DNA from: Natrinema sp. HArc-T2
GTDB taxonomy: Archaea > Halobacteriota > Halobacteria > Halobacteriales > Natrialbaceae
Assembly: GCF_041821085.1 (NCBI RefSeq)
Contig: NZ_JBGUAZ010000003.1
Span: 310,001 to 374,000 of the forward strand
Direction of reading: 5' to 3'
DNA: 64,000 nt
In this document: positions 1 to 64,000 of the stretch, one piece after another
Layout of the letters: each line of letters begins with the position of its first letter
Numbering within the stretch: position 1 is the first letter of the stretch
Program-made: the position numbers and the translations under genes
Notes under the pieces: model-generated
Told to the model about the DNA's origin: nothing
What the model saw: the letters and a program-made list of their open reading frames with translations, nothing else
Database searches by the model: none

Positions 1-793
1 ACCGCAGGTACTCGTTGACGCGGAACTCGTCGCCGGTCACCTTCCCCATGCCGTGATCGCTGACGACCAGGACGTTCTCGGGGTCCGTTCGCTTGATCGT
101 CTCCTCGAGTTGACGGTCGACCGCCCGATACACGGCCTCGATCGCCGCCTTGTCCCCCGGTCGCTCGTGAAACACCGAGTCGGTCTGCTGGAACTGGAGG
201 AAGCCAAAATCCGGCGCGATCCGCCGACAGAGGTACCGAAAGGCTTTCCCCCGGAGTTCGACCGTCCGCTCGTAGCTCTCGATCGACTGGTCGGGTTCGG
301 GGCTGTTCTGTGGATAGATCCAGTAGTCGCCGCCACAGGCCAGCTTGACGTCCTCGAGGATCCCCTCTGGGTGACAGTCCGGGTCCTCAGGGGCGGTCAG
401 TCCCGGAATCAGGGCCCCATCGAACGCTCGAGCGGGATGGGTCACGGGCATGTTGACGACGACGCTCGCAAAGCCGTGCTCGCTCAGCAGCTCCCAGACC
501 GGCCGTTCCCGAACGTGGGTCGCGTTGACGACATCCCAGTCGTAGCCGTCGAACGAAAGGAAATCGTAGACGCCGTGTTTGCCCGGGTTCTTTCCGGTGT
601 ACATCGACGGCCACGCGCTTGCGGTCCAGGGCGGAATCTGGGACTCGAGTGGGCCAGTCGTTCCCAGCTCGAACAGCCGCTGGATGGTCGGCACCTCGCC
701 CGATTCGAACAGGGGCTCGAGTATCGGTCGACACCCGGCGTCGAGTCCCACGACGAGCAGACGAAGGTTTTCTTCGTCCGTCGAACTTGCCAT
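1..793 (-). CDS. Type I phosphodiesterase / nucleotide pyrophosphatase family protein (3' part outside window)
   Basis: Alkaline-phosphatase-superfamily hydrolase, probably acting on a phosphodiester or phosphate ester of a surface polymer. About 264 N-terminal residues are visible; the reading frame runs off the window. Motifs: LLVVGLDAG near residue 12 (metal-binding Asp), PPWTASAWPS followed by MYTG near residue 55 (Thr nucleophile region), and SDHGMG near residue 243 (metal ligands). It is strongly similar along its length to the complete protein at 22130-23746 (shared PPWTASAWPS, KHGVYxFLSFDGYDWDVVNAT). The ATG at 793 is chosen because a promoter block lies 31 nt upstream (815-828). The physiological substrate is unknown; family-level call is firm. 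Confidence 0.85.
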   Translation of the reverse strand, partial: MASSTDEENLRLLVVGLDAGCRPILEPLFESGEVPTIQRLFELGTTGPLESQIPPWTASAWPSMYTGKNPGKHGVYDFLSFDGYDWDVVNATHVRERPVWELLSEHGFASVVVNMPVTHPARAFDGALIPGLTAPEDPDCHPEGILEDVKLACGGDYWIYPQNSPEPDQSIESYERTVELRGKAFRYLCRRIAPDFGFLQFQQTDSVFHERPGDKAAIEAVYRAVDRQLEETIKRTDPENVLVVSDHGMGKVTGDEFRVNEYLR

Positions 794-814
794 GGGTGCG
801 GTATGTGGTCGGTT

Positions 815-828
815 GGGCTTTGTTATGC
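815..828 (-). promoter_or_regulatory. ATAACAAAGC-type promoter block of the phosphodiesterase gene
   Basis: On the minus strand this reads GCATAACAAAGCCC. The centre of ATAAC is 31 nt from the ATG at 793, the spacing expected for a leaderless or nearly leaderless archaeal transcript. The same block recurs before many glycan genes in this window. Confidence 0.55.
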
Positions 829-1026
829 AACTGCTGGGTGGCTGTAACCTCGTACTGGCTGGCTGTACGGTCGGAATAGCCTTCGCGCCGGTGTCTCTCG
901 CCGTGGCTGTAAGGGTCGATTGTCACCCGTTTCAGGCGAGTATCGTCCGCATCACTAAGGTGTCGGATGGTACCGTATTACGTCGATGATCGCCGTTACT
1001 GGTGGTCGTCGACACCGATTCGATAT

Positions 1027-2142
1027 ATGATCAGTGCCACCCCCTCCGTGTTCGACGCGTCGCTCTCACGGTCGGGGGATGCAGGAATCGACGCGTTCGT
1101 CGACCAGCACGCCCCTGACGTCGAATACACGTACTACGGTGCCGGTAAGGTCGCGCTCCGCGACGGTCTCGCTGGCCTCGTCGAGCCCGGCGAGAACGTT
1201 CTCGTCCCCGCTTATCTCTCGCCCGCAGTCGTCGAACCCTTTTGCGACCTCGGGCTCGAGCCCCGGTTCTACGCCATCGAGGAGACGCTTGCACCCGATT
1301 TCGCCGATCTCGAGAACCGGATCGACGACGACACGGTTGCCATCATGTCGGTCAACTACTTCGGCTTTCCACAGCCCGGCCTTGAGCGGCTTGCGTCGCT
1401 GACCGACGAGTATGGCTGTTACCATATCGACGATAATGCACACGGATCGATCAGCGTTGCAGATGGGACGCTCCTCGGGACTCACGGAGATCTCGGGATC
1501 ACGACGTTACGGAAACTGCTTCCGGTTCCCGACGGTGCGATACTCTATCGTGTCGCCGACGAGGTCAAAGCGGAGTTCTCCCCGTCGCCGCTCGCTGGCA
1601 GGGCAGGTCAGGTTACAGCCACCGACTGTCGGTTCGTCACCACGTCTGTCGCCGAAACCGCCTTTGGCTCGCTCTATCGGTCGATCGAGTCGGTGCTCGA
1701 CGATGGGGCAAACGATCCGTCGTCCGTGGATCCGGGTGGCCGATACGAAGCCACCAAAGCCCCGATGTCGAAACTCACTGCGATGGTCACCGACGCCGCC
1801 GATCCGGACGCGATCCGAACTGCCCGCCGAGAAAACTACCGGACGTGGCAACAGGTGTTGGCCGACCGCGATGACATTACGCTCTTCTACGAGCGGCTAC
1901 CGGAGGGAATCAGCCCATACGAGTTTCCCGTTCGTGCGCGCGATCCGGACGCGTTTCTCACGGCGCTTCACGACTGTGGCGTCGTCGGTGCGCATACCTG
2001 GCCGATACTCCGCCAGTCCGTATTCGAGGCCGACAGCTACGACACGGCAACGCGTCTCTCACAGGAGGTTGTCACGCTGCCGGTCCATCAGGGCATCGAG
2101 CCGGCAGCGATCGAGACGGTCGGCGACCGACTGCAGCGCTGA
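1027..2142 (+). CDS. DegT/DnrJ/EryC1/StrS-like PLP-dependent aminotransferase
   Basis: Fold type I PLP enzyme of the sugar aminotransferase family, probably making an amino sugar for the surface glycan. Visible features: an N-terminal YYGAGKVALRDGLAGL segment that matches the family's helix after the substrate loop, VLVPAYLSPAVVEPF, a central IMSVNYFGF and HIDDNAHGS (PLP-contacting Asp region), and TTLRKLLPVPDGA, where the Lys is the likely Schiff-base residue. At 371 residues from the ATG at 1027 it has the usual length; an in-frame ATG at 967 would add 20 atypical residues. It stands alone, divergent from the phosphodiesterase and convergent with the HerA-like gene. The conserved region is divergent from the better match at 61669-62877, so its substrate may differ. 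Confidence 0.75.
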   Translation: MISATPSVFDASLSRSGDAGIDAFVDQHAPDVEYTYYGAGKVALRDGLAGLVEPGENVLVPAYLSPAVVEPFCDLGLEPRFYAIEETLAPDFADLENRIDDDTVAIMSVNYFGFPQPGLERLASLTDEYGCYHIDDNAHGSISVADGTLLGTHGDLGITTLRKLLPVPDGAILYRVADEVKAEFSPSPLAGRAGQVTATDCRFVTTSVAETAFGSLYRSIESVLDDGANDPSSVDPGGRYEATKAPMSKLTAMVTDAADPDAIRTARRENYRTWQQVLADRDDITLFYERLPEGISPYEFPVRARDPDAFLTALHDCGVVGAHTWPILRQSVFEADSYDTATRLSQEVVTLPVHQGIEPAAIETVGDRLQR

Positions 2143-2181
2143 GCCGCTCCTCGAACCGCCGTGCGTTCGGTCGTCGTGTCC

Positions 2182-3879
2182 CTATTCGGTGGCAGCCGGC
2201 GGCGACAGTTCCGCACGAACGTCGTCGCTTAACGCGTACCGCCGGTCAGCCGTCCGCTCGAGGACGCCTTCCGTCCGCAACTCCGAGAGCAGACCCTGGA
2301 CCGCGACCCTCGACCGCTCGACTTCTGCTGCGAGGGTTGCCGCTGCGAGCGGCCCGCGCTCGTCGAGGGCGGCAAGTACCTCACGTGCCGTCTCGGCCGA
2401 ACATTGTGAGCCCTCGCACGCGCGATCGACGCGGTCACGAATGTCTGTTTCCTCGAGTACCGTCTCGAGGTCGCGTTCGTCGGTGCTGGTTGGCGTCGGC
2501 TCGTCGCGTGCGGGTGTGGCTGTCTCGTCTTCCGCGTCGTCTGCAATCGATGCCGTGGCCGCGTCCCAGTCGACCGGCGTGTAGCCGAACTCGAGGTCGT
2601 CACCGCCGGCCTGCAGGATCGTCGATTCCTCGTCGGTTTCGGCTGTGGCTTCGCGCTCGTTGACGGTCTCCTGTAACCGCTCATTTCCGTCCCGGAGGTG
2701 GCGCAGTTCGTCCTCGAGGGTTTCGATCCGGTCGTCGCGCGCCTCGAGTTGCTCGCGGAGATCGTCGCGTTCGGCCTCGAGGTCGGCGATTTCCTCGTGA
2801 AGCCGGCGCAAGTCCTCGCTGCCGCCAGGCAGTTGTGACTGGACCGTCTCGGTGTTCTGCAAGGCGTCTGCCATCTGTTTCGCTGCGCTCGAGACGTCCC
2901 GCGCCGAGGAGAGTTCGTCCTCTAAGGTCTCGATGCGCGTTTTCTTCTTCTCGAGTTCGGCCTCGAGTTCCTGGATTCGATCCTGCTTGCGGTCCTTGCG
3001 CTCGGAGATCTCCTGGAGATCGCCGACCAGCGCATCTGAGACGGACTTGAGTTCGGGACGCTCGAAGTCGTCGAGCCCCGGCGTCGCGCCGGCGTCGAAG
3101 GTCCGCTTGCGGCGAAACTGGACCTTGCGCACGTCGGTTTCGGTCCAGTCGGTCTGGACGAACGCCTGCCCGTCGTCGAGTTCCGAGACGAGTTCCGAAT
3201 ATTCGGTGTCGATGATCCGCCCGACGACCTTGGTGTCGTTATCCCAGGTCAGCCGGTGCCAGACGAGCCAGTTAGCCTGCGTGATGAAGTCCTTCTTGAC
3301 GTCGGCCGGTCGCTGGCTGATTCCCAGGATACCCAGGCCGTGTTTGCGCCCGCGTTTGCTGATCTTGATCAGTAAGTTGCCGGTCTCGCCAACGCCACCG
3401 CCCTCCGGGATGTACTCGTGGACCTCCTCGACGACCAGCAGGAACGGCTTCTTGAGCTTCTTCTCTTTGACGAACAGGTTGCGGGCGACCTCCCGGAGCA
3501 GTTCGTCGGCCACGTCCTCGTCGAGATACCCCGAGACGTCGAGGATGACGGGTACGTTCTCCTCGAGTGCGATCGTCGCCATCTGTTCGGCGTGTTCAGG
3601 CCCGATCTGGATGTCACACTCCTCGTCGGCCCCGGCGTGGAGCATCTCGTATTCCTCTTTGAGCCCGTAGTACTCCCCGTCCGTGTCGACGATCAGGAGG
3701 GGATAGCCGGCCTCGAGCAACTCCTCGGCGATGACCGACGCGGTGTTCGACTTCCCGGAGCCGCTTTTCCCGGTCGCGAACCCGCGTCCGGTGAGGATTT
3801 CGATGACGGGGAGCTTCAGATCCGCACCGCGTGCCGTCTCGCCGACGCGGATCTGTCGCTGTCTGGTGCCGTCGCTCAC
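2182..3879 (-). CDS. HerA-like DUF87 ATPase with coiled coil and C-terminal winged helix
   Basis: A HerA/FtsK-type P-loop ATPase of 565 residues. The Walker A motif GKSGSGKS is at residues 37-44 and the Walker B-like LLVVEEVHE near 145; GRKHGLGILGISQRP is the typical DUF87 arginine/sensor region. Residues about 285-410 are charged heptads that predict a long coiled coil, followed by an acidic linker and a C-terminal segment (about 480-560) that looks like a winged helix (RDVRDRVDR..., ERSRVAVQGLLSELRTEGVLER). Related proteins act as DNA or membrane-associated translocases; here no nuclease partner (NurA) is adjacent, so a role in end resection is not shown. It is followed at 3987 by the helicase gene on the same strand, 107 nt upstream in transcription order. 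Confidence 0.85.
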   Translation of the reverse strand: MSDGTRQRQIRVGETARGADLKLPVIEILTGRGFATGKSGSGKSNTASVIAEELLEAGYPLLIVDTDGEYYGLKEEYEMLHAGADEECDIQIGPEHAEQMATIALEENVPVILDVSGYLDEDVADELLREVARNLFVKEKKLKKPFLLVVEEVHEYIPEGGGVGETGNLLIKISKRGRKHGLGILGISQRPADVKKDFITQANWLVWHRLTWDNDTKVVGRIIDTEYSELVSELDDGQAFVQTDWTETDVRKVQFRRKRTFDAGATPGLDDFERPELKSVSDALVGDLQEISERKDRKQDRIQELEAELEKKKTRIETLEDELSSARDVSSAAKQMADALQNTETVQSQLPGGSEDLRRLHEEIADLEAERDDLREQLEARDDRIETLEDELRHLRDGNERLQETVNEREATAETDEESTILQAGGDDLEFGYTPVDWDAATASIADDAEDETATPARDEPTPTSTDERDLETVLEETDIRDRVDRACEGSQCSAETAREVLAALDERGPLAAATLAAEVERSRVAVQGLLSELRTEGVLERTADRRYALSDDVRAELSPPAATE

Positions 3880-3986
3880 CGGTCGATCACCTCAGTGACG
3901 CGCGATTCGGTCATGATATCTGTACAGTCCGAACACGCGACCTTGAAGATTGGCCTCGCCGCGGTCGTCCCGAATATTGTCTTCTG

Positions 3987-5903
3987 TCAGTCCTCGTTTC
4001 GCTCGACCGTCTGCTCGCGGATCGTCATCCCCTTGCGACCGAGGTGCTGAAGCTGTTTTCGCGCGAAATCTTCCTCGCGCGTGCCCCGCGTCGCGAGCAC
4101 GTAGACGAGTGCACCGCCGGCTGGCCGCATCGTCCGGCCCGCCCGCTGGGTTCCCTGTCGACGCGAGCCGCCCAGCCCGGAGGCGACGATCGCCAGGTCG
4201 GCCGTCGGCAGGTCGATCCCTTCGTCGCCGACCCGCGAGATGATCAGCAGATCGCGCTCGTTCCGTCGGAACTCCTCGAGCAGCCGTTGTCGTTCGTAGT
4301 GGGGCGTCTCGCCGCTGAGGAAGGGGGTCTCGAGCGCGTCGGAAAGCTCACGGCCCTGCTCGAGATAGTCCACGAAGACGATGGCCTTCGCGTCGGGGTG
4401 TGCCGACAGCAGGTATCGTACCTCGTCGATCTTCCCGCGATTCTTCGCCGCGATGCGGTACTTCTCGCGACCGTCGGCCGAACCGTAGGCGTTGGCCTGT
4501 TCGTCGTCGCCCCACGGCACGTAGCGGATCTCGAGTTCGGGTTCGGCGACGAAGCCGGCCTCGAACAGCGCCTCCCAGTCGGTCCCGATCGGTGGGCCGA
4601 CGAGCGTGAAGATCTCGGTCTGGCGGTCGTCCTCGCGGATGGGACTGGCGGAAAGCCCCAGGCGGTGCTTTGACTGTAAGTGCGTACTCCGTCGATACAC
4701 GTCCGAGGGGACGTGCTGGCACTCGTCGAAGATCACCAGCCCCCACTCGCGGTCGTCAAAGAGCGAGCGGTGGCGATCCATCCCCGCGATCTGGTAAGTC
4801 GCGATCGTCACCGGGCGGACCTCCTTGCGACCGCCGTGGTACTGGCCGATCTGGTGGGCCTCGAGCGAGGTGTACTCGACGATCGCGTCGGCCCACTGCT
4901 GGGCGAGGTCGCGACTCGGCACGAGGACGAGGGTTTCGCCCTCGACGTGGGCCATCGCGCCCATCGCGGCCACTGTCTTCCCGCTACCCGGTGGGCCGAC
5001 GAAGACGCCCTCGCCGGCCTCGGCGAATCGGTCGACCCAGTTCTGCTGGTAGTCGCGCAGTCGAACCCCCAGTTCGATCGGTAGCTCCTCTCCGGAGGCG
5101 AGTTCGCGGTGGTCCTGGACCGGATAGCCGGCTTCGTAGAGGATTCGCTTGATCGCAGCTTCCGAGCCCTCGCGGACCCAGTCTTCCGTCTCCGAGATCG
5201 GCGCGTGGACGTGTTCCTCGTCGAGTTTCTGCCGGGCGACGTTGCCCATAATCTCGGGCGTCTGGGCCTCGAGCATGGTATACCCCTCCTCGTGGGTCAC
5301 GAGCCGGAACTGGTGGGCCCGGTCCCACTGGCTTTCGACCCACTCCTCGAGTTTCTCGGAGCGCTGGCCGAGCGCCTGACGCATCGTCCGTGCCAGATCC
5401 TCGAAACTATCGTGGGGCGTACTCCAGACGTCTTCCGGGCGGACGACGTAGCGATAGCCGTCCTCGCCGTTGGCATCCGCGAGGTGGGCGAACTGGGAGA
5501 GTTGCGCGCGGGTAAACTGGTCCGGTCGGTCGACGATGATCTCGCGGCGTTTCGGGAAGACAACGACGCGCTCGCGATCCGTCAGATCCTCGAGTTCGCT
5601 GGGATACCAGACGACGGGGTCCGTGGACACGGAGAGTCGCTCAAGCGAGCCCGACTCGGCGAGCGTCTCGAGTCGGTCGCTGGCTGCTTCGTGGGGAATC
5701 TCGAGGGCACGGGAGACGGCTGCCGCGGTGAGCACCGGTCGACCGGCCTGCTGGCTGGCGTCGTGGAAGTCGGCGATGGTGAACGCCTCGCCCCCCTCGT
5801 TCTCGTCGGACTTCGCGCTGGCGTCGGCCGTCGCGTCCCTGGCCGAGTCGTGAGAGTCGCTTCGCTGCTCGTCGGAAGCCGCCGAAGAACGTTCGTCAGT
5901 CAC
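3987..5903 (-). CDS. XPB/Rad25-like superfamily 2 DNA helicase
   Basis: A 638-residue SF2 helicase. Motif I is GPPGSGKT (about residue 303), motif II is DECQH rather than the DEVH of eukaryotic XPB, motif III is LSASPIR, and motif VI is QRAGRTMRP. The N-terminal 130 residues contain a winged-helix-like segment (FHDASQQAGRPVLTAAAVSRALEIP) and a low-complexity acidic start. Haloarchaea carry such Rad25-type helicases, thought to act in DNA repair or transcription; nuclease Bax1 is not seen next to it. The upstream neighbour is the small acidic protein, transcribed away. Start at 5903 gives a plausible acidic N-terminus; a downstream ATG cannot be excluded. Confidence 0.88.
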   Translation of the reverse strand: MTDERSSAASDEQRSDSHDSARDATADASAKSDENEGGEAFTIADFHDASQQAGRPVLTAAAVSRALEIPHEAASDRLETLAESGSLERLSVSTDPVVWYPSELEDLTDRERVVVFPKRREIIVDRPDQFTRAQLSQFAHLADANGEDGYRYVVRPEDVWSTPHDSFEDLARTMRQALGQRSEKLEEWVESQWDRAHQFRLVTHEEGYTMLEAQTPEIMGNVARQKLDEEHVHAPISETEDWVREGSEAAIKRILYEAGYPVQDHRELASGEELPIELGVRLRDYQQNWVDRFAEAGEGVFVGPPGSGKTVAAMGAMAHVEGETLVLVPSRDLAQQWADAIVEYTSLEAHQIGQYHGGRKEVRPVTIATYQIAGMDRHRSLFDDREWGLVIFDECQHVPSDVYRRSTHLQSKHRLGLSASPIREDDRQTEIFTLVGPPIGTDWEALFEAGFVAEPELEIRYVPWGDDEQANAYGSADGREKYRIAAKNRGKIDEVRYLLSAHPDAKAIVFVDYLEQGRELSDALETPFLSGETPHYERQRLLEEFRRNERDLLIISRVGDEGIDLPTADLAIVASGLGGSRRQGTQRAGRTMRPAGGALVYVLATRGTREEDFARKQLQHLGRKGMTIREQTVERNED

Positions 5904-6015
5904 TGCCGGGTCGTAGCGGCGGTGTGGGTAAACCCATTTCGCTCGTGGCTCGAGTACGGGACAACCGTCTCGAGCGAGAACAGCTATATTTGACGTGCTA
6001 GCGTTACAAACTCAC

Positions 6016-6192
6016 ATGTACCACGCGATCCTCCCAGAGGGACAGATCGTCTGTGAACGCTATGATCACACCGATGACGGGCTCGAGCTGTACGACGCTG
6101 ATGACAACTTCCTCGCGTTCGTTCCCTATAGCAACCTCCACGCCCTGCTCGACGAGGAGATCTACGAGTCGGACGACCGCTCGGTCATGTAG
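6016..6192 (+). CDS. Small acidic protein of 58 residues, function unknown
   Basis: The protein starts MYHAILPEGQIVCERYDHTDDG and ends EIYESDDRSVM. It has an acidic, haloarchaeal composition, alternating hydrophobic positions that suggest a small beta sandwich (ILPEGQIVCERY, GLELYDADDNFLAFVPYSNL) and no membrane segment. An in-frame ATG at 5995 is possible but adds poor sequence. Its stop overlaps the 3' end of the convergent TFB gene by 8 nt. I do not recognise a named family. Confidence 0.65.
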   Translation: MYHAILPEGQIVCERYDHTDDGLELYDADDNFLAFVPYSNLHALLDEEIYESDDRSVM

Positions 6193-7144
6193 CCGGCTGC
6201 TGGTCGATCGCCTCGAGTTGCTCGCGATACCGGTTGCGGACGGTGACGACGGTCGTCTGGGCGGTCTCGGCGACCGCTCGCTGTGGGATCGTCTCGTCAC
6301 AGAGCAGGCCGGCGGCGTAGATGGCCGCGGCGGCGAAGCCCGTCGGTGATTTGCCCGAGTGTAGCCCCTGGTCGGTCGTCCGGTCGATGATCTCGATGGC
6401 CTTGGTCTCGACGTTCTTGCCGACATCCAGCTCCGAACAGAACCGTGGGACGAACTGTCGGGGGTTCGTCGGCTCCAAATTAATGTCCAATTCGTCCGCG
6501 ATGTACCGATAGGTGCGACCGATCTCGCGCTGGTCGACGCGTGAAACGGACGTTACTTCCTCGAGACTGCGGGGAATTCCCTCCTTACGACAGGCGGTGT
6601 AAAGCGCACTGGTCGCGACGCCCTCGATCGAGCGTCCGCGGATGAGGTCTTGCTCGAGTGCCTGTCTGTAGATGACGCTTGCCGTCTCTTTGACCGGCTT
6701 CGGGACGCCTAACGCGCTTACCATCCGGTCGATCTCGGAGAGGGCGTATTTGAGGTTGCGTTCGCCTGCGTTTTTCGTTCGGATTCGTTCTTGCCAGACG
6801 CGCAGCCGATGGAGTTGGCCATGTTTGTCCGCGGACATCGAGTGGCCGTTGGCGTCCTTGTTGCGCCAGTCGATGGTCGTGGTCAGTCCCCGGTCGTGCA
6901 TCGACTGGGTCAGCGGTGCGCCGACCCGCGAGAGGTCGTCGTGTTCCTGTGCGTTGAATGCCCGCCATTCCGGGCCGTAATCGATGGGATCCTCCGTAAG
7001 GACGAGGCCACATTCCTCACAGACCCGCTCGCCGCGGTCCGGATCGTGGACGATCGTCTCGGTCTCGCAATCGGGACAGCGGTCGACCTCGACCGCCTCC
7101 GACTGCGATTCGTTGCTGGCGTGTTCGATAATAGACCGCGTCAT
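6185..7144 (-). CDS. tfb: Transcription initiation factor IIB (TFB)
   Basis: Archaeal TFB, which joins TBP at TATA/BRE promoters and recruits RNA polymerase. The 319 residues contain an N-terminal zinc ribbon (RCPDCETETIV ... VCEECGL, residues about 23-47), the B-reader/linker (GPEWRAFNAQEH, VGAPLTQSMHDRGLTTTIDWRNKD), and two cyclin-like repeats (about 115-205 and 215-305; GRSIEGVATSALYTACR and SGKSPTGFAAAAIYAAGLL). ATG 7144 is chosen over an upstream frame extension to 7357, which reads as non-coding. Haloarchaea hold several TFBs with different promoter preference, so this one could serve a subset of promoters; that is inference. Confidence 0.95.
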   Translation of the reverse strand: MTRSIIEHASNESQSEAVEVDRCPDCETETIVHDPDRGERVCEECGLVLTEDPIDYGPEWRAFNAQEHDDLSRVGAPLTQSMHDRGLTTTIDWRNKDANGHSMSADKHGQLHRLRVWQERIRTKNAGERNLKYALSEIDRMVSALGVPKPVKETASVIYRQALEQDLIRGRSIEGVATSALYTACRKEGIPRSLEEVTSVSRVDQREIGRTYRYIADELDINLEPTNPRQFVPRFCSELDVGKNVETKAIEIIDRTTDQGLHSGKSPTGFAAAAIYAAGLLCDETIPQRAVAETAQTTVVTVRNRYREQLEAIDQQPAT

Positions 7145-7863
7145 CAGTATCCGACCGAAGCCGTGCAGCCATTGTAAGGGGATACCATGGTTTCGTGGGA
7201 AACACCGATTTACTCTGCTGCCGTCAATAGACGAATAAAAGAAGGGTAGACGAACGGTCCGATCATCGGCAGTCTCGGAGACGGCGACGACAGTCGCGTC
7301 CCAGCAGTCGCGTCCGGACACAACGACTCCTGGTCGGTCGATTCGCCCCGTTGCCATTAATCGATGTATGGTACATGAAACATGCAGATCGGGATGTCGA
7401 CTCGAGATGGTAAACCCTGTTTTCGCGTACGAACTGTCACTCGAGTTTATATCCGTTGAGTCGAACGGTCAGTACTGGTGCCGTGTCGTCAGACAGTCGT
7501 CCAACTCCACGTCAGTGTCCGATCTCGTTTCGGTCAAGTCGGTTGTACGCCATGGATACACGCGGACAGTCGGTTGATACCATCCAAACGATCGGGCGGT
7601 CACAATCGACTGCCATGGCGATGGAACGTCGCCGCTGTCAGCCGGTCGCGAAGTCGCTCCGTACCTACTTTGCAGCCGGTGCGAAACGTGGCTGTGCTTA
7701 AGAGTATCTATATTGGTGTACAACCTGGTGTGTCAATCGTGAGTTCGACCCGTCGTTTGAACGTACAGCGGTCGCCGCTACGCCGAGGCTTCGGTGACAT
7801 CGGCCACCGGGGACAGGAGACAGCGAGTGCGAATGGGGATGCTACAGGTAGGTGGTTCAAATA
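7145..7863. other. Gene-free stretch between tfb and the DUF7344 gene
   Basis: About 720 nt with no convincing gene; short ORFs here have basic, repetitive, non-haloarchaeal composition. TATA-like runs on the plus strand are at 7444-7452 (GTTTATATC) and 7698-7710 (AGTATCTATATTG); the second could serve the gene at 7864 with a long leader. Confidence 0.5.
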
Positions 7864-8457
7864 ATGTCCTCCATCGATCAGTCGCTGCCCGATGAAATAA
7901 CGTCGGTCGCCGCAGACGAGGACGAACGACTCTCGAAGGACGTTATTTTCGAACTCTTAAAGAATCGACGTCGTCGTGAAGTGCTCGCATACTTGCTCGA
8001 AGCCGACGAAACGGTCACACTCGGTGAACTTGCAGAACAGATCGCTGCCTGGGAGAACGACACCAGCGTAAACGCGCTCAACTCCGACCAGCGCAAGCGG
8101 GTATACGTCGCCCTCTATCAGACCCATCTCCCGAAGATGGACGACGCCGGAATCGTCGAGTACGATCAAGACCGTGGGCTCATTTCGCTTGCGGACAACG
8201 CCGACCTGTTGATGATGTACCTCGATACGGATTCCCATCGCCAGGATCGGTGGGACCGATGGTATGCTGGACTCAGTGTGACTGGTGCCACCCTGCTGGG
8301 CGCAGCACTCCTCGGGGTGCCGCTGCTGTCGGCCATCCCGATACTCGCCATCTCGGGTGTCGTCATCGCTGCCTTCCTTTGTCTCTCCGCCGCACACGTC
8401 GTTCAAAACCGTCATCAGGAACGCAACGTCGACGGGAAACTCTCGCGTATCGACTGA
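7864..8457 (+). CDS. DUF7344-type winged-helix protein with two C-terminal membrane segments
   Basis: A 197-residue haloarchaeal protein. Residues about 20-110 form a winged-helix-like domain: DVIFELLKNRRRREVLAYLLEA, a basic helix typical of this family, then TLGELAEQIAAWEN, YVALYQTHLPKMDDAGIVEYDQDRGLI. Residues about 135-185 hold two hydrophobic helices (TGATLLGAALLGVPLL and ILAISGVVIAAFLCLSAAHVV), so the regulator is probably membrane-anchored. An alternative ATG at 7852 adds four residues. Such proteins often sit beside surface-glycan loci and may control them; the target is unknown. A second gene of the same family begins at 63934. Confidence 0.8.
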   Translation: MSSIDQSLPDEITSVAADEDERLSKDVIFELLKNRRRREVLAYLLEADETVTLGELAEQIAAWENDTSVNALNSDQRKRVYVALYQTHLPKMDDAGIVEYDQDRGLISLADNADLLMMYLDTDSHRQDRWDRWYAGLSVTGATLLGAALLGVPLLSAIPILAISGVVIAAFLCLSAAHVVQNRHQERNVDGKLSRID

Positions 8458-8864
8458 GTGTTCGTTTCGTACCGTGGTGCCGTTTTCTAGCGCATCATTG
8501 TTTGTCAGTCATAATCTACCAGATATCGGTTTTATATATGGGTGGATGACGGAATCGGACCGCTGTACTGTGGCGGCTTCCCGCTGCCCGCCAAGAAGAC
8601 TTTTTACCACTCGACTTCGTATATTCGGACGGCTCCCGACGACCGTCATCCAGTACCGGAACAGTCGCGTGCCAGCAGCTGTTCTCGGCGCGGGGGCCTT
8701 CTAATGCGAACCGATCGTCGACTCGAGCGAGTTTGTCTCGAGTGACAGCGATGCCAAGTCGGTGAACACCCCTGTCGCTGCTCGACGAGACTGGATTCTG
8801 TAGCCAGCAACTGACACTCGTAAACGCCGACATTACAATGGTGTCCACTCACACGGGTACTGCT
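8458..8864. other. Gene-free region upstream of the asparagine-synthetase-like gene
   Basis: No coding sequence is supported. A strong plus-strand TATA-like run TTTTATATAT is at 8529-8538, followed by AT-rich sequence near 8600-8625; the nearest plus-strand gene starts about 300 nt later, so either the leader is long or an unrecognised short RNA is made here. Confidence 0.4.
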
Positions 8865-10691
8865 ATGGTCGGTCTCACTGGGCGAACACCTGCGACAGAC
8901 GAGCAGTCGTTCGCCACCTCGCTCGAGCCACTCGTTCACACCGATCGGTACGAAGCCGACGTCGTCTTCGAATCAGCGTCGCGCTCGATCGGGACGACGG
9001 CGTATCCCGAATATCCGATCCGGATCGTCGAGAACGACGACCGGTGGGTCTGTCTCGAGGGCCGTATCTATGATCGCGACGATGAGACACTCGAGCGCGA
9101 ACTGCTGACGGTCGCCGCACACGTTCTCTCGGCTGACGGCGACGACGAGTTCCTGACCGAGTGGCTTCTCGAGACCGACGGGGAGTTCCTGCTCGTTGCC
9201 GCCGACAAGGAGAGCGATCGGTTCGGGCTGCTCAACGACCCGCTCGGTCGCCTGCCGACGTACTACTTCCACGACGGGGAGACGGTGCTGTTCTCGCGTG
9301 AGCTGCGATATCTGATCAACGAAGCGCCGATCGAAGGGTTCGATCCGATGGGGGTCGCCCAGTGTCTGCTCTTTGGCTATTCGCTTGGTGACCGGATGCT
9401 CGTCCACGGTGCGAACCGACTGCGTCCGGGGACGAAACTCACTGTCGATCCGGAGCGTGGTGCGGTCACGGAGACGGCGTTACACCGATTCGACTTCGGG
9501 GAGCCGGCCTTTGCCGATCGAAGTCGAACACGAAACGCCGCCGAACTCGTCGACCGGTTCAGACAGGCCTGTCGCCAGCGGTCGGGGGATGGCACTCGCG
9601 ACGTGATCTCGTTGAGTGGCGGACTCGACTCCCGATCCGTGCTGGCCGGCTACCACGCCGAGGGGATTCCGATGACGGCAGCAACGATGGCGTCCGACGA
9701 CTTCGTGCCACCGTCCGACGTCGAAATCGCCCGGCAGTTAGCCGACGAGTTCGACGTCGACTGGCGTCAGTACGAGGTCGGTCCGCCGGACGGCTCGGAT
9801 CTGGATCGAATCATCAAGACGAAAAACGGACAGATCGGCCTCCTGACTTCGTTTATTCTCGAGTTCTTCCGGCAACTCCGGGAGGAGTACGACGCCGGCC
9901 TCACCTACGTCACCGGCGACGGCGGGGATAAAGCCCTCCCGGATCTCACCCCCGCGAAGCCGATTTCGGACGACTCGGAGCTGGTCGACTATATTATCTC
10001 GGAGAACTCGTTTCTCTCGCTCGAACAAGTGGCTAGGATCACGGGGCTGTCAGCCGAGTCGATTCGACGGAGCGTCCGCGACCGCCTTCGCATGTATCCC
10101 GAGACGGATCCGGCATCGAAGTACGTCCACTTCCTCGTCTACGAGCGGGGCGTCAACTTCCTGTTCGAGGGCGAGGACCGCAATCGGTTCTTCTTCTGGA
10201 GTACGACCCCGTTTTACTCGATCGAGTTCTTCCGGTATGCGATGAACTGCCCGACCGACCAGAAGGCTCGCTACAACCTGTATCGGTCGTTCCTCGAGGA
10301 ACTCGAACCTGCAGCCGCAGACCTGACACACCCGGATTACGGCGTGCCCGTCTCGTCGACCCGCCACGAAGTTGCGGCGTTCGCAGACGAGTTGCTCTCG
10401 CGGTATCCACGGCTGTTCGATGCAGTGCGACCGATCGTCAAATCGATCAACAGCCTCGACACGGACTCGCAGCTACAACCGGATACGGTCGACTGTATTC
10501 GCACGCAGATCAAACAGTGCGAGGCTGTCGACGACGTCCTCGTAACCGACGAACTCCGTCGCTTCCTCGATTCGTACACCGATCACGACCGGACGTCCGT
10601 GTACCGTCTCTTCGCGATTACGTCCGTCATCGACGACATCCACTCCTCACAGAGCGTACTCGAGTCGCGGTGCGATGCTGTCTTCAGCTGA
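8865..10691 (+). CDS. Asparagine-synthetase-like protein lacking the glutaminase cysteine
   Basis: Two-domain AsnB-like architecture of 608 residues. The N-terminal Ntn-hydrolase-like half is recognisable (GRIYDRDDETLERELL, DGEFLLVAADKESDRFGLLNDPLGRLPTYYF), but where glutamine-dependent synthetases begin M-C-G-I this protein reads M-V-G-L-T-G, so the catalytic Cys2 is missing. The synthetase half keeps the ATP-pyrophosphatase loop SLSGGLDSRSV (about residue 245) and GDGGDKA. An ATG at 8838 gives a 9-residue extension that does not restore a cysteine. It likely adenylates a carboxylate and uses ammonia or another amine, perhaps to amidate a uronic acid; this is inference. A palindromic element (10704-10780) follows 12 nt after the stop. 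Confidence 0.8.
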   Translation: MVGLTGRTPATDEQSFATSLEPLVHTDRYEADVVFESASRSIGTTAYPEYPIRIVENDDRWVCLEGRIYDRDDETLERELLTVAAHVLSADGDDEFLTEWLLETDGEFLLVAADKESDRFGLLNDPLGRLPTYYFHDGETVLFSRELRYLINEAPIEGFDPMGVAQCLLFGYSLGDRMLVHGANRLRPGTKLTVDPERGAVTETALHRFDFGEPAFADRSRTRNAAELVDRFRQACRQRSGDGTRDVISLSGGLDSRSVLAGYHAEGIPMTAATMASDDFVPPSDVEIARQLADEFDVDWRQYEVGPPDGSDLDRIIKTKNGQIGLLTSFILEFFRQLREEYDAGLTYVTGDGGDKALPDLTPAKPISDDSELVDYIISENSFLSLEQVARITGLSAESIRRSVRDRLRMYPETDPASKYVHFLVYERGVNFLFEGEDRNRFFFWSTTPFYSIEFFRYAMNCPTDQKARYNLYRSFLEELEPAAADLTHPDYGVPVSSTRHEVAAFADELLSRYPRLFDAVRPIVKSINSLDTDSQLQPDTVDCIRTQIKQCEAVDDVLVTDELRRFLDSYTDHDRTSVYRLFAITSVIDDIHSSQSVLESRCDAVFS

Positions 10692-10703
10692 CCGCTTAGC
10701 CGA

Positions 10704-10780
10704 GCTGCTGTCACGGTGTCCAGAGCGGTCTACAGGACGGTCGCGGCCCCGCCGACACCCACTGACAGGCGTCCGTCGCA
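10704..10780 (+). repeat. Palindromic 3' element, copy A
   Basis: In the sense of the asparagine-synthetase-like gene it reads GAGCTGCTGTCACGGTGTCC ... CAGGACGGTCGCGG ... CCCACTGACAGGCGTCCGTC. The 9-nt loop (complement GACCGTCCT) is at 734-742. It lies 12 nt after the stop at 10691. It is nearly identical, in inverted orientation, to copy B at 13023-13104. Confidence 0.75.
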
Positions 10781-10981
10781 GTTCGTCGCCGATCTGCCCT
10801 CCACCCCTCGTCGGCGTGATGACGAGCTGGCCGACTGCTGGCTCAGAGAGCAGAACAGAACCACGTTCCTACAGCAGTCGGGACTCTCGAGGAATCGCAG
10901 CTACCCCACTTCGTCGGCTGGAGAACACACGAGCAAGCCGACTCGTTCGATGACGGGCGTGAAAAACGGAGTCGAGTCCGA

Positions 10982-12745
10982 TCAGTTACTTCGGGCGTTG
11001 TATTCGATGTCGACGTTCGCGTTTCCGCTGAGTCGGAAGTCATCGATGTCGCCGTCGAACCAGTAGGCATCGAGTCCATTGTCGACCTTCCCACTGACAG
11101 AGCGACCGTCGATTTCGTCGCCAGGATTGATCGATGCGTCGCGATAACTCGAGGTGAGCACCTCGCCGTCGACGCTGAACGCATACGTGGTCCTGCCGTC
11201 GGTCTCGGTCCCGTCGATCACGATGGCGTGGGGGAGCAGTTCCTGCTCGCTGTACTGTTCGGGATCGATCCGCTGGTCGTCGACATACACGTGTGCTGAA
11301 CCACCGAGGAACGTGATGTCGGTGAGCGTCCCGGAGAACCGGAACCGCTGGGCATCCCGTTCGATCGACCCTTCGACCGTATTTCCGGACGATACCGTGG
11401 CGTGCTCTTCAGAATTGTCGCCCGCGATCGTCTCGATCGTCCCGTCGACGGTGAGCTCGTAGTTCGCGGTCGTCCCGTTTCCGACCAGCGTCAGCACGTG
11501 TGGCTTTTCCTGGCCGTAGTCAGCGGGATCGACCTGCTCGCCGTTGACGAACACCCGCGCGTTGCCGTCGACGGTGAGTTCCTCGAGGTCGCCCGCAAAG
11601 CGGAAGCTATCGCGCCAGCCGGCGACGCTGCCCGTGATGTGGCCGCTCTCAATGGTGTCCCCGTCGTCCATCGTGGCTCCCTTGACCGTCGCTTTCTCGA
11701 CAGCCCCGGAGACCGTAAACTCGTAGCGCGTGCCGCCCGACGTGCCAACGCCGTCGACCAGCAGCGTGTTCTCGAGGGTGTCTGTGCTCTCGTCGGCGCT
11801 CGAGGAGCCACTTGAGGGCGTACTGCCGCCGCTGGCAGCCGCTTCGGGGCTCTCGGGACAGCTATCCGGGACGAAGTGCTCGGGGCCGCTGTGGGTCCCC
11901 GTGCCGTCGTCGGTGTACACGTGGTCCATATCGATGGACGGGGAATTGTGTGTGACGATGCCGCCGCCAGCGCCGTTGGTCACGACGTGGGTGTTTTCGA
12001 TCGTGGCACTGTCACCGTAGTTGCCCGACCAGACCCAGATTCCGCGGTTCGCGGCTCGCGTGCCACTCTTGTAGACGACCGAGTCGGAGATCTTACAGCC
12101 GTTGTCACCGATGCGGAACGCCGTGTGGTGGTTGTCGTAGGCATAACAGCTGTCGATGTGGATCGTCCCACCGTTGCCGTTGTACGCGGGCGCGGACCCG
12201 TAGATCCCGTTACACCCAGCATGACCGAAATGCACGTTCTTGACATCGAGGTGGCCACTGTGGTCGGGGTCGACCCACATCATCAGCGGGCGCTCGTTCG
12301 ACGGTCGGTCGGGGTTGCCACGTCCCCAGAAGATGTTCTCGAGCGTGGAGGTGCCGTCGCCGGTGTCGGCGATTCCGAAGACAGTCCCGCTGTTCGGTGC
12401 CGTGCCCGTCGCGCCGAGCGTTCCGCGGAACCCGATGTTTCGAACGGTCCAGTTCGTTCCCTTGGCGATAATCGTGATCGTGTTCCCGCTTCCGAGGTCG
12501 ATGAGCTTGTTCTCCCAGGTCTGGCCGGAATCGATGGTGATCGTCTGGCCACGCGCCTCGATGACCTCGTAGTCACCCTCGGCTGCGTGTGCCGCGCTCG
12601 TGCCAACGGTCGCCGCGGCAGCCGTCGCGCCGGCTAGCTTCAGGTACGACCGTCGATCCATCAGACTGGCGCCGTTCCGTTCGTCGTTACTCGCTGTCTG
12701 TGCGGCGGGACCCGTAGTGTCCCGTCCCGGTTCGTCGCGTGCCAT
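10982..12745 (-). CDS. Tat-exported parallel beta-helix protein 1, with three C-terminal beta modules
   Basis: A 587-residue secreted protein. The twin-arginine signal DRRSYLKLAGATAAAAT is at about residues 30-46, ending near SAAHAAEG. Residues about 57-295 are short repeats typical of a right-handed beta-helix (pectate-lyase-like): SGHLDVKNVHFGHAGCNGIYGSA, NGGTIHIDSCYAYDNHHTAFRIG, SATIENTHVVTNGAGGGIVTHN. A Ser-rich linker after CPESPEAAASG leads to three modules of about 80 residues (from about 326, 412 and 497) with pattern YEFTVSGxVE ... DxFRFxGDLEELTVDG ... VFVNGEQVDPADYG. Relatives include polysaccharide lyases and epimerases, but no catalytic residue can be assigned. Transcribed from a leaderless promoter at 12773-12786. 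Confidence 0.85.
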   Translation of the reverse strand: MARDEPGRDTTGPAAQTASNDERNGASLMDRRSYLKLAGATAAAATVGTSAAHAAEGDYEVIEARGQTITIDSGQTWENKLIDLGSGNTITIIAKGTNWTVRNIGFRGTLGATGTAPNSGTVFGIADTGDGTSTLENIFWGRGNPDRPSNERPLMMWVDPDHSGHLDVKNVHFGHAGCNGIYGSAPAYNGNGGTIHIDSCYAYDNHHTAFRIGDNGCKISDSVVYKSGTRAANRGIWVWSGNYGDSATIENTHVVTNGAGGGIVTHNSPSIDMDHVYTDDGTGTHSGPEHFVPDSCPESPEAAASGGSTPSSGSSSADESTDTLENTLLVDGVGTSGGTRYEFTVSGAVEKATVKGATMDDGDTIESGHITGSVAGWRDSFRFAGDLEELTVDGNARVFVNGEQVDPADYGQEKPHVLTLVGNGTTANYELTVDGTIETIAGDNSEEHATVSSGNTVEGSIERDAQRFRFSGTLTDITFLGGSAHVYVDDQRIDPEQYSEQELLPHAIVIDGTETDGRTTYAFSVDGEVLTSSYRDASINPGDEIDGRSVSGKVDNGLDAYWFDGDIDDFRLSGNANVDIEYNARSN

Positions 12746-12772
12746 GCGATCTGAGAGGGGACACTACCGAAC

Positions 12773-12786
12773 TATAAACTTTCCCA
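12773..12786 (-). promoter_or_regulatory. Leaderless promoter of beta-helix gene 1 (BRE/TATA)
   Basis: The minus strand reads TGGGAAAGTTTATA: a purine-rich BRE followed by TATA. The TATA centre is about 30 nt from the ATG at 12745. Confidence 0.7.
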
Positions 12787-13022
12787 CCTCAGCATCAATA
12801 GAACTTCGTGATTTTAATAGAATCTGTACCAGAATATACTGCAATTACCGGTTCTATTCTTGATTTCTTATACGACAAATCGAGAGGCGGCAGCGAGACT
12901 CCGAATATGCTCCACGCCGGTCGACAGTATAAAAAGAGCATATCGATATCGCCACTATCTCCACTCGAGGAACGAACGCAAACGCCAGAATCGAGACCTG
13001 ACGGTTCGACTGTCAAATAAGG

Positions 13023-13104
13023 CCGCTGATACGGACGCCTGTCAGTGGGTGCCGGTGGGGCCGCGACCGCCCTGCGGATTCGCCGGGATACCGCGACAGC
13101 AGCT
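13023..13104 (-). repeat. Palindromic 3' element, copy B
   Basis: Plus-strand landmarks are ACGGACGCCTGTCAGTGGGT (13031-13050), loop GACCGCCCT (13065-13073) and ACCGCGACAGCAGCT (13090-13104). It lies about 220 nt 3' of beta-helix gene 2, antisense to plus numbering, the same gene-relative orientation as the other copies. Confidence 0.75.
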
Positions 13105-13322
13105 ATCTGAGAAACACAGCGGACAGTGTACTGGTCGTTCGTGAGACCGAGGGCGCCATCGTAGATGGCGCGACAACACCGACAGGAGCAGCTACCAGCC
13201 CTAAACGAAGCCGCTGATTCCTGCGGCGACACCCGTCTCCACGGCTCGATAGATGATCTTCGTCGTGCTCGAGTCTCGCCACTCGAGCGGGCAGCGACGG
13301 GAAAGCGGGAAATCAAACGCAG

Positions 13323-15131
13323 TTACTGATCGCGCGCGTTGTACTGGACGTCGACGTTCGCATCGCCACACAGCCGGAAGTCGGTGATATCGCCGTCGAA
13401 CCAGTAGGCGTCGATCCAGTTGTAGACAGCGCCGCGAACGGTCGCCTCGTCGATCACGTCGCCGTCGTCCATCGAGGCGTCCCGATACGTCGATTTGACG
13501 ACCGTGCCGTCGACATCGAACGAGTACGTACTCGGCCCGTCGGTATCAGTTCCGTCGATCACGATGGCGTGGGGAAGCAGTTCCTGGTCGCCGTACTCAC
13601 TCGGATCGATCTGCTCGCCGTCGAGCGTGACGGCAGCTTCGCCGTCGATGAACGTAATGTCCGTCAGTGTCCCCGAGAACCGGAAGATCTGAGTTTCGTC
13701 GGTGAGCGAACTCTGGACGGTCGTCCCCGAGATCGTCGTCGCCTCCGCTACCGGCTCGTCGGTCGATGCGAGCTCGATCGCCCCATCAACCGTGAGTTCG
13801 TAGCTCGTCGGCGTCCCACGGCCCGTCACCTCGAGGACGTGGGGGAGCTCTTGGCCGTAGTCGGCGGGGTCGACTTCCTCGCCGTTGACGAGCACCGAGC
13901 CGGGGCCGTCGACGGTGAGTTCCTCGAGGTCGCCCGCAAAGCGGAACGCGTCTTTCCAGTCGGCAACGCTGCCCTGGACGGTCGAGCCGTCGATGGAGTC
14001 TCCATCGTCGATCGACGCGCCCTTGGCGTTGGAGTGTTCGACCTCGCCGCTGGCGGTGAACTCATATCGGGTCGCATCCGATGGACTGCCGTCGACGAGG
14101 AGGAGATTCGGCAGGTCCGGCTCGTCGCTCGAATCCGTGTTACTGGAACTGCTCGAGCCGGTGCTTCCCGATCCCGATGCAGCCTCCTCGGGCGAGGTCG
14201 GGACGCCGTCGGGGACCGAGAGGTCGGGGTTTCGAGAGACGTCGCTGCCGACCGAGACCGTCGAACCGCTCGCACGCTGGATCCGACCGCGATAGCCGCC
14301 GCTCTGGAAGTCGACGCTGCCGGGCGAGCCGTTCGCACCGGCCACGAGCGCGTACGGGTAGGGGCCGTCGGCGAAGTGCGAGTCGCGGATCGTCACGGTG
14401 CCACCGTTCCAGACCCAGACGGGGCGACCGTTGGTTTCGGTGTAGCCACCGTAGCCGCGTCCGTAGTCGGTGGTGTCGTTGTAGGCGACGCAGTTGACGA
14501 TCTCGTCGTCCTCGCTGCCACACCGGAAGGTGGTGACGCCGTTGTTCTTGCCGAAACAGCTCTCGAAGCGAACGCTGCCGCCGACGGGCGTATTGGAACA
14601 GTAGAAGCCGTTGTTTGGGAATCCCTGTACGTTGCAGTGACGGAACGTGAGGTCCGCCTGACTGCCTTTGTGCATGAAGACGGCACCGGGGCCGTGTACG
14701 AAATCAGCACCTTCCTTCGTCGCGCCGTCACCGAGATAGATGTTCTCAAAGAGAATGTCGCCCTGTCCAGCGTCGATCGAGATGACGAACGAGGCACCCC
14801 GGTAGAGTCCTTTGAAGCCGATGTTCCGAATCACCGAGTTCGCGCCCTCGACGTAGATCAGGAAACTCTCACCGGTGGTGAAGTCGATCAGTTTGTTCTC
14901 GAAGGTGTCGCCTCGGCCAACCCGGATCGTCTGGCCACGGGCTTCGATGACCTCGTAGTCGTCAGCCGCAGCACTCGCAGTTCCTGTCAGCGTCGCCGCG
15001 GCGGTCGTCGCGCCGGCAAGCTTCAGATACGATCGTCGGTGCAGTAATCCGTCGTTACCACTGTCGTCGATCGTCTCGCCGTCACGAGAGAAAGACGACT
15101 CGTCATCCAGTTCCGAAAGGTCGCGTGCCAT
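13323..15131 (-). CDS. Tat-exported parallel beta-helix protein 2, with three C-terminal beta modules
   Basis: A 602-residue paralogue of the proteins at 10982 and 15640. Tat signal HRRSYLKLAGATTAAAT is at about 31-47, then DDYEVIEARGQTIRVGRGDTFENKLIDF, an opening shared by three of the four paralogues. Beta-helix coils follow (SVIRNIGFKGLYRG, ADLTFRHCNVQGFPNNGFYCSN, GTVTIRDSHFADGPYPYALVAGANG). After VPTSPEEAASG and a Ser/Gly linker come three modules of about 80 residues, close in sequence to those of paralogue 1 (LPHAIVIDGTDTDGPSTYSF; DAYWFDGDITDFRLCGDANV). The two C-terminal regions are also similar at DNA level, pointing to recent duplication or conversion. Role: probably a cell-surface carbohydrate-binding or -modifying protein. 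Confidence 0.85.
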   Translation of the reverse strand: MARDLSELDDESSFSRDGETIDDSGNDGLLHRRSYLKLAGATTAAATLTGTASAAADDYEVIEARGQTIRVGRGDTFENKLIDFTTGESFLIYVEGANSVIRNIGFKGLYRGASFVISIDAGQGDILFENIYLGDGATKEGADFVHGPGAVFMHKGSQADLTFRHCNVQGFPNNGFYCSNTPVGGSVRFESCFGKNNGVTTFRCGSEDDEIVNCVAYNDTTDYGRGYGGYTETNGRPVWVWNGGTVTIRDSHFADGPYPYALVAGANGSPGSVDFQSGGYRGRIQRASGSTVSVGSDVSRNPDLSVPDGVPTSPEEAASGSGSTGSSSSSNTDSSDEPDLPNLLLVDGSPSDATRYEFTASGEVEHSNAKGASIDDGDSIDGSTVQGSVADWKDAFRFAGDLEELTVDGPGSVLVNGEEVDPADYGQELPHVLEVTGRGTPTSYELTVDGAIELASTDEPVAEATTISGTTVQSSLTDETQIFRFSGTLTDITFIDGEAAVTLDGEQIDPSEYGDQELLPHAIVIDGTDTDGPSTYSFDVDGTVVKSTYRDASMDDGDVIDEATVRGAVYNWIDAYWFDGDITDFRLCGDANVDVQYNARDQ

Positions 15132-15157
15132 GCAATCGGGTAATTCGACACTACCGC

Positions 15158-15170
15158 AATAAACTTTCCC
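15158..15170 (-). promoter_or_regulatory. Leaderless promoter of beta-helix gene 2
   Basis: The minus strand reads GGGAAAGTTTATT, the same BRE/TATA block as in gene 1, centred about 30 nt before the ATG at 15131. Confidence 0.7.
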
Positions 15171-15639
15171 AATTACAGAGCCTAAAATTTACAGACTTTA
15201 TCTATTATCTGTACCAGACATAGATGTTTGAGTGGTAAATCACTTAGAATCTTATTTCTATACTATTCCGAATTCTCTGGTGGTAAGCGTATATTACCAA
15301 GCCGTGACGCCCGAAAATCAGGTCGTGTCGACTTGGGATATCGAATAATACGATATTACCACCGGATTCAACACCGCTTCCCGCTCTCGAGTCCGATGGA
15401 AACGACAGTCCGATCCCCTGTTGCAGCCGCCCCACTCGAGGATGAGTCGGTCGGCAACGAAATCGGAGAGAAACGATGATAACCGATGGACCAGCGGAAT
15501 CGTTGCTACGACGAGCGCGCACGATTCCACTGGGGAGGGGGAGTCGCGTCAGCGGGGACGGATTACGGATGGCAGTACGTCAGCGGAGCCGAATTCGGGG
15601 GCTAGAGTGTCTCTCTACCGTCCGTCAAAAGGGAGCGAA
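15171..15639. other. Gene-free region between beta-helix genes 2 and 3
   Basis: About 470 nt. The part at 15171-15300 is AT-rich (TAAAATTTACAG, ATTATCTGTACC); no ORF has haloarchaeal composition. No copy of the palindromic element is seen here. Confidence 0.5.
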
Positions 15640-16590
15640 TCAGTTCGACGCGCCAGATGCGGCTTCTTCCGGAGAGGTCGGGACGCCGTCCGGAATGACT
15701 GCCTCGGGGCTGGTTCCGACCTTCTGACCGAGTTTGACGTTCGAGCCGGAGTGTTCGGCGATGCCCGCCTGCTTGTCGTAGTCCGACTTCTTGACGACGA
15801 CCTCGGTCGGGTTGCCGTTCGCACCGGCGACGATGGCGTTGTTCTGGCCGTTCATCTCGAGCTGGCAGTTCTCGACCTCGATCGTCCCGGGGGCCCACGC
15901 CCAGATGCCGCGGCCGACGTAGCCCTCGCTAGAGTCGACGTAGACGCTGGAGTTCGTGATCTTACTGCCCTCGGTGGCCAGTCGGAAGTGCGAGACGTAA
16001 CAGTTCGCGGCGAAACTGCTGTCGATGTGGATCGTCCCGCCGCCTTTGTTGCCGGGTGCCGAGCCGTAAATCGCGTTGTCCGCGAAGCCCTGGATGTTGA
16101 CGTTTTTGAAGTCGATGTGGCCGGAGTGGTCGGGAGCAACCCAGAAGGCGGTCTGGCCGTGCCCGTTGGGGTTGCCGTTGCCCGTGCTCGCACCGTCACC
16201 GAGGTAGACGTTTTCGACGGTACAGGTGCCGCCAGCGGTGTCGGAGATACCGAAGGTAGCGGTCCCGGTCGCGGACTGGTTCTCGCCCTTGAATCCGATG
16301 TTTCGGATCGTCCAGTCACTGCTGTGGGCGGTGATGACGATGTCCTGGCCGGTCGTCATGTCGATGAGCTTGTTCTCCCAGGTCTGACCGGCGTCGATGG
16401 TGATCGTCTGGCCCTGGGCTTTGATGACCTCGTAGTCGTCCTTGGCCGCAGCGGAGCCGGCCCCACCGATCGCGGTCGTCGCAGTCGCCACCGCAGCGAG
16501 CGAGCGAACGTAGTTTCGGCGGGTTAATCCGGAATTACGGCCTGTCATCGGAGCGGATTCCGTTTCGGACGTACGGGGATTCTGCGCCAT
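15640..16590 (-). CDS. Tat-exported parallel beta-helix protein 3, without C-terminal modules
   Basis: A 316-residue shorter paralogue. Tat signal LTRRNYVRSLAAVATATTA (about residues 22-40), then DDYEVIKAQGQTITIDAGQTWENKLIDM and beta-helix coils (DWTIRNIGFKGENQSATGTATFGISD, SGHIDFKNVNIQGFADNAIYGSA, GTIHIDSSFAANCYVSHFRLATEG). It stops immediately after VPTSPEEAASG, exactly where the linker and modules begin in paralogues 1 and 2, so it is a helix-only form. The ATG at 16590 (MAQNPRTS) is chosen over 16608 because the promoter block lies 30 nt upstream and the other paralogues also begin MAR/MAQ. Probably surface-associated but not multimodular. Confidence 0.83.
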   Translation of the reverse strand: MAQNPRTSETESAPMTGRNSGLTRRNYVRSLAAVATATTAIGGAGSAAAKDDYEVIKAQGQTITIDAGQTWENKLIDMTTGQDIVITAHSSDWTIRNIGFKGENQSATGTATFGISDTAGGTCTVENVYLGDGASTGNGNPNGHGQTAFWVAPDHSGHIDFKNVNIQGFADNAIYGSAPGNKGGGTIHIDSSFAANCYVSHFRLATEGSKITNSSVYVDSSEGYVGRGIWAWAPGTIEVENCQLEMNGQNNAIVAGANGNPTEVVVKKSDYDKQAGIAEHSGSNVKLGQKVGTSPEAVIPDGVPTSPEEAASGASN

Positions 16591-16616
16591 ACAATTCCGT
16601 AACACCACCTTACACT

Positions 16617-16629
16617 CATAAACTTTTTC
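16617..16629 (-). promoter_or_regulatory. Leaderless promoter of beta-helix gene 3
   Basis: The minus strand reads AGAAAAAGTTTATG, centred 30 nt before the ATG at 16590, matching the block of genes 1 and 2. Confidence 0.65.
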
Positions 16630-17017
16630 TTGCCACTATCTCGAGGATTTCCAGACAATATTTCTAACACTGAATAAATACACACAAACTACGAGTTATC
16701 TGTCTCGAAGTTACGAACGAATCAGCAGCCGATAGCCGTCAGGAAACTACAGCGTTCCTCGAGAAATACGGGAATACATCGAACAGAGACGCTGTTGCGA
16801 CGGAATTCGGCGACCGGCTGTTGGACTGTTACACAGCGGTTGGCGTTGTTTCACACGGGCAGCAATGTATTTCGCGAGTCGAAAGTAGCACTTACTGGCG
16901 GTCGAATCGGCCACACGCGTCCAACAGCTGCCTGCTCGAGCGATCGTGCGAGCTGTCTGACACCAATAGCGACGATGTGGTTCGTCACGTCGGTCGGCGG
17001 CGATCCTACCTTTCAAC
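16630..17017. other. Gene-free region between beta-helix gene 3 and the insertion element
   Basis: About 390 nt, AT-rich at 16640-16720. No gene or repeat was recognised. Confidence 0.5.
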
Positions 17018-17081
17018 AGCGAGAGAGTCCTGCCGTTCACGGCGGGCGTGAATCGCGTCACTCGACGACGCGAACCACCGG

Positions 17082-17222
17082 TTACTCCCCGACTGGAGTC
17101 TCCAAGTCGTCGGCGGCGTGGATCAACATCCCGCGCCACGTCAGACCGTGTTCGTTTTTCACGCGTTTGATGCGCTCATACTGTTCGTCGTCGGGGACTT
17201 CGATGTTAACGTAGTTCGACAC
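17082..17222 (-). CDS. Small 46-residue protein divergent from tnpB
   Basis: A short ORF starting with GTG: SNYVNIEVPDDEQYERIKRV, then KNEHGLTWRGMLIHAADDLE and a short tail. The N-terminal beta strand followed by two helices resembles a ribbon-helix-helix-type DNA-binding fold, but this is inference. It starts 57 nt from the tnpB start on the opposite strand, so the two share a promoter region containing TATATTTATG (17239-17248 area). It probably belongs to the element as a regulator or accessory factor. Confidence 0.6.
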   Translation of the reverse strand: MSNYVNIEVPDDEQYERIKRVKNEHGLTWRGMLIHAADDLETPVGE

Positions 17223-17278
17223 AGTATCTACGAGAATCCGTATATTTATGTTAGTTATGCTCGTGCATAGAAGTAGCG

Positions 17279-18558
17279 ATGAAGCGCACCAACGAGTTCG
17301 AAGTAGTTCCCCAGTCCGATGCGGACGAGGAGTTGCTTCGACGGCACTTGGACGCTTCAGCCGCTCTCTGGAACGAGATCAATTATCAGCGTCGAACCAA
17401 CTTCGAAGACCCGGACGGCGACGTTTGGGAGATCGACGAGTACCGCGGACAGTACGGCGGGACGCTCGGCGCGTCAACCGTTCAGCAGATCGAACGCAAG
17501 AACCGCGAAGCGTGGCGCTCGTTCTTCGCACTCCAAGAGAAGGGAGAAGCCAACGGCAAGCCCGGCTTCTGGGGCAACCAAGACGAGGGTCGCGAACTGC
17601 GGACGTACATCCGAAACACGTCGTACTCGGTCGAATGGGGCCAACACTCTCGGCTCGAGATTCTTGTCGGCCAAGACCTGAAAGAGGAATACGGTCTTGG
17701 ATACGGCGAGCGTCTCCGGCTCGAAGTTCGGGGCAAACCCAACTGGAAAGAGTACGACAAACAGGGCCGATTGGAACTGTATTACGACGATGTGAGCGAG
17801 ACGTTCAGAGCCTTTCAGCCAGTCACAATCGACAATTCTCGACTGGCACAACCACTGGCGGACGAAACCGCCGCTCTGGACATCGGCGCGAACAATATCG
17901 TCGCCTGTACGGTTTCAACCGGCGAGCAGTACCTGTACGAAGGGCGCGACCTGTTCGAACGGTTCCGCGACACCACGCAACGAATTGCCGATCTTCAGTC
18001 AAAACTCCGCGAAGGGCGGTATCGTTCGACTCAAATTGACTCGCTGTACCGGCGACGGACCCGACGACGCGACCATGCACAGGATTCGCTCGCCGGAATC
18101 TGATCGAACGTCTGTACGACCAAGGCGTCTCCACGGTGTATGTTGGCGATCTTACCGACGTACTTGAGACGCACTGGTCTGTTCGGACGAACGCCAAGTT
18201 GCACAACTTCTGGGCGTTCCGGCGATTCGTCGGACGGCTCGCCGATACCGCCGAGGAGTTCGGCATAACCGTCGAAGTCCGCACGGAAGTGTGGACCTCG
18301 CAGACGTGTCCAAACTGCGGCTCAACCAAGGACACAACGCGGCATCAAGACACGCTCACCTGTCGTTGCGGCTTCGAAGGCCACGCGGACCTCGGCGCAA
18401 GCGAGACGTTCCTGAAACAGCACGAAGACGTAGCACGGCCGATGGCACGGCCCGTGTGCCTCAAGTGGGACAGCCACGACTGGCTGGAGTCACCACGCTC
18501 TCCCCGTCCCAACGAGGAGCACACGAACCCGCAAGTTGCCTCCGTGGACTCGGCGTAG
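17279..18558 (+). pseudogene. tnpB: TnpB (IS1341-type RNA-guided nuclease family), frameshifted
   Basis: The first frame (17279-18103) has the N-terminal OrfB domain and the RuvC-I motif [11 protein letters not shown] (Asp about residue 202). The second frame (18099-18558) continues [19 protein letters not shown], then the zinc finger CPNCGS...CRCGF and [12 protein letters not shown] with the last RuvC Asp. The frames differ by one base: near 18090-18098, LAG-stop replaces an expected leucine-x-arginine-asparagine run, consistent with one lost base. Residue E of the second RuvC motif reads G (VYVGDL), which could be a subfamily trait rather than damage. In active elements the guide RNA comes from the 3' end and right hairpin; this copy is probably inactive as a protein. 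Confidence 0.85.
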
Positions 18559-18581
18559 CCGAGACTCCCAGCGAGAGGAAA

Positions 18582-18601
18582 CCCCGGCGTTCACGCCGGG
18601 G
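18582..18601 (+). repeat. Right-end hairpin of the IS element
   Basis: A perfect inverted repeat, stem 8 bp, loop TTCA, 24 nt after the tnpB stop. It is the expected scaffold end of a TnpB guide RNA and could also terminate transcription. Confidence 0.7.
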
Positions 18602-18607
18602 AGGATG

Positions 18608-20443
18608 TCATGCCGTGGTGGTGACTGCTGTGTCGTTGGTCGGTGTCCTGTTGACCGTCGTGCCGTTGACCGTATACATCGTGAACTCGTCGTTCGAGAT
18701 GACCTTGTTCACGTCCGGTTCGGTGTCGAGTCCCTCGAGTGTGGCACGGTCGTAGTTGAGCTCGTTGTAGATCTCGATCTCTTTGGTCCGGTCCCACTCC
18801 GTGAAGACGAAGTAGTACTTGTCGGCGGGATAGGCCCCAGTGTAGTTGCCCGTCGAGAACACGCTGGCGTTGACGGTTCCAGTGATGGCCGACGCGCCGG
18901 CGTTGCTACTGCCGCCACCGAGTCCGTTGAGAGCGTGGTCGTATCGGTATGGATCGTAGCCCATCCCGGCGTAGGGAACACCCTCTGCGCCGTGATCTAA
19001 CGCGTCCTCGTAGCCGCTCATCATCTCGTCAGTCACGTGTTGGCTGGGGTTGTAGATCAGCGGCGACGTAAACACCGTCAGCAGTCCGAGGACGAGACAG
19101 GCACTGAGTACGAGCGCGGTGACCGCGTTCGCACCCGGTCTCGTAATCACGCTCGAGAGGCCGCCGGCGAACTGTGCGAAGGCGATCCCGGCGAGGATCG
19201 TCAGGAGCACGTAGATAAAGCCCATCTGTCGGAACGCCATCGTCGGCGTCCCGACGAAGTAGACGACAAACATGCCCGACAGCGGGAACAGCGAGAGCGA
19301 GATGTAGTTGACGAAGGATCTGGTCTCGTCGTCGAGGCTCGACCGGCCGAGCCAGACGACCAGAATGAAAAAGCCGACGAAGATGGCGATGACCGCCTTG
19401 TCGAGGAACATTTTCACGAACAGCTCGGTGAGGCTCCCACCGATCTCGGTCAACGACGTTCCACGCTGGTTGACCGTCGAGCCACCGCCGATGTCCTGTG
19501 AGAGGAGCCCGGTGACGAGTGCGGCGACGGCCTGTCGGAACCGCTCGTTGCCGAGCGCCCAGAGGCCAAAGAGGGCACCGAGCGAGATCGTATGGACGTA
19601 GGTCGTCGGATGCTCGAGCATCGGATGGTCATCGAAGCGTCGTCGCGCGAGAAACTGAACGCCGCTGATCGCGCCGACGAGGACGACGACGTTGAACATC
19701 TGCTGGGGGTGGACCAACAGGAGTGCAAGCCCGGTGAAAAAGACGAGGGCGCTGAAGGGGGAGATGTCCAGGGGAAGCTGTTCGACCGTCGAGCGCCGAC
19801 GGAGGTAGACGACGAACGCGAAGACGACTGCCGGGACGAGAAACAGCGCGTTCGAGTTGGTGTGGACGGCCATGTGTGTCGCGATGTTGTTGACTGGCAA
19901 CACCATCCAGGAGATGATCGCAGCGAGGCCAACTGCCAACCCGCTGCCGGCCATCCCGCGGACGGCAAGGGGGACGAAGATGACGAACGGGACGAACAGG
20001 ACGACCATGCCGATCAAGAGGCTTCGCTCGATCGAGATGCCACCGACGAAGTGAAACACCGTCGCGAGTGCGTGCAATCCGGGATAGAAGAATTGGTGAG
20101 GTGCGCTAACGCCAGTAACGATGTCTCGCGTCAAGCCCAGATGCGTGAGCGCATCGCCCATTCCGGAAAACCGATAGTTCCGAACCAATGGCAGGCTCAC
20201 GAGAGCTGTCACCGTCAGTGCACCGAGGCCGATCCCGACGCCCTGGCGGCGACCACGACAGAACAGCGCCGTCCCGACCGCGATCGCGAGTGCGAGCGCG
20301 AACCCTGCCCAGGTGATCACCGGGGTCCCCACATAGATGGATGGTTCGTAGGCGGTTGCAGGGTTCGCTCTTGCCACGAGAAGGCCGATCGCAACCGAGA
20401 GAAAGCCGATCGCGACCGTCATGTCGATCGTCGACCGTCTCAT
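18608..20443 (-). CDS. Multispanning GT-C-like membrane protein 1
   Basis: A 611-residue membrane protein with about 11-13 hydrophobic helices and a soluble C-terminal 150 residues. Residues about 90-125 hold GMGDALTHLGLTRDIVTG followed by FYPGLHALATVFH; an acidic residue in the first outside loop and this GDxLTHLG block are shared with the paralogue at 35027 (GQNDSLTHLG, FYPAMHTL). Both also share SQHVT(D/E)EMxGYE near 470-480. The layout is like a lipid-dependent GT-C glycosyltransferase or polymerase, but no family was proved. It is preceded by a 14-residue ORF overlapping its start. The IS element abuts its 3' end without disrupting it. Confidence 0.75.
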   Translation of the reverse strand: MRRSTIDMTVAIGFLSVAIGLLVARANPATAYEPSIYVGTPVITWAGFALALAIAVGTALFCRGRRQGVGIGLGALTVTALVSLPLVRNYRFSGMGDALTHLGLTRDIVTGVSAPHQFFYPGLHALATVFHFVGGISIERSLLIGMVVLFVPFVIFVPLAVRGMAGSGLAVGLAAIISWMVLPVNNIATHMAVHTNSNALFLVPAVVFAFVVYLRRRSTVEQLPLDISPFSALVFFTGLALLLVHPQQMFNVVVLVGAISGVQFLARRRFDDHPMLEHPTTYVHTISLGALFGLWALGNERFRQAVAALVTGLLSQDIGGGSTVNQRGTSLTEIGGSLTELFVKMFLDKAVIAIFVGFFILVVWLGRSSLDDETRSFVNYISLSLFPLSGMFVVYFVGTPTMAFRQMGFIYVLLTILAGIAFAQFAGGLSSVITRPGANAVTALVLSACLVLGLLTVFTSPLIYNPSQHVTDEMMSGYEDALDHGAEGVPYAGMGYDPYRYDHALNGLGGGSSNAGASAITGTVNASVFSTGNYTGAYPADKYYFVFTEWDRTKEIEIYNELNYDRATLEGLDTEPDVNKVISNDEFTMYTVNGTTVNRTPTNDTAVTTTA

Positions 20444-20484
20444 ACGCCGTCACCGAGCGCGGCTGGATCAGTCTCGAGACGCAT
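20440..20484 (-). CDS. Possible 14-residue leader ORF coupled to the GT-C-like gene
   Basis: It reads M-R-L-E-T-D-P-A-A-L-G-D-G-V and its TGA overlaps the ATG of the GT-C-like gene as ATGA. Its ATG is 36 nt from the promoter block at 20513-20526, near the expected start of a leaderless transcript. Confidence 0.3.
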   Translation of the reverse strand: MRLETDPAALGDGV

Positions 20485-20512
20485 GTATTGGCCGACTCGT
20501 CGGCGCTGGTGT

Positions 20513-20526
20513 GGATTGTTATAGGG
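20513..20526 (-). promoter_or_regulatory. ATAACAAAGC-type promoter block before GT-C-like protein 1
   Basis: The minus strand reads CCCTATAACAATCC. It is about 77 nt upstream of the main ATG but correctly placed for the leader ORF. The 360-nt gap 20444-20804 between divergent genes holds nothing else recognised. Confidence 0.45.
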
Positions 20527-20804
20527 TTCATACCCACGAACGCAGCCGACGGCGACGCTCGCGTGACTGCCGTGTAAGCCACGCCGTACCGGAGTTCTGT
20601 TGGCTTGGGCCGTTCAAGATCACGCTCGTCGCACGCCGGGTCGAGCGAGCGTCTGGGTGGTCGCTCGAGTCGAGATAGGCTGTCCCTGTCGATGGCGGGC
20701 GATCGGCTACGGATCGACTTCTCGGCAAGCGGTCGTTCAACGGTTCTGGTGGTTTTTGTAGCCGGTCGTGGTCCTGTCGGGACGACTCGAACGCGCACTT
20801 CCCT

Positions 20805-22112
20805 ATGTCATCGATCATCATCGACGAGCTATCAGCCCACGACGACCGCCTCGAGTGTTCGGTCCGCACCTCGACCGACCTCGAGCGGTTTTTCACCGAC
20901 GAACCGTTTCGCACCAGCTACGACGTGCCGATCGGGGACGTCCCTGACGGCGTGCTCGCTATCCCGGTGCTCGCACAGGTCTGTCCGGTCGCGTGGGCCA
21001 ACGGGGCCGACGTCTACGTCGACGAGGTCGACGCAACGTTCGCCCGCGCACTCGAGGACGTGCAAGCGTCGCTCTGTGAGATGTACGACTTCCTCGAGGG
21101 CGGGACGCTCTATGCGCGGCGAACGATCGAGCCAGACCCCGAACCGGGCGACGAGAGCGGCCTGTTGTTTACCGGCGGCGTCGACTCGACGTGTTCGTAC
21201 GTCCGCCATCGTGAGGAGTCGCCGACGCTGATCAGCATCAGGGGGTGGACGATCACGCCGGACGCAGCCGACGACAAAAAGTGGGGCGCCCTCCGCGAGC
21301 GCGTCTCGCGGTTCGCCGCCGACCACGATTGTGAGACCGCCTTTGTCGAGTCGAACATGCTCTCATTTCTCGACCATCCCATGCTGTTGGCCCACTACAA
21401 ACGCTACGTCGATGGGGGCTGGTACAGCTCCGTCGGGCACGGGCTGGGACTGTTGGGCCTCTGTGCACCGATGGCCTATGCGCGCGGGATGACCGACCTC
21501 TACGTCGCCGCGACTCACTGGGAGGGCATCGACCTCGAGTGGGGCTCGCGTCCTGACATCGACGAACACGTCCGCTGGACCGGCACGGTCTGTCACCACG
21601 ACGCCTACGAACTCACCCGCCAGGAACGCCTCGACGTCATCGCCGACTACGTCCGCAGCGAGGACCCGGATCTCCAGTTGCAGACCTGTAACAACCGAAT
21701 GGACGGCAACTGCGGCGAATGCGAGAAGTGTTATCGCACCGCCGTTGGGCTCCGTCTCTCCGGGCTCGAGCCGACGGCCCACGGCTATTCGTTCTCGGAT
21801 GCGGAGTACCACGATCTCCGGCGGGCCCTCGAGCGCGGCGACTGGGTGCTCGGTCAGGACGAACGCCACATGTGGGCCGACATTCGCGAGCGCGCACGCG
21901 AAACAGAACCTATGTCACCGACCGAACGGACCTTCTTCGAGTGGCTCGAGACCGTCGATTTAGACGAGCTGGTCTCGTCGTCCGAACCGCCGTTGACACA
22001 TCGACTCTTCTGGATCGGTGCGAGAAACACCCCGAACAGCGTCTACAGTACGATGTATCCGGCGTGGCGGACGGCAAAAGCCGGCCTACAGATCGTTCGA
22101 TCCGATCGATAG
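20805..22112 (+). CDS. PP-loop ATP-pyrophosphatase-like enzyme with C-terminal cysteine cluster
   Basis: A 435-residue protein of the adenine nucleotide alpha-hydrolase superfamily. The ATP-binding loop FTGGVDSTCSY is at about residues 120-130. A metal-binding-like cluster CNNRMDGNCGECEKCYRT lies near 288-305; QueC-type enzymes have a similar CxxCxxC arrangement. The N-terminal 100 residues and the C-terminal 100 residues are not recognised. In a glycan locus it may activate a carboxylate on a sugar or amino-acid substituent, but the substrate is unknown. It lies between a GT-C-like gene and a phosphodiesterase, divergent from the first and convergent with the second (17-nt gap). Confidence 0.75.
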   Translation: MSSIIIDELSAHDDRLECSVRTSTDLERFFTDEPFRTSYDVPIGDVPDGVLAIPVLAQVCPVAWANGADVYVDEVDATFARALEDVQASLCEMYDFLEGGTLYARRTIEPDPEPGDESGLLFTGGVDSTCSYVRHREESPTLISIRGWTITPDAADDKKWGALRERVSRFAADHDCETAFVESNMLSFLDHPMLLAHYKRYVDGGWYSSVGHGLGLLGLCAPMAYARGMTDLYVAATHWEGIDLEWGSRPDIDEHVRWTGTVCHHDAYELTRQERLDVIADYVRSEDPDLQLQTCNNRMDGNCGECEKCYRTAVGLRLSGLEPTAHGYSFSDAEYHDLRRALERGDWVLGQDERHMWADIRERARETEPMSPTERTFFEWLETVDLDELVSSSEPPLTHRLFWIGARNTPNSVYSTMYPAWRTAKAGLQIVRSDR

Positions 22113-22129
22113 GCACCTCACTTCGACTG

Positions 22130-23746
22130 TCACTCGAGATAGCCGAGATCAGCGAGTCGTTTTTCGACGCCCTCGTCTGCCGTCTCGACCGAGCGCGCCT
22201 CCTCTAGCCGTGGATACTGGCGCGTTCTGGTCGACGCGACACACGGCAAGGGATCGCCGTCCATCCGTTCGTCGAACGGAATCCCGAGCGTCGAGAGGAC
22301 AGTTGGCGCGATATCGAATAGCTGGGCATCCCCAACGCCGGCGGCGTGATCGATATCGTCGCCGTACGCTGCGACCGTTCCCTCGAGCTTGTGGTTCCAG
22401 GGCTCGCTCGGCGGGCCGAACTGTTCGTCTCGCAACGTCGCCGAGATGAAGTGCTGGAAGTCCGCCGGGACGGTGACGATGTCGACGGCATGATCGCTCT
22501 CGGGGCCGTGGAAGTACTCTTCTCGAGGCCGAACTGCCTCGAAGACGGCATCGCCGTCGGGCGTCGTGACCCCTCGTAAGGCGTCGATGATGTCGGCTCT
22601 CACTGTCTCGTATTCCGCCGGCGGGACGACGCCGTCTGGTTCTCGGCCCTCGAGATTGATCCGAACTCCGAGTTCGATCCGCGAGCGAACGTAGGCACTC
22701 GATGCGCGGAAATCGACCTGCGTTGCCCCTGCGCTGACGACCCCGGCCGGGGCGTACGCCGCAACGCGGTCATCGAGGCCGAGGCGCTCGAGGATGGCAC
22801 CGAGCCGCTGGCTCGTCAGCCCGACCCTCGCGGCGGCAGCCATCGCCCGTTCGGCGATCCCGGGCTCGTATTCCGTGGCGTCCTCCCCTGCTTTGAGATT
22901 ATCGTCACGAACAGTCGCCCACGTTGGCATTCCTTTTCCGCCGCGTTCGGTCTCGACGAACCCTGCCTCGCGGAGGTACTCGTTGACCCGGAGCTCGTGG
23001 CCGTCGTACGGTCCCATCCCGTGATCGCTGGCGACGATTACGTTCGCCGGCTCGTGGGTCTCGAGGATCTCGGTGAGCTGTCGATCGACCTCACGGTAGA
23101 TGGCGCGGATCGCCGCGTCGTCGTCGGGTCGCTTGTGGAAGATCGAATCGGTCGCCTGGAACTCGACGAACCCGAATTCGGGATCGAACTGGTCGGCGAG
23201 ATACCGAAACGCTTCGCCTCGCATGCGCACGCAATCACTATATCTAGTACTGAGATCGGCAGTATCGTCGTCGTCAGGATAGACCCGATACTCCCCGATC
23301 GCATCTCGAACGTCCTCGAGCACGCCGTCAGGATGACAGTCCGGATCCTCCGGCGCGGTGTAGCCCGGTATCAGTGCGCCGTCGAACGCCCGTGGCGGAT
23401 ACGTGACTGGGACGTTGACGACCACGCTCGTCACACCGTGACGATCGAGCAGTTCCCAGAGGGTTCGCTCGCGAACGTCGGTCGCGTTGACGACGTCCCA
23501 GTCGTAGCCATCGAACGAGAGAAAGCCGTAGACGCCGTGTTTGCCGGGGTTCATCCCCGTATACAGCGATGGCCACGCCGAGGCTGTCCAGGGCGGAATC
23601 TGCGACTCGAGCGGGCCGCTCGTTCCGTTTCGATAGATCGACTTGAGGGTGGGTACCTCGTTGTCTTCGAACAGCGGTGCCAGTACCCGATCACAGGCAG
23701 CATCGATGCCGACGAGGAGGGTTTGGAGGGAAGATCCGTCGTCCAT
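22130..23746 (-). CDS. Type I phosphodiesterase / alkaline phosphatase family protein 2
   Basis: A 538-residue hydrolase. Motifs: LLVGIDAACDRVLAPLF at the start (metal Asp), PPWTASAWPSLYTG (Thr nucleophile region, about 50-63), ASDHGMGPYDGHELRVNEYLREAG (about 240-262), and a C-terminal ADLGYLE tail shared in form with the other phosphatase-fold proteins here. It is closely similar to the partial protein at 1-793. Starts at ATG 23746 rather than GTG 23761: a promoter block (TCATAACGAAGG) lies 32 nt upstream. No signal peptide is seen, so it may act in the cytoplasm or as a membrane-associated enzyme. Palindromic copy C lies upstream beyond the promoter but belongs to the 3' side of the next gene. 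Confidence 0.85.
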   Translation of the reverse strand: MDDGSSLQTLLVGIDAACDRVLAPLFEDNEVPTLKSIYRNGTSGPLESQIPPWTASAWPSLYTGMNPGKHGVYGFLSFDGYDWDVVNATDVRERTLWELLDRHGVTSVVVNVPVTYPPRAFDGALIPGYTAPEDPDCHPDGVLEDVRDAIGEYRVYPDDDDTADLSTRYSDCVRMRGEAFRYLADQFDPEFGFVEFQATDSIFHKRPDDDAAIRAIYREVDRQLTEILETHEPANVIVASDHGMGPYDGHELRVNEYLREAGFVETERGGKGMPTWATVRDDNLKAGEDATEYEPGIAERAMAAAARVGLTSQRLGAILERLGLDDRVAAYAPAGVVSAGATQVDFRASSAYVRSRIELGVRINLEGREPDGVVPPAEYETVRADIIDALRGVTTPDGDAVFEAVRPREEYFHGPESDHAVDIVTVPADFQHFISATLRDEQFGPPSEPWNHKLEGTVAAYGDDIDHAAGVGDAQLFDIAPTVLSTLGIPFDERMDGDPLPCVASTRTRQYPRLEEARSVETADEGVEKRLADLGYLE

Positions 23747-23768
23747 CGTCGACTTATCCACCCCGATA

Positions 23769-23782
23769 CCCCTTCGTTATGA
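23769..23782 (-). promoter_or_regulatory. ATAACAAAGC-type promoter block before phosphodiesterase 2
   Basis: The minus strand reads TCATAACGAAGGGG, centred 32 nt before the ATG at 23746. Confidence 0.5.
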
Positions 23783-23910
23783 GCCCGATTATCCCTAAGA
23801 AAAGACTGTGTTCGGATCCGAACTCGAGCGGCGGCCACGGTCAGGTGCTGCTGTGTCCTTGTCACCCGAAGTAACGACCATGTCAGCGGTCTCGTGGTTG
23901 TGCTGTTCGA

Positions 23911-23991
23911 CGGTCTCATACGGTCCCCTGTCAGTCAGCTCCGCTGCACCCGCGATCGTCCTGCGGGTGCACCGGGACATCGGGACAGCAG
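23911..23991 (-). repeat. Palindromic 3' element, copy C
   Basis: The clearest stem of the five: TGCACCCGC (23945-23953) pairs with GCGGGTGCA (23963-23971) around loop GATCGTCCT (23954-23962). It begins with CGGTCTCATACGG and ends ACATCGGGACAGCA. It lies 6 nt after the stop of the FemAB-like gene at 23998. Confidence 0.8.
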
Positions 23992-23997
23992 ACCGCA

Positions 23998-25008
23998 TCA
24001 CTTCACGCTGTCGTACAGCGACGCGATCGTTTGCATCCCCCACGTGCCGGTCTCGAGGCTGTAATACGTCCGCAGCCCGGGGTTGAACTTCGCCTTATAC
24101 CGGTTGATCCGGCGCGTATCAGCACCGACGAGGTCGTACGTCTCGAGTCCGCGCTCGAGTCCGTCTTGCATGATCGCCCAGTCGAGCAGGTCGTTGGTCG
24201 GTACGTCGACGTCGGCGTCGGTCCGGACGCCACCCATCCACCGGCCCGTGGTGTCACCGTACTCGAGAGCCAAGATGCCGCCGATGAACTCGCCGTCGAC
24301 GCGGAGTGTGTACGGTCGGACGTAGCCGTTGGGCGAGTGCTCGGCGAGGTCGAGGACGAACTCGACCGGCACACCAAAGCTGATTCCTTGCGACTCGTAC
24401 CGGTTTTTAACTTGTTCGTGGATCAGGCGGCGTTCCTCGGGGCCGCCGACCGTAATCTCGTAGGCGTCGTCGTCGGTGTTTCGGATGTTACTCCGCGCAT
24501 CGCTGCTAAAGCTCATCAGCAGGTCGTCTTCGTCTCTCGTGAGGTCGACTATGTACGTGTACTCCGGCGTCACGTCGTACTCTTGCCACTTGAACGGACG
24601 TGCGTCCTCGAAGGCCGTCGCGGTGCGAACGTGGCTGTACTTCGGATTCAGCTCGGTCTCGATCCACTCGAAGCAGCCATCCATGAACCGCTGTCGTCGC
24701 CGTTCGCGCTTTCGCTGCTTCAGTTTCCCCATGTTCAGAAACGCCGGTCCGAGATACGGCACGCGGAGATGTGGCGGCGGCGAGAACGCCGTCGTCACGA
24801 ACTGTTTTCTGATCTCGAAGACGGGAAAGAGTCCGACCGGTTCCTGTCCCTTGAACCCGATCAGCGGGTGCACCGTCGCGCCGGCATGGTCGGCCTGGAC
24901 CCGTAGCGCCTCGAGTTCGTGACAGAGCGTTCCATGTGGGGATCGCTCGACGTATCCGTTCCACCGGTCTAAATCGTCGTCCGTCGCGACCCGGATGTCG
25001 ATGCTCAT
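23998..25008 (-). CDS. FemAB/GNAT-fold acyl- or aminoacyltransferase-like protein 1
   Basis: A 336-residue protein with the double-GNAT layout of FemAB-related enzymes. It has HELEALRVQ near residue 25, FSPPPHLRVPYLGPAFLN, EYTYIVDLTRDEDDLLMSFSSDARSNIRN (about 140-170), and a C-terminal TYDLVGADTRRINRYKAKFNPGLRTYYS. The paralogue at 40980 shares the same blocks (FTYIIDL, YKAKFNSDLRQYY). Bacterial relatives add amino acids or acyl groups to cell-wall precursors; a comparable modification of a surface glycan is inferred. The start at 25008 (MSIDIRV) is chosen, with a 20-residue ORF overlapping it upstream. Confidence 0.75.
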   Translation of the reverse strand: MSIDIRVATDDDLDRWNGYVERSPHGTLCHELEALRVQADHAGATVHPLIGFKGQEPVGLFPVFEIRKQFVTTAFSPPPHLRVPYLGPAFLNMGKLKQRKRERRRQRFMDGCFEWIETELNPKYSHVRTATAFEDARPFKWQEYDVTPEYTYIVDLTRDEDDLLMSFSSDARSNIRNTDDDAYEITVGGPEERRLIHEQVKNRYESQGISFGVPVEFVLDLAEHSPNGYVRPYTLRVDGEFIGGILALEYGDTTGRWMGGVRTDADVDVPTNDLLDWAIMQDGLERGLETYDLVGADTRRINRYKAKFNPGLRTYYSLETGTWGMQTIASLYDSVK

Positions 25009-25067
25009 CGGCGTGATCCCTCGCCCTCGGTTGGCTGACGTGGGTGTCCGGTCACAGCGCAGTCCAT
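25005..25067 (-). CDS. Possible 20-residue leader ORF coupled to FemAB-like gene 1
   Basis: An ATG at 25067 opens a 20-codon frame whose TGA overlaps the ATG of the FemAB-like gene as ATGA. Its ATG is about 31 nt from the promoter block at 25088-25101, so on a leaderless transcript it would be read first. Confidence 0.35.
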   Translation of the reverse strand: MDCAVTGHPRQPTEGEGSRR

Positions 25068-25087
25068 AGGCATCGACTCGCCATAGA

Positions 25088-25101
25088 GGCACTTTGTAAG
25101 C
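25088..25101 (-). promoter_or_regulatory. TTACAAAG-type promoter block before FemAB-like gene 1
   Basis: The minus strand reads GCTTACAAAGTGCC, 31 nt before the leader ORF and 90 nt before the main ATG. Confidence 0.4.
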
Positions 25102-25262
25102 AACTTGTTTCCACTCTCGTCAGTATTCGATTCTGACCGGTCTGCTCGCTCGTGGGTGCCACGATCGCTGTTGCCGGAGTTACGCTGCTCTTACTCGTGG
25201 AGACTCGAAGGGCAGCCAGCACAGCACTTTTTTGTCGGATCCGGTGCGGTACACCACAGCAC

Positions 25263-25847
25263 TCAACTGAGCCGGTCGTACACCAGCCGATTCCAGCGAA
25301 CGACGAGTCGATAGCCCGGCCAGCCGTCGACGATCCAGAGTACGAGTGCAGCGAGGCCGAGACAGAGTTGGAGAATCAGATACGGCGTCGGCTCGAGTGC
25401 GAGCACCTCCTCGAGGTACGGGACGAGGTTGTGACGAACCCCCTCGAGCAGGCCACCATGGCTGCGCCCCTCGATGACGACAATCGGCCAGAGGAGGTGG
25501 GAGATCGCCCACTCGCCGCTCGAGAGGTAAATCGGGATCACGTCACCAACGAGATGAAGGAGATACCCGATGCCGAACGCGAGTCCGAGTTTGGCCTGTC
25601 CGTATCGTCGAGCGACCAACCCCACGACGATCGCGAGTGGGATGACAATGAATATCGAATGGGCGAGCGCGTAGCCGGAGTGAAACACATCGAACTGCCA
25701 GGACAGCGTTTTGTCGATCACGTCGGGAACGATGGATGCGAACAGGACGACTGCCGTTTCGTACTCGCCGGGTGCGGTCCGATAGTACGTACGACAGAAC
25801 AGCGAATAGATGACGTACGCAAAAATCGCATGCTCCCACGGCCACAT
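25263..25847 (-). CDS. DUF457-like membrane-bound metal-dependent hydrolase
   Basis: A 194-residue protein starting MWPWEHAIFAYVIYS. It has four or more hydrophobic helices and conserved polar blocks: WEHAI, VPDVIDKTL, HSIFIVIPL, HLVGDVIPIYL, which fit the YdjM/DUF457 family's His/Asp metal sites. The upstream ATG at 25919 adds a low-complexity stretch and is less likely. It may hydrolyse a lipid-linked phosphate or similar in the membrane; no direct substrate evidence. It is divergent from the DUF1616 gene. Confidence 0.75.
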   Translation of the reverse strand: MWPWEHAIFAYVIYSLFCRTYYRTAPGEYETAVVLFASIVPDVIDKTLSWQFDVFHSGYALAHSIFIVIPLAIVVGLVARRYGQAKLGLAFGIGYLLHLVGDVIPIYLSSGEWAISHLLWPIVVIEGRSHGGLLEGVRHNLVPYLEEVLALEPTPYLILQLCLGLAALVLWIVDGWPGYRLVVRWNRLVYDRLS

Positions 25848-25965
25848 GCATCTGCACACGCCGCTGCTGCTATTGGTAATGGAGATGATACGCGACCGTT
25901 CGGACTCGTTATCTAACAAGTAACAATGGCTAGGGGTAGCGAGCGACCGATAACTACCAAGTACA

Positions 25966-27252
25966 ATGAAAGGCCTTCCGTTTCAGCCCGTTTCGACCTT
26001 GCGTCGGCGAAGCAAGCGCCTCGCCACAGCGGTCCCGGTCGATCTGGTTGGTGTCGTGGGATTCACCGTCGTCGCGACCGTCCTCTTGGGTATCACGGAC
26101 GTGTCATCAACGGTGGTGCGTGCAGCGGTCGGATTTCCGCTCTTGTTTCTTGTGCCAGGCTACGTGACCGTTTCGACGCTCTTTCCGCGGTCGACGCCTG
26201 CTCACGAATCGCAGACCGGCACCCGACAGCTCATCACACAAACGCAGACGCTGACCGATGTCGAGCGGGTGGCACTCTCGTTCGGCCTGAGTTTTGCGAT
26301 CTTGCCACCGCTCGGGCTAGTCGTCGCTGCGACACCGTGGGGGTTTACTGGCCCAGTCGTCAGTAGTGCAGTCGCCTGTTTTTCCATCGTTGGCGCGAGC
26401 CTCGCTACCATCCGACGACTGTCCGTCCCCGAAACTGATCGCTACCGGGTGGGTTTCGGTCGACGGCTCGAGGCGGCTCATACCGCAATATTCGGCCCGA
26501 AATCGACACTGCAGGTTGCTGTCAACGTCGTGCTCGTTCTCAGCATGGTACTTGCGCTGACGACGGTCGGGTATGCACTCGTCTCCCCACAAGAAGGTGA
26601 GCAGTATACGAGCCTCCGATTGCTCACCGAAAGCGAGTCGGGAGAACTCGTTGCCTCCGGATACCCGTCGGAAATCGAGCCGGGCGAGCCGGTTCCGTTC
26701 GTCGTTGGTGTCGAGAACCAAGAACACCAGGAGATGTCCTATACTGTCGTCGTGCAGGAACAGCGGTTCGTTGACGGTGAACTGGTCGAGCGCACGGAGT
26801 TGCAACGGACCGACACGCAGGTCGGCCAAGGGACGACCGATTACATCGATCAAACCGTCACGCCAACGACTGAGGAGGGAACCGTTCGAATTGCTGTCCT
26901 GCTGTATCCTGACGGAGTACCGGAAACGCCGACGCTCGAGAACGCCTATCGGAAGACGTACTTCTGGACAACCATAACCGGATCCGACAGTCCCGGTTCT
27001 GAAGCCGGCAGTGGTGAGGACGGATCTGATGATACTGTCGTGGATGACGATCCGTTCGACGGCGTGTTCGGCGACGAAGGAACTGCTGATACCGACGGTG
27101 AAACCGAATCAGCCGACGGAAGTGATGATGATGAGACGGTCGACGAAGATGATGAAGCAGCGACGAGCGACGACGAAGCCACGGATGAGGGGGCAACTGG
27201 AGGCGCCGACGTGACTGGCGGAAGTGACGCCGGTAACGCAACGGCGACCTAA
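25966..27252 (+). CDS. DUF1616-like membrane protein with acidic C-terminal tail
   Basis: A 428-residue protein. Hydrophobic segments at about 27-70, 105-150 and 185-205; then an extracellular beta-rich domain (YTSLRLLTESESGELVASGYP, PFVVGVENQEHQEMSYTVVV, TVRIAVLLYPDGVPE) of about 140 residues, and a low-complexity Asp/Glu/Ser/Thr tail from about 345 to the end. This matches DUF1616 proteins, which often lie beside archaeal surface-glycan genes; biochemical role unknown. A decayed copy of its C-terminal domain follows at 27317. Confidence 0.8.
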   Translation: MKGLPFQPVSTLRRRSKRLATAVPVDLVGVVGFTVVATVLLGITDVSSTVVRAAVGFPLLFLVPGYVTVSTLFPRSTPAHESQTGTRQLITQTQTLTDVERVALSFGLSFAILPPLGLVVAATPWGFTGPVVSSAVACFSIVGASLATIRRLSVPETDRYRVGFGRRLEAAHTAIFGPKSTLQVAVNVVLVLSMVLALTTVGYALVSPQEGEQYTSLRLLTESESGELVASGYPSEIEPGEPVPFVVGVENQEHQEMSYTVVVQEQRFVDGELVERTELQRTDTQVGQGTTDYIDQTVTPTTEEGTVRIAVLLYPDGVPETPTLENAYRKTYFWTTITGSDSPGSEAGSGEDGSDDTVVDDDPFDGVFGDEGTADTDGETESADGSDDDETVDEDDEAATSDDEATDEGATGGADVTGGSDAGNATAT

Positions 27253-27316
27253 GACCGTCAGATCGGCGATTATCAGTTGTCGTTGTCCACCGATCCTTAG
27301 CTGATAGTGGCTCTGA

Positions 27317-27823
27317 GACGGCTCGAGGCCACTCACACGGCGATACCCGGCTCGAAATCGACGTATGTATCGCCGTCAGCATCGCGCACGTCGCTCCTCA
27401 GGGCGGCCAGCAGTACACGAGCTTGCAACTCCTGACCGAAGACGAGACTGGCGAACTCGTCGCATCGGGGTATCCATCCGAAATCGACGCCGGTAACTCG
27501 ATCCCGCTCGTCGTCGCCGTCGAAAATCAGGAAGGACAAGCCATGGGGTACACAGCTGTCGTCAGGAACAACAGCTCGAGGACGGAGCGGTGGTCGAACG
27601 GACGGAGTTACAGCGACTCGATTACAGTCTCGGTGACGGAGACGACGTGACCGATGTTCGGAACGTTACACCGGTGACCGAAGGCGAAACGGTTCGGTTT
27701 TCCGTTCTCCTATACGAGAGCGACGACGTTCCCGAGACACCAACTAACGAGAACGCATACCGTCATACCTACTTCTGGGTAGACGTGATTGAAGAGACCA
27801 CGCCAACGCTATTCGGTTCTTGA
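27317..27823 (+). pseudogene. Decayed partial duplicate of the DUF1616 gene
   Basis: The sequence realigns with 26463-26990 of the intact gene: GGCTCGAGGCcactcacac versus GGCTCGAGGCggctcatac at its start, then TSLQLLTEDETGELVASGYPSEIDAG against SLRLLTESESGELVASGYPSEIEPG. The reading frame shifts near 27570 (VVRNNSSRTER), continuing as VERTELQRLDYSLGDGDDVTD and PETPTNENAYRHTYFWV. The transmembrane segments and most of the linker are deleted. It is therefore a remnant, not a functional gene. Confidence 0.8.
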
Positions 27824-27892
27824 TACTGCAGCCGGTCTTGCATTTCACCTCCGAAAGACGGTGATACTCGAGATTCGCAGCCGGCAACCGTC

Positions 27893-27905
27893 GCATAACA
27901 AAACG
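27893..27905 (+). promoter_or_regulatory. ATAACAAAGC-type promoter block before GT4 gene 1
   Basis: Reads GCATAACAAAACG, centred 34 nt before the ATG at 27931. Confidence 0.5.
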
Positions 27906-27930
27906 TCTCGTTCAGAACTGTGATCATAGT

Positions 27931-29022
27931 ATGAGCACGCGACACCCTGACGTCCTGATCGTAGGTACGTACGGTGGCGGTGGCGTCCATCAGTACGTCG
28001 AGGAACAACATCGGCGGCTGGACGATCGGCTCTCAGTGTCAAGTTACGATATGCGGATGCCTCCCAGTGGAAGCGGCGTCTTCTGGGTCATGCGTGCGGT
28101 ACTGATGGGGATCTGGGCAGCAGTGAAGTTCCCGTTCCGATCACGCCCGGACGTTGTGCACGTTCACACGTCCTACCGATTTTCGTTTTATCGATCCTCG
28201 CTGTACGTCCTGTGTGCGAGGTACATATGGCGACGTCCGGTTGTCTTACACATTCACGGATCTTCGTTCGACGACTTCGTCGCCACGGATTCTTCGGCGG
28301 TCGCGAAACTGCAATCGCTCGTCTTCGATGCAAGTGACCGAATTATCGTTCTCTCGGAATACTGGAAGGACGTGGTCGCGACTCGAGCGGACGAGGATTC
28401 GATAACCGTGCTTCCGAACGCCGTTGATCCGGATAACTACCAGCCGACGTTCGACCACGACGTCCCCCACCTCGTCTTTATCTCGAACCTGATCGAGCGC
28501 AAGGGAGTCTCGGAATTGATCGCCGCGATCGACGAACTCAACCGCACGACTGAGATCGAGTTTCGTGTAAGTATTGCAGGAAAAGGCCCGCTCGCTGACC
28601 AGGTCGTCGACTTCGCCGATCAGTACGACGACGTGACCTACCACGGCTACGTCTCCGAAGCGAAAAAGCAGTCACTGCTTGAGAACGGATCGATCTACGT
28701 CCTCCCGACCTACGCAGAGGGGTTACCGATCGCGATGCTCGAGGGGATGGCCGGTGGAAATGCTATCGTTTCGACGACCGTCGGGAGTATCCCGGAAGTC
28801 ATCGGTGAGGACAACGGCGTGCTCGTCCCGCCTGGAGACGTCGACGAGTTGCGGGAGGGACTCCGGGAACTGCTCATGTCACCGGATCGAGTGGACCGAA
28901 TGGGTCGCGTCAATTACGAAACTATCCAGGAGGAATACTCGTGGGAAGAGGTGACAGAGGACTTGTTACGGATCTACGATACGAATCGATCACATAGCGC
29001 GGGGTCTGCAGCCACCGCGTGA
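27931..29022 (+). CDS. GT4-family glycosyltransferase 1
   Basis: A 363-residue GT-B enzyme that transfers a sugar from a nucleotide donor. N-terminal GTYGGGGVHQYVEEQ is the acceptor-side loop; the C-terminal half has HLVFISNLIERKGVSELIAAI, AGKGPLADQV and the nucleotide-binding EGLPIAMLEGMAGG (EX7E type, about 262-275), then GSIPEVIGEDNGVLVPPGD. No membrane segment. Donor and acceptor cannot be read from sequence. It follows the DUF1616 remnant on the plus strand and is convergent with beta-helix gene 4. Confidence 0.88.
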   Translation: MSTRHPDVLIVGTYGGGGVHQYVEEQHRRLDDRLSVSSYDMRMPPSGSGVFWVMRAVLMGIWAAVKFPFRSRPDVVHVHTSYRFSFYRSSLYVLCARYIWRRPVVLHIHGSSFDDFVATDSSAVAKLQSLVFDASDRIIVLSEYWKDVVATRADEDSITVLPNAVDPDNYQPTFDHDVPHLVFISNLIERKGVSELIAAIDELNRTTEIEFRVSIAGKGPLADQVVDFADQYDDVTYHGYVSEAKKQSLLENGSIYVLPTYAEGLPIAMLEGMAGGNAIVSTTVGSIPEVIGEDNGVLVPPGDVDELREGLRELLMSPDRVDRMGRVNYETIQEEYSWEEVTEDLLRIYDTNRSHSAGSAATA

Positions 29023-29318
29023 CGCGGGCGAACCGTTCGTTTCCAACCCGGAACCACTCACACGCCGAACTCATGTGGCATGTTCGATCTTCAGCATCAT
29101 CTGTGATGCCCTTGGCCGATACACATTCGTCTAGTGTCGCCAGTGTTGCTGAACCGAGAATCGTTCGACTCGTCACCGATAATTCATGATTCATAGTGTC
29201 AGTTCGTTCCGGATGTCACTCGGGTGAGCTTGAAAAAATAGCGACACTCGTGATAGAAGCGTCCGTCTCGACGTTCGTATCGGTGGCTAAATTGACTTCC
29301 CACTCGAAACCGACCAGC
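29023..29318. other. Gene-free stretch after GT4 gene 1
   Basis: No ORF with haloarchaeal composition; the stretch leads into palindromic copy D at 29319. Confidence 0.5.
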
Positions 29319-29399
29319 GTCTCATACGGTTTACTGTCACTGGTTACCGGTGTACCCGCGACCGTCCTGCGGGTGCACTGGCGCTGACTGCCAGCAAAC
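29319..29399 (-). repeat. Palindromic 3' element, copy D
   Basis: Stem TGTACCCGC (29351-29359) and GCGGGTGCA (29369-29377), with one G-T pair relative to copy C, around loop GACCGTCCT (29360-29368). It ends 4 nt from the stop of beta-helix gene 4. Confidence 0.8.
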
Positions 29400-29403
29400 C
29401 GTC

Positions 29404-31629
29404 TCAGTTGATGCGCCGGGGATCGACGACGACGCCGTTGACGGAAATGGTCGGGCCGTCCTCGATCTCGAGAGCGGCTAACTCCCCGGTAAACCGGAAG
29501 CCGTCGACGCCACCGCGAACGAAGCCTTCGAGCGTGCTGTCGTCGACGAACTCGCCGCCAGTGCCGTACTCCGAGAGGGCTTCGCTACGCTCGATCTCGC
29601 CATCGACCTCGATCCGGTAGTTCGACACTTCCGAGCTCCCTTCGCCGTCGATCACGAGCGTGCTCTTCGCCCACGTGGGGGTTTCGGAGCCGTATTCGTC
29701 GGGGTCGACGACCTGCCCGTCGACCGCGACGGTCGGGCCCTCCTCGACCTCGAGCGCCGTCAGCTCCCCGGTAAACCGGAAGCCGTCGACGCCGCCACGA
29801 ACGAAGCCTTCGAGCGTGCTGTCGTCGACGAACTCGCCGCCAGTGCCGTACTCCGAGAGTTCCTCGCTGCGTTCGATCTCGCCATCGACCTCGATGCGAT
29901 AGTTCGATTTTTCCGAACTCCCCTCGCCATCGAGTGTCAGCGTTTTCCACTCCTCGCCGTCGCCACTCCCGACCACTTCGACGGTGCGAGTGTCCGAACC
30001 GTCGGAAGTCTCGACGGTCACCGAGAGTTCGGCTGGAGCGTCGACCGGTTCCGTTTCGTAGCTGAGCGTCGTCGTTTCCGTTCCGTCGGGACCGATCGTC
30101 ACCGAGGTCGATACTACCTCTTGTGAATCGGGGCCAGCAAGCAGAACGATGTCTCGTTCGACCGTCGATCCGCCGGTGTTCTCGAGTGAGACAGCTACCT
30201 CGAGCTCTTCACCGCCAGTGACGGGAGCGTTTGTCCCGTCGATCGAGATGGTTACGTGGGCGTCCGGCTCGGTGGTATCGTCGTTTCCTCCGTCACCGGT
30301 CAGGTCCGGATTGGGGTAGGAATGGGCCCGATCCCAGTCGAAGGCCGTATCACTGTAGTCCGGGGAGACGGACCCTGAACTCAGGCCGTCGTTGACGCCG
30401 ACGTTTGTCGTATCGTAGCTCCCGCCGGACGTACCCACGGTCGCTCCTGAATCGTTCGACGTGTGGAACGAAACGTTGTTTAGCTGGGCTCGTCCGGAAC
30501 TGTGCCACGCGAACGCCGGAATGTGTGGGACGTCAAGGAGGAACTGACAATCAGTAAAGTCGACCCATTCGTTCTCAAGGAACCGGATCACACCGGAGGC
30601 GTTTGGAGCATCGCTGAAGATAAACGAGCAGTTTTCGACGTATCCGCCGTTCGATGCCTGACTTCGGTTGTCCGCCATGATCGCTGAGACGTTCGTTTGG
30701 CGCTCGTTGTTGCTGTGGGTCGATCCGTCCAGAGAGAGATCGGTGTAGAACGTACAGTCGCGGATAACCTCGTTCTTGCCACCCAACCGGACGCTAGTCG
30801 GACTGTTGTTAGCAAAGACGCAGTTTTCGATCACCATCGGTCCTCGCATGCGGGTGTAGACCGCATTGTTCGGGAAGCCTGCGAGAACTGAGTTGCGGAT
30901 AGACAGTTTTCCGGCGCGAGAGCACCAGACACCGACACGTCCGTTTCCGCCGTTGTAGTTCGAAACGTCGCCATTGTTCTGACAAACGATTCCGTCCATC
31001 TCGAGGTGGCCACTCGACGACTCTGCCCCGACGCGGAACGCATATGTGTGTTGATCCCACGTAGTGGGGCCGTCGCAGGCGATTTCGATGTCCCGAATCG
31101 TGGCGACGTTGTTGACGATACAGCGAAAGCCCACGCCCGGTCTGCCGTCCGAATCGAACGTGAGGTTGTCCAGAAGGACATTGTCGCCCGACACGTTTAG
31201 CACGTCCTCGCCCTGTCCGTGCCGACCCCAGTCACTGGGGACCATGATCGTAACGTCGCCGTCGCCTCGGATCCCCCAGTTGGTCCGAGAGAATGAGAGC
31301 TGTCTGTTCCACTCGTAGGTCCCGCTGGGAACCACGAGTAACTCGCCGTCGCTCGAGTTCGCGACGTGTGAGGCGAGATCATCGCCGTCGGTCACGTCCA
31401 AAACCCGCTCCGTCATCTGACTCGGATCTGCAGCTTCGGGAGCTGATCGGGCGTCGGTCGCTGCTGCGGCACTGGACAGGGGATTGATCGCCGCCACACT
31501 CGCAGCGACGCCGGTCAGCTTGAGGTACGATCGCCGATCCAGTAATCTATTATTACTCCCTATTTCGCCGCTCTCAGCGGTCTTCTTGACGCTCTCGTCT
31601 GCATCCAATACTGTATTGTCGCGTGCCAT
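29404..31629 (-). CDS. Tat-exported parallel beta-helix protein 4, with CARDB-like and two C-terminal modules
   Basis: The largest paralogue, 741 residues from the ATG at 31629 (MARDNTVL, matching the starts of paralogues 1 and 2). Tat signal LDRRSYLKLTGVAASVAAI is at about 29-48. The beta-helix (about 85-420) includes GYVENCSFIFSDAPNASGVIRFLEN and ENCVFANNSPTSVRLGG. After GDGGNDDTTEPDA comes a CARDB-like domain (VTISIDGTNAPVTGGEELEVAVSLENTG) and two nearly identical modules of about 90 residues (SNYRIEVDGEIERSE, GFVRGGVDGFRFTGEL). Its opening region differs from the DYEVIEARGQT start of the others and has TERVLDVTDGDDLASHVANS, pectate-lyase-like. Surface polysaccharide binding or cleavage is inferred. 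Confidence 0.85.
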   Translation of the reverse strand: MARDNTVLDADESVKKTAESGEIGSNNRLLDRRSYLKLTGVAASVAAINPLSSAAAATDARSAPEAADPSQMTERVLDVTDGDDLASHVANSSDGELLVVPSGTYEWNRQLSFSRTNWGIRGDGDVTIMVPSDWGRHGQGEDVLNVSGDNVLLDNLTFDSDGRPGVGFRCIVNNVATIRDIEIACDGPTTWDQHTYAFRVGAESSSGHLEMDGIVCQNNGDVSNYNGGNGRVGVWCSRAGKLSIRNSVLAGFPNNAVYTRMRGPMVIENCVFANNSPTSVRLGGKNEVIRDCTFYTDLSLDGSTHSNNERQTNVSAIMADNRSQASNGGYVENCSFIFSDAPNASGVIRFLENEWVDFTDCQFLLDVPHIPAFAWHSSGRAQLNNVSFHTSNDSGATVGTSGGSYDTTNVGVNDGLSSGSVSPDYSDTAFDWDRAHSYPNPDLTGDGGNDDTTEPDAHVTISIDGTNAPVTGGEELEVAVSLENTGGSTVERDIVLLAGPDSQEVVSTSVTIGPDGTETTTLSYETEPVDAPAELSVTVETSDGSDTRTVEVVGSGDGEEWKTLTLDGEGSSEKSNYRIEVDGEIERSEELSEYGTGGEFVDDSTLEGFVRGGVDGFRFTGELTALEVEEGPTVAVDGQVVDPDEYGSETPTWAKSTLVIDGEGSSEVSNYRIEVDGEIERSEALSEYGTGGEFVDDSTLEGFVRGGVDGFRFTGELAALEIEDGPTISVNGVVVDPRRIN
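29450..29943 (-). repeat. Tandem 282-bp direct repeat inside beta-helix gene 4
   Basis: The two C-terminal module-coding units (29450-29661 and 29732-29943) are offset by 282 bp (94 codons) and nearly identical, with GAACGAAGCCTTCGAGCGTG and CTCGCCGCCAGTGCCGTACT in both. This looks like a recent in-gene duplication or gene conversion. Confidence 0.85.
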
Positions 31630-31654
31630 GCGATCTGGAAAAGATATCATAACA

Positions 31655-31663
31655 TGATAAATC
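31655..31663 (-). promoter_or_regulatory. Leaderless promoter of beta-helix gene 4
   Basis: The minus strand reads GATTTATCA, centred 30 nt before the ATG at 31629, the same TATA spacing as in the other three beta-helix genes but without the GGGAAAG BRE. Confidence 0.6.
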
Positions 31664-32110
31664 TTCTGTTAATAGGCTGATTTAATTAATATATCCAGAC
31701 TATAATGGAATCTTGATAGTATTTTTTTCGTAAATATTGGGGTTTTTGGAACGGCGTAATTCAACTGAGAAGACTATCGCCGATCGGCAGTGATACCGAG
31801 TGGAAACTGCGAGTTCAGGGTATAGCGGTATTCACGACTCTCCGGTTGACCTCGTGGAATCCTGCTGGCACACGGTGCTTCGTTCGGAAGCGGCTACGGA
31901 ACGATAATACTCTTCAGAACGCTTCCTGTCGACGGCTGTGAGCGACCGGCGGTCTTTTGCTCACTGGCGCGATCGGAATACGGCTACCCCTCGTGGTGCT
32001 CTGGACCAGCGTGTACTGCTGCCCGAGGTTGATCCCTTCGAGAATAGCTAGTGTTGCTGCGGATATCGATCATCCGTACCACGATCACGACGGGTCAGTG
32101 GGATACTCCG
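31664..32110. other. Gene-free region between beta-helix gene 4 and the LtaS-like gene
   Basis: About 450 nt, AT-rich at 31664-31760 (TTTTTTTCGTAAATATTGGGG). No gene or repeat was recognised. Confidence 0.5.
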
Positions 32111-33049
32111 CTAGCTGACGTATCCGAGTTGTTGGAGTCGCTCCGTAACGACGTCGTCGTCTGTGTCGTCGCTAGCTTCAGTGGGTGTTTCAGCGACGAT
32201 TTCCTTGCGTGGCCCGTTTTCGTAGACGAGCCAGGGAACCGAAACGAGCTCGGCTGTATACGTTCCTGGGGGATGTCCCCATTCCGTAATCGGCAGTGGT
32301 GATGACCGCTCACCGATCATGTTTCCGTGATCCGATGTCACGACTGTACGACCGGACAGTTCAGACAGTAAGTCCCGTACAACCGGCAACACGATATCCA
32401 AGTTTCGACGATAGGCATCCCACACTGTAGCCGCCGAAACAGCCGTATTTCCGGTTCGGAGCTCGTTCCAGATATCCCGGCCAGTCTCTTCCTCATTGCC
32501 AAACGTTCTAGGATTCAGATTCTCGCCAGCCCCGATGAACGGGTAGTGTGGCTGCAGAAAGTGGCCGATGATCCGTTTGTTCGGATACTGCTCTGTCGCC
32601 TCATGAACGTGTTCTGCCATCGTTTCAGGCCGGACGGTTCCATGTTTGTCCGACCACCCTTCTTCGCGCCAGACGTTTACGACAGCGTGAAACTCCGCGT
32701 CAATCCTGTCACGCCAGCGGTGCAGCTGGGGACTTGCAGTCACATACACTATGTCGTGAAGGCGTTCATTCCCGAAATTCGCCACGAGGAACTCCGTGGT
32801 GTGTGAGCCTCTTGACTCTCGTTTCACCAATCGTCCCGGGAGGTTGTGTTGGCTCTCAAACATATCGTACCGACAGGCATCGAGAATGAGCAGAGTATCC
32901 CAGTCCTCGTCGACGACGTTGACGCCGTTCGGGTTGTAATCACGATGAGTGAGCCAACGATAGTAGTGACGATTGATTTCGCGCGCGAAGATCGATGGGT
33001 CTGAAATTCCGCGCCGAACTCCACGTCGAATCTGCCCGAGTGAGTACAT
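32111..33049 (-). CDS. Alkaline-phosphatase-fold, LtaS-like transferase or phosphatase
   Basis: A 312-residue protein with no membrane helix. DTLLILDACRYDMFES (metal Asp, about residue 48) is followed by SRGSHTTEFLVANFG, where a Thr in the HTTEFL run is placed like the nucleophile of LtaS-type enzymes (GKTSDAEF). TSDHGNMIGE near 260 holds metal ligands, and it ends LQQLGYVS. It lacks the CxPxR sulfatase site, so it is not a formylglycine sulfatase. Start at 33049 (MYSLGQIRRGVRRG) is supported by a TTACAA promoter block 31 nt upstream; the longer ORF to 33256 adds unconvincing sequence. Role: possibly transfers or removes a phosphoglycerol-like group on a surface glycan. Confidence 0.7.
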   Translation of the reverse strand: MYSLGQIRRGVRRGISDPSIFAREINRHYYRWLTHRDYNPNGVNVVDEDWDTLLILDACRYDMFESQHNLPGRLVKRESRGSHTTEFLVANFGNERLHDIVYVTASPQLHRWRDRIDAEFHAVVNVWREEGWSDKHGTVRPETMAEHVHEATEQYPNKRIIGHFLQPHYPFIGAGENLNPRTFGNEEETGRDIWNELRTGNTAVSAATVWDAYRRNLDIVLPVVRDLLSELSGRTVVTSDHGNMIGERSSPLPITEWGHPPGTYTAELVSVPWLVYENGPRKEIVAETPTEASDDTDDDVVTERLQQLGYVS

Positions 33050-33071
33050 TGATTCCGGGTTGTAGAACGAT

Positions 33072-33084
33072 CCTAATTGTAAGG
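33072..33084 (-). promoter_or_regulatory. TTACAA-type promoter block before the LtaS-like gene
   Basis: The minus strand reads CCTTACAATTAGG, centred 31 nt before the ATG at 33049. Confidence 0.45.
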
Positions 33085-33549
33085 ATGTAATTACTCGGCT
33101 GTTACGTATCGACTCGAGATAGAGTCTCTGTAGAGTAGTTCGAGACGCGAGCGGGCCAGCAGCCAATTCGGATACACCGTTCGTAGACCAAGCAGCGAGT
33201 GTTACACGACGGAATTCGATGCGTCCTGGCAGCGCATGCGACCCACCGATATCCATGAGAACGGTGCTCCCGTATAGCCCAGAAGAACGCTTCGTGTTCC
33301 AAGGTCGGCAAAGCCATCAGCGGGTCGCCGCTGATCTCAGGTGTACACTGGGATCGACCTCAAGTCGAGATCGGGACTACACCAGTCACTCAACGGACAA
33401 ACGACGGCGGGGGTGGTACGCTGGACAGTGCCTTTGTTCCAAGAGGGCGTGGTTACCGCACCGATTGACTGCCACTGATACACTCGAAGCAATTTCCAAC
33501 CAGAGTGTCCCGTTGGGGATTCGACAGCCGATCCCATATCCGATAACGG
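33085..33549. other. Gene-free region between the LtaS-like gene and the flippase
   Basis: About 460 nt with no ORF of haloarchaeal composition. A segment near 33427-33490 resembles a degraded palindromic element but was not accepted. Confidence 0.45.
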
Positions 33550-35022
33550 TCAATTCGAAGAGATCGCGTTTCGTATTAGGGTGGCGTCGATAGCTCCAAG
33601 ACTGAACAACAGGACGATCCAGATTGAGACGCTGAGGAGAACGACTGCGACGAGAGAAACCACTCCGGTTATATATGGTGAGAACAGCCAGATCGAGATC
33701 GTCATGCCGCCGGTGACGACCCCCACTTTCGAGAGGTCGGACAGCAACCGTTCCACGTTTAGTGGTAATTCCTTGTACACGATATAGACCTTTACTAAAA
33801 CGTAAAAGGTGTGCGTGATGGCCGTCGCGATCGCCGCGCCAACGACACCAATTACTGGGATCAACAGGACGTTCAGTCCGACGTTCAGCAGTGATGCGGT
33901 GATCTTGGCGATCGCTCTCTCTCTCGCTCGTCCGAGGTAGTCCAGTGGGTTGTCGGTGAGTTTCGTAATGGCTTGCAACACGACGTAAACTGAGAGGATC
34001 TGGAGGACGGGAACGGCACCCGAGTACTCGGCTCCGAAGACTAGCTCGATAGTTGGCGACGCGACGAAGATAATCCCGACTGCTGCAGGAACGTATAGTA
34101 ACAGGACGTGTTTCAGCGATTCTTCGTACATTGTCGCTGCGGTGTCTAGTCCACCGGTGTTTTTCTGTTTGCTGTAGGTCGGCGAAATAGAGAAACCGAG
34201 AGCGGTTGCCGGTACCTGTAGGAACTCGACGATCTGCTTGCTCAGAACGTAAAAACTGACTGCGAGCGGATTAAGGAAGAAGCCGACGAGGATCGTGTCG
34301 ATCTCTTTGTCTATTTTGCCGGACATGCTCGTCACGGTGAGCGGAACGTTGTACTCCAGTATTCGTCGCGGTATTTCCGAATCGATAGCTGACGCCTTTG
34401 GCATGTTGCTGTACTGGTTTTTGTATACTGTGTAGCCGCCTACGAGAGCGGCCAGACACGAGCCGGTGATGAATCCACCCAGTGCCCCGAGCGCACCGTA
34501 CCCGAGACCAACGAGCGCGAGGGCAAACAGGAGACGGCCACTCCTATCGACGGCATGAATCGTTGCTGCGAGGCCGATATCCTCCAGACCCTGGGCGATC
34601 ATGCGGAAGTACGTGGTGAGCGTAGCGACCGCGATGAATGCGAAGCCGAACGCGAGAAGCGGAGCGAGTTCGGGTTCACCGACTGCGCTCGCTATGACGT
34701 CCGAGCCGAGCAAGAACGTGATCGAAACGATCACGATGGACACGCCGTTGTACAGGAATGATCGTTCGATTATGTATGGTATCTGACTAGGGTCCGTCAC
34801 TCGATAATCGGCGACATATCGAGCAGCAGATTTCGCTAGCCCTAGCTTGCTGAATATTTGAGCAACCGAGAAAACGGACATGGCGAGGAACAACACCCCG
34901 TATTCGTCCGGTTTCAGAAGCCGAGCCAGCATCACCATCATGATCGCACTCGAGACAGTCGCGACCACCCTGCCCGCGAATTCAGTCTTAAACCGGGAAC
35001 TGAGACGTGCAGCTAGACTCAT
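33550..35022 (-). CDS. Polysaccharide flippase, MATE/MOP superfamily (Wzx-like)
   Basis: A 490-residue membrane protein with 12-14 hydrophobic helices. N-terminal LSSRFKTEFAGRVVATVSSAIMMVMLARLLKPDEYGVLFLAM and SVAQIFSKLGLAKSAARYVADYR are typical for the oligosaccharide flippase family. SKLGLxKSAARY and PLDYLGRARERAIAKITASLLNVGLNVLLIP are further family blocks. It moves a lipid-linked glycan unit across the membrane. Start is 4 nt from the 3' end of the upstream GT-C-like gene at 35027, so the two are an operon. Confidence 0.88.
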   Translation of the reverse strand: MSLAARLSSRFKTEFAGRVVATVSSAIMMVMLARLLKPDEYGVLFLAMSVFSVAQIFSKLGLAKSAARYVADYRVTDPSQIPYIIERSFLYNGVSIVIVSITFLLGSDVIASAVGEPELAPLLAFGFAFIAVATLTTYFRMIAQGLEDIGLAATIHAVDRSGRLLFALALVGLGYGALGALGGFITGSCLAALVGGYTVYKNQYSNMPKASAIDSEIPRRILEYNVPLTVTSMSGKIDKEIDTILVGFFLNPLAVSFYVLSKQIVEFLQVPATALGFSISPTYSKQKNTGGLDTAATMYEESLKHVLLLYVPAAVGIIFVASPTIELVFGAEYSGAVPVLQILSVYVVLQAITKLTDNPLDYLGRARERAIAKITASLLNVGLNVLLIPVIGVVGAAIATAITHTFYVLVKVYIVYKELPLNVERLLSDLSKVGVVTGGMTISIWLFSPYITGVVSLVAVVLLSVSIWIVLLFSLGAIDATLIRNAISSN

Positions 35023-35026
35023 ATGC

Positions 35027-36862
35027 TCACTCGGGTGCTTCGTTGGTCACGAGGTACTGCCTGAATTCGCCGTTCGACTGTACTCGAGCGATGCCGCGCT
35101 GGGTCTGCAGGGAGGAGAGTTCAGTTCGGCTATACCGGAGTCCCTGGTAGGCGAGCAGTTCTCTCTGGTAGTCAGTAGTCGTGAGAACGGCGTAGCGATC
35201 CGACTCGTACTGTAACGACCCGTCAAGATCGGATTCCGTTACCGTCCCGTGGTGATGTGACCGATTCTCGTTACCGTATATTGCATCGTCGTATCGATTC
35301 GGCGCATCTCGAAGCCCGACGAACCCTATCCCATCGGCTTGCGTGTCAAACGCCGTTTCGTATCCCTGCATCTCCTGTTCTGTCACGTGCTGCGATTGGT
35401 TGTAGATGTACGGTGACGGGAAGACGGCGATCAAGGAGAGTACGAGCAAAAGCGAGAGTCCGACTGCCAGTACGGGAGTAACGGTTCCCGAACCAACGTA
35501 TTGCGCGAACCAGTTGGTACCGAGATGGAATGCAGTCGCGCCGAGAACGGTGACGAACACCATCATGAGCCCGAACACGCGGAAGTACATCTCCGACGTC
35601 TCACTGACGAGGTACATGACGAAGACGACGGAGAGTCCAATCAATCCCACCGCAAAGAGAATCGCTACCGCGGTCACGCTGGGTAGCTCTGGCGACGTGC
35701 GACGGAACACGGTATACAGGATCAGACCACCCGCGAGCAGTGAAAAGATGACTTGGGCAGCGAAGATTTTCAGGAAGATCCCTTCAATACTGCCACCGAT
35801 AGCTGCTAGTGACGCCCCCTGCGTCGAGATAGACTCGCCAGCAGAGCCGTGACCACCCACGAGATACATCGCCGCCGAGATGATCGCATCACGGACGAAA
35901 TCGGAGAAGAACCCGTAGTTCGCCGACCAAATAAAGAACATACCGATCAGAAGCATCGTCTGTCCGTACAGTGGTCGCGTTTCGACGATCGCCGTCGAAC
36001 CGCCGCCCACACGAGCGACGATGAACCTCACGATACAGATTCCGGCAAAGACGATAATCATGTGAGCGACGAATTGCGGATGATAGATGACGGCCCCCAT
36101 CGAAACGAGTGCGAGGGTAGTGCCGATCGCAGTGATCGACCGCCGCTCGCGGTTGAGCGCCGCACGGGACGCATCACGGTTCGGAACGAGATATTTCAGC
36201 AGTACGTAGACGAACAGCCCGGCATAGAGGATTGCGACCGACATCGCGTGAGGGTGCAAGTGTGTTGAGAGTGTGGTAATCGGCAAGAGGAGAAAACCCG
36301 AAAATGCCGCGACGACGATCGCTGATGGAGACGGGACGATCGTCCTGACACAGAGCGGAACGAACACGAAGAACACGACCGCGGCGAGAACGACGACGAG
36401 TAGCAGTGACTGACGGAGCGAAACCCCAATGCTCGAGTGAACGATCACCGAGAGCGTATGCATGGCCGGATAGAACAGCTCGAGCGGCGAGAGCGCACCG
36501 TCGCGGATCGCGCTTGCCCACCCGAGGTGGGTCAGCGAATCGTTCTGACCATAGAAGTAATAGCCGCGGATGATCGGCAGTCCGACGAACGCGACCATCG
36601 AAAGTCCGCCGAGTCCGAGTGCGGTGGTTCTGGTGGCCCGATCCGTCGCCGCCATCGAGGCTACTGCGACGGAGAGAGCGCTGGCCATCCCGGCGATCAA
36701 CCCAATCCAGACCACCCGTGGCGTCATAGCGTACAGCGATACCTCGTACCCCGTCGCCGGGTTCGCGCGTGCGACGAGTACGGCGCTGGCGATGGAGAGA
36801 AATCCGAGGGCCAGCAGCCCCCGTCGATAGCTGTCGGTTCTACTTGTCGACTGTCGTGACAT
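35027..36862 (-). CDS. Multispanning GT-C-like membrane protein 2
   Basis: A 611-residue paralogue of the protein at 18608, with the same length, helix pattern and motifs: VLVARANPATGYE near residue 27, GQNDSLTHLGWASAIRDG, FYPAMHTLSVIVH, and SQHVTEQEMQGYETAFDT near 470. The ATG at 36862 (MSRQSTSR) is chosen; GTG 36871 and ATG 36895 are alternatives. It sits in an operon with the flippase, so a polymerase or glycosyltransferase for the flipped unit is plausible. A nearby promoter block (36892-36904) is about 38 nt upstream. Confidence 0.75.
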   Translation of the reverse strand: MSRQSTSRTDSYRRGLLALGFLSIASAVLVARANPATGYEVSLYAMTPRVVWIGLIAGMASALSVAVASMAATDRATRTTALGLGGLSMVAFVGLPIIRGYYFYGQNDSLTHLGWASAIRDGALSPLELFYPAMHTLSVIVHSSIGVSLRQSLLLVVVLAAVVFFVFVPLCVRTIVPSPSAIVVAAFSGFLLLPITTLSTHLHPHAMSVAILYAGLFVYVLLKYLVPNRDASRAALNRERRSITAIGTTLALVSMGAVIYHPQFVAHMIIVFAGICIVRFIVARVGGGSTAIVETRPLYGQTMLLIGMFFIWSANYGFFSDFVRDAIISAAMYLVGGHGSAGESISTQGASLAAIGGSIEGIFLKIFAAQVIFSLLAGGLILYTVFRRTSPELPSVTAVAILFAVGLIGLSVVFVMYLVSETSEMYFRVFGLMMVFVTVLGATAFHLGTNWFAQYVGSGTVTPVLAVGLSLLLVLSLIAVFPSPYIYNQSQHVTEQEMQGYETAFDTQADGIGFVGLRDAPNRYDDAIYGNENRSHHHGTVTESDLDGSLQYESDRYAVLTTTDYQRELLAYQGLRYSRTELSSLQTQRGIARVQSNGEFRQYLVTNEAPE

Positions 36863-36891
36863 TTGGTTCACTTTCAGGAGTGTTTCATCAT

Positions 36892-36904
36892 CCAATTGTT
36901 ATCC
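36892..36904 (-). promoter_or_regulatory. ATAAC-type promoter block before GT-C-like protein 2
   Basis: The minus strand reads GGATAACAATTGG, 38 nt before ATG 36862 and 29 nt before GTG 36871. Confidence 0.4.
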
Positions 36905-36982
36905 ATCGCTTGGGACTGGGTAGGTCCGTTCTACGTCCCTGAACGAGATCCAGTCAAACCGAGAGTAGCGCGCGTGAGTTCG

Positions 36983-37975
36983 CTAGTCAGATCTCGGATC
37001 TGCGGGTCCCTCTCCATTGCAGATGCGCGTATGGGCCCCGATGAGTGCATCTTGCAGGTTCAGTTCGGTGAGAGTCGTCTCCCGATCGATAATCGACGAC
37101 CTGATCTCGCAGTCACGGATCGTCGTGTTCGGGAAGACGACCGAGTGCTCAAGGCGCGTATCGATCACCGCTGCGTCGGCCATGACCTGGACGTTCTCCT
37201 CGAGCGTTGCTCCCTCCACAGTCGCACTCTCGGCGACGTGCGTTCGACCGTCAAGGGACCACGCCAATGCATCCAGGTAACTCTCGGGTGTCCCGATGTC
37301 GAACCAGGCGTCGTCGAAGGTGAACGCAAAGGCGTCTTCGCGTTCCTGCAGCCACTTGACGAACCAGCCGGGTTCGTCGGGATTGTTCCCCGCCTCGAGA
37401 TACGTCTCCAGCTGATCGAGCGTTTCGGCTGGGAACCCGTAACAAGCGATCGAGACGAGGGTACTATTCGGGGTCTGGGGTTTCTCCTGAAAGTCGGTCA
37501 CGCGCTCGCCCGCCAGTTCGACGACGCCATAGGACGACGCTCGCTCGACGGTTTCCACGTCGTAGGCCGCGATGCAGGGTGCGGCGGCACGTTGGAAGAA
37601 GTCGACGAACTCGCCCACGTCGAAACTGAGCAGGTTGTCTCCTGCGATCACCACGGTGTCCTCGTCGATCGCCTCTCGGTCGACCAGTTGTGCCAGAGCA
37701 CCGACGACGCCGAGTTTCTGGGTCTCGGCAGTCGTCTCCTCGACCGTCAGCGTCAGCTTCTCGAACCGGCTGTCGGCGATGTACTCGCGGAAGTGACCCG
37801 CGAACTTCTGGTTCGTACTGACGAACACCTCGTCGATCCGATCGTCCGCCTCGAGTTGGGTGAAGATCCGGTCAATGACGGTTGCGTCGCCGATCGGAAG
37901 GAACATCTTCGGGCGATGCCTCGTGATCGGCCATAATCGCGTCGCATACCCGCCTGCGAGAACGATTGCCTTCAT
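36983..37975 (-). CDS. Sugar-1-phosphate nucleotidyltransferase with left-handed beta-helix tail
   Basis: A 330-residue enzyme that makes a nucleotide sugar from a sugar-1-phosphate and NTP. KAIVLAGGYATRLWPIT plus RPKMFLPIGD is the nucleotide and Mg-binding signature; DTVVIAGDNLLSF holds the catalytic Asp; FQEKPQTP is the sugar-binding block. Residues about 245-320 are hexapeptide-like repeats. Substrate not readable. It follows the GT-C-like gene at a 120-nt gap with its own promoter. Confidence 0.85.
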   Translation of the reverse strand: MKAIVLAGGYATRLWPITRHRPKMFLPIGDATVIDRIFTQLEADDRIDEVFVSTNQKFAGHFREYIADSRFEKLTLTVEETTAETQKLGVVGALAQLVDREAIDEDTVVIAGDNLLSFDVGEFVDFFQRAAAPCIAAYDVETVERASSYGVVELAGERVTDFQEKPQTPNSTLVSIACYGFPAETLDQLETYLEAGNNPDEPGWFVKWLQEREDAFAFTFDDAWFDIGTPESYLDALAWSLDGRTHVAESATVEGATLEENVQVMADAAVIDTRLEHSVVFPNTTIRDCEIRSSIIDRETTLTELNLQDALIGAHTRICNGEGPADPRSD

Positions 37976-38338
37976 AGATCTGTTTTGTAGTACCTGAAAA
38001 TAAGGTATAGTTATGACTCTGATAACGATCCATCGGGTCGTCTGGGAGGCAAGGTGGTGATGAGGGGGGAGATCGTTCGACAGGGTAACGTGGATATCGT
38101 GGGCTCGAGACGTGTGAGTTACTTTTCATACGCTGCCACGTATGCGGCAGTCAACCGAACGGCGGAAAGCCGTCTCTTCGCCGGTCGGATCGGCATGGAC
38201 GGGCGATCGAAACAAGCACATAACCAAGACCGTGTTACACGAATTGTAACCGTTCGCAGCTAAATAGCCCTTACAGTCCCTCTGGAGTGATTTCAGTGAA
38301 CTTGCGGTACCTGAGGGACGCTGACCCGGAGAAAACCG
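37976..38338. other. Divergent intergenic region between nucleotidyltransferase and beta-propeller genes
   Basis: A 363-nt region. A minus-strand ATAAC block (GTCATAACTATACC, about 38004-38017) is 37 nt before the ATG at 37975; a plus-strand TATA-like TAAATAGC lies near 38262, about 75 nt before 38339. No small ORF was supported. Confidence 0.4.
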
Positions 38339-39469
38339 ATGCGACTACATGGATGCTACGACGGGACGCTGTACGGGACGCGGTATCGCACAGTCTTCCG
38401 AGAGTCGTCGACCGAGAGTGGGTCGTTCAGTGCGGTCGGGAGGCTTCCTGTACCCGACTCAGCCACGGGAGCGACTGGACTCTCATACCGTCTCAAGACG
38501 ACGAAGGGCTGGAAATCGGCGGTCACTCGAGTTGTCGGTCGGTTCCCGTCGGCCAACCTCTGGCCGATAACCGACACGGACCTGCTCGCAACTGCTGACA
38601 ATTATGTGTTCGTCTCGCGAGACGGTGGCGAAACGTGGACAGTGAGTCTCACGCTTCCCGAGTCCTCGAGCCCGATGGGGGTCCTGCCAACGGGTGTGTG
38701 TATTCACGACGACACGATCTATCTCGGAGAATATCCGCTTGCATCCTCGACGACACCGCGGGTACTTCGATCGACCGATCGGGGCGCGACGTGGGATCCT
38801 ATCGCCGAACTCGACGGGGTCCGTCACGTCCATTCGATTCAGGTTGATCCTTATACCGGCGACCTCTGGATGACGACAGGCGACGCGGATTCGGAGTGTC
38901 GGATCGGACGACTCTCCGACGGTGACTTCAAGACCGTCGGTAGCGGTGGTCAAACGTGGCGAGCAGTCGAACTCGCGTTTACTCCCGACGCGATCATCTG
39001 GGGCGTGGATAGTATCTATCTGGAGACGAATCCTATCTTACGACTCGATCGGTCGAATCTTGACGGGGGCCGATCGCCGGACATCCTCTACGAGGCGTCG
39101 AACTCGATTTATTATGCGACGTCTGTTTCGATCGACTCAGTGCAGTGGGTCGTCGTTTCGACGGCGATGGAGGCCGGTACGGATAGCACTGGTCCCGCCG
39201 ATCAGGCCGTCCATTCAGATCGAGCGAAGGTTCTCGCGTCGTCGGCAGCGACTGGTTTCACGACATGGCACGAACTCGCCACTTACGAGAAGCGATCGAT
39301 GCTCGTTGACTACTGGAACCCACGGAATCTCGCACCGACCGCCAATGCCTACGTCTTTCTGGCGGCGGATCCAGATAGAGGTATTGTTACGAACCCTTAC
39401 AACACGTCGCGAAACGACGGCGAACTCGTTTCGTACCCACCCGAGTACGTCGCCGATCTCGAGTCGTAA
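38339..39469 (+). CDS. BNR/Asp-box beta-propeller protein (sialidase-like fold)
   Basis: A 376-residue protein with repeated Asp-box motifs: SRDGGETWTVSLTLP (about 100-114), STDRGATWDPIAEL (about 143-156) and DPYTGDLWMTTG. Such motifs cap blades of sialidase-like beta-propellers, often carbohydrate-binding. No signal peptide or membrane segment is visible, so the protein may remain in the cytoplasm or be exported unconventionally. The TGA at 38288 is in frame upstream, so start at or after 38291; ATG 38339 fits. It is convergent with the sulfatase-like gene (22-nt gap) and stands in the second glycan locus. Confidence 0.75.
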   Translation: MRLHGCYDGTLYGTRYRTVFRESSTESGSFSAVGRLPVPDSATGATGLSYRLKTTKGWKSAVTRVVGRFPSANLWPITDTDLLATADNYVFVSRDGGETWTVSLTLPESSSPMGVLPTGVCIHDDTIYLGEYPLASSTTPRVLRSTDRGATWDPIAELDGVRHVHSIQVDPYTGDLWMTTGDADSECRIGRLSDGDFKTVGSGGQTWRAVELAFTPDAIIWGVDSIYLETNPILRLDRSNLDGGRSPDILYEASNSIYYATSVSIDSVQWVVVSTAMEAGTDSTGPADQAVHSDRAKVLASSAATGFTTWHELATYEKRSMLVDYWNPRNLAPTANAYVFLAADPDRGIVTNPYNTSRNDGELVSYPPEYVADLES

Positions 39470-39491
39470 CCGCACTGCCGGGGCATTCCGT

Positions 39492-40850
39492 TTAGAGATA
39501 GCCGAGATCCTTGAGTTGTGCTTGAACGTCAGAGTTGATCCTTCGTTGGCGTGATTCCGTGCTTTCCTCTTGATTGAACGCTTGCACTCGATCAGAGAGG
39601 GTTTCACGGCATTGATTGAGGACGGCTTCAGCTGGATCGGATACCAACTTGTCTGTCGCCCGATCAAATAGATACTCCGAACTCGAGTCGTTTCGGACGT
39701 ACTTGTACTCGGGATCGGCAACGATTCGCCACCGAGTGATGTCGGCAGGCGTCTTGCGTCCGGCGTGTGGGATGAAGTCCTCAGCCATCGCTACGTCACG
39801 AGTGTATCGTCCCGACCGGCCGCCACCGTCACGGACAAGCGTAAATAGATCGGGCAGTTCGAACATGTCGTCGACGGTCTCGCCGTCGCGCTGGCCGGGC
39901 CGTTTGATCCACAGCGGCACGTTGAGGTTGATATCGCGGACGTAATGGGGCGGTCGTTCTGTCCGCGGATAGTCACCGAGCGTCTTCCCGTGATCGGAAC
40001 AGACGACGACGAGCATGTCGTCGAACAGCCCCTCGCGCTGTAACAGCCCGAGCAGTTCCGCGACCTTCTCGTCCTGGTAACGCGCGCTCGCGTCGTAGTA
40101 CTCCATGACACGCCGTTGCGTCTCTGGTGCGAGATCGGATTTCCCCATCACATACGCGAGCAGTTTCGTGTTGAGAACGCGCGGTTCGATGGTCGACGGC
40201 TGCTCGAGGTCGAGCGACTTGAAGGCCCGTTTCGGCGGGAAGTATGGACTGTGGGCCTCCATGAGGTTCAGGAAGGTAAACGTTGGTGCCGACGGCTCGG
40301 CCTGCTGGGTTAGCCAGCGTTTCGCCCGGCTGACGAGACTGTCGGTGAAAAAGCGCCGCTTCAACAGGAACACCGGCTGGCGGGCTGCTTTGCCGAGAGC
40401 AGGATGCAGCCGGGAGTAGAGGTCGTCGCGGGTCGTGTGGACGCCATCGGTTTCCGACCGCGATATCTCGAGGTCCCACTCGACGAACTCGTCGAAGCCA
40501 CGATCGAGGCCGGAGAGCTGACCGACCCACGGATTGTTCGAGAAACCGGCAGTGCGGTAGCCCGCATCCGAGAGGTGTTCGGCGAGCGTCGTCCGGGATT
40601 CGGGGAGCCGGCTCATGCCGTCGGAAAAGCCATTCGTCACCCCGTGTTCGGACGGGAACACGCCAGTGAACATCGACGTGTGAGAGGGCAGCGTCCAGGG
40701 GGCCGGTGTGAACGCGTTCTCGTATCGCGTCGCGTACGTCGACAGCGCCGACAGAGTAGGGGTCGTCTCGCGGTCGTGATCGTAGGCAGAGACGCGATCC
40801 TTGCGCAGCGAATCGAGTACCAGGAACAATACGTCCGGTTTGTTCGACAT
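39492..40850 (-). CDS. Sulfatase-fold protein without the formylglycine site
   Basis: A 452-residue member of the sulfatase branch of the alkaline phosphatase superfamily. PDVLFLVLDSLRKDRVS has the metal Asp pair, PAPWTLPSHTSMFTGVFPSEHGV is the nucleophile region, VVCSDHGKTLGDYPR the metal ligands near 290, and it ends KDLGYL. In active sulfatases this segment reads C/S-x-P-S-R; here it is T-L-P-S-H, so no formylglycine can form, and it is probably a phosphatase, phosphodiesterase or transferase. A TGTAACAAAG promoter block lies 30 nt upstream of the ATG. Confidence 0.8.
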   Translation of the reverse strand: MSNKPDVLFLVLDSLRKDRVSAYDHDRETTPTLSALSTYATRYENAFTPAPWTLPSHTSMFTGVFPSEHGVTNGFSDGMSRLPESRTTLAEHLSDAGYRTAGFSNNPWVGQLSGLDRGFDEFVEWDLEISRSETDGVHTTRDDLYSRLHPALGKAARQPVFLLKRRFFTDSLVSRAKRWLTQQAEPSAPTFTFLNLMEAHSPYFPPKRAFKSLDLEQPSTIEPRVLNTKLLAYVMGKSDLAPETQRRVMEYYDASARYQDEKVAELLGLLQREGLFDDMLVVVCSDHGKTLGDYPRTERPPHYVRDINLNVPLWIKRPGQRDGETVDDMFELPDLFTLVRDGGGRSGRYTRDVAMAEDFIPHAGRKTPADITRWRIVADPEYKYVRNDSSSEYLFDRATDKLVSDPAEAVLNQCRETLSDRVQAFNQEESTESRQRRINSDVQAQLKDLGYL

Positions 40851-40871
40851 ACCGCTACCTACGTGAAGACA

Positions 40872-40884
40872 GACTTTGTTACAG
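40872..40884 (-). promoter_or_regulatory. TAACAAAG promoter block before the sulfatase-like gene
   Basis: The minus strand reads CTGTAACAAAGTC, centred 30 nt before the ATG at 40850. Confidence 0.5.
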
Positions 40885-40979
40885 ACCTACTAACTCCCGT
40901 TCGAATGAACGGAGTTGCACACCGATTTTCGATTCGTCGGCTCTCGTCGCATCGACGTGGCAACAGCGTGCTCGAGGTG

Positions 40980-41993
40980 TTACTTGATGCTTGCGAGTGT
41001 CTGATAGGCTGACTTCGCAAGCGACATCTCGAGGCCCGCGGACTCGACGACGTAGTACTGGCGGAGATCGCTGTTGAACTTCGCCTTGTATTCACAGAGG
41101 CGCTCGGTGTTCGCACCGACGAGATCGTAGCCGGTCACTGACTCGAGTTGTGGATCGGTACAGATATCCTCGATTATTGCCCGGTGGAGGTGGCTGTTGA
41201 CGCTGATCCCGTCGTACGAGGCGGTAACGCCACCCTGCCAGAAGTACGCGAGATCCGGGGAGTAGAGAGTGATGACGCCGCTTTTGTAGTCTCCGTCGGG
41301 TGTTCGCGCGACGTAAACGCGCCAGCGGTCGTCATCGAGTGACGAGAGGAGATCCCGGAGGAACGACCGCGACAACGGGGCTGGATCGTCGTACTCCTGG
41401 TACTGGGCGACGACGTCCTCGTAGATTCGCATGGCCGCGTCGATCCCTTCCGTCTCGATCGAGAGATCGATCTCATCTTGCTTGCGCATTTCCCGCCGCA
41501 GGCTCTTGCTAAAGCGTTGTAAAACGTTCTCGAGGGTAGTGTCCTCGAGATCGATGATGTATGTGAACCGAGGCGTCAGCGATAGGTCCTGCCACTCGTA
41601 TGGCCGCGGATCTGTATACCCGATCGGACAGCTCATTCGGAACAGCGTTGTTCGCGTGTCGATGTCGACGGTCTCGATCACGGCCTCGGCCAACTGCTGG
41701 TTGATCCGCTCTTGCTTCCGGCGTTTCGGACTGTTTGGATCGATGACGGGCCCGAGTCGGGGAACGCTGAACGAGACTGGCGGAGAGAGAACCGTTCGAC
41801 CGATCGGTCGCTCGCTGACGAACACTGGGAGCAGTCCGACCGCCTGCTGACCCTTGTACGCGCCATATAGCTGTAACTCCGCGTCTGTGTGGTCATCGAG
41901 GACGGCGAGCGCGTCCGGGTCGTGGAACACTTCGTACCCATCGGCCGGCAGCGCCTCTCGCCAGGCCTCGAGTCCGATTCGATTGACGTCCAT
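40980..41993 (-). CDS. FemAB/GNAT-fold acyl- or aminoacyltransferase-like protein 2
   Basis: A 337-residue paralogue of the protein at 23998. It shares VLSPPVSFSVPRLGPVIDP, LTPRFTYIIDLEDTTLENVLQRFSKSLRREMRK (about 145-178) and YDLVGANTERLCEYKAKFNSDLRQYYVVE near the C-terminus. Likely transfers an amino-acid or acyl group to a sugar precursor; inference. Start at 41993 is supported by a promoter block (GAATAACAAGGGC) 32 nt upstream. It is separated from the sulfatase-like gene by about 130 nt. Confidence 0.75.
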   Translation of the reverse strand: MDVNRIGLEAWREALPADGYEVFHDPDALAVLDDHTDAELQLYGAYKGQQAVGLLPVFVSERPIGRTVLSPPVSFSVPRLGPVIDPNSPKRRKQERINQQLAEAVIETVDIDTRTTLFRMSCPIGYTDPRPYEWQDLSLTPRFTYIIDLEDTTLENVLQRFSKSLRREMRKQDEIDLSIETEGIDAAMRIYEDVVAQYQEYDDPAPLSRSFLRDLLSSLDDDRWRVYVARTPDGDYKSGVITLYSPDLAYFWQGGVTASYDGISVNSHLHRAIIEDICTDPQLESVTGYDLVGANTERLCEYKAKFNSDLRQYYVVESAGLEMSLAKSAYQTLASIK

Positions 41994-42016
41994 ACGCCTC
42001 TCCTGTTCCGACGACA

Positions 42017-42030
42017 GCCCTTGTTATTCT
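42017..42030 (-). promoter_or_regulatory. ATAACAAGG promoter block before FemAB-like gene 2
   Basis: The minus strand reads AGAATAACAAGGGC, centred 32 nt before the ATG at 41993. Confidence 0.5.
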
Positions 42031-42170
42031 CCCAGTAACCGATCGATGAGTGTCATAGAAAGCAACTCCCAGATACGTCTTCCACTGCTTGCCGGCAGCG
42101 ATCGAGTCGTGATGCTTCGTCGATTTCCAATTCCGAAGGTGGGGAAATCTTCCCCCACTGAACATGCCAA

Positions 42171-43487
42171 TCAGGTATTGTCGAGTGGCCCTTCGTCCTG
42201 CGCCGCGAGCAAAACCTCCGATAATGCGTAGGCCATCCATCCCTGACACCACCGCATCAGCGTCACCCGCTTCGTGTGGTGGCGGTACTTCCGGTAGTAG
42301 AAGCGTCCTTCATCTGCCTGCAGGTTCGCGAGGACCCACCGGAAGATTCGATCGGCCAACTCGAGATCCTCCTCTCTGGTAAACACCAGCATCCCCTGCG
42401 TGCTGGCGTGGATATCGCGGGGATAAGCGTTTTTTTCGTCGAAGTTGGGTGCCCCGTCCAGTTCGAACAGTTCGCTCCGGTAGAACTCGAGGGCTGACGA
42501 CAGCGTGTCGGTGTATCGATCCACGTCGACGACGTCGCGGTAGCGCTGGAATGACTCGATGATGAATCCGTTGTGGTGGCTATCCATCGAGAGGTGTGAC
42601 GCCGAAGTCGGAATTCGATAGGGCCACCCACCCCGTTCGGTCTGCTGGGCAGCGACGTGGTCGAGGATCTTCGTCGCTCGCTCGCGGAGTGTGTCGTCGC
42701 CGAAGTACTCGTAGAGGTCGACGAGCATTCCCGCACCGATTGCAGCTGAATTGAGCGTATAGGAGTCGTCTGGGTGATTCAGGTGATAATCGATCTTCGC
42801 ACCCTCGGGCACTTCCCGGTAGTTTAGCTCATCGACCAGAAACGAGGTGGCAGTGCGTGCGATCTCCGCGTATTCCTCGTCGAGTCGGGCGGCACGCAAC
42901 AGCGCTTTCACCGCGTATGCGGTCGACACGATATCGGGATCGTTCGGTACCCCTTTCGTATGGAAGTGCTGGATTTCGTGACGATGGCCCCCACAGAAGC
43001 CACTGTATCCAGTACACTGTTCCTCGACGAGCCAGTCCGCGAGGCGTTTCGTTTCGGCAAGCGGATCGAATTCCGGGTCACTCGCTGCGTCCTGTTCGGC
43101 TCGCAGTTTGGCATAGTTTAGATTCGCCATCGAAAAGAGGGCACCCCCTTTGTAGTTTCGTCGGGGTTCGACGCGGAGCAGCGGTCTAACGTCGACGGGG
43201 GCTCGTTTGACGGTTTCTTGGACGGCAATGTTGAGCCATCTGTTTTCGACTGGCAGTGCTTGCAGGAGGGCGCTGCTCATTCCATCGCCGTAATCCGGCC
43301 CAACGTAGTCTCGCTTGCGAGCATACTCGAGCGTTGACTCGAGCACGGACAGGTAGCGGTCAGTCGGATGAACGGTCGCGTCTGGGCCTGATCTCGCCGT
43401 CGACTGGCTGGTCTGTGCTGTCGGTGATGTGGGAGCGGTACTCGAAAGCCGCTGGACGTCGAGCCACGGAATCTCTTCGAACTGCAT
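42171..43487 (-). CDS. Alpha/alpha-toroid-like protein, function unknown
   Basis: A 438-residue soluble protein. After a low-complexity start it shows repeated helix pairs: YGDGMSSALLQALP, RNYKGGALFSMANLNYAK, STAYAVKALLRAARLDEEY, NSAAIGAGMLVDLYEYFGDDTLRERATKILDHV, GGWPYRIPTSASHLSMDSHHNGFIIES. The pattern (6 helix hairpins, GGWPY, aromatic and His/Asp-rich) fits an alpha/alpha toroid like those in polysaccharide lyases and uronyl epimerases; a catalytic residue cannot be assigned. It sits between a FemAB-like and a DUF354 gene in the glycan locus. Confidence 0.6.
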   Translation of the reverse strand: MQFEEIPWLDVQRLSSTAPTSPTAQTSQSTARSGPDATVHPTDRYLSVLESTLEYARKRDYVGPDYGDGMSSALLQALPVENRWLNIAVQETVKRAPVDVRPLLRVEPRRNYKGGALFSMANLNYAKLRAEQDAASDPEFDPLAETKRLADWLVEEQCTGYSGFCGGHRHEIQHFHTKGVPNDPDIVSTAYAVKALLRAARLDEEYAEIARTATSFLVDELNYREVPEGAKIDYHLNHPDDSYTLNSAAIGAGMLVDLYEYFGDDTLRERATKILDHVAAQQTERGGWPYRIPTSASHLSMDSHHNGFIIESFQRYRDVVDVDRYTDTLSSALEFYRSELFELDGAPNFDEKNAYPRDIHASTQGMLVFTREEDLELADRIFRWVLANLQADEGRFYYRKYRHHTKRVTLMRWCQGWMAYALSEVLLAAQDEGPLDNT

Positions 43488-43740
43488 CTATCGTCGTCTG
43501 GACACGTATCGCCATTAGTATATGATGACTACCGAGACGCCACGACGCGAGTAAACCGACTTGCGTGGCTGATGCTGCCGATTGGAAGTCAGTTCGGATA
43601 CACCCGCGAGCCACTCCGACAGTTGTGTCGGTAACCAGTTACAACCGGTATTGTGAACTGTCCCTGTCGAACTGGTATGAGCGAGATAACAATTGTGGTT
43701 GATTATATCATTCTCCGTCACGGAACGGGTGGTTTCCAAG

Positions 43741-44859
43741 ATGAGATATCTGTTCTTCACGAACACGCCAGCACACGTTCACCTGTACAAACACGCCGTC
43801 CGGTCCCTGCGTGATGACGGCCACGAGGTCCGCGTCCTCGCTCGAGATTACACCTGCACGACTGACCTCCTCGAGTGGTACGATCTGCCCTACGAGGTCT
43901 ACGGCTACTGTGGGACGTCGAAACAGTCGCTGCTGAGTCGCCTGCCGGCTCACTACGTCCGCGCGATCCGGCAGGCGAGGCGGTTCGATCCGGATCTGAT
44001 CTTCGGAATGGGTGGATATGCGGCACATACGGGTGCGATGGTCCGAACGCCGACGGTGTTGCTCATCGATTCCGAACCGGCGTCGTTCGACCACGCGATT
44101 TCGACGCCGTTCGCTCGCGCCATCCTCACACCGAATACGTTCCAGAAGGACCTCGGGGAGAACCACTACGTGTTTTCGGGCCTGAAAGAGTGCGCGTATC
44201 TCCATCCGGAGATCTACGAATCGAACCCCTCGATTCGTGACCGACTCGGCGTCGCCCCCGACGAACCGTACGTGATCCTCCGACTCAACGCGTTCGGCTC
44301 ACAACACGACGTGGGCAAAGACGGAATCACCCACGAGCAGTGCCACCAGCTCATCGAGCGACTGAGCGACGACGCGACGATCCTTGTCTCCGACGAGGGC
44401 AAGGATGTCGATCTCGAGGGCCTCCCGGCACGGTCGTTCGACCTCCATCCCGCCCTCATCCACGACGCGCTCGCGGAGGCGACGTTGTTGATCGCTGACA
44501 CGCAGACGATGGTCACCGAGGCGGCGCTGCTCGGGACACCGGCGATTCGATCCAACTCGTTTGTCGGCGACTCCGATATGGGGAACTTCGTCGAGCTCGA
44601 GAACCAGGGATTGATTCACAACGTGGCTCGCTTCGCCGATATCGTCGATCTCTCGACGACGTTGCTTCGCGACGAGGGTATCGACGAGGAGTGGACGCGG
44701 CGACGAAACGCCTTCCTCTCGGACAAGGCGAATCTCACGGAATTGCTCGTCGACGTCGCGACGGCACGTGGTCGTGTCGACGACCTCGACGCAGTCCGCC
44801 AGTTCAGTCGGGGGACGCCGCCCGAATCGAAGCCACCTGTTGGCGTCGGCAGCGATTGA
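43741..44859 (+). CDS. DUF354-family glycosyltransferase-like protein 1
   Basis: A 372-residue GT-B-like protein. It opens MRYLFFTNTPAHVHLYKHAV, with FDPDLIFGMGGYAAHTGA (about 82-100), FSGLKECAYLHPEIYES and SDEGKDVDLEGLPARSFDLHP, ending with TLLIADTQTMVTEAALLGTPAIRSNSFVG (nucleotide-site helix). The paralogue at 56691 has the same blocks. DUF354 proteins resemble UDP-GlcNAc 2-epimerase-like transferases. The start at 43741 is preferred to 43693, since the paralogue starts the same way. Sugar specificity is unknown. Confidence 0.8.
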   Translation: MRYLFFTNTPAHVHLYKHAVRSLRDDGHEVRVLARDYTCTTDLLEWYDLPYEVYGYCGTSKQSLLSRLPAHYVRAIRQARRFDPDLIFGMGGYAAHTGAMVRTPTVLLIDSEPASFDHAISTPFARAILTPNTFQKDLGENHYVFSGLKECAYLHPEIYESNPSIRDRLGVAPDEPYVILRLNAFGSQHDVGKDGITHEQCHQLIERLSDDATILVSDEGKDVDLEGLPARSFDLHPALIHDALAEATLLIADTQTMVTEAALLGTPAIRSNSFVGDSDMGNFVELENQGLIHNVARFADIVDLSTTLLRDEGIDEEWTRRRNAFLSDKANLTELLVDVATARGRVDDLDAVRQFSRGTPPESKPPVGVGSD

Positions 44860-44952
44860 TATCACAGGCCACCTGTTGAGACACGGTCGTCGGTCGTCGC
44901 CCGCTTGATTCTCGAGAAAATCCCGCCGTTCACTGATACTGTCGGACAGGAG

Positions 44953-45081
44953 TCAAGACGAAGTCATCGCGAATTCGTAGCCGTCACCGGTGTAGACGGC
45001 CACAGCAGAGTGGCCCATCTTCGCGTCGTTCTGTCTGGCAGTATGAATCAGGATTTGCTCGTCGTTTCGCAGTGCTACCAT
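44953..45081 (-). CDS. Putative 42-residue protein
   Basis: Reads MVALRNDEQILIHTARQNDA then KMGHSAVAVYTGDGYEFAMTSS. Composition is haloarchaeal and the hydrophobic spacing fits a beta strand-helix-strand mini-fold. The ATG is at 45081; a TTATCT run lies about 20-25 nt upstream on the minus strand. It is too short to be sure; no family recognised. Confidence 0.4.
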   Translation of the reverse strand: MVALRNDEQILIHTARQNDAKMGHSAVAVYTGDGYEFAMTSS

Positions 45082-45181
45082 CTCACAACCTGAGCAGATA
45101 ACAGGACAACAGGCAGTGCCAACGCAGTCACAGTGCGTGGCTCGTCGTCACGAGCGACGACGAATCTCTATCGCGGTGCGA

Positions 45182-46507
45182 TCAGTCACGGGCGCGCGTC
45201 GTCATCAGCCAGCCAAGGCCCAGCACGGCGCCGGCAGCGAGCCCCACTCCGATCCCGATGAGGCCGATCGAACCCGCGCTGGCCGCATCCGGGTTCGGTG
45301 CGACGGCGAGTCTCGAGAGCGATGTCACGTCCGCTTCGAAGTGATATGTGTCGTCGGACTCGTCGCTGACCGTTGTTTCGACGGCAGTCCACTCGTCACC
45401 GTGTTGCTCGTAGAGTGCAACCTCGTCCGCCTCGAGTCCGCGCTCCTCGAGACGGTCTTTCGAGACGGTAAACGAGACCGTCGCCGACGTGTTATCGGTC
45501 CCTGACTGCTCCGCGACCGTCAGATACGAAAGTGGCTCGACGTCGGCAGGTGGTGTCTCGGAGAGTTCCGAGAAGCGGCTTTCGAACGTGAGCGACGCAT
45601 CGCCGTCGATACCGGTCAGCTCGAGCCGTTCGAAGCGAACGCCGTCGTCCGTCCCTGCCGTCGGTTGCACGCCGACGGGGTCGTCCGGCGCGGCGTTTGT
45701 CACGGTTGCAGTGATCCCGTCGCTGGTCCGGTCGTGCGTCACGGACGGCCCCTCACAGGTGCCGGTTCGGATCGTGACTGGCTCGTCGAGCGACGGAAGG
45801 GATGTCCGATCCGGGTTCTCGGCGCTGCCGGAGAGCACGTCCCACTCTTCGATCCCGCCCGTTTCTGGTATTCCGGAAACAGGCAGGTCTGCCCCTGCAA
45901 ACGCCGAGTTCTCGTTGAATCGGGGGTGGACGGTTACGGCGAATTCACTGTCGAGGCCGCCTCGCAGCGCACCACCGTCAGTTCGACCGTCTCGATACGC
46001 CCAGGATGCAGACGCCCACCCATCACCGCGATCGAACTCGTCCATTCTCGTTTCACCTGTGTAGTTATCGTCTTTTACGGCCCACTCGCTCTCGTGTGGC
46101 AGGCCAACGAACTCGAGCGTGACGAGCGCTCCATCCGACTCACCGCCAAGCCGATCGTGGACCATCCCGAGGCTCAGTCCGTCTGGCCCCTGATAGAGGA
46201 AGAGGGTGCTCGTGTCATCACGCTGGAGCTGTGTCGTCCCGTACGAACTGTAGCGTCGTTCGACATCGTCTGGGTGTGTTTCGTGGCTCCGATACTCGTA
46301 GAACGATTCGATCGTCCCGTCGGACGACAGCGGTTCGATCGGTTGACAGAACGAACCTTGTTCGACGACGTACGAGTCGGCTGGTGGCGAACGCACCTGT
46401 GCCGACGACGAGACAGCCGGTGAATGGGACTGGCCGGTAACGCCGCCGGTACTGCCGACGACCAACATCCCGATGAGTACGGCGATCGTTACGTGCTGTT
46501 TCTTCAT
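45182..46507 (-). CDS. Secreted or surface protein with PGF-like domain and C-terminal anchor
   Basis: A 441-residue protein. Sec-type signal at the N-terminus (MKKQHVTIAVLIGMLVVGST), then an extracellular region with two cysteines far apart, then a PGF-like domain (LTGIDGDASLTFESRF, LSYLTVAEQSGTDNTSATVSFTV, VALYEQHGDEWTAVETTV, HFEADVTSLSRLAVAPN), ending with a membrane helix (SIGLIGIGVGLAAGAVLGLGWLM) and a short basic tail. Such proteins are anchored on the haloarchaeal surface. Start at 46507 chosen because it gives the signal peptide directly. It is 4 nt from the 3' end of the deacetylase gene at 46512, in the same direction. Confidence 0.8.
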   Translation of the reverse strand: MKKQHVTIAVLIGMLVVGSTGGVTGQSHSPAVSSSAQVRSPPADSYVVEQGSFCQPIEPLSSDGTIESFYEYRSHETHPDDVERRYSSYGTTQLQRDDTSTLFLYQGPDGLSLGMVHDRLGGESDGALVTLEFVGLPHESEWAVKDDNYTGETRMDEFDRGDGWASASWAYRDGRTDGGALRGGLDSEFAVTVHPRFNENSAFAGADLPVSGIPETGGIEEWDVLSGSAENPDRTSLPSLDEPVTIRTGTCEGPSVTHDRTSDGITATVTNAAPDDPVGVQPTAGTDDGVRFERLELTGIDGDASLTFESRFSELSETPPADVEPLSYLTVAEQSGTDNTSATVSFTVSKDRLEERGLEADEVALYEQHGDEWTAVETTVSDESDDTYHFEADVTSLSRLAVAPNPDAASAGSIGLIGIGVGLAAGAVLGLGWLMTTRARD

Positions 46508-46511
46508 GGGT

Positions 46512-47561
46512 TTAGTCTCTCGTGGGTGAAGTGGAATTTGCTGGCTGTCGCCTCTGTACGACTTGCTTGGATCGGCCCCCTTCATCATCAGCGCACAGCG
46601 CTCGAGGTGGTCCGATCCACGCACCGAGGTCCGCCGCTCGCTCGATGAGCCACCGATACAAGCCCCGGTACCCGGGAAACTCTCGTTCGTTGAAATACCG
46701 CGGATGCCAGAGGACCGTCATAGCGGCGCCGTTCGCTGCGGCTTCCTGCAGGAGCCGCTCGCAGGTCTCGCGGGCAGCCTCGAGATCGGACGCCGGATCC
46801 GGCAGTGCTTGCTCCATGATCGTCAGCGGGAAAACGAGGAAGTCGTCGTCGAAGGGACGAAGTGGGTGGTAGCCGGCGTGGAAGCCACATTCCGTACTCG
46901 AGCCAAGCGTCGCGTCGTACGAGAGGCCGATCGCGCGGTGGTACTGCCACGTCTCCGGCACGGTGAGATTCAGGTAATGCTGTCGACCGCCGGTGATGGG
47001 GCCGCCGAGGACGTCCTCGAGCAGCGTTTTTTCTTCGTGGAGCCGCAGTAGGTCGTCTGCGGAGTGATACGAACCGTGCAGGCCGACTTCCCACCCACTG
47101 TCGGCTAAGTCGCGGATAACGTCGACGAGTTCGGATGCGGTCACGTCGTAGCGGCCAAGATGCTGGACCCAGTGTGTCGGTGAGACCCATTCGCCGATCG
47201 GTCGGTCGGCCAGCAGGTGTTGTTCGTTCAGGAAGTAAAACGCCGAGCGAACACCCAGGTCGTCCTCGAGGGCCATGATGTCTTCGAACTGCCAGTAGGG
47301 ATTGGCCGACGAGAGTGCGGTTCGCAGATGATATGTAGGGCGTTCTCGAGCGGCGTAGTAGAACGATCGAATCCCCTTGTACGGTCGATCGACGTCGTGT
47401 GTCAGACAGAGTGCGAACGTCGCATCGTCCGGAAGCAAACCACGAGCTCGCGGTAGATCGTCGATGAACTCAGCTGTCGAAGCGGGCAGTGCAGACGAAC
47501 GAGGGTGCGTCTCCGTGACTCTCGAGTCGGCGTGCGATCGCCGGGCGGTCGTCTCACTCAT
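46512..47561 (-). CDS. Polysaccharide deacetylase family protein 1
   Basis: A 349-residue NodB-like deacetylase. CLTHDVDRPYKGIRSFY near residue 45 carries the Asp and His of the metal site; SGWEVGLHGSYHSADDL is the second His pair; TVLWHPRYFNEREFPGYRG near 300 the last. It probably removes an acetyl group from an amino sugar. Its ATG at 47561 is 1 nt from the TGA of the UDP-GlcNAc 2-epimerase gene at 47563, so the two are translationally coupled. An upstream frame extension to 47813 overlaps the epimerase gene and is rejected. Confidence 0.85.
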   Translation of the reverse strand: MSETTARRSHADSRVTETHPRSSALPASTAEFIDDLPRARGLLPDDATFALCLTHDVDRPYKGIRSFYYAARERPTYHLRTALSSANPYWQFEDIMALEDDLGVRSAFYFLNEQHLLADRPIGEWVSPTHWVQHLGRYDVTASELVDVIRDLADSGWEVGLHGSYHSADDLLRLHEEKTLLEDVLGGPITGGRQHYLNLTVPETWQYHRAIGLSYDATLGSSTECGFHAGYHPLRPFDDDFLVFPLTIMEQALPDPASDLEAARETCERLLQEAAANGAAMTVLWHPRYFNEREFPGYRGLYRWLIERAADLGAWIGPPRALCADDEGGRSKQVVQRRQPANSTSPTRD

Positions 47562-47562
47562 C

Positions 47563-48618
47563 TCAGCGAACGCTCCGTTCGAGTTGGTCGACGATACGAG
47601 CGGCTGCGTTCCCGTTGCCGTACAGATCCGGCTTGGCCGGCGGATCGACGGCAGCGCGAACGGCGTCGACGATTTCGCTCGTCCCTGCGCCGACGAGGGT
47701 GTTCCAGCCGGCGTCGACCGTTTCGATCCATTCGGTCGTCTCCCGCAGGGTGACACACGGCGTATCGAGGTAGAACGCCTCCTTCTGGACGCCGCCGGAG
47801 TCCGTCGCCACACAGACCGCGTCCTCGACGAGCGTAATGAACTGGCCGTAGGTGACGGGATCGATAACGCGAGCCGACTCGGTCGCTCGATCCCAGAGTC
47901 CGTACTCCTGTAGTGCTGTCACTGTACGCGGGTGAGCGGGGAAGACGACCGGGACGTGTAACTGGCCGAAGGCGTCGATGATCGACTCGAGCCTGTCCCG
48001 ATCGTCTGTGTTCTTCGCCCGGTGGACGGTTGCGAGCACGTATTCGTCGGGGACATCGAGTCCGGTCTCGATGCCGTAAAGCCGGTCTCGGATCTGTAAC
48101 AGCGTATCGTACATGACATCACCGGGGACGAACACGTTCTCCGAAATTCCCTCCTGTGCGAGGGTTTCCTTTGCGTGCTGGCCCGGCGCGAAGAGGATAT
48201 CTGAACAGTGATCTGTCAGACGGCGGTTGACCTCTTCGGGCATCGACCAGTCGTACGAGCGCAAGCCGGCTTCGACGTGTGCGAGCTGGGTCGACGATTT
48301 TGCCGCAACGAGCGCGGCTGCGAGCGTCGAGTTGGTGTCTCCGTAGACGAGGACGACGTCGGGCGACTCCTCGTCGACGATCTGCTCTAACTCGATCATC
48401 ATTTCGGCGGTCTGGGTGGCGTGGGGACCGGACCCGACGCCGAGGTGGAACGCCGGCTTGGGTAACGCGAGTTCCTCGAAGAACACCTCGGAGAGTTCTG
48501 GATCGTAGTGTTGGCCAGTGTGAACGAGGAGTTCGTCGTGAGCGCCGCGAAGCTGCTGTGAGACGGCGGCTGCCTTGACGAACTGCGGCCTCGCACCGAC
48601 GACCGACAGAACGTTCAT
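47563..48618 (-). CDS. wecB: UDP-N-acetylglucosamine 2-epimerase (WecB/WbpI family)
   Basis: A 351-residue non-hydrolysing 2-epimerase. VVGARPQFVKAA, VHTGQHYDPELSEVFFEEL, VYGDTNSTLAAALVA, HVEAGLRSYDWSMPEEVNRRLTDH, and ATDSGGVQKEAFYLDTPCVTLRETTEW are full family signatures. It makes UDP-ManNAc, or UDP-ManNAc3NAcA if the substrate is the di-N-acetylated acid; sequence alone cannot decide. It is preceded by a 15-residue ORF that overlaps its start by ATGA. Together with the operon at 58106-63464 it could close a Wbp-type pathway. Confidence 0.9.
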   Translation of the reverse strand: MNVLSVVGARPQFVKAAAVSQQLRGAHDELLVHTGQHYDPELSEVFFEELALPKPAFHLGVGSGPHATQTAEMMIELEQIVDEESPDVVLVYGDTNSTLAAALVAAKSSTQLAHVEAGLRSYDWSMPEEVNRRLTDHCSDILFAPGQHAKETLAQEGISENVFVPGDVMYDTLLQIRDRLYGIETGLDVPDEYVLATVHRAKNTDDRDRLESIIDAFGQLHVPVVFPAHPRTVTALQEYGLWDRATESARVIDPVTYGQFITLVEDAVCVATDSGGVQKEAFYLDTPCVTLRETTEWIETVDAGWNTLVGAGTSEIVDAVRAAVDPPAKPDLYGNGNAAARIVDQLERSVR

Positions 48619-48662
48619 CGAGCGGTCACCCCGTCCGGTTTTACGACTGCGTGCTGGATCAT
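48615..48662 (-). CDS. Possible 15-residue leader ORF coupled to the epimerase gene
   Basis: Reads M-I-Q-H-A-V-V-K-P-D-G-V-T-A-R with TGA overlapping the epimerase ATG (ATGA). No promoter block was found at the expected distance, so coupling is possible but unsupported. Confidence 0.3.
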   Translation of the reverse strand: MIQHAVVKPDGVTAR

Positions 48663-48796
48663 AGTCTGGTTGAACTGTATCTCGAGTGACACAGAGACAG
48701 TGTTAGTAAATAATCGCGTAACCGAGTTTCAGCTTGTACTGTCACTCTGGCAGCTCGAAACGACGATGACTGCCGGACTAGACGGAAACAGCGAGA

Positions 48797-49030
48797 CTAC
48801 GGCAGTCGGAAAATCGGGTCAACGTGGCGTTTCGCCGACTCGCGACGTGTCGTCGCTTGAGACGAGTCGCGACCCGACGCCACATCGGTTTGATCGAACT
48901 GTACAGTCGTGGGCGACTCGGAGCGGTCCGACTCCTGGCTGTTGTGCGAGGCGAACACACCGGAGCCGAGCAGTGCGAGGACGCCAAGTACGACGCTTGC
49001 GATCCCGAACAGGATTTTTCGTATGTTCAT
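48797..49030 (-). CDS. Putative small secreted or membrane protein, 77 residues
   Basis: Starts MNIRKILFGIASVVLGVLAL then LGSGVFASHN, a good signal or anchor sequence, followed by a polar, Ser/Asp-rich tail. An ATG at 49036 adds two residues. No homologue is recognised and the tail is not clearly folded, so confidence is moderate. Confidence 0.45.
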   Translation of the reverse strand: MNIRKILFGIASVVLGVLALLGSGVFASHNSQESDRSESPTTVQFDQTDVASGRDSSQATTRRESAKRHVDPIFRLP

Positions 49031-49286
49031 TGACATCACGTTGTTGGGGGACACGCTCGAGGGGGCCACCACGATTTCGCTCTCGTCGTCCGCGTTCGAT
49101 CGAGGTGGCGTCTCGGCATGTATACGAAATCCTGTCTTCCCGGCGATGCTTAATTATACAATAGCTTATGTTCGACACGCATCACTTGATGGGCAATAGC
49201 TGCGTCCTACGCTCAGTAGCAGCACGCTACGCTGTCGTGCCGTTCGCTTTGGGGATCCTGGTATACTCTTTCCAAAACGCCCTCTG
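49031..49286. other. Gene-free region preceding copy E
   Basis: No gene; an AT-rich TTAATTATACAATAG run at 49148-49162 may be a promoter but no matching ORF was found. The stretch leads to palindromic copy E, and together they span about 400 nt without a gene. Confidence 0.4.
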
Positions 49287-49368
49287 CTCAGGCGGTCCGC
49301 TGGCAGTCAGTGCCGGCGGATCCGTGACCGCCCTGTGGGCCCACACCGGGACAGCGTGACGACAGCTC
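49287..49368 (-). repeat. Palindromic 3' element, copy E
   Basis: Loop GACCGCCCT is at 49326-49334, flanked by CAGTCAGTGCCGGCGG (49304-49319) and CACACCGGGACAGCGTGACG (49342-49361). The stem is weaker than in copies C and D. It lies about 65 nt 3' of phosphodiesterase gene 3. Confidence 0.65.
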
Positions 49369-49433
49369 GGCCCATTCAGCACAACTGTGACAACCGGCCC
49401 GATCGTCGGCTCACGTTCCTCACCGCGGAACCG

Positions 49434-51026
49434 TTACTCCATGTAACCGAGCCCCTTCAGCCGGTCCTCGACGTCGTCAAAGTCCTCGTCGACGTCGCCA
49501 CCGGTGTCGATCTGGGCGACGGCTGCGCGCTCGACTTTCGTCGTCGCAGGGGACGTCTCCGCGGCGAACGCGTCGAACAACACTCTGCCGTCGGCGTTTT
49601 TCGGCACCGGCTCGCCGATTCCGTGCAGCAGGGTCGGTGCGATATCGACCACGCGCGCCCCGCGAAGCGTCGCGCCAGCGTCGATCGACGGCCCGCGACA
49701 CAGCATGATCCCCTCGCTGCGGTGGCTCGCATCGTAGACACCGGTGTCGCCGAGGACCTCGTCGGAGACCGTGCTGCGTGACTCGTAGGTCTCTCTGCCA
49801 CAGACGACCAGATCGGGAGCGTCCTCGTCGGTCGGGAACAGTTCCTCGCCGTCGAAGACCTCGAGCAGTGGCGTGCCCTCGTCGTCGGTCGCCGACTCCA
49901 GGGCAGCTTTAATATCCGCTTTTACCCGTGGGATTTCGCTCGGCGAGACGATGCCATCCTCGAAGCGGTCGCTGTCGTTGATATAGCAGTTCCCGGTATC
50001 GTGGACGAACGCGACGGTGCGGTCGAAGTCGACGTCGTAGAGGGCGTGATCTCCGGGGATCTGTGCGGCCACCGAGTCGACCAGCTGTCGGGGCAGCGAC
50101 TCGACGAGCGTCTTTTCAGTGATTCCCACGCGACTGAGCGCGCTGGTGATCGCGTCCCGAGAGATCCCGAGGCTTGCGAGTGCGCCGCGCGTCCCGTCGT
50201 CTTCGCGGCGAAACAGGTAGCCTTCTTGCTCGAGAATCCGGTTGACGTAGACGAGCTGGTCGATCGGACCGAAGCCGTGATCGGAGACGACGTAGAGGTC
50301 CGCGTCGTGGTCGTCGGTGTACTCCATGACTTCGCCGAGGATTTCATCGAGTTGCTTGTAGTGTTCTAACAGCCGATCCATGTCCCAGATGAGGTGCTGG
50401 AACCGGTCGGGAGCGGTGTAGACGAAGAAAAACAGCTGCCAGTCCTCGCCGGCCCGGTCCATCTGGAGACGCATCAGGTCGCGGCGTTTCGCCAGCATGT
50501 CGTCGACGGCGACCTCGAAGTCGTCCAGCCGGTCGCCGTACTTGTGATAATCGAGACTGATCTCGTAGTCAGGAATCCGAGATTCGATCTCGGCTTGCAG
50601 GTCGGGTGGCCGCGCGAACTCCCGATCCGTCGAGGGCGTCATCATGCCCGTGACCATGGTGCCGTCGATCTCGCGGGCCGGATACGTCATCGGAACGTTC
50701 CCGACGTGAGAGGGGCCGAGCAGATCCCACAGCGCCGGCTGTGCGAGGTCGTGGCTCGTGTACATCTCGTGGCTGTACTCCGACGAGAGGTTTTGAAAGC
50801 CGTAGATGCCGTGTTTGTCCGGCCAGACTCCCGTTGCGATCGACGGCCATGCGAGTGGCGTCGTCGGCGGACGAGTGCTCTCGAGCGTGCCCGATGCGCC
50901 CTCCTCGCGCATCCGGGCGACGTTCGGGAGTTTGCCCTCGTCGCTCCATTGCTCGATGAGTCTCCACGGCACGCCGTCGAGTCCGAGCACGAACGCTCGC
51001 TCGGAAGGGGCTGTAGGTCCGCTCAT
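49434..51026 (-). CDS. Type I phosphodiesterase / alkaline phosphatase family protein 3
   Basis: A 530-residue hydrolase. FVLGLDGVPWRLIEQ (metal Asp), RPPTTPLAWPSIATGVWPDKHGIYGFQNL (Thr nucleophile region, about 50-78), VVSDHGFGPIDQLVYVNRIL (about 250) and a C-terminal LKGLGYME. It is more distant from the other two phosphodiesterases (no FLSFDGYDWDVVNA block). The ATG 51026 (MSGPTAPS) is chosen; the upstream ORF start at 51116 reads through the promoter block. No signal peptide. Substrate unknown. Confidence 0.85.
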   Translation of the reverse strand: MSGPTAPSERAFVLGLDGVPWRLIEQWSDEGKLPNVARMREEGASGTLESTRPPTTPLAWPSIATGVWPDKHGIYGFQNLSSEYSHEMYTSHDLAQPALWDLLGPSHVGNVPMTYPAREIDGTMVTGMMTPSTDREFARPPDLQAEIESRIPDYEISLDYHKYGDRLDDFEVAVDDMLAKRRDLMRLQMDRAGEDWQLFFFVYTAPDRFQHLIWDMDRLLEHYKQLDEILGEVMEYTDDHDADLYVVSDHGFGPIDQLVYVNRILEQEGYLFRREDDGTRGALASLGISRDAITSALSRVGITEKTLVESLPRQLVDSVAAQIPGDHALYDVDFDRTVAFVHDTGNCYINDSDRFEDGIVSPSEIPRVKADIKAALESATDDEGTPLLEVFDGEELFPTDEDAPDLVVCGRETYESRSTVSDEVLGDTGVYDASHRSEGIMLCRGPSIDAGATLRGARVVDIAPTLLHGIGEPVPKNADGRVLFDAFAAETSPATTKVERAAVAQIDTGGDVDEDFDDVEDRLKGLGYME

Positions 51027-51080
51027 GATTACAGTATGAGACGTCGAAGACGCCTGCTGTCCCCCACGTTGGCCGAGTTC

Positions 51081-51093
51081 CGCTTTGTTATAG
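51081..51093 (-). promoter_or_regulatory. ATAACAAAGC promoter block before phosphodiesterase 3
   Basis: The minus strand reads CTATAACAAAGCG, 63 nt before the ATG at 51026, so a short leader of about 30 nt is expected here. Confidence 0.45.
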
Positions 51094-51228
51094 AGATGAT
51101 TCACCACCCAGGGCAACTGACGTGTCCCTGTTCGATGGCATTAATACACGTCTCAGGGGCTGTTCTGCCCCGTTCTACGCATGTTATCAACACACATGCT
51201 GGTGGGCGTCGCCGGCTGTGAAAAGACG

Positions 51229-51243
51229 GGCATAACAAAGCCC
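51229..51243 (+). promoter_or_regulatory. ATAACAAAGC promoter block before deacetylase 2
   Basis: Reads GGCATAACAAAGCCC, the best match in the window. A leaderless start about 32 nt downstream is ATG 51266, which opens only a 13-codon frame; the deacetylase starts further on. Confidence 0.5.
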
Positions 51244-51294
51244 GCTACGGGTGACGGACCCGGATATGGCACCGGTTCAAACCAGGTGGTTGCT

Positions 51295-52233
51295 GTGGGA
51301 AGCGTAGTGCTCTCTCTCGATGCAGAACTCGGCTGGGGATTTCACGATCTCCCGAATCCGCCAGCGAAACGGGTTGCTGCCGGTCGTCGGGGCTGGTCAG
51401 TCATGGTCGATCTGCTCGAGGAGTATCGGATTCCGGCGACCTGGGCAGTCGTCGGCCATCTCATGCTCGAGTCCTGTGATGGGAGACATGCCGATCACCC
51501 AGCCCCCGATGGCTGGTTCGAGCGGGAACGAACCGACTGGCAAGATCGGGAAGAGATCCGCTTTGGCCCCGATCTCGTCCGGGACGTCCTCGAGTCGGAC
51601 GTCGATCACGAGTTCGCCAGCCACTCCTTTTCGCACGTCCTCTTTGGACGCCCGGAGACGGATCGCGAACTCGCGGTCGCCGAACTCGAGCGCAGCCTCG
51701 AGATCGCCGCTGACTGGAACCAGTCGGTCGACTCGTTCATCTATCCGCGCAACGCAGTGGGACATCGAGACGTGTTGGCTGAACAGGGAATTACGGCCTA
51801 TCGCAGCCGGTCACCGACCCGATACGGTATCCGGTGTATCTTCGACCTGACGGTGCTTAACAAGTCGTTGCTCGTGACACCGACGATCGATGAATACGGA
51901 CTCGTTGACATTCCAGCCTCGCTGTTTCTCTTCGGATTCGAGGGCTCTGTACGGACGGTCGCTGAATCGGTCTGGGACGATCCGATGGTTGCGCTCGCTC
52001 GTTACGGCATCGATCAGGCGACAGACCACGACGGGATCTTCCATATGTGGCTCCATCCCAACAACCTGACACACGAGCGTGATGACCGGCGCATGCGGGC
52101 GATCCTGTCCTATCTCGCACAGCGCCGTGCCGAGACCGACCTCACCGTCGAGACGATGGCCGACGTCGTCCACCGCGTGACTGGCGGGATCACTGCTGAA
52201 GCCGACGTTCGACCGACGATGAGCCGGAGCTGA
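51295..52233 (+). CDS. Polysaccharide deacetylase family protein 2
   Basis: A NodB-like deacetylase of about 312 residues. SVVLSLDAELGWGFHDL at the start holds the first Asp; HEFASHSFSHVLF (about 105-117) the His pair; DSFIYPRNAVGH follows, and FHMWLHPNNLTHERDDRRM near 250 is the last metal-site block. Start is uncertain: GTG at 51286, 51295 or 51307 all fit, while ATG at 51181 would place the promoter inside the gene. GTG 51295 gives the standard N-terminus. Divergent from phosphodiesterase 3; followed by the oxidoreductase operon. Confidence 0.8.
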   Translation: MGSVVLSLDAELGWGFHDLPNPPAKRVAAGRRGWSVMVDLLEEYRIPATWAVVGHLMLESCDGRHADHPAPDGWFERERTDWQDREEIRFGPDLVRDVLESDVDHEFASHSFSHVLFGRPETDRELAVAELERSLEIAADWNQSVDSFIYPRNAVGHRDVLAEQGITAYRSRSPTRYGIRCIFDLTVLNKSLLVTPTIDEYGLVDIPASLFLFGFEGSVRTVAESVWDDPMVALARYGIDQATDHDGIFHMWLHPNNLTHERDDRRMRAILSYLAQRRAETDLTVETMADVVHRVTGGITAEADVRPTMSRS

Positions 52234-52376
52234 CGCAGTTCTTTTGGTCTCGCCTGTTTTGGATGCCGGTCCGTACAGATTCGCTCGCGAGTTGCGTCGG
52301 ATCGACCGCTCCCTCGTGTCGTTCGGCGCGCTCAATGAATGAGCACACTACACGAGTGCCACGAACAGATACGACG

Positions 52377-52391
52377 CCGATAACAAAGCCC
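52377..52391 (+). promoter_or_regulatory. ATAACAAAGC promoter block before the oxidoreductase operon
   Basis: Reads CCGATAACAAAGCCC, centred 33 nt before ATG 52415, which supports that start over GTG 52403. Confidence 0.55.
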
Positions 52392-52414
52392 GCTGCCGCC
52401 CCGTGTGCGAGCAG

Positions 52415-53527
52415 ATGGCACCAACGCTTCTGAATCGGTTGACAGACTCGAGCGCGCTGTCGCTTGGCATACTCGGCGTCGGGAACATCGGGCTGGTACA
52501 CCTGAAGTCGGCAGTCGCGATGCCGGGCGTCGAGGCCGTCGCCGCTGCCGACGCCGTCCCCGAGAACCGCGATCGAGCCGAACGCGCCGGCGCTTCGCGC
52601 ACGTACGACGATTACACGACACTGCTGGCCTCGGAGGAGCTGGACGCGGCAGTCGTTTCCCTTCCGCCGTTTCTCCATGCCGACGCGGTCGAGCAGGCTG
52701 CCGATGCCGGTGTCGATGTCTTCGTCGAGAAGCCGCTGGCGCGCTCGACAGACGAGGCCGACGAGCTGCTCGCGACCGCTCGCGAGGCAGACATCGCCGT
52801 CGGCGTCGATCACACGCTGCGCTACCAGCCGGATATGGCCGGTGTCAAAACCGCCTACGACGAGGGTCGGGTCGGCCACGTTCCCTACGCCTCGATCACC
52901 CGACTCAACGACGGACCGCTCGGCCGACCGCCGGCAGAGCGCGCACCGCCGTCGTGGCCGCTCGACCGGGAGGCGGCCGGCGGCGGCTCTTTACTCGAGC
53001 TCGGCGTCCACTGCTTCGACGTCTTGGAATGGCTGTTCGGCGAACTCGAAGTGCGTGATGCGTCGATGGGACGAACGCTCGAGGTCGACGTCGAGGACGC
53101 CGCGACCGTGCTCATGGACGCCCCGGAGACGGGAACGACGGTCACGCTCCATTGTGGCTCCTACCAGTGGGAACAACTGCCCGAGGTCAACACTCGACTG
53201 CGTCTCGAGGGCATCACTGGTACGATCAGCAATCAGGACCACTTGCCCGAGAACTTCTATGCCAGCGCGGCCAAATCCGCCCTCTCGAACGTTGCGAGCC
53301 GATTCACGCGTGACGAACCTGCTGTCTTCGGGCCGACGTTCTACCTGCAGGCCCACTACGACGCGCTGGCGGACTTCTGTGATGCGATCCGCGAGGACGA
53401 GACGCCGCCGGTCGACGGGGCCGACGGTCGACGCACGCTCGCACTCGCCGAGCAGGCCTACGAGTTGGCCGCACAGAAGAGCGACGCTGACGCCGACACA
53501 CTCGAGCCGCCGGAGGTGACCCTATGA
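52415..53527 (+). CDS. Gfo/Idh/MocA family oxidoreductase 1
   Basis: A 370-residue NAD(P)-dependent sugar oxidoreductase. LGILGVGNIGLVHLKSA (dinucleotide fold), VDVFVEKPLARS (catalytic EKP, about 105), GVDHTLRYQPDMAGV, and LLELGVHCFDVLEWLFGELE (sugar-binding). It opens a coupled operon with the DUF362 and SDR genes (ATGA, then GTGA overlaps). Substrate is unknown but the context suggests a nucleotide sugar or a glycan precursor. Confidence 0.88.
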   Translation: MAPTLLNRLTDSSALSLGILGVGNIGLVHLKSAVAMPGVEAVAAADAVPENRDRAERAGASRTYDDYTTLLASEELDAAVVSLPPFLHADAVEQAADAGVDVFVEKPLARSTDEADELLATAREADIAVGVDHTLRYQPDMAGVKTAYDEGRVGHVPYASITRLNDGPLGRPPAERAPPSWPLDREAAGGGSLLELGVHCFDVLEWLFGELEVRDASMGRTLEVDVEDAATVLMDAPETGTTVTLHCGSYQWEQLPEVNTRLRLEGITGTISNQDHLPENFYASAAKSALSNVASRFTRDEPAVFGPTFYLQAHYDALADFCDAIREDETPPVDGADGRRTLALAEQAYELAAQKSDADADTLEPPEVTL

Positions 53528-54453
53528 GCGCGGCGTCGGTCCGCGCGGTCGCCGTCGACGCGGCCCGCCGCGGCGGCTGGATTCCGGACATCGATGCCCG
53601 GCTGACTCACCTCGAGTCGTCCATGCGAGATGTTTTGTCCCCTTCGCTCGAGGCGCTCGCCGACGCCGATCGGATCACGCTCGTTCCCGACGCCCACTAC
53701 CCGTTTCACCCCTCCTCGGGAATGGTCACCGATCCAGCCGTCATCGGCGCGATGGTCGCTCATCTCGAGGACGAGACCGATGCCGAGATCGCCGTCGCGG
53801 GCGCGAGCGACGACCGGATCGCGTTCGACCGAACGGCGGACTATCTCGGCTACACGAGCCTGCTCGAGCGATTCGACGCGACGCTCGTCGATCTAGCGGA
53901 CGAACCTCGACTCGACGAGGTCTGCTCGGTCGACGGGACGCCGGTCGCGCTCTCGGTTCCCGAGCGGCTCGTCGAGAGTACCGTCGTGGTCGTCCCGTCG
54001 CTTCGACCGACTGCCGCGGGACCGGTCGCCGGTGCGATGCGCACGCTCGCGGCGTCGATCGACTGCGACGCGACGCCGGCTCGCGTTCCCGTCGCAACGA
54101 GACCCATCGTCGACCCCGCGGTCGCCATCGTCGACGCGACGACCGCCTACGGCGGCGAGCCGGTCGCGGCAAACGTCCTGTTTTCGGGTTCGCCATCGGC
54201 GGTCGACGCCGTCGCGAGTTCATTACTCGGGCGCTCACTCGAGACCGACGACGCGCTGAAGACGGTCCGCGAGGACGAGGAGCCGGTGTCTGTCGAAAGC
54301 GAGACCGTCGATTTCGATCGGCTTCGGGCCACGATCCCGGACGGCGATCTGCCGCCTTCGGATTCACCACATCCAGCCGTCTCGACCGCCTACCGCGTCT
54401 ACGCGGCGGTCGCGGGCGACGCCGTCCCGCCACAGATCGAGGGAGGTCAGTGA
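53524..54453 (+). CDS. DUF362 domain protein
   Basis: A 309-residue protein of the DUF362 family: DRITLVPDAHYPFHPSSGMVTDPAVIGAMVAHLED near residue 50, ESTVVVVPSLRPTAAGPVAGAMRTLA near 165, and AVIVDATTAYGGEPV later. Unlike ferredoxin-fused DUF362 proteins it has no CxxCxxC cluster. Biochemical role unknown. It is translationally coupled to the oxidoreductase upstream (4-nt ATGA overlap) and SDR downstream (GTGA overlap), so the three probably act together. Confidence 0.75.
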   Translation: MSAASVRAVAVDAARRGGWIPDIDARLTHLESSMRDVLSPSLEALADADRITLVPDAHYPFHPSSGMVTDPAVIGAMVAHLEDETDAEIAVAGASDDRIAFDRTADYLGYTSLLERFDATLVDLADEPRLDEVCSVDGTPVALSVPERLVESTVVVVPSLRPTAAGPVAGAMRTLAASIDCDATPARVPVATRPIVDPAVAIVDATTAYGGEPVAANVLFSGSPSAVDAVASSLLGRSLETDDALKTVREDEEPVSVESETVDFDRLRATIPDGDLPPSDSPHPAVSTAYRVYAAVAGDAVPPQIEGGQ

Positions 54454-55430
54454 CCGCGATGGCCGACACACCGACTGCGGCGGTCACGGGCGCGACCGGC
54501 TTTCTCGGCTCGCAACTCTGTGAGCGCTTGCTCGCCGAGGGTTGGGAGGTCCACGGACTCAGTCGACCGACCTCGGATCGGGACGGGCTTGAGGGGGTCG
54601 AGTGGCACGTCGGCGACCTCGCCGACGACGAGACGTTGCGCTCGCTCGTCGACGGGGCCGACGTCGTCTTTCATCTCGCGGGGATCGGTCTCTGGAGTGC
54701 TGGCCCCGAGACCATCTGGGAAGTCAACCGTGACGGGACCGAGCGGGTGCTCGCAGCCTGTCGCGACGGCAGCGTGGGACGGGTCGTCTTTACCAGCACC
54801 GCCGGGACGCGCCGACCGCAGGGGGACGACGACGTCGCCGACGAGACGGACGTGGCCGACCCGATCGGAGCCTACCAGTCCTCGAAGGCCGCGGCTGAAG
54901 AGCTGGTCGACCGCTACGCACGAGCAAATGGGGACGCCGTCACCGTCCACCCGACGTCGATCTTCGGCCCTGGCGACGAGGCGTTCACCGCCCAGCTGCT
55001 CGCGATGGGTGTCGAACGGACGATGCCGGCCCATCTCCCCGGCGGGCTGAGCATCGTCGGCGTCGCGGATGTCGTCGACGGACTGGTGGCAGCCGCCGAA
55101 CACGGCACCAGCGGCGACCACTACATCCTCGGCGGCGAGAACCTCACCTTCGATCGCGCGGTCGCCCGGATCGCCGACGCGACCGACGGGTCGCCAGCAC
55201 GGATTCGTGTTCCTGCGACCGCGATCCGCGCTGCCGGGCCCGTCGCCGAACTCGTCGGCACCGTCGCCGATCGGCGCGTGTTCCCCTTCGATCGAGAGAT
55301 GGCCGACCTCGCGACCCAGCGGCTGTTTTACACCTCGAGAAAGGCAAACGAGGAGCTGGGATACGAGTATCGACCGCTCGAGGCTCACGTGCCTGACGCG
55401 ATGGAGTGGTATCGGGCGGACGTGCAGTAG
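54450..55430 (+). CDS. NAD-dependent epimerase/dehydratase (extended SDR)
   Basis: A 326-residue SDR. VTGATGFLGSQLCERL (NAD-binding glycine loop), VFHLAGIGLWS, VVFTSTAGTRR (catalytic Ser/Thr), GAYQSSKAAAEELVDRYA (YxxxK, about 145) and HPTSIFGPGDEAF are full family marks. Starts at GTG 54450, overlapping the DUF362 stop by GTGA; ATG 54459 is an alternative. Probably a sugar-nucleotide epimerase or dehydratase in the oxidoreductase-DUF362 operon. Confidence 0.88.
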   Translation: MTAMADTPTAAVTGATGFLGSQLCERLLAEGWEVHGLSRPTSDRDGLEGVEWHVGDLADDETLRSLVDGADVVFHLAGIGLWSAGPETIWEVNRDGTERVLAACRDGSVGRVVFTSTAGTRRPQGDDDVADETDVADPIGAYQSSKAAAEELVDRYARANGDAVTVHPTSIFGPGDEAFTAQLLAMGVERTMPAHLPGGLSIVGVADVVDGLVAAAEHGTSGDHYILGGENLTFDRAVARIADATDGSPARIRVPATAIRAAGPVAELVGTVADRRVFPFDREMADLATQRLFYTSRKANEELGYEYRPLEAHVPDAMEWYRADVQ

Positions 55431-55472
55431 CGTCGAACGACAGCGTCTCCGTTCGTCGGGCTCCGAGTGGCC

Positions 55473-56462
55473 CTACTCGAGCCAGACCCCTCCCTGTACG
55501 TGCCGTGTCTCGCTTTCTGTCCCAGTCTCGACTGCCTGTCCCGTGGCCGCCTCGTAGACCGCGAGCATTCGATCCGCTGTCCGGTCGATGCTCACCTCGC
55601 GGGCAGCCTCACGACCGTTCGATCGCTCGTCGCGCTCGAGAACGTCGATGAGCCCCCGAAGCAACTCCTCGTCGCTCGAGGCTACGTGGGAGGGTTCGAC
55701 GCCGGCGAGTCGTTCCTGGACGTCGCCGACGTCCGTGGCGACGACGGGGCAGTTGCAGGCGAGCGCTTCTTTCACCGAGTTGGGCGAGCCCTCGCTGTCG
55801 GAGGTCAACAACAGCGCGTCGGCAGCGTTCATGTAGTCCGCAACGGCGTCGTGGGCGACGCCGTGGACGGTTCGGAGCCGCACCGGTCGCTCGAGGAGGT
55901 TGCCGACGACTGTCACGATCCGTTCGGCCCGCGGGTGGTTTTTCACCTCGCGGGCCGGCGGGTAGGGAAAGAGCACGTCGGCGGCGTCGGTGTCGTCCCA
56001 GCCGACCCGGCGTTTGGCCTGTGCCTGTGGCTTCGGCGTGAATCGCTCGAGGTCGACACCGTCGGGAATCACCCGACAGTCGATCCCGAGTGTCGTACGC
56101 ATTTCTTCGGACATAACGACGACTTCGTCGCACAACCGCGCCGACAGCCGGCTGATGGGGGCGACGGGACCGTGGACGTCCGAGCCCCACAGCGAGAGGA
56201 CGACCGGTTTGCGAAGCTGGGCGAGTGCCATCGGCCCCGTCAGCCCGTAGTGGGCGTGGATCAGATCGTAGTCGCCGGTTCTCGCCTCCCGGATCACCCG
56301 CGGGACGGTCCGGAGGTAATCCGTCGGGCTGCGGTCGACGTCGGCGGCGACCTCGCCGGCCACCGAGAGCGTCGAAAACGAGACGCCTCGTTCCTCGAGT
56401 GCAGCCATCTGCTGGGTCATAAACGGCGCGTCCGCGTACGTGGTGAGGGTGAGGACGTCCAT
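55473..56462 (-). CDS. GT4-family glycosyltransferase 2
   Basis: A 329-residue GT-B enzyme: LTTYADAPFMTQQMAALEERG at the start, DLIHAHYGLTGPMALAQLRKPVVLSLWGSDV (acceptor loop), and SDSEGSPNSVKEALACNCPVVATDVGDVQERLAG (EX7E region, about 217-250). No membrane segment. It is convergent with the SDR gene and divergent from DUF354 gene 2. Promoter block at 56491-56504 lies 38 nt upstream of its ATG. Confidence 0.88.
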   Translation of the reverse strand: MDVLTLTTYADAPFMTQQMAALEERGVSFSTLSVAGEVAADVDRSPTDYLRTVPRVIREARTGDYDLIHAHYGLTGPMALAQLRKPVVLSLWGSDVHGPVAPISRLSARLCDEVVVMSEEMRTTLGIDCRVIPDGVDLERFTPKPQAQAKRRVGWDDTDAADVLFPYPPAREVKNHPRAERIVTVVGNLLERPVRLRTVHGVAHDAVADYMNAADALLLTSDSEGSPNSVKEALACNCPVVATDVGDVQERLAGVEPSHVASSDEELLRGLIDVLERDERSNGREAAREVSIDRTADRMLAVYEAATGQAVETGTESETRHVQGGVWLE

Positions 56463-56490
56463 GTCGACTGCCGGGCGAAACGGCCCGCCC

Positions 56491-56504
56491 GCGTTTTGTT
56501 ATCC
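56491..56504 (-). promoter_or_regulatory. ATAACAAAACG promoter block before GT4 gene 2
   Basis: The minus strand reads GGATAACAAAACGC, about 38 nt before the ATG at 56462. Confidence 0.45.
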
Positions 56505-56653
56505 GGCGTGGTGCAGGCGCTGACGCGCTGGTCAATGCGTGAATACGCATCTCGTCCGCTCGGCGGCGCAGCCAACGGCGATGGTTTCTCTCACGTACAC
56601 GGACCTGTTCGAGTCGCAGACGAGCGCGCTCTAGCGGGCCCGCCTGTAGCGAT

Positions 56654-56668
56654 CCGATTACAAAGAGC
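56654..56668 (+). promoter_or_regulatory. TTACAAAG promoter block before DUF354 gene 2
   Basis: Reads CCGATTACAAAGAGC, centred 32 nt before ATG 56691. Confidence 0.45.
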
Positions 56669-56690
56669 TGCGGACGGGTACTCGAGCGCG

Positions 56691-57791
56691 ATGCGGATCC
56701 TCGTCTTGGCGAATACGCCAGCCCACGTCCATCTGTATCGACACGCCGTCGACCGCCTCGAGCGAGCGGGCCACGACGTACTCGTGCTCACCAGGGAGTA
56801 CGCCTGTACGATCGACCTACTCGAGTACTTCGAGTTGCCCTACCGGGTGTATGGTGACCACCGGACGGAGGGGTACTCGAAACTCGGATTCGCTCGCGAG
56901 GTGGGTGGGCAATTCCTGACGATCGGTCTCGAAGCGCTCCGGTTCGATCCCGACGTCGTCTTCGGGCGGGGGCCTTACGCGGCCTACGCCGGCACGCTCT
57001 CGCGGACGCCGATCGTCCTCGTCCTCGACGACGAGCCCGGCGACTTCAACCACACCGTCTCTCAGCCCTTTGCCGACTGTATCCTCTCGCCAGCCGTGAC
57101 ACGCCGCGATCTCGGCGACGCCCACTACACCTTCGACGGCTTCAAAGAATGTGCCTATCTCCACCCCGACGTTTTCGAGCCTACTACCGACGTCCGGACA
57201 TACCTCGACGTCGATCCGGACGAGCCGTACGTGCTGGTTCGATTCAACGCCCTCGATGCACTGCACGACGCTGATCTCGAGGGGTTCCGTCCCGACCAGC
57301 GACGGGACCTGATCGAACGACTGAGCGAGGTCGCGACGGTCTTCGTCTCCGACGAGGGCGACGAGTTGGACCTTCGAGAGTTGCCGGCACGGCCCTACGA
57401 CCTCCATCCCGCGTTGATCCACAACGCGATGGCCGACGCCGAGTTGCTGGTTGCCGACACTGGCACCATGGCCACCGAGGCCGCGCTGCTTGGCACCCCG
57501 GCGTTCCGGTATCGCGGCACCGACGACCACGAGTACGGTGAGTTCCAGGCACTCGAGCGCGCCGGCCTCGCCGAGCAGTTCGACAGCTACGAGGCGGTTC
57601 GGGATCGTTCGCTCGAGGTGCTCGCCGACGACGAGATCGCCGAGCGGTGGGAGCAACGCCGACAGGAGTACGTCGGCGACCTCGTGAACCTGACCGACCT
57701 GCTCGTCGACGTGGCAGAATCCCGCGGCACCGTCGAGCGACTCGACCGATCGACGAAGCAAGTGTTACAGCCCCGATCACGGACGATATAA
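56691..57791 (+). CDS. DUF354-family glycosyltransferase-like protein 2
   Basis: A 366-residue paralogue of the protein at 43741. It opens MRILVLANTPAHVHLYRHAV, then FDPDVVFGRGPYAAYAGTLSRTPIVLVLDDEP, FDGFKECAYLHPDVFEP, and ELLVADTGTMATEAALLGTPAFRYRGTDDHEYGEF. Start at 56691 follows the paralogue and is 32 nt from a promoter block; a longer frame to 55467 overlaps other genes and is rejected. Role as for paralogue 1: probable nucleotide-sugar-dependent transferase, unknown specificity. Confidence 0.8.
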   Translation: MRILVLANTPAHVHLYRHAVDRLERAGHDVLVLTREYACTIDLLEYFELPYRVYGDHRTEGYSKLGFAREVGGQFLTIGLEALRFDPDVVFGRGPYAAYAGTLSRTPIVLVLDDEPGDFNHTVSQPFADCILSPAVTRRDLGDAHYTFDGFKECAYLHPDVFEPTTDVRTYLDVDPDEPYVLVRFNALDALHDADLEGFRPDQRRDLIERLSEVATVFVSDEGDELDLRELPARPYDLHPALIHNAMADAELLVADTGTMATEAALLGTPAFRYRGTDDHEYGEFQALERAGLAEQFDSYEAVRDRSLEVLADDEIAERWEQRRQEYVGDLVNLTDLLVDVAESRGTVERLDRSTKQVLQPRSRTI

Positions 57792-57908
57792 CGTCGCTAC
57801 CAAGGTGTGACGCCGGGGCGGTCGAACTGATCTGCGAACCAGACAGTGGTCGATCTGTCACGAAAAACTTATATCGATCTCCAGAAAAGAGCCGGGTAGC
57901 TCCGTTCT

Positions 57909-58121
57909 ATGAGTCTCTCTACACTACTCACTGGCCTGTTTTCGGAGACTGAGACCGCGACCGAGCGGTCGAAGATCGACGCAGCTGACGAGAGCGGTGA
58001 CGGCGTCGATTCGGTCACGGTGGTCTGTGAGTGTCGACACTGCGGAACGAACGTCCCGACCGGAACCGCCCAGTGTCCGACCTGCGAAAGCAACGAGATC
58101 GTCACTTACTCCATCGAGTAA
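57909..58121 (+). CDS. Small zinc-ribbon protein
   Basis: A 70-residue protein; the C-terminal half reads CECRHCGTNVPTGTAQCPTCESNEIVTY, two CxxC knuckles in a zinc-ribbon arrangement. The N-terminus (MSLSTLLTGLFSETETATE) is acidic. A TATA-like run CTTATATC (57868-57875) lies about 37 nt upstream. The 3' end overlaps the convergent glycosyltransferase gene by 16 nt. It may bind nucleic acid or a protein partner; unknown. Confidence 0.75.
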   Translation: MSLSTLLTGLFSETETATERSKIDAADESGDGVDSVTVVCECRHCGTNVPTGTAQCPTCESNEIVTYSIE

Positions 58122-59170
58122 GCCGGCGCTCGAGCGTCGCCGTCGCTTGGCTGACTGTTCTCGTCACACGACACCTCGAGGTCCTCGTTTGCCTCGGCAT
58201 CGAGCCGGATGGCACTGCCAAGCGAGACGAGTCCGAGCAGGGTGGCGACGAACGACGAAAGACCGCCAGCAAAGGCATCGTCGCCGCGGACCGCTCGGAC
58301 AGCCGAGCCGACGAGGCCAGCCAGTCCGCCGGCCAGTCCCAGCGAGCCGACAGCGTAGTAGACGACGGCCGGGTTGAACGAGCGGACCACATATCGGGTC
58401 TTCAACCGCCAGTAGAAGCTCCGCAGCAACAGCAGGGAGACGAACCGGATGAACGGGCCGTATTTGATGCTGCTGTCCTCGTCGCCGTAGATCGCCGACA
58501 TGGGAACGTCGGCGACGCGACACCCTGCGACGTTTAAGTGTGTCAGCAGGTGATTGAGGAAGCCGTACTGGTCAGTAATCTCGTCGAGTTCGAGTCGTTC
58601 GATCGTCTCGCTCGAGATGGCGGTGTAGCCGTTCTGGGGATCGCCGAGCGACCAGTAGCCCGACGCGAACTTCGAGAGGCCGGTGAGCATCGCGTTCCCG
58701 ACAAAGCGGAACGTCGACATGTCCTCGCGGTCGTCAGCGTGAAGCAGCCGATTCCCCTTGGCGTAGTCGGCTTCACCGGTCACGACCGGGTCGATGATTC
58801 GATCGAGGATTGTCGGGTCCATCTGCCCGTCGCCGTTCATCACTGCGACGACATCGATATCGTCTGCGACGGCGCGGCGGTAGCCGGTTTTGACCGCCCC
58901 GCCGTAGCCCCGGTTTTCCGCGTGGCGGATCGGCACGACGCGTCGCTCGTCGCCACCGTCGGTCGCCGTGAGCGCCTGATCGGCCACCTCGCTCTCGGCG
59001 TTGACTCGCGTTGCGACCCGCTGGATCACCTGCCAGCTGCCGTCCGGCGACGCATCGTCGACGGCGTAGACCCGATCGACGAAGTCGGGAATCGTCTCGA
59101 TGACGCGACCGACGAACGCCGCCTCGTCGTAGGCTGTCACGACGACAGCGATCCGTTTTCCCTTATACAT
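58106..59170 (-). CDS. GT2-family glycosyltransferase with two C-terminal membrane helices
   Basis: A 354-residue polyprenyl-phosphate glycosyltransferase-like enzyme: RIAVVVTAYDEAAFVGRVIETIP at the start (GT-A), DDASPDGSWQVIQRV, GGAVKTGYRRAV, VMNGDGQMDP (DxD, about 115-120), and two hydrophobic helices near 280-300 and 310-330. This layout fits DPM/DPG synthases that charge dolichyl phosphate. Its ATG at 59170 overlaps the dehydrogenase stop by 8 nt; longer ORFs to 60148 are shadows. Last gene of the amino-sugar operon. Confidence 0.88.
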   Translation of the reverse strand: MYKGKRIAVVVTAYDEAAFVGRVIETIPDFVDRVYAVDDASPDGSWQVIQRVATRVNAESEVADQALTATDGGDERRVVPIRHAENRGYGGAVKTGYRRAVADDIDVVAVMNGDGQMDPTILDRIIDPVVTGEADYAKGNRLLHADDREDMSTFRFVGNAMLTGLSKFASGYWSLGDPQNGYTAISSETIERLELDEITDQYGFLNHLLTHLNVAGCRVADVPMSAIYGDEDSSIKYGPFIRFVSLLLLRSFYWRLKTRYVVRSFNPAVVYYAVGSLGLAGGLAGLVGSAVRAVRGDDAFAGGLSSFVATLLGLVSLGSAIRLDAEANEDLEVSCDENSQPSDGDARAPAYSME

Positions 59171-60647
59171 CGTTGCCTCCGTCGGTTGTCGCGCTCCTCG
59201 GCCCGGCCCCATCCCGGGTGGCGCTGTCGCGGCCACGCGAGCCACGCGGCGGCCGTCCGCCGCTCGAGCCCGCCAGATCGTACTCCCGATGGGCGGTCTC
59301 CGAGAGGTCAACCGCGTCCCGACCGTCGACGACGACCATCGGCTCGAGGGCGGGCCAGTCGATTCGCTCGAACGCCGCGTGGGGCGTGACGAGGACGGCA
59401 GCGTCGAACGCCTCGTCGGGGAGCTCGTCGATCGCCACCGACCGTGCGCCGTAGTCAGCTGGGTCGACCAGCGGGTCGATGCCGGCGACCTCGGCCCCGC
59501 GCTCGGACAGCGTGTCGATGACGCCCAGTGCCGGGGAAGCGCGCGTTTCCTCGACGCCCGGGCGGTACGTGACGCCGAGGACGACGACCGACGCGTCCGC
59601 GAGGTCGGTGTCGATTGCTGCGAGTTCTCGCTCGAGGCGGTCGACGACGACTGCGGGCATCTCGTCGTTGACCTGGCGGGCCGTCTCGGTGACGGCCATC
59701 GGCTCGTCGGTGCGACCGAGCAGGAAGTGTGGGTAGTACGGAATGCAGTGGCCGCCGACGCCGGGACCGGGATCGTGAAGCTGACACATCGGCAGGTCGT
59801 TAGCCGTGTCGATCGCTTCGCGGACCGAGATCTCGAGTTCGTCTGCGAGCCGGCCCAGTTCGTTTGCCAGCCCGATGTTGACGTCCCGGTAGACTCCCTC
59901 GAACACCTTGACCGCCTCCGCGGTCGTCGCGTCCGAGACAGGGTGGACGTCGTTGTCCGAGAGTTCGTCGTAGACGATCGTCGCTGCGCGCGTACTCTCC
60001 GGGTCGAGACCGCCGACGACCTTGGGGTACTGGCCGCGGATGTCGCGCAAGGCGGTGCCCGAAGACGTCCGTTCGGGACAGAAGGCGAGCCCGAACGTGT
60101 CGGGCTCGAGGCCGCTCTCGCTTGCGAGATGGGGTTGTAGCACGTCACGGCAGGTTCCCGGCGGCAGGGTCGACTCGGCGATCACTAAATCGCCGGGTGC
60201 GAGCCCGGCTGCGATGTCGTCGACGACCGACTCGACCGTCGTGAGATCGGGCTCGTTCTCGTCGTCCAACAGCGTCGGGACGATGATAACGTGAATCTGG
60301 GCCGCCGTGGCTGCCGCCGGGCCGTCGGTCGTGGCCACGAGCCGCCCCGAATCGACCTGCTCGGCGACGAGGGCATCGAGTCCGGGCTCGCCGACGACGT
60401 GACTCTCACCGTCGGTGATCGTCTCGACGACGGCAGGGTCAACGTCGACGCCGGTCACGTTCCCCGTCGTCTCGGCGTAGACCGCCGCCAGCGGCAGCCC
60501 CATCTTGCCGAGTCCGTAGACGGCGACCGGAACCTCGCCGCTTGTCAGACGCTCGCGCTGTCGGTCGGGCGACAGCCTCGAGCCGTAGAGCCGGTCAGTC
60601 GCCTGGGTGCCGGTGCCAGCGCTCGTGTCGGTCGAACGCTCCGCCAT
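59163..60647 (-). CDS. UDP-sugar 6-dehydrogenase (WecC/WbpA family)
   Basis: A 494-residue nucleotide-sugar dehydrogenase. VAVYGLGKMGLPLAAVYAETTGNVTGVDVD (NAD site), PTLLDDENEPDL, LVIAESTLPPGTC, and PGPGVGGHCIPYYPHFLL with the catalytic Cys (about 296) are family signatures. It would oxidise the C6 of UDP-GlcNAc or UDP-ManNAc to the uronic acid. The last 60 residues after YDLAGSSGG are low complexity. Coupled to the oxidoreductase upstream (TGATG overlap) and GT2 downstream. Confidence 0.88.
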   Translation of the reverse strand: MAERSTDTSAGTGTQATDRLYGSRLSPDRQRERLTSGEVPVAVYGLGKMGLPLAAVYAETTGNVTGVDVDPAVVETITDGESHVVGEPGLDALVAEQVDSGRLVATTDGPAAATAAQIHVIIVPTLLDDENEPDLTTVESVVDDIAAGLAPGDLVIAESTLPPGTCRDVLQPHLASESGLEPDTFGLAFCPERTSSGTALRDIRGQYPKVVGGLDPESTRAATIVYDELSDNDVHPVSDATTAEAVKVFEGVYRDVNIGLANELGRLADELEISVREAIDTANDLPMCQLHDPGPGVGGHCIPYYPHFLLGRTDEPMAVTETARQVNDEMPAVVVDRLERELAAIDTDLADASVVVLGVTYRPGVEETRASPALGVIDTLSERGAEVAGIDPLVDPADYGARSVAIDELPDEAFDAAVLVTPHAAFERIDWPALEPMVVVDGRDAVDLSETAHREYDLAGSSGGRPPRGSRGRDSATRDGAGPRSATTDGGNDV

Positions 60648-61672
60648 CAGACTTCCACCTCCGGTTCCCGTGACGACTCGCCGTCCGCATCGTCGCTTGT
60701 CCCCATCGCGAGCCGGTCGATCAGCTGGACAGTTTTGAGCGCCTCGATCCCGTCTTCGACCGTTACCTCGGGATCGGAGCCGGTTCTGGCTGCCTCAACG
60801 AACGACTCGAGTTCGTTGCGAAGCGGCTCGCCGGTGTCGACGCGGGGCCGTTCGACGACGCTCTCGTGGCGATACCGGGATTGACCATCGTCCGCGAGGT
60901 ATTCGGGATAGGAATCGCGGTGGATCAGCACTGACTGCTCGAGATAGTCGACTTCGACGAGACACTCCCGAGCGGTCACGGTGAGCCGGCGTACTTTCTT
61001 CTGGGTGACGCGACTCGCCGTCACCGTCGCGACGACGTCATCGTACTCGATCGTCGCGGTAGCATACTGGCCGTCGTCAGTGCCCATCGCGGCGACGGAG
61101 TGGGGTCGCTCGTCGAGGATCGCGCCGACGACGTCGACGTCGTGGACCATCAGGTCGTAGATGACGTTACCTGGTGCCACGCGATCGATCGGCGGCCCGA
61201 GTCGTTCGGCTGCAACGCTGATCACATCTAAGTCGTCGATCAGCTCCGCGACAGTCTGCACTGCCGGGTTGAACCGCTCGATGTGGCCGACCTGCAAGAC
61301 CAGCCCCGCGTCGTGTGCCTGTTCGGCCAGCTTTCGACCCTGTTGGACGGTTTCGGCGATCGGTTTCTCGACCAAGACGTGAACGCCAGCCTCGAGACAG
61401 GTCGAGACCGTCTCGTAGTGAGCATGTGTCGGGACGGCCACCGTCACGACATCACAGCGCTCGAGAAGCGACTCGAGCGAGACTGCTTCGGTGTCGTACT
61501 CGTCGGCGACGCGGCTGGCAACCTCGTCGTCGTGGTCGGTGACGCCGACCAGTTCGACACGGGGCAGTTCGGCGTACACCCGCGCGTGGTTTTCGCCCAT
61601 CGAGCCGACGCCGATGACGCCGGCCCGGGTCTGTTCGTCGGTCGTCGCGTCAGCTACTCGATCCGTACTCAT
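60647..61672 (-). CDS. Gfo/Idh/MocA family oxidoreductase 2 (WbpB/WlbA-like)
   Basis: A 341-residue oxidoreductase: AGVIGVGSMGENHARVYAELP (NAD site), VHVLVEKPIAETVQQG (EKP, about 115), VGHIERFNPAVQTVAELI and YDLMVHDVDVVGAILDERPHSVAAMG. The HIERFNP block is characteristic of WlbA/WbpB proteins that oxidise C3 of UDP-GlcNAcA. It lies between the dehydrogenase and aminotransferase genes with overlapping starts, as expected for that pathway. Confidence 0.88.
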   Translation of the reverse strand: MSTDRVADATTDEQTRAGVIGVGSMGENHARVYAELPRVELVGVTDHDDEVASRVADEYDTEAVSLESLLERCDVVTVAVPTHAHYETVSTCLEAGVHVLVEKPIAETVQQGRKLAEQAHDAGLVLQVGHIERFNPAVQTVAELIDDLDVISVAAERLGPPIDRVAPGNVIYDLMVHDVDVVGAILDERPHSVAAMGTDDGQYATATIEYDDVVATVTASRVTQKKVRRLTVTARECLVEVDYLEQSVLIHRDSYPEYLADDGQSRYRHESVVERPRVDTGEPLRNELESFVEAARTGSDPEVTVEDGIEALKTVQLIDRLAMGTSDDADGESSREPEVEV

Positions 61673-62877
61673 TGGGTGGTGAAGTGATCTCGCACTGCTT
61701 CGACGACGGTTCGCCTGTCGCCGGTCGATAGCTCCTGATGGACGGGCAGTGACAGCACCTCGTCGGCCGCCCGTTCTGCCGCGGGGAGCTGTGCCGCAGC
61801 GGTGCTGACCGTCTCGTAGGCCGGCTGGCGGTGGATCGGTGTCTCGTAGTAGATTCCGGTGCCGACATCTCGTTCCTCGAGCGTCGCCGCGAGCGCGTCC
61901 CGGTCGTCCGTCCGCACCGTATACTGGTGATAGACGTGTCGTCGATCGGTCGGCACCGTCGGCGTCTCCAACGGGAGGTCGGCGAGCTCCTCGTCGTAGA
62001 ACGCGGCGTTCTCGCGGCGTGCGCGGTTGCATCTGGACAGTTGCTCGAGTTGGACGCGACCGATCGCCGCTGCGATACTGGTCATCCGGAAGTTGTGCCC
62101 GAGGGCGACGTGGTCGTAGCCGCCGGTCCCGCTGACATCCCGACCGTGATTGACGAAGCTCGCTGCGCGGTCAGCGATGTCGTCCCGGTCGGTGACGACC
62201 ATCCCGCCCTCGCCGGTGGTCATGTTCTTGGTCGGGTAAAACGAGAAACAGGCCGCATCACCGCAGGTGCCGACGCGGTCGCCGTCGACTTTGGCTCCGT
62301 GGGCCTGGCAGGCGTCCTCGACGACGAACAAGTCGTGCTCGTCGGCGATCGCACACAGGGCGGGCATGTCGGCTGGCAGTCCGTAGAGGTGGACCGGCAA
62401 GAGCCCGACGACGTCGTCCCGGTTTGCGAGAATTCGTCGGACGTCGGCGGGATCGAGCGTATACGTCTCGGGATCGATATCGGCGAAGACGGGCGTGCCG
62501 CCGGCAAGTCGAATCGCGTTCGCGCTCGCGACGAACGAAAACGGCGACGTGATTACCGCTGCGCCGTCTTCGAGCCCGACCGCCTCGAGTGCGGCGTGTA
62601 ACGCGGTCGTCCCGTTCGACGTCGCGACCGCCGCGTCGGTCCCACAGTAGGCCGCGAATTCCTCCTCGAAGGCTCTGACTTCCGGTCCGTCGGCGAGCCG
62701 ACCGTCCTGGAGGACAGTCTCGACCCGCTGGATGGCCTCGTCGCTAAGCGTCGGGTCGGCGATCGGAACGGGCGTCGACGCCCGTCCAGTCTCACCGTCG
62801 GCCGTCGGATCAGATTCAGGCCCGGTCCCGGCGTCGATGCTGGACTCGGCCTCGGGGTTCGTATCGGTGTCCGTCAT
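61669..62877 (-). CDS. DegT/DnrJ/EryC1/StrS aminotransferase (WbpE/WlbC-like)
   Basis: A 402-residue PLP aminotransferase: SNGTTALHAALEAVGL, VITSPFSFVASANAIRLAGGTPVFADID, VVEDACQAHGAKVDG (PLP Asp) and CFSFYPTKNMTTGEGGMVV with the Schiff-base Lys (about 220). GTGGYDHVALGHNFRMT and HVYHQYTVRT are sugar-binding blocks. It would aminate the 3-keto-UDP-sugar made by the neighbouring oxidoreductase. A 40-residue acidic N-terminal extension is present. Overlaps both neighbours by 4 nt. Confidence 0.9.
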   Translation of the reverse strand: MTDTDTNPEAESSIDAGTGPESDPTADGETGRASTPVPIADPTLSDEAIQRVETVLQDGRLADGPEVRAFEEEFAAYCGTDAAVATSNGTTALHAALEAVGLEDGAAVITSPFSFVASANAIRLAGGTPVFADIDPETYTLDPADVRRILANRDDVVGLLPVHLYGLPADMPALCAIADEHDLFVVEDACQAHGAKVDGDRVGTCGDAACFSFYPTKNMTTGEGGMVVTDRDDIADRAASFVNHGRDVSGTGGYDHVALGHNFRMTSIAAAIGRVQLEQLSRCNRARRENAAFYDEELADLPLETPTVPTDRRHVYHQYTVRTDDRDALAATLEERDVGTGIYYETPIHRQPAYETVSTAAAQLPAAERAADEVLSLPVHQELSTGDRRTVVEAVRDHFTTQ

Positions 62878-63464
62878 GCGAGCTGATTTGCCCTATCGAG
62901 CGGGTCCGGAAGTGGCTGGACGGTCGCCGGCGTGCCGACAGCTAACGTGTTAGCCGGGACGTCGTCGGTGACGACCGCGCCGGCGGCGACGAACGCGTTC
63001 TCGCCGATCGTCACACCCGGCAACAGCGTCGCGTTCGCACCGATCGACGCGCCGTCGGCGATCGTCGGGCCCTCGAGTCCGGCGTCGGTCCGGATCGGAT
63101 ACTCGTCGTTCGTCAACACGGCACCCGGGCCGACGAAGACGTTGTTGCCGATCGTCGTCTGCGTTGGGACGTAGACGTTCGTCTGCAGGCTGACGTGTGA
63201 GCCGATCTCGGTTTGGCCGTCGATAACCGTCTTGGTGCCGACGAGCACGTCGTCGCCGATCGTCGTCCCTTCGCGGACTAAGACGTCGTGTCCCGTCACG
63301 AACCCGTCGCCGATCGTCACGTCGCTGTAGACGATCGAACCGGCTCTGATCGTCGCACCGTCACCGATCCGAGCCGGCTCGTCGAACTCGCCGTAGCCGA
63401 CCGTCGCGTCGTCGTCGATCGTACACCCATCACCGGAGACGACATCTCGTACCGTCTCGCTCAT
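62874..63464 (-). CDS. Left-handed beta-helix acetyltransferase (WbpD/WlbB-like)
   Basis: A 196-residue hexapeptide-repeat enzyme: GDGATIRAGSIVYSDVTIGDG, GHDVLVREGTTIGDDVLVGT, GSHVSLQTNVYVPTQTTIGNNVFVGPGAVLTND, IGANATLLPGVTIGENAFVAAGAVVTDDVPANTLAVGTPA. It would N-acetylate the 3-amino group of the sugar. ATG 63464 is preceded by a 41-residue ORF overlapping by ATGA. First gene of the five-gene operon; promoter block at 63638-63650 lies about 175 nt upstream. Confidence 0.88.
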   Translation of the reverse strand: MSETVRDVVSGDGCTIDDDATVGYGEFDEPARIGDGATIRAGSIVYSDVTIGDGFVTGHDVLVREGTTIGDDVLVGTKTVIDGQTEIGSHVSLQTNVYVPTQTTIGNNVFVGPGAVLTNDEYPIRTDAGLEGPTIADGASIGANATLLPGVTIGENAFVAAGAVVTDDVPANTLAVGTPATVQPLPDPLDRANQLA

Positions 63465-63586
63465 CGAATGCCACCTCCAGTCCTGTCGTGGCTTCCCCAA
63501 CGGTCGCTCGAGCGACCGTGACGGATAATCGAGGGGGACGTTTGAGCCGCTCCGTGGCGTCGTGAGTGGTCGCGTATTCGTTGCAT
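63461..63586 (-). CDS. Possible 41-residue leader ORF of the acetyltransferase operon
   Basis: A short frame with TGA overlapping the acetyltransferase ATG by ATGA. Composition is basic (many Arg, His, Ser), unlike haloarchaeal proteins, so it may only be a translation-coupling leader or chance. Confidence 0.2.
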   Translation of the reverse strand: MQRIRDHSRRHGAAQTSPSIIRHGRSSDRWGSHDRTGGGIR

Positions 63587-63637
63587 AGTCTAATCGATAC
63601 CCGCGTGGGTGATCGTGCAGACACAGCCGGTAACGAG

Positions 63638-63650
63638 GCTTTGTTATCCC
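63638..63650 (-). promoter_or_regulatory. ATAACAAAGC promoter block of the amino-sugar operon
   Basis: The minus strand reads GGGATAACAAAGCC. The transcript start would be about 63615, giving a leader of about 150 nt before the acetyltransferase. The region 63651-63933 shows no other recognised signal apart from a possible TATA-like AGTGATAGTAAAG at 63832-63844. Confidence 0.45.
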
Positions 63651-63933
63651 CGGCTTGCGGGGGGTGTAGCCACGAACTACGGTATTATCGGAGTGGTTCC
63701 TCGCGCAAGCGGCGTGAGCAGGCCGCGTGCGGCCACGAACGAACGGATCGGTCCCGTTCCCAGCTAGAAACATTGGATTGAGCGTCTGTCACGGGCGCTA
63801 ACTGGTACAAATCCCTTTCGCGAGGGTAGTCGAGTGATAGTAAAGTGTCACAGTCTGGCACTCGGTGGTGTGAGGTATCCGAGTACATTCGTCCGCCGGA
63901 ATCGGTACCGGAGACGACGGGACGAGGGGAGCG

Positions 63934-64000
63934 ATGTCTGAGACCGAACTCACCCAGGCCAAACTGTTCGACGTCTTTAGCAACGCGCGGCGACGACGAA
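63934..64000 (+). CDS. DUF7344-family winged-helix protein (5' end only)
   Basis: Starts MSETELTQAKLFDVFSNARRRR, the same Asp-Val-Phe-x5-Arg-Arg-Arg-Arg start of the winged-helix domain as in the protein at 7864. The rest lies outside the window. Confidence 0.65.
   Translation, partial: MSETELTQAKLFDVFSNARRRR

Follow-up and report, generated by a model that had tools for sequence, protein, structure and literature searches.

The window analysed here, a stretch of 64,000 nucleotides, carries two genes for FemAB-like proteins (P0002 and P0003), one for a PP-loop protein (P0001) and one for an AsnB-like protein (P0004). By its profile matches to a flippase, glycosyltransferases, a nucleotide-sugar dehydrogenase and WecB, the region is a surface-glycan locus (Table 1). 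The WbpA-like nucleotide-sugar dehydrogenase scored above its cut-off, and the WbpB-, WbpE- and WbpD-like genes gave only Pfam or sub-cut-off NCBIfam matches; the two putative Wzy-like membrane proteins share 34% identity. A third FemAB paralogue lies 0.8 kb upstream of the window (G000:C3:308161-309168) and, with its partner from the alkaline phosphatase-like AP superfamily, forms a pair (G000:C3:308161-310778) that is mostly outside it. Open reading frames, Pfam or motif matches and neighbouring genes confirmed that, as an earlier note had claimed from the letters of the DNA, two FemAB-like genes, a PP-loop gene and an AsnB-like gene occur in a surface-glycan region. The host belongs to the order Halobacteriales and the family Natrialbaceae (GTDB lineage).

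Table 1. Features of the window; positions are those of the window except for the source stretch, which is given in contig coordinates.
Feature	Position	Strand	Remark
Source stretch, Natrinema sp. HArc-T2, NZ_JBGUAZ010000003.1 (GCF_041821085.1)	310,001-374,000	forward strand	
5' part of AP-superfamily partner of third FemAB paralogue	1..778	-	
P0004, AsnB-like protein	8865..10691	+	PF13537 + PF00733
Large membrane protein, putative Wzy-like	18608..20443	-	no family match
P0001, QueC-superfamily PP-loop protein (predicted)	20805..22112	+	TGGVDST, four invariant Cys
AP-superfamily (type I phosphodiesterase) partner adjoining P0002	22130..23746	-	Thr at nucleophile position
P0002, FemABX-like aminoacyltransferase (predicted)	23998..25008	-	PF13480
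Wzx-like flippase	33550-35022	-	profile
Second membrane protein, putative Wzy-like	35027-36895	-	no family match
AP-superfamily protein adjoining P0003, sulfatase family	39492..40850	-	PF00884
P0003, second FemABX-like protein (predicted), divergent class	40980..41993	-	337 aa, PF13480
DUF2334-like protein	46512..47438	-	family: DUF2334 below cut-off in 9/26
WecB-type UDP-GlcNAc 2-epimerase	47563..48618	-	profile
Polysaccharide deacetylase	51181..52233	+	PF01522
WbpA-, WbpB-, WbpE-, WbpD-like genes	59163..63464	-	

Read from an ATG at 25008, P0002 has 336 aa; a longer open reading frame reaches 25092 and starts with GTG. PF13480 matched both this longer frame (E 2.3e-18) and P0003 (E 6e-20), whereas the PF02388 FemAB scores of P0002 (21.4 bits) and P0003 (20.4 bits) fell below the cut-off of 24, and both proteins were therefore classed as FemABX-like and not as PF02388 FemAB; for P0003, which belongs to a divergent clade, this is a putative assignment by homology. 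P0002 and P0003 are 32-33% identical, and an alignment of all three paralogues has 72 invariant columns in common. Since the family was also found in 95 of the 146 genomes of the host order, the FemAB likeness is not due to chance. Outside the order, tandem FemAB genes are frequent; within the Halobacteriota, one genome has up to five consecutive genes.

Searches of the PDB with single proteins gave no useful match. A FemAB profile identified Staphylococcus aureus FemX as the best match (2.4e-6), followed by five Weissella FemX entries (~1e-3) and, in seventh place, the unrelated YkuI (0.0046). The structure model of P0002 (pLDDT 92.5) has the predicted double-GNAT fold and aligned with FemX, FemA, Sbb17 and Sba18 at VIA Z 24.2-26.4 over 277-306 residues, with the MprF family at 16.6-18.2, with an uncharacterised Bacteroides protein at 16.6 and with acyl-CoA GNATs at 15.9 or less; identity to FemX is ~15%. 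The top Foldseek match of the model was Sba18 with streptothrisamine. In hhalign, Y304-K305 of P0002 aligned to F304-K305 of FemX (probability 80, E 1.5e-5), and R172, G295, Y304 and K305 (P0002 numbering) were present in all 89 FemAB sequences. The equivalence of K305 to FemX Lys305, the catalytic lysine (PMC12945691), comes from this sequence-profile alignment, in which the FemX numbering was checked. A wider search for the CoA-binding GNAT motif A gave matches in 39/89 sequences, all of them RWQGGA in the strand preceding the loop; when the count was confined to the loop that follows this strand, together with the beginning of the helix, the pattern occurred in 0/89, and motif A was rejected for these proteins. 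On model and alignment, the FemAB-like proteins resemble true FemABX enzymes, and the fold together with the catalytic lysine favours aminoacyl-tRNA as their likely donor.

To describe the gene neighbourhood, we used 80 haloarchaeal loci (70 genomes) taken from the higher-scoring FemAB places, in which the P0002 type is over-represented, and a further 40 loci, mainly from lower-scoring places, that sample the P0003 type; because each genome set includes several close relatives, the locus counts are not independent events. An AP-superfamily gene adjoined FemAB on the same strand in 70 of the 80 loci, most commonly with a 4-nt overlap; the AP cluster was built by single linkage. Across the 146 genomes, 88 encoded both FemAB and AP, 7 only FemAB, 2 only AP and 49 neither. 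Amino-sugar or Wbp-type genes lay within six genes of FemAB in 54/80 loci (raw count). A DUF2334-like gene was directly upstream of FemAB in 17 haloarchaeal pairs and adjoined it in 7/16 loci outside the host order; this adjacency is partial (14 of 31 P0003-class FemABs), and in the present genome the DUF2334-like gene at 46512 is ~4.5 kb from FemAB. The occurrence of FemABX-type enzymes in glycan loci of haloarchaea and of other members of the phylum is thus supported. A dedicated tRNA gene beside FemAB was looked for and rejected, as any predicted tRNA was present in just 5 of the 56 loci scanned.

The two AP-superfamily proteins of the window belong to different subfamilies, PF01663 for 22130 and PF00884 for 39492. 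The nucleophile position of the 22130 family is occupied by T54 in 78/79 sequences, and that of 39492, located by eye in WTLPSH, is likewise Thr; a sulfatase role of the formylglycine type was rejected for both, since the nucleophile is Thr instead of Cys/Ser. D15, at which the AP family has its first metal Asp, is absent from the residues conserved at 97% or more. Among 26 sequences of the 46512 family, H121 is invariant and position 125, where the HxxxH motif of CE4 enzymes has its second His, is variable; the only Pfam match, DUF2334, was below cut-off and in 9/26, and a PDB profile search with the family returned chance-level matches only. A deacetylase label was withheld from 46512 on account of the variable second metal His and these chance-level matches. 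The polysaccharide deacetylase at 51181 has a counterpart in 35 of 48 named loci.

P0001 had no Pfam match of its own, and its fold matched QatC (Z 13.7) and QueC (Z 12). C295, C303, C306 and C309 are present in 58/58 homologues as C(x)7CxxCxxC, with a first spacing of 7 against 8 in the zinc motif of QueC, C(x)8CxxCxxC (PMC13329287). The family loop reads [T/S]GG[V/I]D[S/A], where QueC has SGGxDS; of the 58 sequences, 53 begin this loop with Thr and 5 with Ser. The Tyr of the YPDC motif of QueC stacks on the deazaguanine (PMC13279940); at this position, matched by eye to P0001 residues 249-251, the 58 homologues carry R (46), H (7), C (3) or Q (2). P0001 is a predicted member of the QueC superfamily, and its substrate pocket is changed. 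Against the PADLOC families at E 0.01 it gave no match, QatC included, and a qat or other defence role was set aside. Outside the host family, the neighbours of its homologues seem varied. The N terminus of P0004, MVGLTG, lacks the Cys2 nucleophile of class II glutaminases, and MCG was found in 0/30 homologues, 13 of which yielded an N-terminal motif with the pattern used; weak NCBIfam matches to macrolactam and lasso cyclases were all below cut-off. The PP-loop of P0004 is intact; without the glutaminase Cys, a simple Gln-dependent amidotransferase role is unlikely.

Our best reading, proposed with slightly better than even confidence, is that an amino sugar of a surface-glycan precursor is N-aminoacylated in a tRNA-dependent reaction. 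P0002, P0003 and the third paralogue would work in the cytoplasm as FemABX-type enzymes with a double-GNAT fold. They would take an amino acid (glycine is a guess) from a presumed aminoacyl-tRNA donor and attach it by an amide bond to the probable acceptor, an amino sugar with a free amine, while the precursor is still linked to a nucleotide or lipid and has yet to undergo Wzx-type export and polymerisation. Exposing or preparing this amine may be the task of the DUF2334-like protein, and the AP enzyme may act on a phosphate-linked carrier or a phospho-substituent. The fold of P0002, the retained position of FemX Lys305 and the coupling to AP, DUF2334-like and amino-sugar or Wbp-type genes are the observed parts of this scheme. 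A bolder version, which we hold only tentatively, is that a FemABX series with a dedicated DUF2334-like or AP companion uses tRNA to build short peptides, as side chains or as bridges, on surface-glycan amino sugars, a murein-like chemistry of the Halobacteriota of which the N-glycyl-glucosamine of Halococcus would be one product.

The FemAB-like proteins could instead be acyl-CoA-dependent N- or O-acyltransferases of PF13480 that act on glycan sugars, their likeness to FemX reflecting ancestry only. PF13480, the family over its cut-off, is named a GNAT acetyltransferase domain, and the weak NCBIfam match of P0002 (31 bits against 260) is to a PEP-CTERM-associated FemAB protein, which is no proven aminoacyltransferase; the Z gap of ~8 that sets the FemABX enzymes that depend on tRNA apart from acyl-CoA GNATs, the invariant catalytic Lys position and the lack of motif A at its loop nevertheless make this explanation unlikely. 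We consider it more improbable still that the enzymes use tRNA and transfer to a protein N terminus, as the tRNA-dependent Aat does, or to a lipid: the lipid-aminoacylating MprF family is indeed the next structural group, but nucleotide-sugar, flippase, glycosyltransferase and Wbp-type genes keep company with FemAB repeatedly, inside and outside the host order, and the nearest structures have as acceptor either a precursor of the cell wall or an amino-sugar compound.

The earlier note had taken all four enzymes together as a hint of an amino-acid- or amide-decorated polymer, and a single pathway of FemAB, PP-loop and AsnB-like proteins to a glutaminylglycan-like, amide-decorated polymer would agree with the presence of FemAB in 5/5 Natronococcus genomes searched, with PP-loop and FemAB genes at most 25 kb apart in 13/20 host-family genomes, and with an operon of AsnB-like, AP and FemAB genes in 4/80 loci. 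This is highly improbable in our view, and synteny ruled out one common module. Throughout the family, the PP-loop gene belongs to the core and is divergent from a Wzy-like gene in 46 of the 48 named loci, but FemAB 23998 is within 10 kb of it in just 11/48, and the segment 22130-48618 here separates two genes which in 32/48 lie close together. According to tree and gene order, the ~20 kb PP-loop/FemAB synteny involves the upstream third paralogue, not 40980. The PP-loop protein occurs in 28/146 genomes against 95/146 for FemAB, so that most FemABs work without it, and the missing glutaminase Cys of P0004 and its homologues also speaks against a shared pathway. Within this glycan super-locus, P0001 and P0004 are probably amide-forming ligases in their own right, dependent on ATP and separate from FemAB. 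Of the first proposal, FemABX-type enzymes in glycan loci and a probable tRNA donor are supported, and a single module of all four proteins is not; the amino-acid-decorated surface polymer itself is a prediction.

Together, these findings suggest that amino acids from tRNA may be added to surface sugars also in archaea, which to our knowledge have no murein. The FemAB-like proteins are conserved candidate enzymes for the long-known amino acids of archaeal surface polymers, with a testable donor; if this is true, tRNA-dependent wall aminoacylation extends from bacterial murein to archaea. We found no report of FemAB-type aminoacylation in haloarchaea, methanogens or archaeal glycans in the open-access literature, a scope outside which most subscription journals lie, and the open-access papers on FemAB, archaea and glycan concern bacteria in the parts available.

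Among known systems, P0001 resembles the QueC superfamily (QueC, QatC, Cap9) in its fold, in having a PP-loop and in its C(x)7CxxCxxC arrangement of Cys, but differs in its glycan-locus setting and in the replaced deazaguanine-stacking Tyr. P0004 has the Ntn-like and PP-loop synthetase domains of AsnB-like amide ligases such as lasso cyclase and beta-lactam synthetase, in which the glutaminase is dead. FemX, FemA and FemB of murein synthesis are like P0002 in their double-GNAT fold (Z 24-26), the Phe-Lys catalytic pair of FemX aligns with Tyr-Lys of the archaeal proteins, and the tandem archaeal paralogues recall FemX-A-B, which is an enzyme series; unlike FemABX, the archaeal proteins score as PF13480 rather than PF02388 and their genes stand beside an AP-superfamily or DUF2334-like gene. 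Glutaminylglycan is an archaeal surface polymer with an amino acid. By Foldseek, the structures closest to the P0002 model are Sba18 and Sbb17, and Orf11 of the BD-12 pathway glycylates an amino-sugar compound with Gly-tRNA as donor (PMC12945691); these three differ in serving a Streptomyces antibiotic pathway with a small soluble acceptor. Threonine occurs on the Methanococcus N-glycan, and the attaching enzyme was not identified as of a 2010 review (PMC2952790). The glutaminylglycan precedent invoked earlier holds in that an amino-acid-substituted haloarchaeal wall is known, but the wall heteropolysaccharide of Halococcus, with glycine and N-glycyl-glucosaminyl bridges for which the passages describing them name no enzyme (PMC4187196), is the closer one: it is haloarchaeal like the host and has an amino sugar that carries an amino acid, and differs in genus.

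Fold, catalytic residue and gene order give good support to the view that archaeal glycan loci encode FemABX-type chemistry; any donor and acceptor named for the archaeal FemABX-like enzymes would be putative. The two FemAB-like genes from which, together with a PP-loop gene (20805) and an AsnB-like gene (8865), the earlier note had suggested an amino-acid- or amide-decorated surface polymer do exist, the other two proved genuine, and the 3.73-Mb genome, of which the window covers G000:C3:310001-374000, holds a third FemAB-like copy.

FemAB-like genes in and beside the window
Gene	Coordinates	Strand	Remarks
P0002	23998-25008	-	PF13480 good match; PF02388 under its cut-off
P0003	40980-41993	-	PF13480 good match; PF02388 under its cut-off
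Third copy	G000:C3:308161-309168		0.8 kb outside the window

The P0002 model, built from a 61-sequence alignment (mean pLDDT 92.5), was aligned by VIA-align with S. aureus FemX (Z 26.4, rmsd 3.5 Å, 306 aligned), FemA (Z 26.3, 3.4 Å, 295), Sbb17 (Z 24.8, 2.9 Å, 277) and Weissella FemX (Z 24.7, 3.5 Å, 302). The MprF family came next after the FemABX structures (Z 16.6-18.2); an uncharacterised Bacteroides protein scored Z 16.6 and tandem GNATs at most 15.9. Foldseek ranked Sba18 with streptothrisamine first, and the FemAB profile run against the PDB matched S. aureus FemX (E 2.4e-6) and Weissella FemX (E ~1e-3). Alignment with a FemX fragment (hhalign, E 1.5e-5, probability 80) placed Y304-K305 of P0002 on FemX F304-K305, a pairing for which the FemX numbering was checked. 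R172, G295, Y304 and K305 are invariant in 89/89 FemAB-like sequences, and the CoA motif A pattern, sought at its loop, was found in 0/89.

FemAB surroundings were compared at 80 loci spread over 70 haloarchaeal genomes. At 70 of these loci, a same-strand alkaline-phosphatase-superfamily (AP) gene of the cluster of 22130, the neighbour of P0002, adjoins FemAB, most often with a 4-nt overlap. The adjoining gene is upstream in 64 and downstream in 15, counts that include 9 loci with one on each side; it lies one gene farther off in three of the ten loci without direct adjacency. Because PF01663 matched 14 stretches in the whole genome, we estimate chance FemAB/AP adjacency at under about 1%. Among 146 genomes, 88 carry both genes, 7 FemAB alone, 2 AP alone and 49 neither, a co-occurrence whose significance is inflated by kinship. 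T54, D200, H204, D241, H242 and H452 are kept in 78 or 79 of 79 AP sequences, which, on the residue roles of the NPP family, fits an active phosphodiesterase-type enzyme; D15, the first Asp of the family, falls short of the 97% conservation listing. P0003 adjoins another AP-superfamily member, 39492, where by eye Thr also occupies the nucleophile position.

The divergent P0003 class (31 FemABs from 40 haloarchaeal loci) has a gene like the DUF2334-like 46512 within five genes in 21/31; in 14/31 it is the immediate same-strand neighbour. All 17 adjacent pairs in the pooled haloarchaeal loci, some of them close relatives, have the 46512-like gene upstream, and of 82 genomes with this gene a listed FemAB starts within 20 kb in 72 and within 1.5 kb in 18. 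Gene orders such as WbpD-WbpE-WbpB-WbpA-46512-FemAB (L276, L281) were seen, with names assigned by similarity to window genes. DUF2334 matched, under its cut-off, 9/26 members of the 46512 family; since the CE4 motif has lost conservation at its second His, no deacetylase assignment is made. The product of 42171-43487, whose (toroid-like) Pfam matches are all sub-cut-off, has relatives within five genes of 13/31 P0003-class FemABs. In another family, L225 and L226 (G103, G059) hold a PP-loop homologue, a 46512-like gene and a P0003-type FemAB in ~5.5 kb.

FemAB is present in 48/196 genomes sampled across the phylum, 32 of them outside the order and presumably mostly methanogens. Eighteen stretches were taken from 16 of these; ORF picking recovered FemAB in 16, and the other two hold matches of the phylum-wide FemAB search that picking missed. 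Eleven of the 16 have at least two FemAB genes, and in nine the gene index shows a tandem of two or more (L243, L245-L249, L251, L252 and L260); G163 has 11 matches in all, five consecutive. A 46512-like gene adjoins a FemAB in 7/16, each time upstream and on the same strand, a presumably older pairing.

Amino-sugar-type clusters (DegT, hexapeptide acetyltransferase, GlmM-like, GlmS-like, oxidoreductase, NDP-sugar dehydrogenase; named by our reading of the sequences, not by profiles) occur no more than six genes away from FemAB in 54/80 haloarchaeal loci, as a raw count. The third paralogue has GlmM- and GlmS-like genes and a gene of HTH type beside it, and the window contains WbpA/B/E/D-like genes and WecB. 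A DUF354-like glycan protein (43693-44859) shares 51% identity over 355 residues with part of a 774-aa protein (55467-57791) encoded at that locus too. Four related proteins with Tat-like N-termini by eye (10982-12745, 13323-15131, 15640-16608, 29404-31650) are perhaps right-handed beta-helix surface proteins. The window also holds a HerA-like ATPase (2182-3879; PADLOC HerA and mad8 matches) and an open frame (17279-18103) that may resemble IS200/IS605 OrfB/TnpB proteins.

The PP-loop protein P0001, closest to proteins of Natrinema hispanicum, Natrinema limicola and Haloterrigena sp. H1 (93-95% identity), a closeness that points to a haloarchaeon of the Natrialbaceae, occurs in 20/20 genomes of the family and 28/146 of the order. 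Its gene is divergent from that of the Wzy-like membrane protein 18608 in 46/48 named loci, all but L138 and the edge-truncated L142; 15640 was found in 43/48. Gene 49434 lies within 10 kb in 32/48, with 23998 in 0/32 of these, and 11/48 have 22130 and 23998 and lack 49434, so that in the present genome the stretch 22130-48618 has the look of a variable insert flanked by two core genes. The P0001 model (pLDDT 91) matched QatC (Z 13.7, 4.8 Å, 296 residues), then QueC (Z 12), Cap9 (10.4) and the nitrile synthetase ArtA (10.1). Its zinc-type Cys residues are invariant among homologues; the deazaguanine-stacking Tyr of QueC is replaced (motif roles as in PMC13329287 and PMC13279940). P0001 probably uses ATP to activate a carboxylate and form an amide on a substrate other than QueC's; uronate amidation is our guess. 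According to PMC13329287, there are small archaeal QueC-like clusters with no assigned role.

In 30 loci homologous to the AsnB-like gene (P0004), the PP-loop is kept in 30/30, the MCG sought was found in 0/30 and an N-terminal motif was obtained by pattern in 13/30. The nearest NCBIfam models are asparagine synthase, amidotransferases and macrolactam or lasso cyclases, all sub-cut-off. An AsnB-like/AP/FemAB operon, in which each gene overlaps the next or is separated from it by a few bases, occurs in 4/80 haloarchaeal loci.

Precedents exist for amino acids on archaeal surface polymers: PMC4187196 describes glycine and N-glycyl-glucosaminyl bridges in Halococcus walls and names a glutaminylglycan for Natronococcus occultus, and PMC2952790 describes threonine on a uronic acid in Methanococcus, the attaching enzyme not identified as of 2010. 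FemAB is encoded in 5/5 Natronococcus genomes reached through the sampled loci, in 1 to 3 copies each. A haloarchaeal acidic exopolysaccharide is described in PMC9943897, which lacks the word 'phosphodiesterase' and whose consulted passages name no FemAB. The archaeal FemAB-like proteins are a variation on an already known enzyme type.
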